DNA of 64,000 bases from Leucosporidium creatinivorum (lineage: Eukaryota > Basidiomycota > Microbotryomycetes > Leucosporidiales > Leucosporidiaceae), in assembly GCA_001600635.1 (NCBI GenBank), contig BCKL01000016.1, positions 176,449 through 240,448 of the forward strand, given 5' to 3'. The notes under the pieces were generated by a model. The model ran no database searches. It saw nothing but the letters and a program-made list of their open reading frames with translations, and had not been told where the DNA came from. A program made the position numbers and the translations under genes. Each line of letters begins with the position of its first letter. The first letter of the stretch is position 1. Below, one piece after another: positions 1-64,000 of the stretch.

Positions 1-593
1 CCCTTAATCGAGCGATGCAGATGGGTGCTGACTGCTCCTCACTTTGCTTTCCGTAGTTTGGCACTTTCATGAGTCTGCAAGTTATGGGTAAGCCTCTGTC
101 GCCCTTTCTTCGGCTTGTTCGACGTCCGAGCTCTCGCGCCCGGCGCGTCCCCACGCCGCTGCCCCTTCCTCCCTCTCCCCTCCTCCTTCGAGGTCGACAC
201 CATAGCTCACAAGCTGATACACTCTCATTCGCAGGCTGCATGTGGCTGTCGGACCACTACTGGGGAGAGCGCAATGCGGAGCGGCGGCAGAACAAGTCGT
301 TCCAGTACCGCTTCCTCATCGTTTGGAATTACTTCCTCATCGTCGGGGGCTGCTTCGTCACTGTACGTCCTGCAGAGCGCCTGTCCCCGAATCTCACTGA
401 CTCTCGCTCGCTTCGCAGGTGGCTGGAACCGTACGTCGTCATCACGCTCGGCCTGCTTGCTGAGTGCTGCAGCTGACTCGCTTCTCCCTCCTATATCTTT
501 TCATTTACTCCACAGTACGGTAGCATCGTCGGAATCATCAACGACTACTCAGGCAAAGCACTCACAGCCTTCTCCTGCGCCGACAACTCGTAG
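1..593 (+). CDS. Amino-acid transporter (Aa_trans family), 3' end only
   Basis: This is the last part of a membrane amino-acid permease that begins before the window. Three coding blocks are visible, joined by introns with GTAAG/GTACG donors and CAG acceptors, and the stop is TAG at 591-593. The last exons match almost codon for codon the end of the complete transporter at 1746-4344: both contain the block ERRQNKSFQYRF (EKRQNKSFQYRF in the neighbour), then YGSIVGIINDY, and both end CADNS. The two genes therefore form a direct tandem pair of paralogues with conserved intron positions. The family moves neutral amino acids across the plasma or vacuolar membrane by proton symport (family knowledge). 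Substrate and membrane cannot be told from the sequence. Only the C-terminal helices are present here. Confidence 0.85.
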
Positions 594-1745
594 AGCGGTG
601 TTCGGGACTCGAGCGGCGCCGAGGAGGACGCCGAGAATTGGTGTAGATATAGAGAGTTACGTCGCAATCTTTGCATACAGCGATAGATTTGGTAGAGGCC
701 CTTCTCGTCGGCAGGTTCCTCTCCGAAAGCAACCCGCTTAGAGAGGGAGTTCTTGCAGAGCAGTTGTAGCATCACTGTAAATCACTTGCATGCTCTCTAT
801 TGAACTGCTGGCGCTCCTTTCACTGCTTGTTGAACAGTGCCGGCGGCTCCTTGACGGCGTGGGCGAACCGAAAGCAGCCCTCGGCGACGTGCTCGGCGCT
901 CAGTCCGCTTGTTCGTCCTGTACGCTTCACCTCAAACAACGTGTACTATCAAAGTGCCATCCATTTGCGGGCGTCTGGGACACCACAAAGTCGGATAGAG
1001 CCTCGCAACGGAAGTAGCCAAGGACGGAAACAAGCGCCGAGCCCGAGCTGAGGCGAGCTTCACCGAGAGGCTGGGGGCTCCGATGTTGAGATCAGCCACA
1101 GTCGCGAGCGGCTTTGCGCTTGCAGTAAAGTACAACTAGGTGTAGGAGAAGCTGCTGTACAGTTTTGACGATGTACAAATCGTTGACTCGAAGAGATGAG
1201 ATCCCTTCGGCGGCCGCTTGCAGGCTTGCCGCGCCCAAGTCCCGTGACCAACTTCGTCCGGAACGACTGCCCTCCTCGCTCGCTCGGTATTCTGGGGGTG
1301 CCGCTATCGGCGGACGTCCTCTGCCGAGCTTCACCGTGTGCTCCTTTGCTCTGCACTGCAAGAGGCAGAGCTCTTCGGCGAACAGCCTGCAGAGCACCTT
1401 CTGCTGTAGATCAAGTTCCGTCGGGACTCGGAAGACCTGCAGATCAGATGCAAGCCGCTCCGTGCAAGTTTTCGAGTTCTGCAGTGAGGTCCAGAAGGCC
1501 CAAGCCGAGGCGGCAAAACTCGGATGTGAAAAGTCGAGTTTGCTTCCCCCGCGAACCTCCCACAACGCCTCGAGGGGCCTTGTATCTCTCCCCACTAGTT
1601 GCAATCTTCTCCACCTCTCTTTCTCTCCTCCCCATCACTCTCTCGACGCCCAGCGACCCGCCTCGACTACAGCGCCAGCCAACTTTTCGCCCTTCGCGCG
1701 CCATCTTCGACTCCCTCTCTACCACCCTACTCGCCGCCAAGGATC
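594..1745. other. Intergenic region between tandem transporters
   Basis: About 1.15 kb separate the stop of the first transporter from the start of the second. Open frames here overlap one another on both strands, have no matching splice pattern and read as arginine/serine-rich shadow translations. The last 150 bases before 1746 are pyrimidine-rich (CTCTCC, CTCCCC runs), as is usual for the promoter and 5' leader of a fungal gene. Nothing else is recognised. Confidence 0.5.
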
Positions 1746-4344
1746 ATGGCTTTCAACGACAAGAAGCTTAAGGACGATGAGGAGGTTAGCATCTCTGTGG
1801 GAGGTGCTGGAGCGGCTGATGTACAGCAGAACGCCGACGGAGTGTTCGGTCAGATCGAGGAGGGTGCTCCCAAGTGAGCTACATCGGCGGTCGTTGTCCT
1901 TCTCATCCACCGGCTAATCTCCCACTCTCCCGTGACAACAACCTACAGCTATGTGAACCTCGGATACGTCCGAGCAGCTGTGCTTCTCATGAAGGCCCAA
2001 ATCGGCCTCGGTGTTCTCGGGTACGTCCTGCCTTCGCTACATCGCGGCTTCGCACTTCAACCAAGCCCCTACTAAGCCACCCCCTTCAACTCACAGCATT
2101 CCTTCCGTCTTCTCGACCATCGGACTCATCCCTGGGCTCATCGCCCTCCTTGCCATCGGTGTCATCACCTCCTGGAGTTCGTTTGTGGTCGGTACATTCA
2201 AGTTGAGGCACCCCGAGGTAAGTCCGGCGGCTCTGACTCGTCCCAGACGCCGAGAAGTCGCTGACGAAGGCTTCGGCGCTCCCACTCTCCCTTCTTCCAC
2301 TTTTTCCTACCTCTCTACACCTCACAAACTTCGACTACATCATCACTACTCTCCACTCACTTCACTAGGTACACTCGATCGCCGATGTAGGATTTCTGTT
2401 CGGCGGCCGTATCGGTCGCGAACTGCTCGGGGGAGCCTTCTTCATCTACATGATCATGATCAGCGGCTCAGGAATGCTTGGAGTGAGTGTTTGACAGACT
2501 TTGACAAGCTTTGGGGCTGTTCCAAAGCTCGGAGCAGGTCACGACGGCTTGCGGAGCGCCTGCGCCGAGCAAGGTTGAGCAAGATCAACGGCTAACCCTC
2601 GTAACTACAGGTTTCGATCGCTCTCAACACTCTTTCAGAGCACGGAGTCTGCACAGTGGTCTTCGTTGTAGTAGCCGCCATCGTCGTATTCCTTCTCTCC
2701 TCGATCCAAACCCTCGACCGAGTTTCCTTCTTGGGCTGGATGGGTCTGATCGTACGTTGAGCTAGTCGGCGCCGAAGAGAGTTGCTGACCTCTCGCTTTC
2801 CTCTCCAGAGCATTATGGCCGCCATCCTCACTCTCACAGTTTCCGTCGGACTTCAAGACCGCCCGGCCGCCGCCCCTGCCTTCCCTGAGATGTGGGACAA
2901 GAACTTCCAGCTCTTCAGTCACTGCACCTGGGCCGAGGCTGGTGCCGCCCTTGGAACGCTTGTTTGTAAGTGTCGAAGCCGCTGAGCTGACTGGCAGTGT
3001 CTGTGTAGTGACCGCCGAGGCCGCCGAGCTCAAAACCAGCTCGCGGAGCTCACGTACAGCGCGCTGACCGTCTTTATAAATTACAGTCGCTTTCGGAGGA
3101 ACGCCTGCGTTCTTCAACGTCGTCGCCGAGTACGTTTTGCGCTGCCCCTCGCCGAGCGCCGCTCACTGACCTCTTAACCTCGCACAGGATGCGCAAGCCC
3201 AGCGACTTCCCCAAGACTGTTGCTATTTGCCAGTCTTACGTCACCGCTGTGTATGCCGTCATCGGAGCCGTGGTTTACTGTGAGCGACTTTGGATCTTGT
3301 TCGGCGCCGAGCTCGCGCTGACTTTCCTCTCCTCTTCAGACTACTGCGGCGACTACGTCGCTTCGCCTGCTCTCGGTAGTGCTGGACCGCTACTCAAGAA
3401 GGTCTGCTACGGTCTCGCCATCCCCGCCCTCGTTATCGGTTCCGTCATGTGCGCCCCTGTGCTCCTTGATCCTGCTCGCCGAAGCTGACCTTCCTCCCCG
3501 CTCACAGCTACACCCATCTACCGGCCAAATACGTCTTTGTTCGTATCTTCCGCGGATCGCGCCACCTGGTGTCCAATTCCGCCATTCACTACACCGGCTG
3601 GTTGGGTAGCGTTTTTGGCTGCACCCTCATCGCCTTCATCATCGCGGAGGGTATCCCGGTCTTCGGTGGTTTGATCGGACTAGGTAACCTACTCCGCTCA
3701 TCTTCCCATCTGCCCCTCTCCAGCCGAGCTTCGCCTCTACGAAAGCTCGGCGAGTGGCTCGGCGACCTTCTGATCATACGCTCACGCCTCTTCGCTTCCC
3801 TTCTTCCTCCTCGTCACCTCCGTACTTTCTCTATACTTCTCAAATCTATCTTCCCTGCATCTCACTACGGTAGTCGGCGCCCTCGTAGGTCCTCGTCCCG
3901 CTTCGGCGCGACCTCGGCGACAATTGCTGACTAAACGCTCCCCTCCCCTCCTCATCTCGCTACCGCAGTTCGGAACCATCATGAGCATGCAGACCATGGG
4001 GGCCATGTGGTTGTACGACAACAGCTGGGGAGCTCGCAACGCTGAGAAGCGCCAGAACAAGTCCTTCCAGTACCGCTTTCTCGTCGGCTGGAACTACTTC
4101 ATCATCCTCGCGGGTTCCCTCATCACCGTAAGTCCTCGGATTCAGCCTTCTAGCCCAAGCCATTGCCTGAGCACTGCACTGACAACTGTCTCGTCTCCCT
4201 CGCCTCCCCCTTCCTCGTCTTCTTCTCCTCCTGGCGTCCCTTTCACCGCTACAGATCCTCGGCACTTACGGCAGCATCGTCGGAATCATTAACGACTACG
4301 CCGGAAAGTCCCTCAGCGCATTCCCTTGCGCCGACAACTCGTAG
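1746..4344 (+). CDS. Amino-acid transporter (Aa_trans/AAAP family)
   Basis: A multi-pass permease of roughly 480 residues in about eleven exons. The N-terminus starting MAFNDKKLKDDEEVS is hydrophilic and cytosolic. It is followed by the family's first-helix signature, read across a splice as MKAQIGLGVLGIPSVF (a small-residue-rich, glycine-broken helix), and by about ten more hydrophobic segments, including YGLAIPALVIGSVM and the C-terminal EGIPVFGGLIGL. Donors are GTGAGC, GTACGT and GTAAGT, and introns carry CTGAC branch sites. The stop is TAG at 4342-4344. The layout resembles fungal neutral amino-acid permeases of the Neurospora mtr type (family knowledge), which are proton-coupled plasma-membrane carriers; vacuolar AVT-type transport cannot be excluded. 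A tandem paralogue lies directly upstream (1-593). The start is chosen because it is the first ATG in the exon that splices into the conserved helix. Confidence 0.85.
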
Positions 4345-5511
4345 AGCGGGCTCGCTTAGACATCGCCGAAGTCAAAAGGCTGGGAAGACTCGACTAGAGT
4401 TAGAAGGGTTTGTCGCGCAGTAATTGTCGTTGCAAATATGTAGTAGTATATCGCCTCTCAACTCCTGCGCGAAGGGCCGTCCTGTCGTAGATCGGCGAAG
4501 AGATGAGCGAGGTTCGGCGGTCTTTCCGCTCGCCCCTTCCCCTCTCTGGCTCTCCTCTGCCTCTGACCGCAACTCGCAGTGTTCAGTCGATTACGCCGAC
4601 TCGAACTGAGTGGCTACTCGCAGCTTACAGTCGTGAAAGGACCGGGAAGGCCAACAGTCCAGCCATGGAGCTCGTTGGTGGTCGGCTCAGCTGCCCGAGC
4701 AATACAGGAAGCTGTCTACAGCTCGCTAGTCCTATTTTCCACGTTATCACTGCTGCACCCCTCTCGCAACGTCAACGACTTGCACTCACCGCGAGACAGC
4801 TCTGCTTCTCTCCTTCACCTCCTTCGCTTCGGTCTTTCGACAGTCGGTTCAACGCTACAGGAAGCAGTCGCTCTGCTAAGTCGTGACATCGTACACACCC
4901 TTTGTCCGAACCGCCTCGACCACCGCCAGCCTCTCCCCGGCCCCCGCAAGCCTCACCGCGCCTCTCCGTCCCTTGAGGGGTCTTTCGGTAGCAGCAGCAG
5001 GTGCTAGAAGTGTACAGACGAGTCTGTGGAGTAGCGCAAGCCCAAGGGTAGCTTCAAGCGAGGGCAACTGAAGGTGCGTTCGAGCTGAGCCGTTGGGACG
5101 AGTTGAGAAGCACCTAGAGGCTAGGAGAGGCTATACGAAGGCGGGGAGGAGATATCTGAGTGGTCAGCAGCCGGTCCGAGTGAACAGCGAGTGCTCCGGC
5201 GCCCTAGACGCTGCTTGGGCCGCCACGCCGCGTGAAAGCGGCCGAAGCCGTAGCTCAGCAGGCTCGCTGTACGACGGTAGACCGTGGAGTACGCAGGAAC
5301 TGGTATACTAGACCAATAGCTGCTGCCTCGCTGCATCCTACAGACCTGAAGTAGCCGCAGGGCTCGCCTCATTCTTCTTCAGCTTCATAGACAAAGCTAT
5401 ACGGGTCGCTGACCTTCTCATTCTCCTACAGATCTACACTACATCGACTCTTCGCCTAGTCTCACCCACCTACGGCCTTTCGTCAGCTTGATACCTCTTC
5501 GCCGAGCAGCG
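4345..5511. other. Intergenic region
   Basis: About 1.17 kb between the transporter and the OCRL-like gene. Scattered short frames on both strands do not connect through plausible introns. Repeated GCTGTA/TACAGC words occur, as in most spacers of this window. No RNA gene or repeat is seen. Confidence 0.45.
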
Positions 5512-8500
5512 ATGGCCCCAGAACTCGCGGTGTAGTGAGCTCGGATGTGCTTTCGAGGTCAAAGAATCGCCAAACCGACTCTTTTGTACTATCTCCACCT
5601 ACAGCACCGCCCTGCAGAAGCTGCTACAGCCGACCGAGACGGCCAAGTTCGCCGCCGATGTCCTCGAGGCGCCGCAGACTAAAGTCAATGGAGCACCACC
5701 GGCACTCAAAGGCGCTCGGAGAAGTGTAGGAGTCATCAGCAACGTCGCGAGCGGCACCGAAGAAGCAGCGTGCGTTCTCTCGGAGCTCAGTCCATTTCCA
5801 AACTGACCTCTCTCACCCACAGCCTCATCGTCTTCCGTCGACCAACATCACCCATCGTCGTCGCGACTATACCCATCTACTCCGACTTCAAGCTCAGCAT
5901 CCAGCAGACCGACTCGGCAGCCGACTCGTCGACTCCTCGGTCTCGTTTCCTCATCACTTTCTGCTCGCCTCAGAACGAGCGCCTCTCAGTCCTTGCAGAC
6001 GACTTCGGAGCCCTCTCTGACCTGATTGCAGAGGTCCGACGATTGGCCAGCATCGCCGAGTCGGAGAAGTGGAAGGAAGGAGGACAGAGTCACGGCTGGC
6101 TCGCGGCGTACGCTCCTCATGAGTCGGATGCTGGTTCGGACCACCAGACACTCGCTAGATTCGACTCGGCGGTCTCGAGCGCCTACTCAATGCGTATCTC
6201 GTCGCCAATGGGTCAGTCGGTCACTGGACCTGTCCCGCTTCGGCGCTTTCAGCTGACCGTTCTCCCGCCTCTGCAGCCCTTCGCACCGGCCTCGGAGCTA
6301 TCGACTGGAACGCCGATGGCTCGCCTTTCGATTCGCCTGATCTCAGAGAGTCAGAAGCTGCCGACCAACGTTTGCAATGGGTTGTTGACCGGCTGAGCAG
6401 CCGAGAGGACGAGTTCACGCTCAAGGAGGACATCAAGTGAGTTTAAATCGTCAGTCGAGAAATCTGGCGAACTGACTCGTTTTTCGTAGAATCTTCATGA
6501 CGACTTTCAATGTAAACGACACCCTGCCCAAGGGAGCCGACCTCTCGCCCTGGCTCGCTGGCATTGACGACGCCGAGCTGCTCGTCTTCGGGTACGTCAT
6601 TTGCGCGTCTCTGACACAGTCGTTTCATTACTGAGCCACATCCCAGCTTCCAGGAGTTCGACCTGTCGACCGAGGCCATGGTCCGCTACTCGTCCACTCG
6701 CGAGCACCAGTGGCGGGAAGCCATTGAGAAGGGCTTGGGAGAGCGTGCAGCTCGGTATCAGAAGGTGTGCTACAGCTCCACCTTAGTCTGAAGCACATCG
6801 ACTGACCCATCAGAAAAAGCTCCATTCCCGTCAACTCGTCGGCGCCCTCATGATCATCTACGTCCGCAAGGACTCGGCTCAGCACGTCTCCTCCGTCACC
6901 TCCAACTCGCTCGCTACTGGCATCATGGGTTTGATGGCCAACAAGGGCGGCGTCGCCATCCGCTTGCGCTATAAGGACTCGTGGCTAACCTTCGTCAACT
7001 CGCACCTCGCCGCCTTCACCAACCAAGTCGAGGCTCGCAACACCATGTTCCGCGATACGACGCGCTACCTCGGCTTTCCTCTCGAGAAGGGATCATCGCG
7101 AGATCCTTGGCTTCCGAACCTCCGACACGACGTCGAGCGACCTACGCCGACGGGCTTGGTCGGAGTCTACGACTCGAAGCGACCTACGCCGACGGGCTCG
7201 GTCGGAGTCTACGACTCGCATCACCTATTTTGGCTCGGAGATCTCAACGTGAGTCTGTCTCTAACACATACGAGAAAAGAGAAGCTAACGTTCTGGCTCG
7301 CAGTACCGTCTCGACCTTCCTCGTGCCGACGTCCTTCGCATGGTCGAGCATGAGGAGTGGGAGATGCTCCTCGAGTTCGACCAGCTCAAGCTACAGAAGA
7401 AGCACGACTTGGCCTTCTCCGACTTTGAGGAAGCCGAGATCACCTTCGCGCCGACGTTTAAGTTGGACCCTGGCAAGGCCAAGGTCTACGACTCGAGCGA
7501 GAAGCAGAGGACGCCCTCATGGACAGATCGGATCCAGTGGCTTTCGTGGCACGAGAGCACCGTCGAGTCGCTGCACTACAAGGCGCACCACGACATTCTG
7601 CTCTCAGATCATCGACCCGTGTCGTCGCTCGTCAAGGTTCAGGTGAGCTGATCTCGCTTCGCTCGGCGAGTCGATCGCTTACCCTCTGTCCCATAGATCT
7701 GCACCGTCATCAAAGAGAAGCGGAGCAAACTCATGACCGACACCCTCAGCGAGCTCGACTCGTTCGAGAACGACGCCCTTCCCGAGGTCAAGATTCACCC
7801 CTCGCCATCCGTCGAATTCGGCACAATCTCCTACCTCCGCCCCGAGACTCAGTCGATCGAGGTCGTCAACGTCGGCAGCGTCATCGCACAGTGGTCCTTC
7901 GTTCTTCGACCCGGCGCCACCGCCCTCACCGCTCCCTGGCTCTCCGTCACCCCGACGAGTGGGCTCATCCTTCCCGGCCAAAAGTCTCTCGTCAATTTCA
8001 CCATCAACGTCGACGCTACCACCGCACCTCGACTCAACTTTTCCGCTCGACCAGAGGACGAGCTCTCGGATCTACTCATCCTCTCCATCGACAAACGCGA
8101 CCTATTCCTCTCCGTCTCGGCGCGAGAATACCAGCGCACTTGCTTCGCCAACTCGCTCGTTCGACTCGGCAGGCTACTCGATCCGATCAGGGAGGTCGAG
8201 GGGGAGAAACTGGAAGCGATGGCGCATGAGGCAGACGCTACTGTCGAGGGAGAAGGAGGGGAGAAGATGAGCGTCGTCCGGCCGGCGTTCAGGATGCTCG
8301 AGTTCCTCGCCGAGTATGGACTCGATGACCAGGAGCTTTTCATCGCTTCGGGCGACTCGGAGCTTGTCGGCCTCATTCGTGAGGCTCTCGATACAGTGAG
8401 CTGTCACCTATTGTACCTCGGCGTCCCAGCTAAACCTCTTCTTCCGCAGGGCGGACTCTTGCCTCTCGAGCGACTTCGCGGCCCCGCCAGTCAACCTCCT

Positions 8501-9236
8501 CCATCTCCACTGCCATCCCAAGAGTCACTCGAGGAGCTCGCCCGTCTGTCACTCGAGGACGAGCCGCTCGACGAGGGAGACATGGGCGTCGTGCCCCTCT
8601 CGCCCGAACAGGCTCGACGGCCTGTTCTGGCCCCCCCACTACCTCGAACCGACTCCTCCGCCTCCACCACTTCGACCGCCTCGACGAGGACCCTCACTCA
8701 AGAGCAGCTCGGCGTTGCGAGCATGGCTAGCTGCTTCACCCGGTGGCTGGACGCGCTGCCAGAGCCGCTGGTGACGTTCATGGCGTACTCGAGGGCGTTG
8801 AGGGTGGAGAATAGGGAAGAGGCATACGCTGTAGTGCGGAGTCTGCCGGCGATCGTGAGTTGGCTTTGCTCGTTCGGCGTTGAAAAACGGTGGAGAGAAA
8901 CTCGATGCTGATTGCTCGCGTCCTCCATCCACAGCACGCCAACCTCCTTATCTACCTCGTCGGTTTCCTCAAGGTCTACGTCAAGCAGATCGAGGATCCG
9001 AAACAGCGTGCAGCTCGCATCTCTCGCCTCGGTGAGTCGGCGGCTTGCTCAGCGATATCGTTCTCGCGCGCTAAGAATCTCTCGCTGACTCCTTCCTACC
9101 CTACACAGCGGTCGTCTTCTCCACCGTCATTCTTCACCCCGACCCTTCCGCTACGCCCGACACGCTGTCCCTCTCATCGTCCATCCCTCGGCGGCGCCAG
9201 GCCTTCATTCTCCTACTGCTCGAGGAGGGAAAGTGA
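5512..9236 (+). CDS. OCRL/INPP5B-type inositol polyphosphate 5-phosphatase with RhoGAP-like domain
   Basis: A protein of roughly 1,000 residues that should remove the 5-phosphate from phosphoinositides such as PI(4,5)P2 on endosome, Golgi or plasma membranes. The short first exon (MAPELAVY) splices at TA|GTGAGC and keeps frame into YTALQKLLQP. The 5-phosphatase domain shows FNVNDTLP, FGFQEFDL, FVNSHLAAF, FWLGDLN, TPSWTDRI and SDHRPV, which together include the Mg-binding and catalytic residues of the family. An ASH-type beta domain (around DFGTIS-like FGTISYLRPETQ) and a C-terminal RhoGAP fold (LPEPLVTF) follow, ending LLLLEEGK with TGA at 9234-9236. As in OCRL, the position of the RhoGAP catalytic arginine is not conserved (ELFIASG where active GAPs have a GIFRxSG-like motif), so it is probably a binding module. 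A 14-residue tandem duplication precedes FWLGDLN. About ten introns are present. Confidence 0.9.
7137..7220 (+). repeat. 42-bp in-frame tandem duplication inside the 5-phosphatase domain
   Basis: Two direct copies of a 42-base unit (7137-7178 and 7179-7220) differ at a few positions. Each encodes RPTPTG(L/S)VGVYDS plus one linking residue, so the frame is kept. The repeat lies in the loop directly before the catalytic FWLGDLN strand. Confidence 0.9.
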
Positions 9237-9273
9237 ATGATCTGCTGATTTCATCAGGTCACGGCTGCTGCTA

Positions 9274-9974
9274 TCAACTAAGGCTGCCAGGTCTAGCGCC
9301 AACAAGTTCGTCGCGCTGCTCGTGGTGGCATGGAAATGGACCATGCCGACTGTTTAAGTCGATGGGGGTAATCGGGTCGCCAAGGTTTTTCTTTTTTTTT
9401 ATTAGGGACCTGTAATACCTCTCAGTCAGCTTCAGGTCCAGCTTGAAAGTAGCAAATGGCCAANNCACTCTTTCCAGCTCGAAGCGAAGCCGGCGACCAC
9501 ACGGGCCGAAGGGACAGGCCTCGTTGTACGCTGTTGGGCAGTAACAGGTCAGCTTGCGAAGATTGAGGATCCTAGTAATGAACTCACCCGAGTTGAACCG
9601 TATATGTACAGCTGCAATCGACCCGCCCCTCGCACCGAGTTTCCGGCCGACCTGCGACGGGATATCAGCGACGTCGTTCCTCCTCTCTTCATCAGGGTAT
9701 TCACCGTCACAGTAGGACTCTATCCTCCTTCACCCTGACGCCGACGAGAGCCAACCTTCTTGGCGAGACTGCTCGGCGCGGTCGGCAGCGAGCGGCGATG
9801 GGAGCACCAGAGGCAGGGAGGAGAGAGGCAAAAGAGTCGTCAGCTATCTATCGACTGTTACGCCCCTCTCGAGGACTCACCGAAAGCTTTTGCCTTGAAG
9901 TCCGCTCGGCGTCGTGACGGAGAAGAGAAGTGAGGAGTAGAAGAGCAAGAGCCAAACTCGCCCGCATCAGCCAT
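9274..9974 (-). CDS. Possible small spliced gene, unrecognised
   Basis: The minus strand shows a series of coding-like pieces flanked by good splice signals. A start (MADAGEFG, 9974) leads to RRRADFKAKAFG, closed by a GTGAGT donor. Further pieces follow: SLAKKVGRKLGARGG, AVHIRFNS and then, after a GTGAGTTC donor and an AACAG acceptor, AYNEACPFGPCG, reaching a possible stop near 9274. Two undetermined bases (9464-9465) fall inside the last part, so the frame there is uncertain. The basic N-terminus could suit a mitochondrial or nucleic-acid-binding protein, but I do not recognise a family. It could also be chance. Confidence 0.25.
9464..9465. other. Two undetermined bases
   Basis: Two N characters interrupt the sequence. 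Any reading frame across this point is unreliable. Confidence 0.95.
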
Positions 9975-10389
9975 TTCTTCCCACAGTGTGCTCCCAGCCC
10001 TGAGGGATTTCGGCTTGCTCAGCACCCTGCAACTCCTTCCAGAAACTCCTTCCATCTCGTGCTCCTCCCCCGCCACCTCCTGCCTCGGGGTGGGCTCGCT
10101 CCGGGCTCCATTAGCACCGCTCGCCATTACTTGCGTAGAGTAAATGCTGCACCTCTATACATTACTACACATCTAGAGTTCGCCCACCGCCTTGCAATCT
10201 CCCACCTCGACCTGCCCCTCCTCCGAGCTTCGTTCACCGACCAACTCGGCGCAGGCTTACAGCTGGGCCGAAAAGGCTTGTCCCAGGCGCGTTTTTTTTA
10301 AAAATCCGACCGATTCCCTACAGAGCGATTGTAGGAGTACAGGAGGCCTGAGAGTCGTGTATTATAGCTTTATAGACCCAGCTCATGAA
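9975..10389. other. Spacer without a supported gene
   Basis: Pyrimidine-rich sequence leading toward the plus-strand exon at 10486. A T-rich run lies near 10290-10300. It resembles a promoter region for a plus-strand gene, but only an orphan first exon follows. Confidence 0.35.
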
Positions 10390-12520
10390 TTACAGCTCAT
10401 CACTAGCCTTACAACGTCCGTCGAGAGGGCTCGAAAGCGGAGCGACTCGCTCCGCTCCCTCTTTCCCTCCTGCTCTCATCTCGTCATGCCAGCCGACCCC
10501 GCCAGCTCGAGCTCCCAGGAGAGCCAAGGACCCAGTACACGCAACAAGAAGTTTCGCCGCCCTTCCGCCATCCCCGCCGCCAAGAACGCTGCTCCCAAGA
10601 AGCGCAAAGCGAAGGAGGAGTCGCCGCCCCTCGAGAGCTCGTCGGAGGAGGAGGAGGAAGCTCCGAAACAGCGCAAGAACCGAGCAAAGAAGTCCAAGGA
10701 GCTCGCTCTGGAAGACTGTGAGCTGTCTATGCACCTTGTTCTCCCCTCCGTGCTTGCCGTCGAAGAAGATGCCCTCGAACGGTTCGTTGCCAGCCTCGCC
10801 AGGCGCTCGACGAGGGAGAAGGGGGACATGGTAGTGTCTGCCATTGAAGGTATCGACGGTCATGCCGATGATGCCTCCGTAGGTGCCCGTCTCGAGGAGC
10901 ACAATGCCGCCGGGAAATGACGCTGCGAACCAGAGTAGCGGTCAGCGCCGAAGCAGGCGCCAAGACAGAGGAGAGATCGCTCACCGACTCGAGTGCTCGA
11001 GATCTCGATGACGAGGGTAAAGCCGAGGATCGAGTCCATGCCGTCGACGTGGACAGACCCGAAACTGCCGAGCTGGACCGAGATGTCCTCGCCGCCGACT
11101 TCCGCCAGGTTGATCTGGAAGCCAGAGAAGCCGCTGCGAGCGCCGAGGTTAGTCAAGGAAGCTTCTCGGGGGTGCATCGTAGCACAAGGGAGCTCACAGG
11201 TTTGTCGCGTCTCCAAGACAAGCCGAATTCCAAGCCGTCTTGCCGAGAATGAGATTCTCCAGCTCTTCTTTCGAGAGAGTGGCCTCCAGAGCGGGTACGG
11301 CGATGAGCATAGCGACATGCACGATTTCAGCAATACGCTGTGCCAGTGCTCCGTCTCCAGAGGACTGCGCGACGGGCGCCGTTACGCCTCGAGCGATCTG
11401 GAAAGAACGAGAGGTGGGTGAGCTCGGAGCGAGAAGCGAGTTGAGAGAGAGAGAGAGAGCTCAAGTTGACGTTGACGACTCCAATTGAGATAGCTCCCTT
11501 GCCCTTGGCATTGTGTTCTGCCCCGAGATCGAGGAGAGACAACATCCTCTTGCCAGGCGCCTTGCTGCCCATGATCAATAGCTTCAACGACGCTCCCGCC
11601 TCGAGAGTGCCTCGAGGCAAGTAGCGAAGTATATCCTCCTCGCGCAGCATACACTGTGCGGCAGCGCTGTTGAGCCGAGAGATGCGGAGGTCCAGGTCGG
11701 GGTGGTCGACGAGGTGAAGAGGCGAAGGAGTGGACCGCTGAGCCTTGAGGTCGTAAGTGTCCTCCTCTTCTCCTCCAGCGGCGATGCTCGGGTTCACACG
11801 CAAGAGAACGGCGCCCATCTCCATCGGAATGAGCCCTTGTCGCTCGTCGACGGGGACCTCGTAGGGATCAGGCAGTTCCGGGCGATAGGTGGGAGCCGAG
11901 ATGGCTAGGGGTACCTCGGCGTGCAGCATCATGTCCTTGCGAATGAGCTTGGCCTCCTCGTCGCCGGGTGGTGGGATCCAGCCTGACGCAGGGATGCGGC
12001 GGTCGAGTGGAGAGACGAGGGGAAGGGGGTAGGGTACACCAGGACGAAAGAGACGGTAGTGAGGAGGAGGAGGTGGTACGATTCCTTTCCCCCTGGTGAC
12101 CTGAACAGCGTCGATACCACCATCGTCGAGGCCGTGGGCAATGGCTGGCGCGAGGAGCGATGTGCGTAACGAAGGGTCCGGCTGGTCGGGGAGGGATTGG
12201 GCGAGGGGCGGGGTGTAGGTCGACCTTGCTGGTGCAGCGGTAGGTTGAGATGAGGAAGGTGGAGCCAAGGGTAAAGAGCCAGCGGAGCGAGCCTCGCGCT
12301 GCAAAGGGAGTGGGTCAGTCTCCCGCTAGAAAACAACCTCCCTTGCTCAACAGAAAGCTGTGGGACAGCAGGGGAAACATACAGATATATCCTGGAAAGG
12401 GCTCGGCAGCTGTGTCCGTGCAGCGGGCGGTAGAATCGTCTCAGTCACTGGAAGGCCGGGAGCGGCGAGCTGGACTTGAGCGGTATCTGAGTGGGTAGCA
12501 GGTAGCGAGGCGGTTTCCAT
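10390..12520 (-). CDS. Unrecognised spliced protein, minus strand
   Basis: The gene starts at METASLPATHSD (ATG at 12520). Exon 1 ends at QDIS with a GTATGT donor and continues in exon 2 from REARSAGS. A long proline-rich region (PPPPPHYRLFRPGVPYP) precedes a folded part with LREEDILRYLPRG, SLLDLGAEHN, ISIGVV, then after introns IARGVTAPVAQ, LSKEELENLILG, GFSGFQINLAEVGGEDI, SVHVDGMDSILGF and FPGGIVLLETGTYGG. Those pieces look like one globular domain of alternating helices and strands, but I cannot assign a family. There is no signal peptide or membrane segment. The donor after ISIGVV is weak and sits beside a (GA)n tract. The end is uncertain: the frame stays open to 10390, but beyond VHRQLTVFQ (about 10735) the translation becomes leucine-rich and looks like the shadow of a plus-strand exon, so the true C-terminus may have been lost. 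Confidence 0.55.
10486..10735 (+). pseudogene. Orphan first exon, possibly of an F-box family gene
   Basis: An ATG at 10486 opens a convincing nuclear-protein N-terminus on the plus strand, with KKRKAKEE, an acidic SSSEEEEEAP stretch, a second basic cluster (KQRKNRAKKSK) and ELALED, followed at once by a GTGAGC donor-like site. The frame runs on to 10920, but that remainder is antisense to the well-formed exon of the minus-strand gene and should not be coding. No following exon is found. The composition resembles the basic/acidic leader seen on F-box genes of this group of fungi (inference; compare the gene at 49406-51988). The simplest reading is a gene cut off after its first exon by a rearrangement. 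Confidence 0.4.
11443..11459. repeat. (GA)n microsatellite
   Basis: An uninterrupted GA run of 17 bases (CT on the coding minus strand). It lies at the start of an intron of the minus-strand gene and probably blurs its donor site. Confidence 0.85.
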
Positions 12521-12689
12521 GGCGGACAGAGCTGCACAGAAGTTGTTGGAGATGATAGACGAGGTAAGGTTGTAGGAGAGTGCAAGCTTGCGAGAGCTGC
12601 GAAGCGAGCGACTCCCCGCGGGGAATTGAAACTAGTCCTGTTAGAACGAAGGACTGATCTGCATTACGGTGCTTACTTGATTTAGCGAC

Positions 12690-12732
12690 GCGATTTTTTT
12701 GAGCGGGGTACTACCCCGCTCAAATAAATCGC
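12690..12732. repeat. Hairpin-forming inverted repeat, 19-base arms
   Basis: The arms 12690-12708 and 12714-12732 are reverse complements apart from one mismatch, around a five-base TACTA loop. The inner arms are GAGCGGGG and CCCCGCTC; the outer arms are A/T runs capped by GCG/CGC. It sits about 170 bases upstream of the minus-strand gene start at 12520. No terminal transposon feature or target duplication is evident. Confidence 0.85.
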
Positions 12733-13053
12733 ACCGCTCGAAGGAGAGGAGGTGCGAGAATCTGATATACTACAGGAACTTGGAAGGTCCACAGGGAGGT
12801 AACCTCATGCTATGATACTGCTTTGGCAGGTTTTCGCTTGGTCTGTGTACCCTCTCATAGCGATTTTGCGAAGGCGCCGAGGCGCTCCAAGGATTGCGAA
12901 TGGAAGAGGGGAGAGCTACACTGCAGTGAGGACCTTCAGGGCGAGATTGCGTGATAGTCGTATGTCGTCACTTTCTTGCTCCACCGCTCCGAAACCTTAG
13001 AGGTGCATGCAGTCGACCAGAGCGCTTGCGCCGAGACGTGCGAGCCGTAAAAA

Positions 13054-13817
13054 TCAATGGGGAGGTCGCTCGTTCACACCTGAGGAGCCAAGAGTGGAGT
13101 CAGCGACACCTGTACGCCCAATGAGTCCGTAAACGAGCTCAGAAACGTACGGGACTTGCTGCTGAGGTTTGAGCCCTGCCCGAAGTTGCGAGGGAAAGCC
13201 GAGAACCGAGGGGTTGTAGAGGGCCTCCAGAGCTCCAGTGAGGTTCGTCAGGGCTCGCCGACGCAAGCGACGATGCGATGCACGGGCTGCACGAGTACAG
13301 AGACGTCGCCAATGAGCGTGAAGCCGAGCGAGCGCCAAGAGTCGAACGCCGAGAGCCGAACACCGAGGGCGTCGACAGCCGAGCTATACTCACCTTACAG
13401 AGTTGAGAAGCGATGGAGCACTGAACAATGTTCTTAGGAATACGTCCGAAGAGCTGGCATGTACTGGAGTGTCGAGGACGGCCGCGAGATGAGGTGAGCC
13501 GGGGGAGAGCCGAACTGCAATGGGCGATGCGGGTCAGCTCTCGTATGGTGCGCTGAGACAGTGAAGAGCTCACCAAACATCTGACCACCCTGTCTAACCG
13601 CCCCTGCCCTCTATACAGCACTGCAAGGGCTGCTCGATGCGCCGACCCTGAAACTCCCTCGGCGTCGACGGTCGAGCTGCGTCGAAGCGAGACGGCGATA
13701 GATGTGGGAGGAGAGAGAAGGTGAAGCGGCTTGACCGCGCTCTTGAGGGGTCCGCGCGAGATTGTAGCGAGGCAGCAGGGGCTGGTTATGAAGCGGATAG
13801 GAGCTCATGTGGCTCAT
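13054..13817 (-). pseudogene. Possible decayed spliced gene, family unknown
   Basis: The minus strand carries textbook introns: one with a GTGAGC donor, an AGCTGACC branch site and a TTGCAG acceptor (about 13507-13573), and another starting GTGAGTAT. Between them are protein-like stretches such as GQGRLDRVVRCL, VFLRTLFSAPSLLNSV, RLSAFDSWRSLGF and LTNLTGALEALYNPSVLG. They lie in different frames with stops between them, so no continuous product can be read. This suggests a degraded host gene, but I cannot name the family. Confidence 0.3.
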
Positions 13818-14156
13818 ACAGCGGAACTGTACCGCTGTACAGCGAGCTCAACGGCTCACGCCGTTCAGAAAGGTCGTCGCCGAGCATGCCGCGCTGCTCA
13901 GACTGTCTTGCGCTCACCGAGGGAGCTGCGAGACTCGTTCAGAGGGATGATATATTTTTTATGTACATCTCGTCCCTCTTGCTATGCTCGTCATGACGAA
14001 GCGGAACGGGAGAGGCGCATCGAGCCGCTCGGCGCTCGGCTCTGGACTCGTGAGCGGTGTCGAAGGAGGGACAGCACAGAGCACAGAGTATTGCAAGCAA
14101 GCACATCGAAAGCGTATGAAGCGGGGGTATACAAGCACGTCGACCTTTCTCCCTCC

Positions 14157-15789
14157 TCAGCTCCTCCTAGCCTTTTTCGGCGCCGGCTCCTCAAGCTCCT
14201 CCTCATCGCTCTCGATGACTACCTCCTCGGATCCTCCAGCTTGTCCTTCGTCCTCCCCCTCACTTTCACTCGCATCGGGGTCGCGGTCGTTGAGCCAGCG
14301 GTCGATCTTCAAGTCGCCCTCGAGGAGAGCGAGAGCCGCCGTGTAGTCGGTCTGCTCGGACGTCTTGAGCCCCGAAGGGACGTCGCGCTTGGACTTGGTG
14401 GGAAGAGGTGCGATAGATTCGGGCGAGATCCAGTAGCTGTGTCGAGTCAAAAAGTCAGTCTCTGGCCTCAAGACGAAGCGCCGAGCAGGGCTCAAAGACC
14501 GAGAGCTCACCGCTTCCTGTTGGGGAGAAGCTGAACGAGGTAGTCGCCAGGCTGGTGCTCTCCATGGACCTTGACGCCGTCGTTGATGTTCTCGTCGATG
14601 ATCTGATGAGAGAGAGAAGGCTTCAGCAAGCGCGTTCATGTCTCGGTGAGGAGGGAAGCTCACCGCGCTGGGCCACTGGACGTTCTCGCGGATCGTCGCC
14701 AACAGGATGGAGTTCTCCGAGTAGCGACGCTTGGCTTTGACCGCCTCTTGCGCCGTTTGCGTATGAGCGGGCTGGCGACCCGACCTTCTCCTCGACTTCG
14801 ATCCTTCGTCATCCTCGCTCGATGGCGCCAGGCTCTTCTTCGCCTTGGCCTTGGCCTTAGCGGGCGCCTTCTTCGGGGCGACGGAGACCTTGACAGCCTT
14901 GACGCCGACCTTCTTCTTGCCGTTGGTGGACTGGGCGGCGGGAGGAGGAGCACCGAGGTCGTCCTCCGACTCGAGCTCATCGCGCTCTTCGGGGTCGTCC
15001 TCGGAGGAGGAGTAGGTCTTGGAGACGGGCTTCTTGCTGTTGCTCTTCGAGTTGCTCGTCGACTTGCTCTTGGTCTTGGCCTTGCTCTTGCCCTTGCTGC
15101 GCGAGCCATCGTCGCTGGGCTCGGGCGAGGCGAGTTGCGAAGGCGAGCCGGCACTGTGGGTACAAGAGACGGCGAGTCAGTATGTCAGTAAGAGGAAAGT
15201 GTAGACCTGCGGGTCACGACCACCTCGAGGTTGGACTCACTCGTCGTCAGCCAGCTTCATCTTGTCGACCTCGGTCCAACACGCCTCGACCCACTCAAAG
15301 AGGGTGTTGAGCTCGGCCAAGCTGAGCTCCTTCTTCTTGTCGACTTCGTCGCCATAGCCAGCATCGAGGACTTGACGAACGACCTGGACGAAGAGCGTTA
15401 CGGCTTCCTGATGCTCGAAGTCCTCGGCGACGACCTCCATCTTGGTCACGGCGGAATTGGACCCGATGGTCGTGAGTCCCTGCGCGAGGAGCTCGTAGTT
15501 CAAAGCCGTCTTGTGGGTCAAACGACTCAAGATGAACTCGAGCGGAGCCATGGGAGCTGCTCGAAACTCGTCAACTCCGCTGTCCCTCATCACGTGTAGC
15601 CTGTTAGGACTCACTGTCGTCGTCGCGAGAGGGAAGACGAGCATAATCGATACGACGCAAGAGCTGCTTGATGTTCGACACGGCGTCCTTCTTGCGCGTG
15701 AAGCCGTCGCTCGTCGTCGCCTTGGGCGCAGCAGGTTTCGCTGCAGACTTCTTGGTCGCGGGACGTCCTCGTTTCCTCTTCGGAGGCAT
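14157..15789 (-). CDS. PWWP-like chromatin protein, paralogue 1
   Basis: A nuclear protein of about 430 residues. The N-terminus MPPKRKRGRPATKK contains an AT-hook-like GRP core. Next comes a helical domain (FILSRLTHKT, then FVQVVRQVLDAGYG and LNTLFEWVEACW) shared with the two other family members in this window. A long lysine/serine-rich acidic linker follows. The C-terminal block reads SILLATIRENVQWPSAIID, a splice, GDYLVQLLPNRKRYWISPES, which fits a PWWP/Tudor-like barrel with WP in place of full PWWP. It ends EEPAPKKARRS with TGA at 14157-14159. PWWP barrels bind methylated histone tails and DNA (family knowledge), so a chromatin reader is inferred. Paralogue 2 lies 461 bases upstream in the same orientation and paralogue 3 is at 23135-24777. 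Confidence 0.7.
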
Positions 15790-16250
15790 GTTGCTGCTGT
15801 ATCGAGGTGCTGTAGGTCTTCCGGAGGGAGAAGCGGCTCGAGTTGTCGTCGCGAGATGATGGCGGGAGGACAAGGGGGAAGGGCTCGAGCCGTTCGTGAG
15901 TTGGGGAGAGGGTAAGGGGTCATCTTGTGGTTGGAGATGGCTGCTGATGTACTTCAGAGCATTCATTGACTAACTCTACACCAATTGAAGGCCTCAGACC
16001 CCTCGCCTCAGAAGTTACTCGCGTGCGAGGGGCACGCGGAGTTGACCTTGAAGACGATGTTGTGGCTCTGCAGCCACGGAGATGGTGCAGCAAAGCAGCG
16101 AATTGCAAGCGCATAGTATGAAAAGCTGACTGTCAGGGAGCACCGATTCTCCCCTCCTCTCCTTTCCCGCCATCTCGATGTTCGGCGTTCGGCGCGCTCC
16201 TGCTCGGAACTCGGCTCCCTCCTTGAAGCTGCATCTCGCCCACGATTAGC
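15790..16250. other. Spacer between tandem PWWP-like genes
   Basis: This is the 5' region of paralogue 1 and the 3' region of paralogue 2. The frame upstream of 15789 stays open but is serine/proline-rich and has no better start. No other signal is seen. Confidence 0.45.
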
Positions 16251-17812
16251 TCAGCGTCTCAGCTCGTCGTCGAACCAGCTCTGAAGCTCCTCTTCAGCGT
16301 CGTCATGGAGGAGAGCGACGGCTTGAGCGAACTCGCGAGCCTCGCTGGCGACGAGGTCGGAAGGAGCGCGAGGCTTTCCGAGGGCGCTGAGGGCCGAGGG
16401 AGCAATCCAGTAGCTGTGGAGAAGGCATGAACTCTGTTAGTAAGCTTTCAGACGAGCACAGATAATCTCAGACCAGCTCACCGTTCGTGGCTGGGAAGGA
16501 GGGAGACGAGATACGAATCCTCGGCCTTGTTTCCCTCAACGGTCGACTCGTCGCGAAGAAGGTTGCGGTCGAGGATCTGCGGATTGGATCAGGATGTTAG
16601 CAAGACTCCCTGCACTCGACAAGCGAATGCTCACCATCGCCGGCCAGCGAAAGGAAGCAGGCTCGGGCAGCATCGCCATCACAACGTTTCCCTCCTCGTA
16701 CTGCCTCCTTGCCGCTTGCACGGGGGTCTGAGCAGAAGCAGGCGTCCTCTTGGGCCTTGCTGAGCTCTCGCTACCCTCCTTCGACTGCTGACGCTTCGTA
16801 GCCCTCTCCGAGCGAGGGCCAGTTTTCGCCTTCTTCGCCGAGGTCGATGCTCCTTGAGCTGGCTTGGGCGACTTGGGCTTGGCCTTGGCCTTGGAGGCGG
16901 AGAGCTTGAGGGGCTGCTTCTTTGTCTTTGGTGGAGGGCCTTCGATGATCATATCGCCCTCCGAGTCGAGCTGATCCTCCTCCGAATCCTCGGCGGCGGC
17001 CTGCTCGTGCACTTGAGGCGAGTCGTCGATGCGGACCTTCTTCTTGATCTGGCTCTTTCCAAGACTGGGAGATGGGGCGTCCTCGCGCGAGTCGGAGGGC
17101 GAAGCGAGCTGGGAGTCGGGGCTGCGGGAGCCGAAGGGTCAGCTCTCTCCAACGCTGGACCCCAGCCGCAAGCTCAGACTTACCGAGGCTTGAGCTTCCC
17201 GTTGCTCTGCTTCTGCACCGCACTCAGGATATCCTCGACCCACTCGTACGCAGCCGTCAACTCGTCCAGAGAGAGGGCATCCTTCTTCTCGCCTCCATAG
17301 CCCTTCTTCAGCACCCTCCCGAACACCTCAACGAGTAAATCCACCGTCTGCTGGTGCTCGAGGTCGCTCGAATGTACCGACATGGTCTCGACGTCCTCAT
17401 CCGACCACCATCCCGAGAGCGAAGAGGAGACGACGGTCCAGGAGAGTCCTGCGCTGGACTTGCTCGCTAAACGAGTGAAGAGGTCCTCGAGGCCTCCGAG
17501 CGGGTCTGTACAGCGGCGGTCAGCTCCTTTTTTTGTCCCTGCCGGCTCGCCCTGCAGTCCTCCCTCGTCTTCAGCGCTCCTTCAGCTCTCGCTCCAGCTC
17601 TTCTCGCTCGCTGCTCATCGAAACTCACCATCTTCATCCCTCCTCGGCAGCTTGTACCTCTCAATCTGCTTCAACAGTCCCGTACACGCAGCGTAGGCGG
17701 CCGCCTTGGACAAGAATCGCTTGACGGGCGCCTGCGCCTGGCTCTTCTCTCCTTCGCCTCCTCCTCCTCCCTTATCGCCTCGCTTGCGCTTCTTGCTCGT
17801 GTTGGGAGCCAT
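16251..17812 (-). CDS. PWWP-like chromatin protein, paralogue 2
   Basis: A protein of about 400 residues starting MAPNTSKKRKRGDKGG (ATG at 17812) with a nuclear-localisation-like cluster. The helical domain is recognisable from LEDLFTRLASKS, VVSSSLSGWWSD, LLVEVFGRVLKKGYGG and TAAYEWVEDILSAV, matching the same positions in paralogues 1 and 3. A basic, proline-rich linker (KPKSPKPAQGAS) leads to the PWWP-like barrel EGNVVMAMLPEPASFRWPAM, a splice, SYLVSLLPSHERYWIAPSAL. The C-terminus is shorter than in its relatives and ends WFDDELRR with TGA at 16251-16253. Introns are short and at matching positions, showing descent by duplication. The function as a histone/DNA-binding adaptor is inferred from the barrel alone. 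Confidence 0.65.
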
Positions 17813-18039
17813 GTAGGGAGTTCCTCGAACGTTGGCTTGCCGAGCTGAGGCGAAACGAGGCGGGAGGGCGACGAAGCTGCGAGACGAGGTGAGTGGGAGG
17901 AGAGAGAGAGAAGGAGGCGAGCGGGAGAGAGTCGAGGGGGCTCGCTCCTCTCAGCGGGAGCAACTGAGGTGCTTCATATGTCCATATTTCTATTGAAGGT
18001 GCTGCTGAGGTACTACTTTGATTCATCCTTCCTCCGCGT

Positions 18040-20972
18040 TTAACCGTGGCCCGAGTTGGCTGAGAAGGAGAGCGCCGAGTTAGCTCGGCGCCGTAGGGGA
18101 GGAGCGGGGGAGTGATCGAGACTCACTCTTCCAAGCCATAGACCTGTTGACAGCGCGGTTCCATCCGGCGAACCTGAGAGACGAGCGAGAAGGGATCAGC
18201 TGTCGCCCTCGTCGAGCCGAGCGGCTCGATTCCCGAAAACACTCACTTCCACTCCCTCTCCTCCTTGCTGATCGTGGGCATAAAAGTCTTGACACCAAAC
18301 TCGTTGACCGAATCGAGCGAGTCGGGGTCGGTGAGATCCCAGTCAAAGAGCTTGAGAGCTGAACCGGCGAGAAGGGCAGCGCCGAGGGCGGTGGATCTGA
18401 GAGATGGCAGAGAGAGGGAGGAAGGCAGGAAGGGTGTTTTGAACGACGGGGGAGGAGGAGAAGATAGGGAGGAGCGAGAAGAACGTCAGCCGAGATCTCG
18501 CACATGCCGAGCAGCCAAACCACTCACTCTCTCATCGTCGGCCTCTCCACAGGGATCCCCAGAATGTCCGCCTGCAACTGCATCGTCACATCACTTCCCG
18601 TCATTCCACCATCCACCTTCAACACCTCCAGCGGCTCCCCGTCCTCCCCGATATCCTTGCCCATCGCCTCGAGAATGGCCCGCGTCTGGAAACAGGTCGC
18701 CTCGAGGGTGGCGCGGCAGATGTGGTGCTTGGTCGTGAAGGTGGAGAGGCCGATGAGCATGCCGGTCGCGGCCATGTCCCAGTAAGGAGCGAAGAGACCG
18801 GAGAAACCCTGCGAGGTGAGAGAGGTGAGCGATGTGTCGGCGAAAGGAGGTGGCGGGACGTACGGTGACAAAGTACACTCCGCCAGTATCATCGACCATC
18901 TCGGCGAACTTTCCTGCCTCCTTGGCGTTCTCCACCATGCCCAGGTTGTCGCGGAGCCTGTCGAGTCGAGGTCAGCGAGCTCGCTCTCGAACGTCTTCGA
19001 GTCCACCAGAGCTCACCAAGTCACCGAGGATCCACCAACAGCCACAGCACCCTCGAGAGCGAAAGTAACGGGCGCGTTGGGTCCAGCCTTGTACGCGACC
19101 TGCGAGGGGGGAGAGCCGAGATCAGCTCTCGGCGCACGCAAGAGGGGACAGGGACGACGAACAGTAGTGAGAAGTCCATGAGTGGACTTGATGATATCTT
19201 GACCGGTGTTGTAGAGCCTGCAGAGCGAAGGAAGATCAGCTCGGCGCTCCCTCGGCGGTGACCCGCCTCGTCGCCGAAAGCTCACATGAAGCATCCGGTT
19301 CCTGCGCGAAGGGAGCAGCAAAGTCAGCGCTCGCTCCTACGACCACAGAGGATCACCTCGGACCCACCATAAGTCTGCTTGGCCTCTCCCTTCTCCAGAC
19401 ACTTGTTCCCCACCAACGCCGCCTGCTGATCTCCCACCAACCCAGCAATGGGGATGCCCTCCAGAATATGGCCCTCGTGGAACTCTCCATAAGGCTCCGA
19501 GTTGCTGACTAGCCGGGGAAGGACCTCCTCGGGGCACTCGAAGAAGTCGAGTAGCTCTTTGCTCCATTCTTGGGTGTGCAGGTCGAGGAAGAGGGTTCGA
19601 GAGGCGTTGGTGTAGTCGGTGACGTGGATACCGCCGTTCTTGGCTCCGCCGGTGTAGTTCTATCGTAGCAACGAAAAGAGAGGTCAGCTCGAGCGGTCGC
19701 AGCCAAGCCGAAAGATAGCCGCTCACGTAGAGGATCCAAGAGTCGACGGTCCCCATCTTGAGAGTACCGTTATCCCTCGCCGTCTTGACCTCGGGGTAGT
19801 TCTCAAGTAGCCAAGCATACTTGGTCGCTGAGAAGTAGGTACTATCGAGCGCCGAAGGGTCAGTTCGGCGCGGAGTCCGTGATAGCTGTCGAAACGCACC
19901 TGAAAGGGAGTCCTGTGATGGCTTGTACACCTTCCTCGCCTTGCAGCTTGCCGTCGGGAGTAGTGAACATGGTCTTCTCCGACTTCTCCTTCAATTTGCG
20001 AACGACGGAGGCATTGCGAGCGTCCGGCCAGGCGACTGTAGGGCGAACGGTGAGCGATTGCGCTCAGGTTGAAAGCCAGCGGGAGACTTACTAGCGTTAC
20101 AAAGAGGTCGGCCAGTGTTTTTGTCCCACACGAGCGTCGTCTCGCGCTGCGTAGCGATTCCGACACCCTTGAGCATCTCCTTCTCGTAGCCGAGCGAGGC
20201 GAACTCCTTCAGAACCTCGGTGATACATTTGTCGATAGAAGTCATGTACACCGCAGGATTGTGCTCGTGCCATCCGGGCTCAGGGTAGACTGTGAGGAGC
20301 AATAAGGTCAGCGACGTCACCAGCTTGTTTTCGGCGCTGACAGCCTGGGAGCTCTTCGTGCACGGCGAAGGATACAAGAGAAGGTACAACGTACTCTGTG
20401 GGTACTCCTCTTGGTGCCAGGCGACAACGCGAGCCCATTGGTCTACAGATAGCGGTCAAAAAAGAGGGTTAGCAGCGTCTCGGCGAGGCTCGCTCCTTGC
20501 TCGCGGGTAGATGATCACGAGCACTGAGAGCATAGCGAGAGAGTAGAGCAAAACGAACCGAAGATGTAGAAGCGGCAGGATTGTGTACCACAGTCGATGG
20601 AGCCCACGAAAGCCGTTTCCTGCGGGGCAACGGATGTGGGTTAGAATGCTCGAGCGGCGGAGAAACTGAGCGGCAAGAGCTCTGTCAGCTGCAGAAAGCA
20701 CTCACCTTGGCTACAGGACGCTCAGGCGAAGCAGCCCGACTACCAGGCAGCGAGGAGGATCCTCGCGACATCAAGCGAGTCGGGCGAGCTGGGACGAAGG
20801 CTGAGAAGCTCATCCTTGAAGGGCGTTGAATGCTCTCTGCGAGCGAAGGCCTGGCTGATGTAGCCGAGTTCTCCGACAGCGGCGTGAGCGGCGTGGCCAT
20901 GCCGCCGAGAGCTGAGACGGCAGGATGGACCGGGGGGGCGTTGCTGGGCGTAGGCTTCTCTGGGAGCGACAT
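18040..20972 (-). CDS. GUT1: Glycerol kinase
   Basis: Phosphorylates glycerol to glycerol 3-phosphate with ATP in the cytosol, the first step of glycerol use. The start [14 protein letters not shown] (20972) is the first ATG in the frame; it gives a serine/proline-rich leader of about 65 residues before the FGGY kinase fold. The fold opens with [17 protein letters not shown] (the phosphate-binding hairpin), then [62 protein letters not shown] and VDGGMTGSD, the family signatures in order. About a dozen introns are present. The final tiny exon adds TNSGHG and a TAA at 18040-18042. The leader is longer than in bacterial glycerol kinases and may be regulatory. It shares the window with glycerol-3-phosphate dehydrogenase (60237-62045), the other route to the same metabolite. 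Confidence 0.93.
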
Positions 20973-21766
20973 GCTGGCGTAGAAGAGCGGAGGCGGCGGG
21001 TGGTAGACGGTCGGAGCGCCGAGATGAGATGGTCGAAGTGGGAGGAGGAAGAGAGGGAGTTGAGACGCGCGCTGCGAAGCCAAGTGCCGGAACAGACTGG
21101 TGATGTCAAATCTGGGGAAGGAGGAGCGCCCTAAGAGATAGGACGTTCGGCTTCTGTATTAGAGCAGCTGCTGGTGATGCTCCTGGTGCTGTTGGCCTTG
21201 CTGTTCGACGCACTGTCGAGCCAAAGGCGAGCGGAATGGGAGGAGGAGCAAGAAAGACTGGCCGCTGCTTCGGGTCGAGTGCCCGCTTGAAAAGGCTCGG
21301 TATGGCTCCGCGAAGCGTTCAAATCGCTCAGTAAGAGGCTCAGAATTCCGGTAGGCAGCTCCGCCGAGCTCAGTGCTCGGCGAGGGGTTGCACAGCTGAG
21401 GCCCCTGTCCTTCTGTACGGCTATCAAGGTGCAAACTGGAGCTGTGACGTTGTGCAGTTCGATCTCGCCAGCTCGAAGCTGTAGCTTTACTTCAACCTCT
21501 TCATAGCGCCCAAGCTCGGGCACGGCTCGCCCTCTCACTCTTCTCGTCACTCTTCTCGCTCTCGCACGACACCACAGCAAGGACATCTGAGCCGTAGTGG
21601 AGTACAGCTGCCGCCACCTCGCCCTACTCGCCGTCTCTGTCGTCTACCAGGCCTGCTCGACCAGCAGCACCGCTTCGACCTTCAGTCGCCTTTTCGCTGA
21701 GGCAGACCCAAGGACAGCAAGCAGCAGCTTCCGACAAAACTCGAACACTACAAAGAGCTGACTACC
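20973..21766. other. Divergent promoter region between glycerol kinase and membrane protein gene
   Basis: About 0.8 kb shared by the divergently transcribed GUT1 (minus) and the gene at 21767 (plus). The frame upstream of GUT1 is open but lacks an earlier ATG. Short minus-strand frames near 21130-21590 have no supporting splice pattern. Nothing else is recognised. Confidence 0.45.
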
Positions 21767-22808
21767 ATGCTCCTCGCACTCCTGCCGCTCCTGCTGAGCG
21801 CAGCGGGGCTCGCTTCGGCCGCCACCACGCCCGTTCTCGCCTATAGCTCTCCCAAGCCCTTTCTCGGCCTCGAACAGGGGGCCTTCGACAATAGTAAGAA
21901 CGATGGGGTAGTCATGTTTCTCCCTGGTAAGTTGCAGCTCAGCTGGAAGAGCACCGAAAGCGAGCGAGCTGACCCCCTTCCTTCGTCTGGCTTCAAACGA
22001 AAAGGGTTCCACGCTTGCGGGACTCTGCAGCTACTGAGCGTGGAAGGGTTGCATCAGACCGATTTCGCCCTGCTCCCCTTCCGCAATCAGACGGCCGTGG
22101 AGGTGAGCCCAGTCCGGAGCTCGACCGCCGAACCTCGCTGTCCGTCTGCTGATGCACTTCGTCCACAGGTCGGAGAATCCACTGGCTCGGGGTTGAAAGA
22201 AGCTTTCGCTGCTGCTGAGAGTAAGGATCTGGAGAGTGATGAAGATGGGAATGAGCGGGAGATGCTGGCTTGGGCGAAGGGATGGGCCAAGAGCTGTGGC
22301 AAGGGAGCTAGCATGAAGGAGGTTAGGGTCGCCAAGGTTGCGGTGGATTGGAACAGCGACCGCGAGGAGAGCGTCAGGCAGATGGGTGAGTCGTATGTCT
22401 GCGCGGCGGGACCTTCGGCGCTGACCAGCTTGATTTGCAGACGCTGCCATCGCACCTCATCTCGCTTCCCTCCCCGCTCCTCCGCACCCTCACATGGTCA
22501 TCCTCACCTCCTTCTCCCCCTCCGTCCTCCTCACCCTCTTCGACGTCGCCGCCTCGACCTCCCACCCCAAATCCCCTTCCACGCCCTCATCGCCGAACAA
22601 AGATCCCCTCGACTTCCCTCGCCGCCGACATGGACACGGCTTCTTTGCCCTCATCTTCGGCCCCCTCAAGTCCATCTTCTGGCTTGTGGTCTTCACCGCT
22701 GCTGGATGGGGAGCGTGGAAGTTATGGTTGGAGAGGCAGAGGAGGAAGGAGCAGGAGAGGGGAATCAAGCTCGGAGATGATGATGAGCTGGATCTCGAGG
22801 CGGAGTGA
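21767..22808 (+). CDS. Type I ER membrane protein, possibly BIG1-like
   Basis: A protein of about 270 residues. It has a clear signal peptide (MLLALLPLLLSAAGLASA), a lumenal domain beginning TPVLAYSSPKPFLG, a dibasic-flanked linker (FPRRRHGHGF), and one C-terminal membrane helix (SIFWLVVFTAAGWGAW). It closes with a short charged cytosolic tail (LERQRRKEQER...) ending DLEAE and TGA at 22806-22808. Four exons have GTAAGT, GTGAGC and GTGAGT donors. The order signal peptide, VLAYSS-type first strand, soluble domain, single helix and short tail is that of the fungal ER protein BIG1 and the related V-ATPase accessory proteins (family knowledge). Sequence resemblance is weak, so the name is tentative. 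BIG1 supports beta-1,6-glucan and cell-wall assembly. An alternative is an unrelated ER chaperone-like protein. Confidence 0.55.
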
Positions 22809-23134
22809 TGATTCGGTGCTGGTGAGAGTGTATGGTATAGACAATGGACGCTTCTAGCTGCAGCTTTTGCACTCAGAGCTCGACGGAAGAAAGAGAGAGA
22901 GCGCGACTGATCGACGAGATGGGCTGTTGTAGCTCACTCAGGCCTGCGAGGGTTCGCTCAAAGTCAGTATAGTAAGCGAATGAGTTGCCTGGAGCTCATT
23001 CGGCTTCTCAACAAGCTCCTTTCGCTGAACTCTCCCTCACCGCCTCACCGCAGCGAGCTCGATCTCTCTTTCGCTCCTCCCACCACCTCGTCTCGACTCG
23101 TCCTGCCACATAAAACACTCAAGACGACAGCAAC
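22809..23134. other. Spacer of about 330 bases
   Basis: Holds the 3' flank of the ER membrane protein gene and the pyrimidine-rich promoter of the third PWWP-like gene (CTCCCTCACC, CTTTCGCTCC). Nothing else is seen. Confidence 0.45.
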
Positions 23135-24777
23135 ATGCCCTCTAAATCTACCAAGCCTGCCTCCCGCTCCGCCACCCAGCCGCCCGCTCCTGCACCACCT
23201 CAGCCCAAACGTAAGGACGAGCGCAAGGCCATTGTCAAGTCGATCAAAGTGACGCTGGGCAAGCTCGAAGCCGCTCAGATTGACGAGGATGAGACTGAAG
23301 GTGAGTTCGAGCGTGCTGTACCGAGTGCGAGCTTAGCTGACCTCTCCCTCGCGCTCGTCCAACAGCCTCGCCAAGCCCTCTCGACGAGTTCCTCAGCCGC
23401 CTCGCCAAGAAGTCACCCGAAGCGTTCGACTATCATCTCCTCACTCAAGCGCTCGTACCCTGGTGGAGCGACTGGCACGTCCAAGAGATCGAAATCAAGA
23501 CCGAGGATCTCACGCCCTCTGTCGTCGAGGCGCTCGTCAACCTTTTCAGGGTGGCGCTGAGGAAGGGCTTTGGGGTCGGAGTGTATGGAGATGATGAGCT
23601 CGCTTTGGAAGATCTGAGGGCGATGGAGGAGTGGGTCGATAAGATTTGGGAAGCGGTCGAGATGATCGCCGAGAAGTGAGTTGTGCTCCAACTCGACGGA
23701 GCTGGGACGCCTTCGCGGCGATGGGGTCGCAGATGGAGCTGAATCATTCGAGCTGACTCGCCTCCGTCCACCCACAGGCCTGCCTCCGCTGAGCCTTCCT
23801 CCCATCTCGCCTCGCCCGAGCTCAGTCGTGGCTCGATCGTTCCCGCCCCTCGACCCAAGAAGCAGGCGACGACGACTACCAAGCCCAAAAGTAAGAAGGA
23901 CGCTCCTCTTACCTACCGCGCCACCCCTGCGCCCAACGACCCCTCCCCCGAGCTCTTCGGCGCTCCTCCTACTCCCGCTCAATCGGGCGCCGAGTCTCAG
24001 AGGGCGCCTGCTTCGAAAACTGAGCCCTCGTTCGCGAGCGTGGAGATCCCCGTCAAGGCTAAGAATGGAGGTTCGAAGGGAGTGCCCGTCAAGCGCAAGG
24101 CCGAGGAGCAGTTGGTCGAGCTTGAAGCTGAGGAGGAGAACGGCTCGGCGAGGAGGCGTTCCGGTCGCCACCCTTCGCATCGCGCACCCTCCGACGCTGC
24201 TATCCGTCGCTCCTACCCTCTCTACTCCATTCTGATGGTCACCTTGGCCGATGGCGGCACGATGGTCCAATGGCCGGCAGCTGTAAGCCTTGGATGGCTC
24301 GGTTCTCGGCGATGATTTGCTGAAGCTCCTTTGGGTGCCAGGTCATCGACGAGTCCGATGGAGAGGGACGCAAGACTCAAGGAGAGCGTCATGAGGGCGA
24401 TTACCTCGTCCAGCTCCTTCCGACCCGCAAGCAGTGAGTTCAACTGGCTTTCTCTTCATCGCCTCGGCGCTCCTCAGCACGGTTTCTGACCATCCTCCAC
24501 CACTTTCCTCAGACTGTGGATTCCCCCCGAAAACATGTCGCACCTTCCCTCCAAACTCAAGCTCGAGGTCCCTGCCAGCATCACGAAGGGAAAGCGCATC
24601 GCCAACTACAAGACGGCCATCGCCCTTCTCAAGAACGACCTCGCGCTCGACCAATGGCTCAACGGAAGCTCGGCACAGGACGCACTTTCGTCTAAGGTGC
24701 AGGAGCCGGATCACGATGGAAGGGAGAGCGCTGAGGTCAAGGTCGGCCGTTCGGCGAAGAGGTCGAAGAGGGGTTGA
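23135..24777 (+). CDS. PWWP-like chromatin protein, paralogue 3
   Basis: About 430 residues, starting MPSKSTKPASRSATQ. It keeps the family order. The helical domain (LDEFLSRLAKKSPEAFDYHL, LVNLFRVALRKGFG, AMEEWVDKIWEAVEMI) comes first, then a proline/lysine-rich linker with KKQATTTTKPKSKK. The PWWP-like barrel is SILMVTLADGGTMVQWPAAV, a splice, GDYLVQLLPTRK, a splice, LWIPPENMSHLP. After it, NYKTAIALLKNDLALDQWLN matches DYTAALALLEGDLKIDRWLN of paralogue 1, so a conserved C-terminal helix also belongs to the family. It ends AKRSKRG with TGA at 24775-24777. This copy is on the plus strand 5 kb from the minus-strand pair, separated from them by GUT1. Confidence 0.68.
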
Positions 24778-25189
24778 GATCAGCTGGGTGTGCTCGGATA
24801 GTAAGGATCGTCTCTGGCAATTGTACGTTCTCGGAGCTGTGCTGCCCGCAATACTTGACTCGCTGTTGCTGTACGCTCATGAGCTGTCCGACGCTTCTCG
24901 GCGATGTCGAAGGGGACTTGCGAGCCGCTGGAGAGTTGAAGTTCCACAGAGAGCTCAGCACAAGGTTTGAGCTGCTCCAAGACTGTATTACAGCGGAGAA
25001 CTGGTGTCGTACAGCTTCGAGTTGGCCAGCTCCAACTCGACGCGTTGACCTCTCTTCCGTTCTTCTCCTCCTCTCCTCGCTTGCTCCCTCACCTCGGCTC
25101 GTACCGCTTCGAGAAACTACAGCTCAGTAAAGCTTCGAGAAGCTATACAGCAATATACTAGCTGGTACGAAGCTACAGCTCAACAGACG
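24778..25189. other. Spacer of about 410 bases
   Basis: 3' flank of the PWWP-like gene and promoter of the sterol isomerase gene. Its last 80 bases contain several AGCTACAGC/GCTATACAGC words, also common in other spacers here. No gene is seen. Confidence 0.45.
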
Positions 25190-26291
25190 ATGGTCGCTGC
25201 TCCCTCGCCCCCACCACCCGAGCTCTTCACGGTCACCACCGTCGCGTCTCTGGCCGGAGTACTCGTCATCCTCCTCGCTTCTCTGCTGGCCGCTAAGGCG
25301 CTGCTGCCTGCGACGGCCAGCAAGCGAGACCGCTGCACCTTTGTTTGGCTCGCTTTCGATGCTCTGATTGTACGTGGTAAACAGGCCTGGGGAGGGAGGC
25401 TGGAGGGGTGTACAGATAGCTCAGCTGCTGACCTACATCTTCCATCCCACACGACAGCATTTCGTCTTCGAGGGTTCCTTCATCGCGCTCAGCTTCCCTC
25501 GGCCCCGTACGGTGAACTCGAGTACAGGTCTGTTCACTCCCTCCTCTTCCCAGATGTACCTGCTGACCCTTCCTCGAATCCACAGGCATCTTTGCCGAGC
25601 TCTGGAAGGAATACGCCATCGCCGACGCTCGCTGGGGCCTTTCGGACCCGTGCGTAGTGAGCCTCGAGCTCCTCACCGTCTTTGGCGCGGGCCCATTGGC
25701 CTGCTACATCATGTACACGCTGGTTCGCCGTGATCGGGCTAAGCAGCACTACTGGACGTGAGTAGCCTTCAACCTCGGCTTTGGCTTCGGCTTGAACTTT
25801 CGCTGACCTTGCCCATCTCTTCATAGCATTGTACTATCGTAAGACTCCAATGACATGTGCTACTTAACCCTGGGTCTGTTCTGAGCTCACCGACTGCCTC
25901 TTGTTTGCTCTCCCCGCCTCGCAGGACCGCCGAGATGTGAGCATCTTCTCTCGAGCCTTCCTTTGCCGGAGCTGATCCTTCTTCCTCTCAAACAGCTACG
26001 GTGGCTGGATGACTTTTGTACCCGAGTGGATCACTGTGAGCCTCTCCGGTCGGCCGGCTGTGGCATCGCTGACTCTTGCCGACGCTGCAGGGCTCCCACA
26101 ATCTCAAGACCGACACCCTGATGCACAAATGGCTCTACCTCGCCTTCTTTAACCTCATCTGGGTCTTCGTACCCCTGTGGCTGATGTGGGACTCGTTCCA
26201 ATACATCACCAAGGCTCTTCGCGACCCGTCAGGATACGCGGCAGAGCTCAAGGCGGAGGAGCAAGTAGCAAGGGGGAAGAAAGTGCAGTAA
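25190..26291 (+). CDS. Emopamil-binding (EBP)-type sterol delta8-delta7 isomerase-like protein
   Basis: A membrane protein of about 235 residues in the ER. The first helix lies in VASLAGVLVILLASLLAAKALL. After introns come FVFEGSFIALSF, ELWKEYAIADARWGLSDP, VSLELLTVFGAGPLACYIMY, AEIYGGWMTFVPEW and LYLAFFNLIWVFVPLWLMWDS. This is the EXPERA four-helix fold: FEG, KEYxxAD-R and the E-TxxxxGPL motif are the EBP substrate-pocket residues (family knowledge). It should shift the C8 double bond to C7 in sterol synthesis. Many ascomycetes use the unrelated ERG2 enzyme for this step, so a second isomerase or another sterol-like substrate is possible. A very small exon lies between about 25829 and 25930. 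The stop is TAA at 26289-26291. Confidence 0.75.
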
Positions 26292-26585
26292 TCTAGCTCC
26301 ATCATGTTACAACTCGTCTGGCTGTGAGCGAGGAACCGGCATTAATTGAGCCTCTGCTTCGGCCGCCTCTGCTCCGGCCGCCGAGCTTCGCTTCGCACGC
26401 TCGCTTCTCGAAGAGACATCATGTACGGATAAGATGCGCGCGTACAGCGGCGACTTGTTGACAAGGGGGGTGTGAATGCGAGATGATGCGATAAGGCTAC
26501 ATGGGGGGTGGAAGAAGCCAGCGGCAACGAACGACGAAGGGAGGGAGGGGAACAGCGAGATCCGAGGGGCGAGATCTACAGCTGT

Positions 26586-27873
26586 TTAACCGCGGCGAGG
26601 CATAGAACCCCTAGCGACGTGCACCTTGGACCAGACAGGCTTGGTCTCGACGGCGACGGCAGCAGCGAGGACAACGGGGGAGGGAGTGGAAAGGACGTTC
26701 TCGGCGATGTCGTCCGAACTCGAGGGCGAGGGAGCGGCAATCGACTCGACGACCTCAGCGACGTTCGAGGTAACAGCGGCAGCAACGGACTCGACCGTGG
26801 AGATGACGGCGGCGGCGGCGGACTTGACAGGCTTGACTCGGGGGGTGCGAAGCTTGGGGTTGGTGGCGAGCTTGGTCGAGTGGGAGGGGTAGAAGGCGAC
26901 CGAGGCATTGACCGACGAAGGAACGTAGGAAAAGGTCTGTAGAGCAGAAGAGATCAGCGTCAGCCCGAGAGAGAGCTCTCAGATCGCTGGACCCACCAAG
27001 GGAGCGCCGGCCGAGGGGAAGGCAGCCTTGAAGGCATCATAGTTTCCGGTCGCGACGAGGCCATCCGAGCTCCACGAAACGAAGGTGAGAGGGACCTGGG
27101 ATCCGTCGATACCGGTCCACGCGGCGGTGAGCTGCTTGGTAGCGCAGTTGAGCGACCAGACGGCGCTCTCTCCTCCGTAGGGAGAGCCGAGCGACGAAAG
27201 GGAGCCTCCGTAGGTCTTGGGATTGGCTGTTGGGAAGCAGGGTCAGCTCTGGGATGTTTTAGAAGCGTACACATCCACTCACTCATGTTGACGGGAGCGA
27301 AGTACCCGTAGCCTCCTCCGTTGGCCGAGATGGTCGAATCGGCGCCGGCGGTTCCCGTGAAGCTGGAGATTCCAACGAAGGGGATAGCAGCGTAGGGGGA
27401 GAGGATCGCCTCGATGCTGAAGAGGGCGGGAAGAGCCGCGCAGGTGAGGGCGGGGACGGTGGCCCTCGAGGCGAGGGGAGCGTCGAAGACGGGGGCGAAG
27501 ACAGCATCTCCATCGGTCGAACCATCTCCGAGCCATCCGTTGGTGGAGCCAGAGATCTGGATAGATCCTTCACGCGAAGTAGCATCGTCGTACTTGACGG
27601 GAGCGGTGTGGGGCCCGAGAAGACTAGACACGGTCTGTAAAAAGCGAGAGGTGAGCCGAGCGTCCATCACCGAGGCGGGTGAGCGGCACATACCTTATCG
27701 ACAGCCCTCGCGTCGGCGTCGAGAGCCTGCTTGGGAGTCAACGACAAGGATCCAAGCTTGGCGTAGTCGAGCTTGGGAGGAGGACCAGGAGGGCGGGGGT
27801 CGGGCTCGGCGACGGCGCCAGCGAGGGGAGCGAGGCATGCAGCGGCCGCCAGGGCGATGGTAGAGTAAAGCAT
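26586..27873 (-). CDS. Secreted protein of unknown family
   Basis: About 365 residues. The start MLYSTIALAAAACLAPLAGA is a clean signal peptide, followed by a short proline-rich stretch (PRPPGPPPK). The mature part is rich in small residues and strand-like segments: ISGSTNGWLGDGS, FVGISSFTGTAG, GGGYGYFAPVN, SLNCATKQLTAAW and FVSWSSDGLVATGNY. A C-terminal alanine/valine/serine-rich tail (SAAAAVISTVESVAAV) ends PRRG with TAA at 26586-26588. No membrane helix or GPI signal is clear. Four exons with GTGAGT/GTCTG-type borders are read. I do not recognise the fold; an extracellular or wall-associated protein is as far as the sequence goes. It is convergent with the sterol isomerase gene. Confidence 0.65.
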
Positions 27874-28669
27874 TCTGTGATTGCTGTTTGTTGTTTTCGA
27901 GTGGCTGGGAGTCGAGGGCAAGGGAGGGAGAAGGCGAGACAAGGAGGAGGGAGACTGAGATCAACTCGGTCGGGACAGAGGCGGGAAAAGAACGACGAGG
28001 GTTGGGCTGGGAAGGGGGAGAAACGAGAACTGAGTAGTGATGTGAACAAGTGATGAGGAAGAGGGAAAGAGGGAGAGCGAGGCAAAGGCGCCTTTGTCGC
28101 CCTCTCCCAGGAGCATTTGGCGAAGGCAGGGCAAGCAGGGCGAGACTTCGGATCCGGAGTCCCATCGCCGGAAGCGGCAGGTGGCTGTCGTTTTGCCTGC
28201 AGAAACCGACCAAGAGGCGAGGGTGAAACCCATCTAACGAGAGTGAATTCGCGTGTTATGGTGCAGAGAGAGCTCTGGATCCTCGCTACTAGCTACCCAA
28301 GCCCTGGCGATTCATACCAGCGCGCCGAGGTTGCTCGGTGGTCACTCTTTAGCGCCGGACCAAGCCGCCATCACTATGGCTAGCTCCTTGAGCGAACACT
28401 GGGAGTGCTTCCCATTCATCGAACAGGTTCGTAGAAGCTCGAGTCGAGTACCCTGGTCACGTCCGAGAGTCAGACCGAGGGGAAGGGCCGCTCACGATCT
28501 CCCCCGCTCTCGAGTCGAGTCTCTGAGGGCCGAGAGAGATGTATTAACAGTACTGAACGATTCATTCCTATTCCTATCATCCCGGTGTAATCACAGGATC
28601 CAAGCAAGTCCAAGCAAGTCCTCCGCCAAACGCCGAACGCCGAGTAGGCCTAAGCGATCCGCCGGCTCT
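27874..28669. other. Spacer of about 0.8 kb
   Basis: Upstream of the secreted-protein gene the sequence is strongly purine-rich on the plus strand (pyrimidine-rich for the minus-strand gene), as expected for its promoter. A short direct repeat of CCAAGCAAGT lies near 28600-28622. Nothing else is supported. Confidence 0.45.
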
Positions 28670-30269
28670 CTACCAGTAGCCACGCTCGTAGCCACGGTAT
28701 CCGTAGTTGTACCCTCCGACACGAGGACCCTGATAAGACTTGTGGGACCCGCGCCTCTGCGTCGTTCCGTTCTTAGCACGAGTAGCGGCTGCTTTCTTGG
28801 CCGTCTCGGCGCGCTTCACGAGGCTGTGGTGGGAGGGAGAAGCGAGTCAGTGAGGGAGAAAGGGAGAAATTAGGCGTCAAAACTCACAGCTCCTTGTGAC
28901 CGACGGGCCCTCCGTGCAGCTTGAGCGCCCTCGCTTCGACGGCCGCTTCGACGTACAGGCGCATGACGGTGTAGCCGTGGCGGTCGTGCGGGTTGCGCTT
29001 GGTGATGTGGGGAAGACCGACGAGCTGCTTCTCGCTGATCTTGTACTGCTTCATGGCGTCGGTCTTGGTGATCTTCTGCTCAAGTTGAACGCCGAAATGC
29101 GAAGATCAGCTTTGGCTCTCGGAGACGATGGACCACGCTCCACTCACGCTGTCCTCAATCATGTCGATAGCCTCCTGCCACTCCTTGCTAATCATCGCCT
29201 CTCCGCCGACGGCGCCATCCTCCTCCCTCGCCCTCTTCTTGCCCTTGAAGCTCGAGGCCTGTCCCGTCGCAGCAGGCCAAAGCACCCTCATCTCGGCCAC
29301 CTCGCACTTGTCCTCGTTGCTGAAGATGCGAGCAATGAGCTTGTAGTGCTTGCTCTTGGGCTGCTTGTCGATACGAGTCGAGTTGCCGTGGTTGGCGGGA
29401 GGGCGGAGGATCATGAGGGCTTGCCAGAGGGAGCTCTTGAGGGTGTGGGGCGAGGAAGCGGAAGAGAAGGTGTAGTAAGGAGCACGGAGGGTGCGGCAGG
29501 TGGCGGCGAGAGAGAGGTGCTCGCGGAGGGTGAGGGTCGGCGAAGCGAGGATCTTATCGAGGCTGTGGATGGCAAGGAGAGGTGGTCAGCATCGGCGCCG
29601 AGATATGGTGAGGGCAGTGTCAGGCGTCAGCAGACCGGCATGCAGCAGAGGCGGGCACGAAAATGTATTCTGCCACTTCTGCACATCAGCCCGACGCCCT
29701 CGTACAGGCGGCAAGCGAGCAAAGCCTGCTCAGCTCTCGGAGCTCAGCTCGGCGGCCACCGCGCCTCCCCTCAGTTCAAAGGACAGCGCTTCAGGCTACA
29801 GTATCGCTGCGCAAGATCAACCACCCCGAATCACCGCTCGAGGGAAAGAGACGTACAGCTCCGAGGGCAAGTCGAAGATGGAGCTATGCTCGTTGTCTCC
29901 CCAGTCGGGGATGTCGTCCCATTCATCGGTAATCTCCTTCTTGCTCTTTGGCTGCTGCTTGATCTTTGGCTGCTGCTTGCTCCTGGCCTGCTGCTTGACC
30001 GCCTTGCCGTCGTTCGCCTTGACTTTGGTGGGGGTGGCAGGGAGCTCGAAGTCGTCCTCGTCGTCGTCGTCGAGGTAGGCGAGAGGGTCGTCGTCGCTGT
30101 CCTCCGTACCGTAGATGAACTCGCTGCTGAGCTTTGGCTTCTTGGGCGTGCGTGGTGTACGTGCGAGGGAGCTTTGGGAAGGCGCGAGCGTAGGTGCGGG
30201 CGTAGTGAGGTCGAGTACAGGCTTGGGACCGGGCGAGGGCGAAGGCGTCCTGTAGCGCGAAGACGACAT
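28670..30269 (-). CDS. F-box protein with XPA/Rad14-like C-terminal domain
   Basis: About 375 residues. The N-terminal region (MSSSRYRTPSPSPGPK, then PRTPKKPK and an acidic YLDDDDEDDFELP stretch) is disordered. An F-box-like helix pair follows across an intron: IFDLPSELY then LDKILASPTLTLREHLSLAATCRTLRAP. The C-terminal third (ITKTDAMKQYKISEKQL, LPHITKRNPHDRHGYTVMRLYVEAAVEARALKLHGG) has the spacing of the DNA-binding domain of the excision-repair factor XPA/Rad14 (ITKTEAK-Y-L, KNPH---W-DMKLY). The zinc finger of XPA is not seen. The protein ends GYRGYERGYW with TAG at 28670-28672. The role is inferred: an SCF-type adaptor whose C-terminus contacts DNA or damaged substrates. One intron is unusually long (about 290 bases, around 29571-29860). 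Confidence 0.65.
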
Positions 30270-30646
30270 GGCTGCTGCTGACACGAAGTCGAGAAATGTG
30301 GCAGGAAGCAGAGGGACGAGCCGCTCGAGCCCCACAGCTCATTTAGGATCGAGGTGCATACATGCAGGTTGAAGAGGCAGCAGAAAGCTAAAGATCTCGA
30401 AGTAGTCTTGAAACAACTTCAGCAAACTCAAGCGGACCCTTCAAGCCCTTCCCGACCCGCGCGGGCTTGTCTTCGCCGAGCTGGCCGAAGGACTCGGCCT
30501 TCGAGCGAGCAGGTACAGCCAGTCAGTGCGTGACAAGTCGACGCGGCCTCAAGACCATCTCTGGATATGATGCGAAGACCCTCACCGCTGCTCATGGGGA
30601 GGAAGTAGCTCAAAGGCAGCAGGAAGCGGCGCCAAACCATCGCCGA
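30270..30646. other. Spacer left of the inverted repeat
   Basis: Promoter side of the F-box/XPA-like gene and unique DNA up to the abrupt repeat edge at 30647. An open frame from 30467 runs across the edge into the duplicated RPL5 exon, but its first part resembles no protein. Confidence 0.4.
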
Positions 30647-31141
30647 GGATACGACCCCGAGTCCAAGGAGCTCGATGCCGACACGCTCCAATCGTACATC
30701 TACGGTGGACACATCGCCGAGTACGTGGAGTCGCTCGAGGAGGAGGATGACGAGCGCTTCAAGAGTGCGTGGCCTCGAACTTGACCTTCGCCGAACTCGG
30801 CGCTGACTCCCTTTTGCTTTTCCATCGCCTTGCAGAGCAGTTCTCGACCTACCTTGCCGACGACATCGGATCCGAGGACCTTGAGGACCTCTACAAGGAG
30901 GCTCACGCCAAGATCCGCGAGTCGCCCGAGGCTCAGCTCACCGACAACGCCGATCTTGCCAAGTGGAAGGAGGCGTCGAAGAAGACCCACCCCAAGAAGC
31001 TTACGTACGCTCTCCTGTCCCTTTCTCGTCCGCAGATAGCTCGAACTTACCCTCCCACCTCGCAGTCTCGCCGAGCGCCGCCAGCGCATCGAGGAGAAGA
31101 AGGCTGCCTGGGCCGCCAAGCGCGATGCCGCCGACGAGTAA
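30647..31141 (+). pseudogene. Duplicated 3' half of RPL5 (5'-truncated)
   Basis: From [20 protein letters not shown] to the terminal KRDAADE and TAA (31139-31141) this matches the last three exons of the intact RPL5 on the minus strand at 58289-59494, in inverted orientation. Introns are copied too, which rules out an mRNA-derived copy. Similarity starts abruptly at 30647, inside what is an exon in the parent, so promoter, start codon and the first part of the protein are missing. Differences are few: VESLEE for MESLEE, NADLAKW for KADLAKW, and a handful of intron changes. The frame is still open, consistent with recent duplication or ongoing sequence exchange with the parent. Confidence 0.9.
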
Positions 31142-32369
31142 TCGTCTCCTGTATCGTGTGCTTTGCTTTGCANGGGTTCTGGGAAATACACAGTGCGTTG
31201 NGTTTCCCGGGAATGCCAGCTCTTTTGTCGTACCACTACAAACAGAGTCGACGAGCCCGGCGAACTGGAGGGAGCTGTTCGACGTCGAAAGGAGAGGTGC
31301 GGCTGCTCTACTTCGCGCCTCGCTCAAACAGAAGCTCGGAGTCGACGCTAAGCCGGGGCCGAGATGCTCGACAGACCGAGTTCTCGCTCCAAGCAGCTCT
31401 GCCGTCCCCGACCTAAACCCCCCTCGCTAAAGCTCGGAGAGGGAGGGCTTTGTTTCCTTGAAATATCANGGTTCTTTGCAGGTACGAAATGGTTAACGAC
31501 GTACCCGAACGTAAGATGATAACTCTCGAGCTCCAAGTGAGCGCGCCCATGCTCAGCGAACGGNTTGAAGGGACTGACCGAGCGAGCTGCTCCTTGGCGA
31601 CGCTCTCTGAGCTGTCGCTCCTTGCGCAAGGCTTCTGCTGGCTTCATATCGCCAGGGAGGGTAGTCGTGTACTTTATAAAGCCACCTCAAAGCTCAAGTA
31701 CACCGCAGAACCGCTTGCTGCATCTCGAGAGCGGCTTGAGCTAAATCGGGGGTCCGAGCGTCAGGCCAAGACGAGCTCGCCTGTAGCTCAGCTGCAGCTC
31801 GGTTTCGCCTCTTTCCCTCCTACCACATCTTGCTCAGCCTTGGCGGAGCGCTCTAGCTCTCATGACAAGGCCTGTGCTGCTCTCCTACAGCGTTCTAATG
31901 TTCTCCCTCCCCCTTCCCGCTCCCCCCTTGCCTCTACCCCTTCGTCTCGCTTCTCCAATCACTCTGTTAGCTTCCTAGCAGTACTGATACCCCCACATAC
32001 CACCCTACACCTGCCCTCCCTCGCCACACGCCTCCCTCTCAGTCAACCCGAGCACGAGCGCCTACTTGTGAGGAGGACGACTGCTCTACCCACGGTCCTC
32101 GAGCTAGAACACGGTCAGTGTCGCGCGGCTATGTTTTCAGGCAGCCTCAGTGCGTAAGCCCGGCCTCTTCCCCCACCCCGCTAGCTCACATAGAGGACCA
32201 AGGGCGTCAGACCGACTGGGGGATGAAAATCGAGTGGAGCCCGAGGAGTCGCCGAGCCGAGCTTGGACAGCATCTGTAGCTGCTCAGGTTTGGCTTGGTT
32301 GAGTGTGCAGGTCTTGCTTAGCTTCTTGTTTAGCTTACTACCACGCCGCAAGGCTACCAAACACAACTG

Positions 32370-32393
32370 GGCGGCTCACTTCGGTGAGTCGCC
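32370..32393 (+). repeat. UUCG-type hairpin in left repeat arm
   Basis: Ten-base arms GGCGGCTCAC and GTGAGTCGCC enclose TTCG. In RNA this is a ten-pair stem (one G-U) closed by the very stable C(UUCG)G tetraloop. The same structure is conserved at 57039-57062 in the right arm. Confidence 0.8.
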
Positions 32394-32639
32394 CGCAGAA
32401 ACCGGTCGCCGAAACAGGGTGAGCCCATGAAATCGGTCGCGAGGGCTATCTCTCGAATGAAGGGGGTTGGGCGTACGAGGAGAATGCCGAGTTCATCAGT
32501 AGCTATTGTCGACCCGACGTGAGCTTACAGCGAGACCAAGGCAGCCCTCTTCGCCGAGCTCTTCGGGGTCAGTCTCCCTCGGTCGAAGAGGCTTGAGGCG
32601 GGAAATCGAGGTCTGCAAGTAAGCACCGAGTCTGCTAGC

Positions 32640-32730
32640 ACCTGTATATCTCCCAACAACCTCCATCCCACCCCACTCAAGCACACGGAACAGCTTCTCA
32701 TCACCGAACCTGTCATCCTCAAGGCTCGTC
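32640..32730 (-). pseudogene. Fragment related to the gene remnant at 52131-52855
   Basis: On the minus strand the block DRFGDEKLFRVLEWGGMEVV parallels DKFGDQKQFRVLEWGGMEVL at the end of the remnant at 52131-52855. Here it runs on without the stop and loses similarity on both sides. It is a short relic of the same family, just inside the left edge of the bracketed segment and next to the end of the chitin synthase gene. Confidence 0.6.
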
Positions 32731-32901
32731 TCTGACTCTCTCGAGCTCAGCGCCTGGAAACGACGACCATGCGACAGAGTTGCAAAGGCTAAGACAGGAG
32801 AAAGGTGTGATGTACTCAACAAAGTGTCCAGTGATCGAACGTGATCGGCTGTAGGATGATCTAAAGTGTCTGTGCTGCTCGTTCTCTCCTTCCGCTCTCT
32901 C

Positions 32902-35900
32902 CTACAGTCTGCCCTGCAGCACGCCGTCAATCATGCTGTTTATGGCATCCTTCCTTGGTGCGAGGTCGGCCATAGGGAAGCACTGGTTCTGCAGTCCATC
33001 GCGCGCCGTGCGTTTTCTGCAGAAGGAGAGGGGAGGTCAGCTCGGCGCGACTGGGAAGCAAGAAAGAAGCGAGCTCACGTCACCGTCATGAGGTCCTGCG
33101 ATGCGAGGTAGGCCCTGTAGGTGTAAGGTCGAAGTCAGTGGCGTTCTGGGCAGCGAGAACAGCAGCGAGCACGTACTTGAGAGCGACGACGATCTCCTCA
33201 TCCGTCGGCGAAGTGCTCTGGCTCGGCTGAGGCGGCTGGAACGCTCCCATGCTGTAGACGCTGGCACCTCCTCCGAAGCCTCCGTAGCTGAGGCCGCTCA
33301 TATTGGACGCCCTCCGATTGCCCATGCCGCCCATCGGTGGTGGCGGTCCGCCGAGCATCGAAGCGCTGCTCCCGGGGTGGCCGCCGAGCGACATTTGACT
33401 CTGCAGGGTCGGCATGAAGCCACCGCCGTAAGAGCCCGAATGAGGAGGCGCTCCGCCGCCGTAGCCACCGAAGTCGGATCCTCGAATGGAAGGTGCACCG
33501 CCGTAAGCGCTGGGAGGAGCGCCGCCGTAGCCGAACTGTGAGCCGCCGGTCGGTGGTCCTCCACCAAAGGCGAGGGTCGACTTGGATGCCGAGCGAGAGT
33601 GGACTGTATCGCGGTAGTAGTCGGCGCCACCGTGGTAAGAGCCGGGAGGTAGCTTGGTGGCGAGGGAGAAGCCGGCGGTGGACTGAGTCTTGCCCGAACG
33701 GTAGGAGCGGCCATCATCGAAGGGGTCCTCGGCGTCGAGACGAGCTTGGTACCTGCAAGTAGAAGATGTTAGCTGAGTCGCATGAGCAGCTAGAGAGCAG
33801 GACATACTCGGCGAATTTGGCCATGGGGATGGACGACTCGTCGAAAGCCTCCTCCTCGGCTTGCAGGACCTTCTTGGACTTGCCCTCGCCAACGACGACT
33901 CGAGTGTTTCCCCATGAAAAGCTGTGGGTTGCGCGCGAGGTCAGCAGAGCGAGCGAGGCAGCCTCGGCAAGGGCTACTCACTCGTCGAAGCGCCAGAAAC
34001 TGTAAAGAGGCAGCAGGAAGCTGTAGACCGGGTAGGCGAGGAGGTAGATGATGAGCCATCCGATGAACTGCCATTGACGCTTGAGGAGGAAGATGACGCA
34101 TTGCAGTCCGTAGGTCTGTTGAGCGGCGAGAGTGAAGCGAGGTCAGTACCGGCCGAGAAACGAGACAAGTTGCTATACGCACGGCTGCCAGCATAACGAG
34201 AGCGATGGTAGGAATGGCGGACTTTCCGGTGGCGACCTCAACGATGAGGTAGATCTGTTGCGAAGCGAGCAGACAGTCAGCCCGGCGCTCAGAGAAAAGG
34301 CAGCGAAACCGACTGCGTACAAGGTAGACGAAGGTAGCAGGCAAGATCAGAGTACCGATGAGATCGATCATGACGAAGAAGCGCATCGAAAAGCAGCAGA
34401 AGCCACACATGTCGGGAAGGAACATGAGCTCGGCGAGGTTGTGCACTGTCGAGTTGATCCAGCGACGACGTTGCGAGAGGAGAATGCTCCAAGAGTTGGG
34501 GGCGACCGTCATGGCTTGCGCTTCAGCGAGGAACTTGGTCTTGAAGTTGGGGAAGTGCTTGAGGATGAGAGTGGTAAGGTAGCGATCCTCTCCAAGCGCG
34601 AGCAGGTTCTTCTTGTGCAGCGTGTCGAGGACTCCCTGTGGGTATGGAAGCAGACGATTAGCTCGTGTCGCGTGGGAGGACAGAAAAGGGTCAAGCTTAC
34701 GTCTGAGTACTCATCAACCACGAGGGAGCTGACCAGGAGCGGCTTGCCCTTGTCGGCCGTGCGCAGGCGGTACATGGTGAAGCTGGACGGGTACGGAAGC
34801 GTCAGCGATGTCATCACGAACCTCGAGATCCTTCAACGCACCACCCAGGTAAGCAAGTGACGGAACCGAACATGCTCTCGAACGCCTTGGCCATGTGATG
34901 CGAGATGAAGTACTCGTAGACTGCGCATCGAGGTAGGGTCAGCTATGAGCCAGCAAGACGGTGAAGCATCGCACGCACCCTGAATCATCGTCCACCAAGA
35001 CTCGTTCTCGTTCTCGAGTTTCGTCTCTCCGCAAATGCCGATGATCTTGGAGTCGTCCGTGCAAGCCGAGATGAGGCGGTTGAGCGAGTCGTGAGCGACA
35101 CTAGTATCGGCGTCAATCACCAGCATGTACTGTTGAGCGACGCACGTCAGCGAGTGAGCGCAAGCAGGAGAAGCAGCGCCGAGACTCACCTCGTAAAGTT
35201 GAGGGTCGACACCGATGACGTTCTTGATCTGGTGGTACATCTCAAGCTCGAGAGGGTACATCTCGCTGTCGAAATGGACGCGGTTGAGGAAGCGCATCGA
35301 GAGAATCTGCGAGTCTCGCTTTCCACGGTTGCCGGGACGAGAGCGCTCGGAGGGGCGGCCGACCTTGGCGATGACAATGTCTGTAGAGGAGGAGAGGTCA
35401 GCTATGTTGAGGGTGTGGGACAGCGAGCACGACGAACAGGGAACGACGTCTGCGAAGCGAAAAGAGTCAGTTTGTCGACCGAGACGGATGGCAGCTCAGC
35501 ACCGACTCACGTCCTTCAATCTCGTACAATCCTGACCAGACCTTGCCGTAGTTGAGCTGCTTGGAGCCTTCAGCGATTGACTTGAACATGAGAGGGTCGG
35601 GGTCCACGTCCTGGTCGACGCCAAGGATGTCGAGGACGATGCGAGGCGTCGCCTTGTCGTTGCCCGAGCCGATAATCATGCCGTCGCAGATGATCATGAG
35701 GAGCTTGCGCTTGTCGTCGTAGGTGAGTGTAGCGAGCGAGTCGATGGTCTTGCGGAGGGATTCCTCGCCTTCGGTGTAGCAGGGGACTTGGCCTGAGTGA
35801 AAGAACGAGGGTCAGCTCCGAGTCGTCGACGAGGCGAGATCGCAAAGACGTACAGATGACGAACTTGTCCCGAAGCTCGGGCATACGCTTGGATCCAAAC

Positions 35901-38900
35901 TGGAGCGCAGCAAGGAACTTGGCGAGGATGGTGACCATGAGGAGGATGGAGAAGCCGAGCAGCATGTTGGGCTGGACTTGACACCTCGGCGTCAGGCGGA
36001 AGTCGGTCTCTCCCTGAGCGAAGATCGTCTTGATGCAGTCCATGTTGGTGTTGTAGGTCGTCTGATCCATGTCGAGGTCCTTGATGGCGCTCGTGATGTC
36101 GGTTCCCGGCTGAGCTTGCCAGAGAGCGGCGAGGTTGGTGTCGAGGAACTCGTACGAGGCGTCGTTGAGCAGGTTGATCTGGTGGGCGTCGAGGGTTAGC
36201 GCCGACGAGAAAAGAAGCACCAAGAGGGGCGACCAACCGTGTAGAAGTAGTCGGTCAAATCGTAGACCTTGCTGTCGACGATAGCGTTGAGCCTCGAGTT
36301 GCTCTCCGCCTCGGTCTTGAGCTTCTTGTTGCTCCACACGAGAGGTCCCTTCTTGTAGTTCTCCATCTTGGGGAGGAACGTCGCCGTGTACCAGTCCTCG
36401 TTGTGGAGCTCGCTGCCGGTGAAGGCTTGGGCGCTTCCCGACGTGTGGACGGCGGCTGAGAGGGCGAACGGTCAGCTATAGAAGCGAGGCTCGAAGGATA
36501 CAGCGAGAGCTCACTAGGAACCTCGGCGGTAAAGTTCTGCGAGAAGGGGAGAAGAGTTAGCGCAGCTCAAGAGGAGGCGACCGAAGCGACTCACGGCGTA
36601 TTGGAGCGCCAAGCTGGTCGACGTGACGAGGCTGGGGCAGGCGGTGGTGAGGGGACTATCGAGAAGAGATGTCAGTGAAAGGAGGAGTTGAAGGGCGAGC
36701 GGGGAGCGTACATGGGGAAATAGCCAGTCAAGTCAAGTCCGGCGAGTTCGAGCATGTCCGATGAGGTGACTTCTTGTGCGGTGATGTCGGAGTGTCTGCG
36801 TGAGAGGGAAGGAGGGTCAGCGCTGATCTAGCCGCGAGAAGGAGAAGCCGGGCTCACTGGATCTTGTAGAATTTGGTCAGGTCGTAGACGACGCCGCGAA
36901 CCGAGACCCAGTAGTCGTTGCCGCCGGTGTGGTAGCCGACCTCCTTGTCGTTCCAAGCGTTGTTCATGTTGGGACAGAGGAGCTTGCCGAAAACGACGAT
37001 GTCTGCGAGAGAGGAAGCGCCGAGTGAGCTTCGGCTCTCGGCGAGCGAGGGGGAGAGGAGAGCCGGGGACCTACAGAAGATGACGATTCCACAGAAGAAG
37101 CCGATGAGCATGCACAACGCGACCTGTAGCGGCGAAGCAAGGTCAGCCTCGATTCTACTCCTCAACGCAAGCCTCAACTCACCTTCTCCCTCCAAGCCAT
37201 CCTCACATCCGGCCTCTTCATCCTCCCCAAATGCGTCAAGCAAACGCTGGGGCACCAGAACGTCAAACACCACACCATCGCGACCCAAAACCTCCTCCCC
37301 CTCGAACTAGCGACCTCCTCGACAGTCGCTCCCTCCGTCTCCTGCGGTACACCAGCAGCATCCAACACTCCCTCCTTATGATGCCTAGGTGGTCCCCGAC
37401 CGAACCCTCCTGCCCCGCCCATGCCGAACCCTCCCTTCTCGGCGTTGGTATCGTCGCCTCGGCCCCACACGTCGCTCTGCATCGACGAGGGCTGAATGTA
37501 GGGAGCCGGGGCCGAGAGCGAGTCGTGTTGTCCTCCAAAGCCGTAGCCATGCGTATGCCCGCCTCGAGGCGAGTCGGGGCCGCCGTAAGCGTAGGGCGAG
37601 TAAGGCTGGGGCTGGCCGTCGCCGCCGCGGTTGAGAAGGTCGTCCACGCTATCCGATCCGCCGTGGCCGTAGCCATAGCTCGGTTGACCACCGAGATCTC
37701 CTCCGCCCCATCCTCCAGCGAACGTCGACCTCGAGATCGAAGGACCGAGATGAGGGAGGTCGAGTCCCGCGGTCGCTCCAGGCGAAGCAGGCGTCGGATT
37801 GTCGCCCGAGACGTTCTTGGCCAACGCGGCTTGACGATGATCCGCCGGTTCGTCCGCCCTCAGACGATCTTCGATGATCTTCCAAGCGCGGTACGAGAGC
37901 CAGACTCGTTGATTCCCCGCGGCGTAGTCGGTCGGCTGGACGAGTTTGAACTCGTCCATGTAGGCCTCGACAGCCTGCTTGGCCGCTGGAACTCCATGTC
38001 GATCCGAGAAGGTCTCGTAGTCGAGGTCTTGGATAAAGTCGATCTTCTTGCGCGCGACGAGTTCGGGGAGGAGGAATTGCGAGACTTGGGCGCGAAGGCG
38101 TTTGGTGTCGAGTTGACCTGGGTTCAGGGTGTCGTTTGGGCGGAGGGAGAGGAGGTTCCAGACGCGGGTGCGGTCGATGAGGTTGAGGAGCTGGGAGACG
38201 GTGGCGTTGAGTTGAGAGGAGACGGGATGGATCTCGAGAGGGTCGAGGAGGGGGACGGTGGGGTCCGTCTGCTCGGTGTCGGCAGGGGTGTGGGAGGAGG
38301 CAGGCTTGATGGGAGAAGCGCGACGGAGGGGTTGGGAGGAGACCTGAGCGGCGACAATGATGTTGTCGTCCAAAGGGTGGACTTCGGCGGCGAGGGAAGG
38401 GCCCGAGAAGAGCTTGGCGATGAAGCCGTCGTCCGAGGCGCGAAGGAGGGCGACAAACTCGGGATCCAGAGCATCGAGATCCTGCTCGATAAAGCCGTTG
38501 CCGTCGTAGGTGACTGATCCCCCAAAGTGCGAAATGCCGAACGCCGACCTCGCTCCCGGTCCTCCAGGCGCAGGAATGAAGGCCGTATGAGCGCCGAAAT
38601 GGTCCTTCATCCCGCGCAAGAGCTCCTCGTCGGCCTCCTCGGTCGACAACCCCTTCCTCACGCTCCCGCACGTCTTGCTCAACCCGCCGAGGATCCCTCC
38701 AGGCTTCCTATCCGCCTTGCCTCCCACCCGTCCACCTCGCAGCAGCTCGATCCTCGCACTCCCATCAGGCGGCACAACGTCGGCCAACCTCACTCCATCC
38801 TCCTGCGCCCTCGCCGCCGTTCCCTCGTCGCCATCAAACTCCCTCTCGGAGGTCCAAAACCTGACCAACTCGGCCGCGTAATTGTTGACAAACTCGTCAA

Positions 38901-40485
38901 ACCCATTCATCGCGCGGACGAGCATGCCCGACCCCGGTCGGTCGATGGAGCGGGAGAAGAAGCCCGGTTGATCGAGTTGGAGGATGGAGGAGCCGCCTTG
39001 CTCCTGCAGCGTGGCGATGGCTTCGTCGCCGGGGAAGATCTTGTGGTTGGCCGTCTCGACGACAAAGGCGAAGAGGATGGAGTAGAGGGCGGACATGAGG
39101 CCATCGCGTTGCTTGTCGGCGCCTTCGGCTTTGAGAATGACGGCGACCATCTCCTTGCGGACCCATCGGACTTGGTTGGTGAGGGCGCGCTCGAGGTCAT
39201 CGGAAGTAGTGCCGAGGAGACCTGCGGCCTTGTCGAGGATCTCGCGGTTGGTGACCCATGCTGGTTGGTCCTGGTAGTCGGGGTGATCGGGGTGGTCGCC
39301 GAATTCGAGGTTGCCGAGGACGAGGATGGCCGAGAGGAGACGGAAGATGCTCGAGACGTGACGAGGCTTGAAGCCTAAGATCTTCATCGCCGCTCGAAGG
39401 TCCTCGAAGGCGATCGAGTCGTCCGAGTTGGCGACGCCGGGAGGGAGGCGGTAGGTCGCCGAGGTAGCGAGGAGGCGGTAGTCGGTAATGTCGTCGAAGA
39501 GCTCAAGCTGCTCCCTTTCCTCCTTGGTAGCGCCAGCGAGGAGCTGGTAGAAGGCGTGGAAGGTCCTCTCCTCCCTCGCGAGCCGGCGAACGCGGTTCTT
39601 GTCGAGACCGAAGGCGAGGACTTTGGCGCCGGCGAGACGGCCAGTCTGGTTGAAGTGGAGTTCGAGGAGGGTGGAATGACGAGTGGCGGACGGGTTGAGA
39701 GTGGTTTTGGCGCAGCCGAAGGAGGAGAGGAGGGTTTGGAGCGCGACGACTTGGTCGGCGATCCGAGCATCCTTCTTGCCCGAAGTGGAGAGGCGGAGGA
39801 TTTGGGCGGTGAAGATTTGGTGCTGAGTGGAGGATCCTGCTCCCGAGAGGCCGCTGTGGAGGTGCAAGATAATTTGAGCGTCAGCCTACAGAGTTTCTTG
39901 GGATGCGGTGCGCTGCGAGGGTCGCCAAACAACGGAGCTCCCGTCGCTTCAGTGAGACAGCCAGCCGAAGCGGCTGCAGCGGGAGCTGTATGTAACATGC
40001 TCCTCTGAAGCGCTAAAGCTCCCGCCCTTTCAAAACCTCCCGTTCGCTCCCTCCCGAGCTCCAGCGAACGGACGTGCAACCGTGCTCCGCCCTCGCACTA
40101 GCTATCGACCTGCAGAGCGAGCAACTCACCTAAAGACAACACTCTGAGTCTGCCCACTCCTCCTCATGACCAAATAGACCCTACACGCCAACTCATAGGC
40201 ATGAGGTTGAACCTCTTCACCCCCCTTGCCCTCGCGTCTCGTGTAGGCCCTATCCTCAAACTCCCCTTTACTCGCTTCACTAACATCTCCCAACACCTTC
40301 AGAGGATTGATGACGATGAGGTTTGAATCGCCAATGTAGGTGGCAGTGAGGTCGTGGCGGTACCGTTGGGTGAGTAGGGAGACGACCGCGTCGGGGGAAG
40401 GGATTGAGACGGTTGCTGGGTCGTTGGAAGAGGGCAGTAAGGATGTCAAGTTGTAGGTCGTTACTGGGTCGTTGGAAGGCGCCAT
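32902..40485 (-). CDS. Chitin synthase with myosin-motor-like domain (class V/VII type)
   Basis: A protein of about 1,850-1,900 residues that polymerises N-acetylglucosamine from UDP-GlcNAc into chitin at the plasma membrane. The start [18 protein letters not shown] (40485) opens a myosin-head-like domain. Its P-loop reads [13 protein letters not shown], lacking the lysine of GESGAGKT, and the switch II region is LDQPGFF, so ATP hydrolysis is doubtful. After a glycine/proline-rich linker come membrane helices ([16 protein letters not shown]), a cytochrome b5-like segment ([17 protein letters not shown]), then the chitin synthase core: [46 protein letters not shown] and [13 protein letters not shown]. 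Further C-terminal helices and a glycine-rich tail end in a DEK_C-type domain ([20 protein letters not shown]) with TAG at 32902-32904. The first intron is about 275 bases, much longer than the rest. Confidence 0.93.
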
Positions 40486-41129
40486 CGTGCTGCTGCTGTC
40501 GTGGCGTCGCTGCTGCTCGTTCGTCGAGGGCCCTCGCGCGGCTCGTAAGTCAAGTGAGAGCTGTGGCAGTCCACCTGTAGCTCTGTAGTCGGCTGTCGTA
40601 AGCTGAACGAGTCGTTTACTGCTGCTGCTGCTTGCTGCCGAGCGAGTTGAAGCGGAGCTGGCGATTTGGAGGAGGACAAGCTGCGAGTCGCTCGTCGCGG
40701 TTGAAGCAGACGGGCAAGGGGGGCCAACTTCTCCAGAGGGTTTGAGCTCTCGGCGTAGGTGTGTGCTAGCGATCGCTTCAGACCAGACAAGCTTTCCCGC
40801 GGTACGATACATGCAACTCACCTCTTCGCTCACGACGAAGGCCGAGGGTGAGCTTCGCAGGCCTCTCGTTGGTTGAGTGCAGCTACAGCTCGGTGGAGGC
40901 TGAAGAGCTGCAGAGGTGTATTTTGAGTGTTTTTCAATGCGCTTATTGAGCTACAAGTACTTCCGCGCTTTCCCCAACGAGCGACGCCTCAACAACCCAT
41001 CGCCGAGCCTCTCCCTCCAACGTCTCTGTTCTCTCTCGCTCGTGGCTCTCACCCGCGGTCCAGCTCAACAAATACATATCTTCATAACACATTCTCCCGC
41101 TTTGCCCTTCTCCTCGTCTCCTATACCCC
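40486..41129. other. Spacer of about 640 bases
   Basis: 5' region of the chitin synthase gene and 3' flank of the RhoGAP gene. CTG/CAG-rich patches occur near 40615-40640. The frame upstream of 40485 is open but shows no better start or conserved sequence. Confidence 0.45.
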
Positions 41130-43696
41130 TTACGCACGCTGCTGCCGATGCATGAAATGATCCTCCATCTTCTTCAACAAGCTCCTCGTATCCCGCCGAG
41201 GGAGGTCCAGGTGCAGGACGTGCGCGAGCTCGAAGGGGATCTCTGTTGTTCATTTTGAAGTGCAGAGGACGGTCAGCTCTGCTCTCAAATGGGGCGATCT
41301 TGAGGATGAGCGCCGAGCACCGAGCCCCAAGCGGCCGGCGAGAGAGGGAGAGGCCGACGGAAGGCGCGAGAGAGAGGAACAATAGATAAGGCAAGAGACG
41401 CACCGTGATAGATATGTTGATCCTCCAACAGATTGAACACCGCTGCAATCATAGCCGGCACCTCCTCGACTTTGGTATCCCGACCATGGGGGCGCATCAG
41501 CGTGGGAGCCATCACTGTTGAGTTATCGACGGTCAGTTGCGCTCATATTAGAAAGGTTTGGAACGGAGTATTATGGTAGAAAGAAGGCTAGGGAAGAGGT
41601 CGAAGGAAAGAGGGAAGCTCGGCGCACCTTTAGCCATCGAAGTCAAGTCCATCTGATTCCCATCCTTCACCGTAATATGGGCGAACGTAGACAGCCAATC
41701 GAGGAAGAGGAAGATGACTTCCATCACGTCGCGGTTCTGTGCCGGGTGGGGCGGGGAGGGAGGGAGCGCCGGGGGGAAGCCTTAGGGTCAGCGCCGAGAA
41801 ATCGAGAAGGAGGACAGAGGAGAGAGGAGAGAGGGACGCACAACCTTGGGCATCATACACACTACGAGATGCATTGCCCTCTTGCGGATCCACATGTTCT
41901 TGATGTCTGTCGTGCTTCACCTCGGTCAGCTTCGCTCGGCGCTCCCCGTCCCAGCCCCCTTCCCCTCTCCCTAGCACACAAGGACTCACGGCTCGTAGCG
42001 ACAAACAAATCAAACAAATGTTCCGTCAACACTGGATCGGGGAGCTTACTCAAGAACTTCTTGAGCAACGAAGCGAGGGTGATTTGGTCGATCGCGGCGA
42101 GGTCGATGACCGTGTCGTTTCCGCCGGCGTTGTCTAGGGCGAGCGTGATGGAGTGCAGTTGGTGCAGGTTGCCCGAGAGGCGGAGGATGCCTTGCACGGA
42201 GACGTCTGTGGTGGAGGGGCCGAGGGAGAAGGCAGACAGGGTTAGCGCCGAGCTCGAGTGCGGGCGAGGCGTTGCTTGAGTTGAGGCCGAGGGGAAGAAG
42301 GAAGATGAGGAGAGAGAAGGAGAAGGAGCAGAGGTACCCACCCATCTGCATCAACGCAGTCAAACAGTGATCAATAAAAGTCGGAATCCTCAACGTCGTC
42401 TCGGGCGAGATGCCATGGTGCGAGTCCGTCGATTCGTGCTTGACGAGGGTGGCGAGTGGTACGCCAAACAGGGCTGTGTGCCGTACTTCTAATCAGCTCT
42501 CCATCCGGGACTTCGAGAAACGAGCGCCGAGAACTCACCTCTCGTCGGCCCCCCTCCCATGCTGCACTTCTCCCCCCTCTCCAACAAAGAGACCATATCG
42601 CTCCTCCTCCCCGTAATATGCTGCATCGCCGGTTCCTTCATCAAGAGCGTAGCGGCGGCGTGGCGCACGGCGAGATGTTGCCGCGGGGAGAGCTCGGACA
42701 TGTAGCGTTTGGGAGCTGTTAAGGGTGGAGGGGGTCAGCACAAACCCGAGGAGGAGGAATTAAGGAGGAGAGTCTACGTGATTGCATGGTGATTGAGCGA
42801 GGGATGGAGGAGGCACGAGATTGGGGCCGACTCGGAGGGCTCGGCGCTGGCTCCTCCGGCCGATTCCTCGATTGCGACCTGCTCCTCCTCTTTCTCACCT
42901 CCTCATACCCCGCTCCAACAACTCCAGCGAGTAGAGCGGCGGCCTGGGGACTGGCGATGTCCTTTTCGAGCATCTGCAGGACTCCCCCTCCTCCTCCTCC
43001 TTCTCGGCGGGTGTTGGAAGGCGAGGACTGGGATTGACTCCGACGCCGCGAGTTGGAGGAAGAGGAAACGTAGCGTTGCTCCATCTGTTCCGCCATGCCC
43101 AGTAAGCCCGCCGCCATGCCTCCCATCGCCATCGCCCCTCCCGCTCCTCGGCCGACTGACATCGACCTCTGCCTGCCCGTCCCTCCTCGCTCTCCTCCTC
43201 CTCCCTCGCTGCGACTAACTCTAATCTCCTCCTCAAACCGTCCCGCCAAGCCCATCACCACCTCCTCCATCCCTCCCCCTCCCCCTGCTCCTCCGCCGAG
43301 CTGTCCCTTCTTCTTCTCCTTCCACAGCGTCTCCACGCCCCTCGCGATCTTGTACTCTGCGCGAAGTTGCTTAAGCTCGTGTTTTTGCTTCTTCTTGTGC
43401 TCGTGCACGATGGGAGGAGGGGGAGGGGGCGAGGAGGAGCCTTGAGAGCCGAGGAAGACTTGGGATTGGGACCGAGAGCGGGAGCGGGAGAGGGAACGAG
43501 GGAGGTGGAAGTGCGAGTGGTGCTGTTGCTGCTGCTGCTGCTGATAAGGAGGCTCGTCGTCCTGGTCCGAGCTGTTCTGAGCACCGGGCCGTCCTCCTCC
43601 TGGACCATTGGGCGCCGAGCCGGATCTTGCGAGCTGTTGAGGTCGGTAGCCTGTAGCTGACTGCGAGCGGGATGTTGGGCCGCTGTAGTACGACAT
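41130..43696 (-). CDS. RhoGAP-domain protein with long Q/S/G-rich leader
   Basis: About 620 residues. The start MSYYSGPTSRSQSATGYRPQ leads into roughly 300 low-complexity residues: a polyglutamine run, RSLSRSRSRSQSQ, a coiled KKKQKHELKQLRAEYKIARG segment, glycine runs and RKRRSRSQSRNRPEE. An intron (GTAGACTC donor, TTAACAG acceptor) joins it to APKRYMSELSPRQ-type sequence and the RhoGAP domain: ALFGVPLATLVKHES, IPTFIDHCLTALMQM, VQGILRLSGNLHQL (with the catalytic-arginine position kept), LLKKFLSKLPDPVL and DWLSTFAHITVKDGNQMD. It ends FMHRQQRA with TAA at 41130-41132. RhoGAPs switch off Rho/Cdc42-type GTPases, which in yeasts direct wall synthesis and polarity (family knowledge). It is a direct neighbour of the chitin synthase. 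Confidence 0.82.
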
Positions 43697-45155
43697 GCTG
43701 AGCCTGCTGTCGACTTGAGGAGCAGACAGAGACGCAAGCGAACGAAACGACGAGGCGCTGTTCCGCGGAGGAGCGAGCGCGCTCCGTTCGCGGGCTGTAG
43801 GTCTATAGGCGAGGCAGAGGAGAGATGTAGCCGAGTATTGGAGGGGAAGTGAAAAGCTGTAGTGAAGTAGAAGTGCAAGCCGCGAAACGACCCCCTTCGG
43901 CCCTTGTGCGTCGCGAACCTGTCGGCTCGCAGAGTTGGACTTCGACCTCATTCTTGGCTCTGATCAACTACACAGCTCTCGTACAGCAACACTACAAGGC
44001 TATAGCGCCCACCTGCCCACTCAATACAATCGCTGCACCTCATCCCTCTCCGCAACTGAACGCGCCTTCGCCTTTGATCCCCTTCGCCCAGCCAAGCCTT
44101 CGCTTAATACGCCCTCTGTAGCCTACCAGTCGACTGGCTGTAGCAGAGCAGCTTCCTCTTGGGCAGGACTAGTCGCCTACAACTTCCGTCACCCTCGAAC
44201 GACCTCAGAACAGGAAGGACGATCCCTCTCTCAGCAGGAGCAGGAAGCGAACCGCGCGCCTTTACGCTTGCCTTGGCTGTAGTGCAGAGCAGCAGCAAGT
44301 AGGATAGCAGGGTGAGTGGTAGTACTCAGAAGCTGGTATGAGGGAGCTGCTAGGCTACAGAAGCAGTTGGAGATGAGGTGACCTAGGCGTCTCAGGAAGA
44401 CGCTCTCTCGCTGCGAGCAAGGGTGACGAGTGGCTGAATGAGCTACAGAAGTGCCGTGATGGGGCTACCTCGTCTGCTGAGGTGGATGGGAGCTGTATTA
44501 CAGCACTCGTCTGCTCAGCTGCATCATGAGATAGGAACAGCTCTATCACGGCTTCTCCGCACAGAGCAGTAGGGGAGGGTTCAAGCTGAGCGCTCTAGGG
44601 GGCAAGTGCTCGAGCTGTAGCTTTGGCGCTTGACCTTGGTGAATGCTCTTTAAACCCTCTCCTGTAGCCCATCACCCCTCGACCGCCTTCCCTCCCTCGA
44701 CCTTCGCAGCGCAGACCCTCCCCCGCGCCTGCCAATTCGCTTACTCCTGTCGCCCTACAGCTCCGACATCTCCTTTCTCTCCCATTCATTCCCGCTCTCC
44801 CTCCCGCGCAACACACCTCTCCCTCTCCCTCTCCCTCTCTTCTTCACCTCGCAATCAACCGACCGCCGACTTCGGCACTTCGCAGCGCCTCGCCTCGCCT
44901 CGATTTAGCAAACGGTCCCCGCGCAGACAGACGACTGAGCTACTGTTGGTCAACAAGGTGAGCTTCTGTCCTCTGCGATACTGGCCAGCGAGGGAAGAAG
45001 GATGAGGACCGGGAAGGGGAAGCCCGGGAAGGGCGAGAAGGAGTTGGAGTTCTCGAGCCGCCGAAGAGAGCGCTGGGCGACGGCGCTGCTTCCCGCTCGA
45101 CCACAACAAGAGCTGTAGCTGACCTCTCTCTCCTCTTTCGCCTCGCATAGCGACC
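43697..45155. other. Large divergent intergenic region
   Basis: About 1.46 kb between the minus-strand RhoGAP gene and the plus-strand aspartic protease gene. It holds many AGCTGTAGC/GCTGTAGTG words (44110-44640) and long pyrimidine tracts (44640-44860) that fit promoter and leader sequence for the protease. A GTGAGC donor-like site at about 44957, paired with a CGCATAG acceptor just before the ATG at 45156, suggests an intron in the 5' leader. No gene is seen. Confidence 0.45.
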
Positions 45156-47473
45156 ATGCACCCTTCCACCACCTCAGCGCCTCCCATCCCTATCCTCCTC
45201 CTCCTCTCCCTCCTCTTCACTCCCAGCTCTTCCCTCGCCTCTCCTGCGCCCAATCCTCTCCCCTTACCAGTACCCGAACCACACCTCCCACCACCGGGCG
45301 GTCTCTCCCTCCCCCTCTCCCGCCGCTCTTCTTCCCTCCTTCGGCGTTCAGATCCCGAGACGATTAGGAGCTGGGCATTGAGGGAGAAAGGTCGGATTAC
45401 GGGCAAGTATGGGCCTAGTGGGGTGGAGGGAGGAGTGGAGAAGCGCCAGGTGATTGGCGGGGGGGAGTTGAGAGAGAGGGCGACTACAGCGTTGAGTGTC
45501 GCCAGGTTGCCGAGTACGACGAGCGGGAGTGGAGCGGCGAGTAGAACGAGCAGTGGCACGGCGGCGAAGGCGACGGCAAGTCATACGGTCGGGAGAGTGG
45601 ATGTTATGAACTTTGAGGCGGATCTGTGAGTACTCTGCGGCGCAGGAGGGAGGCAGAAAGAAGGGAAGCTGACGACGACCTCGAAACAGGGCCTACTATG
45701 CTACCGTCGGCGTCGGAGTGCCACCACAGTACATCAACACCATCCTCGACACTGGGTGCGTCTACCCTCCTCCCTCTCCTACTCACCTCGCTGACTTCCC
45801 TCCCCTCACAGCTCCGCCGACCTCTGGATTGCCGACTCGACCTGCACCACTACAACCGGCTGCACCTCGATAACCACCCTCAACTCCTCCACCTCGACCA
45901 CCGCCATCGACATGAACACGTCCTTCTCGGTCAAATATGGCTCGGGGTCGGCCAGCGGCGATATCTGGCAGGATTACGTCTCGTTTGCGGGCTATAATGT
46001 TAGCTCCCAGGCGTTTGCGTTGGTGGATACGGTTAGTAATGATTTGTTGAGTGGGAACTTGTCGGGGTTGATGGGTGAGTCCTCGCGTTCCCTGCTTGGC
46101 GTCGAGCTCGGCGGCGCTGACTCTCTCTCCTGCGTCTCCTCGACCGCTCGCACATTACAGGACTCGGCTGGCAACCCCTCGCAGCAAGCGGCGTCACCCC
46201 CTTCTGGCAAAACCTTTTCCAAGCAGGCGTGCTCCCCTTCCCGGGCTTCGCCTTTGCCCTCACTCGCTTCGTCAACGTCACCTCCGCCTCGGCTGTCGAA
46301 CCCGGTGGACTGTTGACGTTTGGATACCTCAATACCAGCCTGTTTCAGGGGGAGATCAATTATGTCGATATTCCCAGCGGGATGGAGAGCTATTGGGTTG
46401 TGCCCTTGGAGGGGGTTAGCTTGTACCGCTCCAGCAATTCCTCCAATTCGACTCTTTCCTCCTCTTCCTCCGCATCATCCACCATCACCTCATCGACATC
46501 CACCTCCCTCCCCATCTCCGAAGCCGCCTTCTCCTCCCACCCCACCCTCCAACGTACAAACATCACCATGGACACGGCTATGGTCGCTGTCGATACGGGA
46601 ACGACGCTGATTGGGGGACCGAAGGCGCTGGTGGAGCAGGTTTATAAGGGGATTGAGGGGAGCTTGGCCGCGACGGGGGATTATGCTGGTGAGTTCTTTC
46701 GCTCGTTGGAGGACGGTAATCGAGGGGAGCGAGGGCGCTGACCGTGATGAATGATCGAACAGGCTACTATTCATACCCATGCGCCACGGAGGTCAACGTC
46801 TCCCTCACTTTCGGCGGAGTGGTTCGTCGTCTCTCCCTCTTGTTTCCCGCTCGACGCTAACCCTCGAGCCCAACAGTCGTACAACATGACCTCGGACGAC
46901 TTCAACCTCGGTCCCTTTGGCACGACCAACAATGTCTCGACTTGCTTGGGCGCCTTCTTTGATCTGAGCCTGAGCTCGACGAGCAGGATCTCTTGGGTCG
47001 TGAGTCGCTCTGCTCGCTATCCGCCGTCGCCTCTCGCTGACTCTCGCTTACCTTCTCTCTCTCCTTCTTCCCCTTGTCCCTCCCCGCTTCGCTCGTCCAC
47101 TCACCACCAGATCGGCGCCGCCTTCCTCAAAAACGTCTTCTCCGTTTTCCGCGCCTCGCCCCCCTCCGTCGGCTTCGCCCTCCTCTCCTCGGGCAACTCG
47201 ACCGCCACAAACATCTACAACTCGACCTCCGGGTCGCCCATCTCTCGAGGCTCCAACCTTACGCAAATCCCGACGGGCATTTATGGACCGAGTGGAGCTA
47301 CGAGCGTGAGGACCGCCAGTGAGATGGAGATTACGACGGCGATTCAGGCGGGGCAGACGGTTAGTAGGGTGCCGGGAGCTCCGGGGGCGAGTAGTGGAGC
47401 GATGGGGAGGAGAGCGGGAGGAGGAGTGATGGCAGCGTTTGTGGGGGCTGGAGCGGCTTGGGCGCTGCTGTAG
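45156..47473 (+). CDS. Pepsin-type aspartic protease, probably GPI-anchored (yapsin-like)
   Basis: About 650 residues. A signal peptide (PIPILLLLSLLFTPSSSLAS) and a propeptide rich in R/S/T with a KR pair (GGVEKRQV) come first. The mature enzyme has the two catalytic aspartates in ILDTGSADLWIAD (read across an intron) and VAVDTGTTLIGG, plus the flap-like FSVKYGSGSASGD and the late IGAAFLKNVFSVF, all standard for the A1 family. A serine-rich insert (SSNSSNSTLSSSSSASS) separates the lobes. The C-terminus is a small-residue spacer followed by a hydrophobic end (GVMAAFVGAGAAWALL), as in GPI-anchored yapsins that trim wall and membrane proteins. The stop is TAG at 47471-47473. Confidence 0.88.
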
Positions 47474-47833
47474 AGGGAGGAGGGACTTAGCATACATAGA
47501 CACTGCGGCATGGTAGGGGATGGGTAATGAGCTCGCACTCGTTCTCTAGCATCGTCTCTCGAGAAAAGCGAGCGTAATGGCGAGTTCGGCGATGAGCTCT
47601 TCGGCCGAGCTGCATCCTTGCAAAGCCTCGAGATAGCTCGCAAGCCCTTGAAGTGACCTCCAAGGCCTCACAGTCGCATACAGACCTCCCTTCTCCGACT
47701 CGATCTGCAGCTCGACTGCCCGACGACCACGCCGAATCGCCCTCGCTCGCCTCTTGGCCCTCGCCTTACTCGTCGTCTATCCCTCGTCTCTCACTCCGCC
47801 CCTCACGCTCGGCCACCGGACTACTACCATTGA
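47474..47833. other. Spacer of 360 bases
   Basis: 3' flank of the protease gene and promoter of the cytochrome b561 gene. No other feature is seen. Confidence 0.45.
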
Positions 47834-49085
47834 ATGACAGCTTCACCCACTGCCAGCACTCAGCAGCCCGATCTCAACGACGACGAGCGCACCCCGCTCC
47901 TTCCTGGTCCCTCCACCTCAGCCGTCTCAAGCCTTCAAGATCTCTCGACAGAGCAGGAGGGGGATATGATCAAAACTAGCTCCTACCTCAAGCAGAGTCT
48001 GTTCAGCAATACAGCGGGCGGGTTGGCTCAAGTACGTTCAATTCTTGGGCAACTCGAGACGCGTGGTGCTGGGAAGCTGATTCTCTGGAATCTCAGGTGG
48101 GCTTGCTCGTAGCTATGCTGCAGCTTTGGTGGGTGCTCTACAGACATCCTGCTGGTGAGTACTATCCCATTTCGTCGCCTTGTGATTCGAAGCCCGAAGC
48201 GCGTGGTGCTGACCAACTTGCGATCCTGTACCATCTGTCTCTACCACATCCTCCCTGATTCATCTGCATCGAACGACGTCTCGCTGCTCGCGCGCAGGTC
48301 TCTTCTCGTGGCATCCGGCGCTCCAGAGCTGGGCCATCATCGGTTTCGCCGAGGGTGTCCTGCTTCTCCAACCGCCGCCGAAGAACCAGGCCGTCAAGCA
48401 GAAGGGGCTTGCGCTTCACCAGATCTTCCAGCTGACGGCGCTGCCCGGTGAGCTGTCGTCGGCAAGGAGCTGGGCTTCGGCGAAGAGCTGACCCATTCGG
48501 CGCTCGTTTAGTGATCCTCGCCGGCGCGTTCATCATCATCTACAACAAGATCTTACACGGGGCTAAGCACTTCACGACTTGGCATGCCGTTTTTGGCCTC
48601 GTCGTAAGTTCTTCTTTGCCTTGCCGAGCTGTTTCCCTCGTAGAGCTGACGCCCTCTCACATGCAGACCCTCGCCTTGATCCTCATCCAAATCCTCTTCG
48701 GCGCCTTCGTCGTCTACTCGCCCTTGACCAAGCTGTTCGGCGGCGATTCCCAAGCCAAGGCGTTGTGGAAGTACCATCGGTCCGGCTTGTCTTTCTCCCT
48801 CTCTCCTCTGCATCACTGACACGCTCAAACTCCACAGCTTCACCGGATACCTCACCCTCTCCCTCCTCTTCATCACCCCGCTCCTCGCGCTCGACTCGGA
48901 TTGGGTCCACGGTAACTCGACCTTCGCCGAGAGAGCTGTCATTGGTTCGGGGCTGGGCGTGACGGCCGTGGGCGTGCTTACGAGGATTAGGTGCGCCCTC
49001 TCTCAATTTCGGGTCGGAAAGCAAGAGCTGAGAGCTGAAAAGCCTCTTCCGCAGCCTCGGAAAGCTCGGCGTGAGGAGGAGCTGA
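47834..49085 (+). CDS. Cytochrome b561-domain membrane protein
   Basis: About 270 residues. A hydrophilic start (MTASPTASTQQPDLNDDERTP) precedes six helices of the cytochrome b561 fold. The four haem-ligand histidines appear at the expected places: FSWHPALQSW, GLALHQIFQ, TTWHAVFGLV and KALWKYHR. Helices include VILAGAFIIIYNKI, LALILIQILFGAFVVYSP and YLTLSLLFITPLLAL. The family moves electrons across membranes, often from ascorbate or to reduce iron(III) (family knowledge); the fungal electron donor is not known from sequence. A final small exon adds LGKLGVRRS with TGA at 49083-49085. About seven exons are read. Confidence 0.82.
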
Positions 49086-49405
49086 GCTCGGCGTGAAGGA
49101 GAGCGGGACGTGCTGGTCGGACAGCGATACGAGATACTGTACATAGGACCTTGAGCTTAGTCAAGAGAAACGCAAGAATAGCAGCTGCATCTCTGTTGCC
49201 GTTTCGTCGCCTCAGCTCTTCTTCGCTTCGCCAGCTCGCTTCGGCGTTGCTTCGCCAGCTCGCTTCGGCGGTGCTTCGCCGGGCTCGCAGGCGAGCAAAG
49301 AGCATCGAGAGTCAAGCCTGTCGTATCACAGGCATCCTCGTATCAAATCACTCTGCCTTCCTTGGCTAAGCAAACAAGCTAAAGTACTCGTCGTCCTCCG
49401 CCTTC
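49086..49405. other. Convergent spacer of 320 bases
   Basis: Lies between two convergent genes. Contains a local direct repeat of a CTTCGCCAGCTCGCTTCGGCG-like unit near 49225-49285 (three imperfect copies). No gene. Confidence 0.5.
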
Positions 49406-51988
49406 CTAAGCTCGGCCAACCCTCTTCGCCGAGCCGGCGAGGGAGAGCTGGATTGGCTCGGGCTCCTTGGCGGTCGAGCTGCGGCCGTTGGCGGTGTGAG
49501 GCCAGTCGGAAGCCTGGTAGATCTGTAGGCGTGTGAAGGAAGAGGTCAGCAAGCGGGGCTCGAACCTCGGCAACTCACCATGTCATCCCAATTCAAGACC
49601 TTGCGACTCCAAGAGCGATCGCACGACGTGGCCTTGCAGACGAATTTCGTCCCTTTCTCGTAGAGGTCGTCGTGCGTCGTCGTCTCGGCGGAGAGCTGGT
49701 TCGCCTCGAGAAGCGATTCGACGGCCTTCCTCCACTCCAAAGCGGCTGACAGGGACTCCTCGCAGTCGGTGTAGCAGATATGATCGAAGACCTCGATGTA
49801 CATGAGCAAGCACTTGCATCCGCTGCACTCGAGAACGTTGACGGCGAGGGCGAGCTGGGTTTCCATCTCCGCTTCGGTCGGCGCTTGATCGGAGGAACAG
49901 TCGACGTCGGGGAAGAAAGCTAGGTAGCACTCCTTCCTGGTGGGTTTGGTGTGCTCCCCAATCTCGTCGAGGATGGAGGGCAGTGTGGCCGCCCACGTGC
50001 TGGCGTTGAGAGGCGCGTCGTCCGACTCCCAGAACGGCCGGACCGAAGGGAGCTCGAAGATGACAGCACTTTTGGGGAGCATCGCCTCGTTGAAGCGAGT
50101 CTGCATCGTCTTGAGCTGCCTGAGGTAGGCCTTGAGGGCGTCCTTGCGCCTATCTTGACGGTCGGCGAGCTCGCGCTGGAGACGGGCCGTCTTGTTGCTC
50201 TTGATCGTGGGGTAGAGGGCCGGCCAGACCTTCGTCTTGAAGTCTGTTGGAGATTGGAGATAAAGATGGGTGAGCGGTTCCCCGGTGAGATGTGAGAGTA
50301 CTGACCAGCGTCGGTGAGCTCCTCGGCCTTTTCAACCTGAGCGAGCGCCGCTTCGGGGAGGTCGTACCAGTCGAAGCTGCAATGACGGTAAGGCGTTAGT
50401 ACAGGGGTCGAAGCAGAAGATAGTGACGAAGGCTCACTCGTGGTAAGAGTAGCCTGCGGCGAGTAGCTTCGTCTCGATGCTGGAGAGTGGAGCGAGCGCC
50501 GAGTCAGTCGCTCGTCTTCAAAATGGAGTAAAGGGGACGTACACATTCTTGCGCTCTTCAAAAATCTCGTTTGTACGCTCAATTTCCCTCTCGAGGGCTT
50601 TCGATTGCCAGTTGAAGATGGTCAAGGCGTCTTGTGAGCGTGAGAAAGCAGCAGAAGCAGCAGGGGGGCGTCAGCCGAGGCGATGAAACAACTCACAGCG
50701 TTAATGGCCTTGACCCTCGATTTCTGCTCGCGCACGAAGGCCTCCAGCACCGTCTCGTCGCGTCCGCCTTCGGCCTGCTTCACCTGCTCCGAGTCCTCGG
50801 CGAGAGCGATGGCAGCGACATGCTCCTCGAGCTCGACGAGCTTGTCGCTCATCTTCAAGACGTCGAGGTAGTGGAAGTAGACTGCGAAAAGGTGCAGCGT
50901 CCGATGGACGAAGCGGTCAGCTCCAGAAGGAAACGACAACCAGCGCCGAGCAGCTGGGCTGCTGGCTCACACTGCCTATCGTCGCGACGATCGCCAGTGG
51001 TAGGCTCGTCTGTGCATCGAGCGAGGTTGAGCTCAAATAGCTAGTCCGATGTTCACCCTGCACTTACAAGGAGTGAAGGGCAAGCATTTGAAGGTCTCGG
51101 GATGGAACTTGACGCGCGCTCTCGCTTCGGCGGTCTGCTCGAGGACGAGGCTGTTGATAGGGAGGACAGTCAGCAATCGAAAATATTTGCGCAATGCTAG
51201 CAAGATGACAAACTTCTTCTTGAGGCACTTCAGGCAGAGACGAAGTTGCAGGTTGTGCTCGAACTCGGGCGAATCCTTGCTGGGGCAGAGCTGGCGAAGG
51301 AGGGCGGGGCTCAGCGCCGAACTTGCTCATATCTCCTTCCAGGCGAGCTGAGCTTACCTGGCACTCCTGGCCAAACGCGAGGAAGGCGTAGAATCACTCG
51401 GAGATGCCACTCTTGAGCTGAGGCAGCTTGACGACTCGGCGAGCGACGACCCAGACGGGCTCGGAAGCTTTGGACTGGAGGTAGCCTTTGAGTGTTTTAC
51501 AGCTGAGGGAGAGGGCGAGGAGCGACGCCGGGTCGAGGTACTTGCAGGTCTGTTCGGTGAGGCGCCGCGTCGGTCAGCTCTCGTGGTCCCCTCGGGCTTG
51601 TGCGCCGAGCAATCTCTGCTCTTCCTTCAAGTCTGTCCTGCTCATACTCACCTCGTAAAGCAAGTCTGTAGGGAACGACAAGATCGGGCACGCTCCGTCC
51701 TTGTCAATAGACGCTCGGGCCCCCTTCCCTCCCTTGGCGCTCGTCTTGCGCGCCTTCTTGGCGGGCTGAGGAGCAGCTGTGAAGGTGCAGAGAGTGTGAG
51801 CAGGTGTTCAGAGGTACACCGAAGTTCGGCAGCTGTCTACCCACCTTCCTCCGAGCTCTGCACCCTCCGCCTGCGCTGCCGACCAAGCTCTCCCAAGACG
51901 GGATTTTCTGCTTCGAAGTAGCTTGCTGAGGCTGAGGCTGAGGCTGCGAGTCGTCGGTTTTACCTGGACGAGTACGAGTGGCTACCAT
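49406..51988 (-). CDS. F-box protein with zinc-binding cysteine block; in-frame TGA
   Basis: A gene of about 650 codons starting MVATRTRPGKTDDSQPQPQ. A basic leader (PAKKARKTSAKGGKG) precedes an F-box (ILSFPTDLLYET, then DPASLLALSLSCKTLK), which should dock to Skp1 in an SCF ubiquitin ligase. Next come QLCPSKDSPEFE and RLCLKCLKKKF, a cysteine block typical of large basidiomycete F-box families, then coiled-coil regions (LEEHVAAIALAED, VREQKSRVKAINA) and a cysteine-containing end (VLECSGCKCLLMY, CKATSCDRSW). It closes with AGSAKRVGRA and TAG at 49406-49408. One codon at 51394-51396 reads TGA between GISE and FYAFLAFGQECQ, where relatives have a continuous chain. Either this copy is broken, the base is a sequencing error, or splicing avoids it. 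All downstream exons remain open. Confidence 0.6.
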
Positions 51989-52130
51989 GTTGAACGATAG
52001 CTTTCGGAACTTGGAGCCGAAGCGATCGAAGCAAGTTGAAGTAGGAAGCGAAGAGGGCTCGTCTCTTGCTTTCCTACCTAATCTTGCTCGGCTGAGCTCA
52101 CTCGACTTGCTTCGACTCTGTGCACTCTGA

Positions 52131-52855
52131 GGGGAGGCAAGCCCGTCGTCTACCTCTTCCTTCCCTCGGCGCTCTCCTCCGTCCAAGTCAACCTCACCCT
52201 CGTCCCCGAGTGGACCTTCTCGGCGCTGTACCCTCACTCGGACATCACTCGCAGCAAGGATGGAAGCTCGCCGACATCGCGGACAGTCAGCGCTTCGCCC
52301 GATGGCACCCTCGTTGACAAGGCTGCGTCGCTCTCCCTCTCCCACCTGTTCTGGGAGGCGCACGCTCCTTCTCTTCCTCCTTCTCCGCCTCTCCTCCCCT
52401 CCGACGCGCCTCTCGCCTTACCCTCCTCCACCTTCAACCCCGGCCGACCTTCGCTCGACCGCTTGAACGGCGTCGTCCTGCCCTTCACCTCCTTCCTCTC
52501 TCATCTCGACCAGGCTCTCACCTTCCTCTCCCTTCACACCGCCGCCCGCACCGACTTTATCACCTACTGGCTCCCCTCCTTCATCCGCATCCACGAGCGA
52601 GGCCAGCAAATCGCCTTCCGCTTCCTTGAGCAGTCGGCGTACGAGCAGGCGGCGAAGTTGGAGGTCGAGCCCACGCCGGATATCATTACGAGGGTGTTCC
52701 TGCTGTTCAAGGGAGTCAAGGAGGAGGAGAGTGAGGGACGGAGAAACGTCGAAGAGGTCGATTGGGCGAATGAAGTCGGCGTTGAGCAGGACAAGTTCGG
52801 CGATCAGAAGCAGTTCCGCGTGCTCGAGTGGGGTGGCATGGAAGTGCTCGCCTGA
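52131..52855 (+). pseudogene. 5'-truncated gene remnant, fungal family of unknown function
   Basis: An open reading frame without a start begins at an acceptor-like CTCTGAG before RGGKPVVYLFLPSALSSVQV and runs through PEWTFSALYPHSDI, SLSLSHLFWEAHAP, LHTAARTDFITYWLP, RIHERGQQIAFRFLEQ and EPTPDIITRVFLLFKG to FRVLEWGGMEVLA with TGA at 52853-52855. Upstream there is an in-frame stop and then the divergent F-box gene, so the 5' exons are gone. The tryptophan-rich, well-formed text shows it was a real gene; I do not know its function, though it belongs to a repeated family because a second relic lies at 32640-32730. Confidence 0.6.
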
Positions 52856-53152
52856 GGACTAGTTATTTATCCCCTAGTAGCTCACTATGAAAGCCAAGCC
52901 GTGCTGTTCATTATGCAGGAGACGGGCTGAGATTTGCCCGCCGCGAGCTTCGCCGAGAAAGGGGCGTGAGGCTTCCGCAAGCCGCAGAGCTCAGCCGAGC
53001 ACGTACTCTGCTGACCCCAACCTTTTACACTACGAGTCGCTCTCCCTGTCTACGGTTACTCGCCCTAACCTCGCGCTTGGGTGCGGATCGCTGCTCTCCC
53101 TCCTCCTCGAGTCGACTCTGCTTCTTCTCTCCTCTCTCAGCACGCGCTCTCG

Positions 53153-54526
53153 ATGGAAACGGATCAAGTAGTGCTCCGACGCGCTACGCAAGCACAGTTC
53201 GACCAAGGTATCGTCAATCAGCTCGAGCAATGGGGAGGGGGGCTGAGCTTGGAGCTGTTCCAGCAGCGGGAGGACCTGCTAAGGAAGACGGGCATGGGCC
53301 AGGAGCTCACAGCATGGTACGGTCAACATCCTGCTGCTCTTCAGCACCTGCTGCAGCTGCGCAAAGCCGAGCAGAGCAGAGCGAACTGAGCTAACTCGCT
53401 TGCTTGCAGGGTCCTACTGCCTTCGTCGGCACCCGAGGATACGCTGGACTTTTTATGCTCCGTCCGAACCTACGGCCGACCAGTCTACTACCGCCCCGCC
53501 TCATCGCCTTGTTCCCCTTCGACGCCCACTCCCGCTTCCGCCGAGCATCTCCTTCCTTCCGATCTCAACGCCAACATCCCGACTATACTCCAAGCCACAG
53601 CTTACAGCATTGCAGCCGTCTTCACGCCCGCCAAGAACCGCGGGAAGGGCTACGCGCAGAAGATGATGGAGCTCCTGCACGCCGAGATCCGGACGACTGG
53701 AGAGGACGCCGCGCTGCTGGAAGACGAAGAGGGAGCAGATGGCAGACCGCTGGAAGCGTGGAAGGGAGGCAAGGACGGAGTCCTCAGCTTCCTTTACTCC
53801 GACGTGGGCGACTTCTACGCTCGCGCGAAGGACGAGAGGACCGGTCGAGGCTGGCGCGTTCAGGGTACAACGACGACCACCTGGGATCTCTCCACCTCAC
53901 TGCTCCCTCCCCGCCATACTCCGACTACATCTCCACTACCTCCGTCTGGCTTCAAAACATCCCTCATCACCTCCGCTGACCTCGCCTCAATCGCCCTCGC
54001 CGACGCTCAACTCCTTCGAACCTCGCTTACCACCGCCTCGCCATCACACAAGACGCGCTTCGTCGTTGAACCCACAGCATCCTCATTCGAGTGGTCGACT
54101 ACTCGCTCCGCACACGCATTCGCCGCTCGTGGACTCACAACGCCGAAGGTCTGGGGCTTCCAGCTTCAGGGAGCGGCTGAGGAAGGCCATCCTACAGATC
54201 AAGATTGGAGCTATATCCTCCTCGTCATGGACCCAAAGCTCAAAGTCGTCAAGCTCCTCCGTCTGCGCCTAGCTTCGACCTCGGCGCAGGTGCTCGTCGC
54301 CGGCCACGCTCCGTACCTCCTTCAAGCCGCGGGTGAGCTCGCTCGTTCGCACGGGATGGAACAGCTGTTGGGCTGGAACGTACCCTCGGCGGCGCTGAAT
54401 GAGCTGGGAGACGAGGACAAGGGAGTGACTGCCGAGAGGGAGGGGAATCTGAGTGCTGTGGCGTGGTATGGCGAGGGCGACGGCGAGGTGGAGTGGTCAC
54501 ATAACGAGTCGTTTGCATGGTGCTAG
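53153..54526 (+). CDS. LYC1-like lysine N6-acetyltransferase (GNAT fold)
   Basis: About 430 residues in two exons. Exon 1 starts METDQVVLRRATQAQ and ends inside the tryptophan of ELTAW at a GTACGG donor; exon 2 resumes VLLPSSAPEDTLDF. The acetyl-CoA-binding core is visible as YSIAAVFTPAKNRGKGYAQKMMELL (V-x-P-x-x-R-G-x-G-x-A), followed by SFLYSDVGDFYAR, the strand and tyrosine region seen in Yarrowia LYC1. The C-terminal half (FEWSTTRSAHAFAARGL, WGFQLQG, LLRLRLAS) fits the extra LYC1-type domain. The enzyme acetylates lysine to open a lysine-degradation route (family knowledge). The stop is TAG at 54524-54526. Confidence 0.75.
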
Positions 54527-54819
54527 ACAGAGGGTGCCAGACTGTTCATGGAACTAAATTACAGGTGGATCAAGGTCGGGAGAGGGGGTCCTCTCGGCTT
54601 CTCGTGAGCTGCCAGCAAAGTGTTCTCTTTCCTTCCTGCTCTATTGCAGAGCTTAGTTTGCTGCACTCTGCACCCGTTTCGACAGCGCCCTCGACGCGCC
54701 GGCGAAGCCAAACGGTTGATCGCGACTCTCGCCTCTGCTCCGCAAACCTCACCTCGCTTCTATTCTCTCGACTCGCCAGAGCACCTTACGCCCACACGGC
54801 AACCACACTCGTTCTTATC

Positions 54820-56598
54820 ATGCGCCGTCGCTCTGCACCCCTCGCCGTCGCGGCTCTAGCGCTAGCAGCCTCCATTCCTGCCTTCGCGCAGGTCACTCCC
54901 ACTGCTCCTGGACCAGGCGACTCGTATCGAGTTGGCGGCAGCTGTATCGCTGAATGGGATCTCGACACTACCGGGGCGAGTCACGCCTGCTGCACGAGAG
55001 CGGTCTGGTGTTGTCTAGACGCGCTCTCGGACGAGGAATGCGCGAGCTGACGCTGTTGTATTGCAGACCTGGGACAGCTTTGACATTCATCTAATGTCGG
55101 GTTCAAATTTGGCGATGGTGAGTTGGGTCCTTGTACAGTCGAACGAACTCCTGATACCTACATTCGCTCAACAGACCGTTGTAACTCGAGTCGCCGATTC
55201 AATGTTAGCCTCGTTGCCCTCTTTTCGACCTGCCTCGTTGGCTAACCACGAACAAATCGCATACAGGGATGGAACCTCGGGCGTTGGAACGTACACCTTC
55301 ACCTGCCCTGCCGTCACGCCCAACTCGGCGATCTACTTCCTTCGTTCGTCGCGCTCTGTTTCGTTGGTTCTGCCTCGGTCTGACCCACTCTCATGCAGAG
55401 TTCACGCAAGATGGAGCTGATCCTCAGTGGACCACTCGCTTCACCATCGCTTCGTCTACCGGCGCCGTGAGTGGTGCTCGGCGATCGCTAAGGGAGCCTT
55501 GCTGACCATAATCTTCCATCGGCAGACCACGACACCCACCGAGTCAACTCAGGCGGATGGCTCGGCTATCCCCTGGGGCAACGGCGAGCTAGCAGACGGC
55601 ACTGTCGCCTCAACCGTCTCGGGCGCCCTCTCGGTGACCCCAAGCTCGTCCAGCTCGTCCTCAAACTCTACAACGCGCATGGTCACTTCCACCTCTTCCT
55701 CATCCTCGGCGAGCAAGACGAGCAGCACCAAGGCGGCCAGCAAGACGAGTAGCGCAACCAAGAGCACCTCGACGGCTGCTCAAGCGAGCACCAAGATGTT
55801 CTACGATTCTTGGCCTCTCGGAGGCGTCAGTCTACTTCTACGGCTTCGAGCTCGTTCTCCGAGCTGCGCTGATACTCAATCGTGTCTCTACCACAGAAAA
55901 TCGGACTTCTCGCCGGAGTCATCGTCGCCGGACTCGTCATCCTCTGCATCCTCTTCTTCTTCTGCATTCGCCTCATCCGCCGCGGCAAGAGCAATCGCCG
56001 CATGAAGAAGTCAGGCGCCATCGCCCTCTCCTCACCCTCGCAAGCCGCCCTCACCAAGTCCTCCGACGACGACGGGCTCGATTTCAAGGACGAGCAGGAC
56101 TCTTACTACAAGCCCTCGAACGAGTCCATGGCAGATCTACATGCTGCGGGAGGTCGCGGTCCCTACGTCGCTCCCGGCCAGGCCTTCACTCACAACCAGG
56201 CGCCGGCGTACAACGACGATGGCAAGCTCCGTCGCGAGTCGGTTTGGGTCGCGCCCGAGGAGAACCGAGCGGGCATGGGAGTTGGATCAGGTCGAGGAGC
56301 CAGTCCTTGGAGGCGCCCCTCCCCCGAACTCGTCGGAGGGTTCCAAGCACCCACCTTCGACGCTCGTTACTCCCCTCACTCCGAGCCCCGAGGCGCGACG
56401 GGCGCCGAGGGCTACCCTCTCATCCCTCCTGCAGCGGGACACAGGCCAATGTCAGCGACCGAGGTCGATGGATATACGCCTACCGGATCGGCGTCGCACG
56501 AAGGAGGGTATCAGGGTGGCTATCAGTGGTCGACGCAGGTTCGAGATGCTCAGCAGGCGGAGAGCGATTGGATTGAGGCGCACCAGGGGAAGAGGTAG
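54820..56598 (+). CDS. Kre9/Knh1-domain single-pass membrane protein
   Basis: About 450 residues in eight exons. A signal peptide (APLAVAALALAASIPAFA) is followed by the Kre9/Knh1 N-terminal domain, read over several small exons: PGDSYRVGGSCIAEWDLD, TWDSFDIHLMSGSNLAM, GTYTFTCPAVTPNSAIYFL and WTTRFTIAS, all hallmark strands of the domain. A long serine/threonine stalk (SSSSSSSNSTTR, KTSSTKAASKTSS) suits heavy O-mannosylation. One membrane helix (KIGLLAGVIVAGLVILCILF) is followed by a basic stop (RRGKSNRRMKK) and a roughly 200-residue cytosolic tail rich in Gly, Pro and Tyr. The stop is TAG at 56596-56598. The build suggests a cell-wall sensor or wall-assembly protein, unlike soluble Kre9. Small exons and splices are well supported by GTGAGT/GTACGT donors. 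Confidence 0.8.
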
Positions 56599-56969
56599 TG
56601 ATACGTTGTTAGCTGGTAGGAGTGTACTAGTAGCTAAGTTATCGTTATCTTCTTCGACCATGATCGACGTGAGGTGGCGCGGCAGTCGCCGTCGGAATCG
56701 GCTGCCTTGATGGCGAAGGCCACGAGCAGCTCCTACGCACAGCCGGGGAGGTCGGGTCAGTCGGACAGGAACGGCGAGATAATTGAGTTTGAGAGTGAAG
56801 GCTGTTGGCTGCAGCCGAAGACGAAGTGCAGTGACCACCGCGGACGGATGAGAGAAAGCTCGGCGATGGCCAACTCGCGCTGGAGAAGCGAGAACCCTCA
56901 TCTATAGCCTTGCAGCGGGTCGATAAGAGCTACTGAGATCTTCGGTACTATACTCGTATGCTCAGCACC
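56599..56969. other. Spacer left of the right repeat arm
   Basis: 3' flank of the Kre9/Knh1-domain gene. Faint similarity to the sequence just beyond the left repeat arm may continue for about 20-30 bases at its right end. No gene. Confidence 0.4.
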
Positions 56970-58784
56970 CTACATTCGCGGGATAGCCCTCGCGACCGAC
57001 TTCATGGGCCCACCCTGTTTCGGCGACCGGTTTTTGCCGGCGACTCACCGAAGTGAGCCGCCCAGTTGTGTTTGGTAGCCTTGGGGCTGGTGGTAGTAAA
57101 CAAGACAAGGTAAGCAAGACCTGCACACTCAACCAAGCCAAACCTGAGCAGCTACAGATGCTGTCCAAGCTCGGCTCGGCGACTCCTCGGGCTCCACTTG
57201 ATTCTCATCCCCCAGTCGGTCTGACGCCCTGGTCCTCTATGTGAGCTAGCGGGGTGGGGGAAGAGGCAGGGCTTACCCACTGAGGCTGCCTGAAAACATA
57301 GCCGCGCGACACTGACCGTGTTCTAGCTCGAGGACCGTGAGTAGAGCAGTCGTCCTCCTCACAAGGAGGCGCTCGTGCTCGGGTTGACTGAGAGGGAGGC
57401 GTGTGGCGAGGGAGGGCAGGTGNAGGGTGGTATGTGGGGGTATCAGTACTGNTAGGAAGCTAACAGAGTGATTGGAGAAGCGAGACGAAGGGGTAGAGGC
57501 AAGGGGGGAGCGGGAAGGGGGAGGGAGAACATTAGAACGCTGNNGGAGAGCAGCACAGGCCTTGTCATGAGAGCTAGAGCGCTCCGCCAAGGCTGAGCAA
57601 GATGTGGTAGGAGGGAAAGAGGCGAAACCGAGCTGCAGCTGAGCTACAGGCGAGCTCGTCTTGGCCTGACGCTCGGACCCCCGNTTTAGCTCAAGCCGCT
57701 CTCGAGATGCAGCAAGCGGTTCTGCGGTGTACTTGAGCNTTGAGGTGGCNTTATAAAGTACACGACTACCCTCCCTGGCGATATGAAGCCAGCAGAAGCC
57801 TTGCGCAAGGAGCGACAGCTCAGAGAGCGTCGCCAAGGAGCAGCTCGCTCGGTCAGTCCCTTCAANCCGTTCGCTGAGCATGGGCGCGCTCACTTGGAGC
57901 TCGAGAGTTATCATCTTACGTTCGGGTACGTCGTTAACCATTTCGTACCTGCAAAGAACCNTGATATTTCAAGGAAACAAAGCCCTCCCTCTCCGAGCTT
58001 TAGCGAGGGGGGTTTAGGTCGGGGACGGCAGAGCTGCTTGGAGCGAGAACTCGGTCTGTCGAGCATCTCGGCCCCGGCTTAGCGTCGACTCCGAGCTTCT
58101 GTTTGAGCGAGGCGCGAAGTAGAGCAGCCGCACCTCTCCTTTCGACGTCGAACAGCTCCCTCCAGTTCGCCGGGCTCGTCGACTCTGTTTGTAGTGGTAC
58201 GACAAAAGAGCTGGCATTCCCGGGAAACNCAACGCACTGTGTATTTCCCAGAACCCNTGCAAAGCAAAGCACACGATACAGGAGACGATTACTCGTCGGC
58301 GGCATCGCGCTTGGCGGCCCAGGCAGCCTTCTTCTCCTCGATGCGCTGGCGGCGCTCGGCGAGACTGCGAGGTGGGAGGGTAAGTTCGAGCTACCTGCGG
58401 ACGAGAAAGGAACAGGAGAGCGTACGTAAGCTTCTTGGGGTGGGTCTTCTTCGACGCCTCCTTCCACTTGGCAAGATCGGCCTTGTCGGTGAGCTGAGCC
58501 TCGGGCGACTCGCGGATCTTGGCGTGAGCCTCCTTGTAGAGGTCCTCGAGGTCCTCGGATCCGATGTCGTCGGCAAGGTAGGTCGAGAACTGCTCTGCAA
58601 GGCGATGGAAAAGCGAAAGGGAGTCAGCGGCCGAGTTCGGCGAAGGTCAAGTCCGAGGCTACGCACTCTTGAAGCGCTCGTCATCCTCCTCCTCGAGCGA
58701 CTCCATGTACTCGGCGATGTGTCCACCGTAGATGTACGATTGGAGCGTGTCGGCATCGAGCTCCTTGGACTCGGGGTCGTATCC
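56970..58784 (-). repeat. Right arm of the 1.8 kb inverted repeat
   Basis: Reverse complement of 30647-32460. It begins within an exon of the intact RPL5 gene (58784) and extends about 1.3 kb past the RPL5 stop. At least ten undetermined positions occur (for example 57423, 57452, 57543-57544, 57684, 57739, 57750, 57866, 57961, 58229, 58257), four of them at exactly the same sites as in the left arm. Because the parent gene is complete only here, this arm is the likely source. Confidence 0.92.
57039..57062 (-). repeat. UUCG-type hairpin in right repeat arm
   Basis: Same ten-pair stem as at 32370-32393. Read in the RPL5 sense direction (minus strand) the loop is C(UUCG)G. It lies about 1.2 kb past the RPL5 stop, next to the repeat edge. 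Confidence 0.8.
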
Positions 58785-59494
58785 GGGGAAGCGACCCTCC
58801 GAGTGGGGAACGAAGATTCCTCCATCCGAAGCTCCCTTCATGGCACCAAAGATACGGGCACCAGTCGAGGTGCGGTGAAGTCCAACATCGAGGAAGGCCT
58901 TGAAGGGGCGGGGTCCCTCATCGTTGGCCTCGGTGAGCTGGAGAGTGCCATCGGGCTCGGTCTGTCCCTCGTAGGTGTCGGCGAGGCCGAGCTTGGTAAG
59001 GGCACGGCGGGCAACGAGGAGTCCGGTAGCGTAGGCGGCGGCCCAGTTGGTAAGACCGTTGTTGATGCCGTAGCGGGGGAGCTCGTGAGAGTAGGCGGCG
59101 GTGAGGACAAAGTCTCCCTGGAGCTTGGCGGAGACGATCTGTGGCGGCAGGAAAGGTCAATATGATGTCCTGGAGCTGTTTAGTAGGGTGGTAATTACTT
59201 GGCAGATAATGTCCTTGTTGGTGATGCGGACGACAAGACGGTACTTGGGGGAGTTGTACTTGTTCTTGGCCTGAGCGACGAGACGCTTGCGAGCGTAGTA
59301 GTCGGTCTTGCCCTCTGTATTCCAGTGATGAGGAGAGGGAGGTGGCGAGGCGAGGAGGATCGGAGAAGGGAGGGATCGAATCAGCTCCGAAATCAATCAC
59401 AACAAGCTGCAGACGACTGACCTCGGCGACGACGGTACTTCACCTGGTACCTCGAGAAGTACGCGTCGTTCTTCACGGTCTTAACAAAAGGCAT
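58289..59494 (-). CDS. RPL5: Large-subunit ribosomal protein L5 (uL18)
   Basis: A component of the 60S subunit that binds 5S rRNA in the central protuberance. It starts [20 protein letters not shown], the near-invariant eukaryotic L5 N-terminus, then [99 protein letters not shown] and a lysine-rich end (KKTHPKKLT, then [14 protein letters not shown]) closing with KRDAADE and TAA at 58289-58291. About 297 residues, the normal eukaryotic length, in six exons. The first intron comes early, as is common for fungal ribosomal protein genes. Its 3' half lies inside the inverted repeat and is duplicated at 30647-31141. The last 500 bases may therefore undergo gene conversion. Confidence 0.97.
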
Positions 59495-60236
59495 CTTGAA
59501 GCTGTACGGCGAAAGGAAAGGAGGGTCAGCACTTCCCCCTCCCAAATGGTTTAAGCTGTAGCCTCCAGCAGCGGTTCCTCTGCACCCAAATACCCCATCA
59601 ACGTCTCCCTACCATTCTGCACCATGCCTCTAAGCCCTTCGTGCTCCCTGCACCTTATTCCCTCGCTTCCCACCCCTCCGATTTTTTCCCGCTTCCCGCC
59701 TCCCCCTCTGCTCGTCCCGGCGGCCGGATGGTGCAGGAAGATAGGCCAGGGTGTCCGAGTAATCTGTAATAACTTGCTGGTGCTCGGAGAGGTGGCTTAC
59801 GTGGCGAGGAGGAAGAGTTCACAGGCAAAGGAGGAGAGAGCGAAGAGACGCGGAGGAAAAGGACAGAGATTCGAAAAGGAGGTGTTTGATGTCGAGGAGT
59901 CTCTCGTTACACGACTCTCGGCCTGGATTACTGTGGAGCTTTGACGCGCCCTCAAGATCTTCCCAAGCGTTCTGCAGCTCTCCCGAAGCCTCCCCCTCCC
60001 CCCCCCCCTCCTCGCCGAACTTCGAATCTCCAGGGAACGCTCGAGGGTCTAGAGGAAACTTGAACAGGGTACCTCCTTGATCCCCATGCTATCCACAAGA
60101 AGTAGCCACAGCTCTGTGTTGCAGCTCTCGAAGCCGTCTGCCCATCGCCGAGCTCAATCGCAAGTTTCGCTGTTTACATCCGGCACTGCTAGCCTACACC
60201 CTAGAATGAATCGAGATCGGCACCTGTTCTTGAAAC
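59495..60236. other. Spacer of about 740 bases
   Basis: Promoter region of RPL5 (with pyrimidine tracts on the minus strand) and 3' flank of the glycerol-3-phosphate dehydrogenase gene. A run of C residues lies near 59998-60009. No gene. Confidence 0.45.
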
Positions 60237-62045
60237 TCAAGACGACATCCCTTCCTTCTCCTCCATCATCGGCAGCTCCATCAACGCCTTGGCCAAGTCC
60301 TTCGCCGACTCGCCCTTCCACAGTAGGCGGTAGACATGCTCCAGTATCGGAGCGTGCAAGTTGCGCTCCTGGACCATGGCGTAAGCACTGTAGAAGCGAA
60401 TCATCAGCTCGAGGCGTGGCGAGGTCAGGGGAATGAGGACGAACGACTTGGCGGTATCGACTCCTTCGGCGACGGATCCCAAGGTTTCGAGAATGTGCCC
60501 CAGGTTCTCGCCTTTGCCCAAGCGAAAGCCGACAGTAAAGTTTCGAGACTTTTCGGAGGAGCAAGTGAGGAAGAGATCTCCGACACCGGCGAGGGAGAGG
60601 AAGCTGCGGGATCCGAGGTCAGCCGAGGCGAAGAGGATAGAAAACGAAATGTAGAAGCATACGTGAGAGGATCCGCGTTGTAAGCGACGCCGATGCGAGT
60701 CATCTCGGCGAGACTGCGAGTGACGAGTCCTGCGAGACGGCGAGGGGACCAGTTAGACTCTCTGAGAACGTAGAGAAGCGAGGCAAGCAAGGCTCACCAG
60801 CACGAGTGTTGGCCTCGAATCCAAGTCCTCCGCTGACTCCGGCAGCGATAGCGTAGACGTTCTTGAGCGCGCCGGCGAGCTCGACGCCGATGGGGTCGGT
60901 GTTCACGCTGAAGGTGAAAGAGATGAGCTCGGTGCTGCGGAGAGTGTCTAGAGACCTCAGAAGCTTACTAACAGCGGAAATGAGGCTGGTGGAAGAGCTC
61001 TGCAGTCGCTTGAGCGCGCTCAATCGACGTTGAGGAGACCGAGACTTGAGTGGGCTGGCGCTTGACGATCTCCTTTGCGAAGGAAGGACCGGACTGCAAA
61101 AGCCTATCAATCAGTTACATGCCGAAGGCTCCGTCGCAGCTCGTGACTGACCAGGAAGGTCGACACATTGGCAACCTGAGCTCCACAGGCCTCCTCGATG
61201 ACCTCCAACGGCAGCTTGTTGGTGCCCATCTCGATACCCTTGTTCACAAAGCAGAGCTGAGGAAGACGATTAGGATCGAGTTTGTCGAGGTGCAGCGACT
61301 CGAGGACCGAACTACAGTCAAGTACGAGGTCAGCTCGGCGTTCGGACGGCGAGGGCAGGTGGGCGGTAAAAGAGGGGGGACGTCGGGGGGAGCAAGATGA
61401 CGAGCAGGGTGATGTGGAATGATGCGGAGCTTGTCTTTACCTCGACTCACCGCATGGATTGAGTTGGGATGGCAAAGACGAGGACGTCGCAAGTCGAGAC
61501 GAAATCGAGGTCCGGGACTGCAGGGCCGATGGCGATGAGGTTCTCGGAGAAGACGTGATCTGTTCATAGGTATCAAGGGTTGGCACGAGATGTCTGAGCT
61601 CGAGCGAAACCTCGGCGCACCTTGCAGGTAGTTCGGGTTCCTGTGAGCAGTATTGAACGAATCAATGACCTCTTGCTTGCGGCAGTGGATGTATACCTCG
61701 TTGTCGATGTCGGCGAGGTGGTCGGCGAGACAGCTGTTAGAGTGAAGCAAGGTCAGCTGCTGGCCAAGCCGAAGCGGGGGTTGGGGGAAGCCGTCAGCGC
61801 CTCCGAGTCGTCCTGGAACCTCGGCGCAAGCTCTCAGTGGTACAGGAAGGTGTAGAGAGGTTTACTTTCCTCCCGAAGTTCCCGCTCCCTGAGACCAAGA
61901 CCCGAACGTGCAGCGAAAAGAGAGAATAAGAGCACCCCACAAGAGAACGGCGGAGAGAGCGTCAGCTGCTCTTCTGTACCGCGAGTTAGGCAAGGTACTC
62001 ACCTAGCACCAGCACACGCTTCGTTTCTGCCTTTGCCGAGCTCAT
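60237..62045 (-). CDS. GPD1: Glycerol-3-phosphate dehydrogenase (NAD+)
   Basis: Reduces dihydroxyacetone phosphate to glycerol 3-phosphate with NADH, feeding glycerol (osmoprotectant) and lipid synthesis. About 400 residues. The start [14 protein letters not shown] (62045) runs across an intron into the NAD-binding loop GSGNFG. Then come [43 protein letters not shown] with the catalytic-lysine region, [17 protein letters not shown] (substrate-binding GALKN) and [17 protein letters not shown]. The end ...EEKEGMSS has TGA at 60237-60239. All motifs are intact. At the GSGNFG exon the only frame-keeping splice would use GA rather than GT as donor (see findings). No PTS2 peroxisomal signal is evident. 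Divergent from YME2 across 102 bases. Confidence 0.92.
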
Positions 62046-62147
62046 TACCGCGATGTCGAGAATAGCGAGCGAGAACAAGGAGATCAACCTGTAAAGTCGA
62101 GGCGTCGGCGCTCTTGCTCCCGCCAACTCGTCTCCGCCCGCCGACAC
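62046..62147. promoter_or_regulatory. 102-bp divergent promoter of GPD1 and YME2
   Basis: The start codons of the two divergent genes are separated by only 102 bases. Both promoters and both 5' leaders must fit here or overlap the coding regions. No clear TATA box; GC-rich. Confidence 0.6.
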
Positions 62148-64000
62148 ATGCTCACACGACCTTTGAGGCGGTTCCCAGCGCCCATCCGCTTGCTGGGAGC
62201 TTCTGCTACCCGAGATCACCTACAGACTCGCTTGGCATCCACCGCTGCTCCTTCGCTCGACGACTTGAGCAATCTGCAGCCGAGGACCGAACCTCAGCCC
62301 GTGGTGCCGCTCGAGCTCGGAGAGGATCGTCGAACAGCCTTTTTGTACTTCAACAGCGTGTTCCCCATAAGGCTCGGTATCTGGGACCTTGTAAGCTTCA
62401 ACCCCGCTCGAGCATCAACAAGCGGAGCTGACCCGTTCTCGCGGTCCCCTGTAGCGTTACCTAGCCGCCAAGATGGAGGAGGAGAAGCTGCTGCAGCAGA
62501 TTCGCGACCTAGTGGTGAAGGACTCGATCTACCAGGTTCGCGTCGAGAGCGTCTACCCTCGCGAGAAGGACGGCGGGGCTTTCGTCAAGTTCAGCTACTC
62601 GCTGCCCAAGATCCCCTACACCGAGGAGCTGCCCACTGAAGAGGCCGAAGCTACCGACAAGAAGCAAGAGGCTGAAGTCCTACAGATCCTCGAGAAGCAG
62701 GCTGTAAGTCGCTGGCGGATCGTAACTCGACCGATGAGGTCATGCTCACTCGCTCTGCTACAGGTCGACTCCATCCGGGCAGCAGGATGGAAGCCCATGA
62801 TCCTGCGGTTGACCGAGATGTCTGCAGTCATGGGCAAGCTGAGAACCGCGCCAGCTTTCCTCGTCAAGGCAAGTCCGAGCCCCGGGACCGAAGGCTATCT
62901 CGGCGCTGACCTTGGACGCTATCACAGGGCAAGCCATGGATGGAGGATATGAACCGTTTTCCCAACACTACCATCCGTGTTGAGTTTGAGGGTCCCGAAG
63001 TGTGTCGTTGACTCGTCGTCTCCGAATCCTGCGCTGACCTTTTCGCCCTTCAGATCCCTCAAGAAGAGCTCTACGATGTCTTTCGCCCCTACGGTCGGAT
63101 ACACAATATCTTCCCCCAACCCACCTCCAACAAAGACACCCCTCGTTTCGCTACCATCACATACTCGTCGATTCGCGCCGCTGCCAGCGCTCGCAACACC
63201 CTCCACAACGCCGTCATCCCGTCCACCCTCCCTACCGCAACACCACCCCCTCCCACCGTCCTTCGTATCCTCTACGCCGAGCGGCAGCGCGCTCACTACA
63301 TTCGCGACTTCGCCACGTCCCATCCAAGGATCATGCTGCCTCTGGTCGTCGCTCTTCTCGGCGCCGTCTCATACGCCGTCTTCGATCCCATCCGCGAGTT
63401 CTTCGTCAAGGCTCACGTCGAGGGCACTTTCGACTCGGATCGCTGGGTTCTGCTGAGCTGGCTCAAGCGAGAGACGCTGGGAAGGCTGGGGTTGACGAGT
63501 CGGAACGCTCGGACCTCGAGCACCGGCATCGAGAAGGAGAGGGAGGAAGCCAAGGAGAAGATGCGCAACTGGGTCAAGGACGTGCCCGATACGTTTATCG
63601 TGGTGACCGGACCAAAGGGTTCGGGCAAGACTGCGTTGGTAGATGAGGTGCTGGAGGGCGGCAAGTGAGTGGCTCCTTTCAGCCGTCTCACCCGCTATAC
63701 CACTGACTTATCTTTGCGCAGATACACCCTCACGATCGACTGCCACCAACTCTGCAAGAACTCGAGGTCGGAGGCCAAGCTTGTCGCTGTTCGTGGCCCC
63801 CGCCGAACTCGTCGACTTCCCTCGCTGACACCTCTACGTCGCACAGGAGCTCGCCGACAGCGTTGGCTACTTCCCCCAATTCGTCCTCGGTTCTTCCATC
63901 AATAACATGATCGACCTCGCCGCCATGGGACTAATCGGACAGAAGGCCGGCTTCTCGGCTTCGCTTGATGCTCAGCTCAAGGCTGTACGTCCCTCTTCTG
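62148..64000 (+). CDS. YME2: Mitochondrial inner-membrane protein YME2 (RRM + AAA-like), 5' part
   Basis: The gene runs off the right edge; about 530 residues are visible. The basic start MLTRPLRRFPAPIRLLG is a mitochondrial targeting sequence. FLYFNSVFPIRLGIWD is a typical early YME2 motif. An RRM-like domain spans GPEIPQEELYDVFRPYGRI to FATITYSSIRAAASARNTLH. A membrane helix follows (RIMLPLVVALLGAVSYAVF), then WVLLSWLKRETLGRL and the ATPase P-loop VVTGPKGSGKTALVDEVL, LTIDCHQLCK and VGYFPQFVLGSSINNMIDL. The yeast protein sits in the inner membrane and affects nucleoid structure and mtDNA escape (family knowledge). About seven introns so far, with CTGAC branch sites. Confidence 0.9.

Follow-up and report, generated by a model that had tools for sequence, protein, structure and literature searches.

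Two long, closely similar inverted arms bracket a gene-bearing segment of about 24 kb in the window, that is, the whole 64,000-nt stretch of DNA analysed here (coordinates without prefix refer to it, and C16 denotes its own contig). Does this segment flip, and how did such a repeat arise? The material analysed was one draft assembly of one strain. When the window was compared with itself by BLASTN, a single long inverted pair was found, 30647-32516 versus 58784-56916 (1,874 columns, 97.28% identity, 42 mismatches including N sites, 9 gap columns). The E value of 0 excludes a chance match, and the inverted repeat is real. A repeat search recovered the arms as four ungapped pieces (99%, 98%, 92% and 87% complementary), and global alignment gave 34 substitutions, 13 gap columns and 11 N columns. 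A first-pass annotation had described arms at 30647-32460 and 56970-58784 with few substitutions, position sums of 89430-89432 and an enclosed segment of 24.5 kb. The pair itself and the position sums were reproduced. Identity does drop at 32460/56970, but the match runs about 55 bp further inward, to 32516/56916, at lower identity, and the final 172 bases at this inner edge hold 19 substitutions and 2 gap columns. The enclosed length was about right, the corrected edges giving 24,399 bp. Substitutions are indeed few, but 11 N sites in 31037-32062 perhaps mask further differences.

30647-32516, plus strand: left arm of the inverted repeat (BLASTN, repeat search, alignments)
56916-58784, minus strand: right arm of the inverted repeat (BLASTN, repeat search, alignments)
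32517-56915, no strand: enclosed segment, 24,399 bp, with Pfam matches to ordinary genes
about 33.8-41 kb, minus strand: chitin synthase and myosin-motor matches (Pfam)
46.1 kb, plus strand: aspartyl protease match (Pfam)
53.4-54.5 kb, plus strand: LYC1-like acetyltransferase match (Pfam)

The arms are thus long, highly similar, inverted and placed on either side of gene-bearing DNA, as in a flip-flop region. The Pfam scan covered 20 enclosed open frames, picked from the ORF list with longer ones first; five exceeded the family cut-off and one more fell just below it. The chitin synthase and myosin motor domains are adjacent (about 33793-40950, minus strand) and perhaps belong to one fused gene. 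Two smaller repeats were also noticed: a further inverted pair on the contig (C16:425300-425760 and 428370-428831, 462 columns, 95.7% identical), and two direct repeat pieces at 239-598 and 4004-4349 of the window (79% and 86%), perhaps parts of related genes.

Towards their outer edges both arms carry sequence of RPL5, the gene for ribosomal protein uL18. The intact gene extends across the right arm's outer edge, and the left arm holds a truncated copy.

58289-59494, minus strand: intact RPL5 (uL18), 301 aa, straddling the right arm's outer edge
30647-31141, plus strand: truncated RPL5 3' copy with the end of exon 3 and exons 4 and 5, without the 5' half (alignments, protein search)
31142-31579, plus strand: RPL5 downstream spacer, with genome matches at the two arms only

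The five exons of the intact gene, with edges set by hand, lie at 59494-59422, 59314-59199, 59138-58667, 58594-58426 and 58364-58289. The best matches of the predicted protein are 60S L5 proteins of the PDB (best E=9.7e-128), and exon 3 matches PF17144 (E=1.8e-48). The left copy differs from the gene by 8 substitutions and 1 gap over 30647-31036; its frame is open from 30392 and contains no in-frame ATG. A protein search of the genome matched RPL5 at three sites, each on C16: only the right arm covers the complete protein, the left arm covers residues 181-301, and C16:245928-246355 covers residues 1-85. The last of these, a 5' fragment at C16:245897-246352, has 94% DNA identity to 59530-59076 of the window, with one base different in the first intron and several changes in the first two exons, and it adjoins another copy, near 244 kb, of the repeat described below. 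Small bits of RPL5 are also seen at C16:242087-242234. On C1, a weak match of 54 columns (81%) beside a repeat copy (L012:4305-4357) appeared under lax settings only and was absent from the protein search.

The inner half of the arms is a dispersed non-coding repeat of about 0.86 kb.

31580-32440, plus strand: left-arm repeat copy (genome searches, copy comparison)
56992-57850, minus strand: right-arm repeat copy (genome searches, copy comparison)

The left arm and its flanks gave 22 genome matches: the RPL5 part hit just the two arms and the bits at 242.1 kb, and the part from about 31580 onward was matched at at least 17 loci: nine on C16 (six on the plus strand, three on the minus), four on C1, two on C14 and one each on C63 and C22. 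Queries with the C22, C14 and C1 copies returned the identical 17 loci. The arms are therefore two of nine C16 copies of a dispersed repeat and do not form a dedicated pair. Across all 17 copies, core identity was 90-98% within C16, 93-94% within C1 and 82-87% between C16 and C1, while the C22 copy had only 58-62% core identity to the others. This higher likeness within contigs is the pattern that local homogenisation would give. A coding gene in the repeat was considered and rejected: no conserved frame was found, and in five copy pairs substitutions were spread nearly evenly over codon positions and most indels were not multiples of three. Separately, two other repeat copies have neighbouring stretches, C16:358036-358757 and C16:400496-401217, with about 83% similarity, in inverted orientation, to 52133-52854 of the window.

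The left arm was compared with each of the other eight C16 copies in five blocks from 30647 to 32720. Against the right arm, identities were 921/929 on the RPL5 side (30647-31579), 119/119 at the repeat start (31580-31700), 716/731 in the core (31701-32440), 58/76 in the fourth block (between 32440 and 32517) and 80/198, or 40%, in the last (32517-32720). The 99% likeness of the outer block and the perfect repeat start come from one strain, and the middle of the arms is masked by Ns. Against the 244-kb copy, the same blocks gave 295/861, 81/120, 688/737, 59/76 and 168/204.

32517-32720, no strand: left-arm inner-side flank, 82% identical to the C16 locus at 244 kb and 40% to the right arm

In this last block the left arm is 76%, 74% and 75% identical to the copies at 301, 357 and 399 kb, and 46%, 39% and 49% to those at 255, 279 and 313 kb; the first block shows that unrelated sequence reaches a baseline of 31-41% when aligned in this way. 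The left arm is a mosaic: its RPL5 side follows the right arm (99-100%) and its inner flank follows another repeat locus. As judged from the block identities to the right arm and to the 244-kb copy, the closest partner switches within or just past the repeat. The core by itself points to no single partner, because there the 255-kb copy (723/739) matches the left arm no less closely than the right arm does.

We propose, with a probability of about 0.6, that the inverted repeat was born of non-allelic homologous recombination between dispersed repeat copies, which brought the end of RPL5 from the right site to the left. One repeat copy, at the left, would have recombined with another that lies, at the right, just downstream of RPL5. 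Copying would then have left the repeat, crossed the spacer, entered RPL5 exon 3 and ended there, so that the left site acquired a truncated RPL5 end. Both this direction and the type of exchange, ectopic gene conversion or break-induced copying, are inferred. The model is supported by the left-arm mosaic, by the spacer being present only at the two arms, by the repeat being present at 17 loci and by whole RPL5 being present only at the right arm. It is further supported by the greater likeness of copies on the same contig than of C16 and C1 copies, and by the other RPL5 pieces nearby, namely the 94% identical 5' fragment and the bits at 242.1 kb. The boundary of the tract cannot be placed because Ns mask differences in the middle kilobase. 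These observations suggest how pieces of an essential gene can be spread by a small dispersed non-coding repeat next to it, with long inverted repeats left behind.

The 5' piece at 246 kb is also compatible with an older whole duplicate of RPL5 that was later broken, the left arm being its 3' end. In this improbable alternative, an entire block of RPL5 plus repeat was duplicated and then broken in exon 3, so that the left arm now holds the 3' half and C16:246 kb the 5' half. The two pieces, which correspond to 59530-59076 and to 58784 onward, share their orientation and together span the gene bar 291 bp. Their divergence is however unequal (94% identity for the 5' piece versus about 98-99% for the left arm), and the inner flank of the left arm is unlike that of the right arm, although later gene conversion could blur both differences.

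The window contains 17 N letters, 15 of which lie inside the arms. In the global alignment, all four left-arm Ns stand opposite right-arm Ns at matching places, and seven further right-arm Ns stand opposite a letter.

31037-32062, no strand: substitution-free stretch between the arms, 11 N sites in 1,026 bp (global alignment), probably in part an assembler merge

Substitutions number 8 in the 390 bp preceding this stretch and 7 in the 282 bp following it. Within it there is no letter-to-letter difference but 11 Ns, so real differences may be hidden. A 264-kb portion of C16 contains 35 short N-runs, each one or two bases long, plus two longer gaps, and 34 of the 35 short runs fall within repeated sequence. 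Fourteen are in the arms and 17 are single Ns in an 800-bp stretch (C16:266948-267747) with 97-98% copies on C27 and C10; one is in a stretch having a 99% copy on C13, and two sit at one and the same position of the 357- and 399-kb loci (89% overall likeness), within an 81-base context shared without difference. For the sole exception, at 380111, the assembly offers no second copy. Our reading of the short Ns is that merging of similar copies left these bases open. Merging of similar copies is described in general terms in the available parts of the Pilon paper (PMC4237348) and of PMC9731477, whose authors state there that such arms are usually merged in short-read assemblies. The perfect middle of the arms is thus probably in part an assembly merge, as far as the pattern of Ns can tell, which is a warning that perfect identity within such arms can have this source. 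A rival reading is an assembly artefact in which one of the arms, or the middle of it, is not real in its assembled form. The paired Ns, the 1,026 bp with 11 N sites and zero substitutions, the concentration of short N-runs in repeats and a 190-N gap inside the 301-kb repeat copy all point in that direction. It is nevertheless very unlikely, given that all 34 inter-arm substitutions lie outside the middle and that each arm has separate flanks, the left inner flank being matched at other loci as well. For these reasons both arm loci are likely real, with merging confined to the middle bases.

What the repeat itself might be was approached through its secondary structure.

32369-32394, plus strand: hairpin GGGCGGCUCAC-UUCG-GUGAGUCGCCC, kept in the 15 copies counted

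The count covered 15 of the 17 copies, leaving out the right-arm copy and the gapped 301-kb copy. In these 15 copies, 99.0% of the cells are paired and two pairs show a double change, values each reached by 1 of 500 shuffles; slid along the alignment, the hairpin paired at 31-50%. In the right arm (57038-57063) the outermost pair, invariant in the 15 counted copies, is broken. Both double changes are located in the C22 copy, and further pair types were no better than in shuffles (336/500). Two repeat copies folded no better than shuffles (z of -1.23 and -1.00), and the covariation term of RNAalifold was only -0.36. By eye, a second, long-range helix can be made out, apparently weaker in the copies of C14 and C63, and the core combines strongly conserved blocks with the lack of a conserved frame. 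A tRNA or a known RNA family was also considered, and neither was found. Rfam gave 0 matches at gathering score in the window; when four loci (L001, L009, L013 and L016) were searched at E values of up to 5, the single hit was a weak sR53 match lying beyond the repeat. A literature search found no report of a multicopy RNA of this kind in basidiomycetes, which is weak evidence of absence. We advance as a tentative reading, with the odds against it, that the repeat, presumably transcribed, is a hitherto undescribed, lineage-specific family of structured RNA genes at 17 loci, with clusters on a few contigs homogenised within themselves. Its copies would serve as recombination nodes, shuffling the ends of neighbouring genes such as RPL5 and perhaps flipping the segments between them.

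As to flipping, a crossover between the arms could possibly invert the 24.4 kb. RPL5 would then remain whole in either orientation, as the first-pass annotation had proposed, because the right arm contains neither exon 1 nor exon 2 and lacks 354 of exon 3's 472 bases. An exchange within the shared gene part could import into RPL5 the two amino-acid changes of the left copy. The proposed role of the arms as a substrate for homologous recombination is plausible by analogy with Saccharomyces cerevisiae (PMC9731477, as partly available), but their identity is partly masked by Ns. When the single assembly was searched for a second orientation, no further contig was found with any of the four arm flanks (outer and inner, left and right); at other sites, the inner-right query gave a match through its final 92 bases alone, which are the repeat. 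A mating-type locus was considered on C16 and rejected as unsupported by a search with PF02076 and PF05920, which gave two STE3 (PF02076) matches on C25 and one Homeobox_KN (PF05920) match on C24, and on this account no mating-type role is seen on C16. No report of the locus was recognised in the literature searched. That recombination between the arms inverts the segment recurrently, both orientations existing in the species as on Saccharomyces chromosome XIV, is rated as doubtful. The left-arm mosaic shows past recombination among repeat copies and agrees with it. Weighing on the other side are the lack of an extra contig with the arm flanks (though both forms would rarely appear in an assembly), the single strain, the absence of anything seen that orientation would switch, and arms that are shorter than those of Saccharomyces and partly masked in their identity.

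The nearest precedent is the flip/flop region of S. cerevisiae chromosome XIV, in which, according to the available part of PMC9731477, 4.2-kb arms of 97.6% identity enclose 24 kb. Its size and arm identity resemble the present case (a segment of about 24 kb, inverted arms about 97% identical) and speak for flipping here. The authors suggest that the Saccharomyces arms are homogenised by gene conversion, sometimes resolved as a crossover that causes inversion, and by this analogy the same arm conversion and crossover would be expected here in principle. In Saccharomyces, unlike here, both orientations are found in long-read assemblies of many strains; its arms hold two genes each, which are sporulation-specific, whereas those described here are 1.87 kb long and consist of a gene fragment and a dispersed repeat. 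The MAT inversion of Hansenula (Ogataea) polymorpha, as presented in the accessible text of PMC4238957 and PMC5720833, switches mating type; its arms measure 2,049 bp (PMC4238957). Arm length is similar, and the C-terminal half of SLA2 at its second locus (PMC4238957) resembles the gene fragment seen here, both of which again favour a flip-flop region; the mating-type role, in contrast, has no counterpart seen on C16. If both orientations occur in isolates, this locus would be a further fungal nuclear flip-flop region, with an arm make-up unlike either of these two cases.
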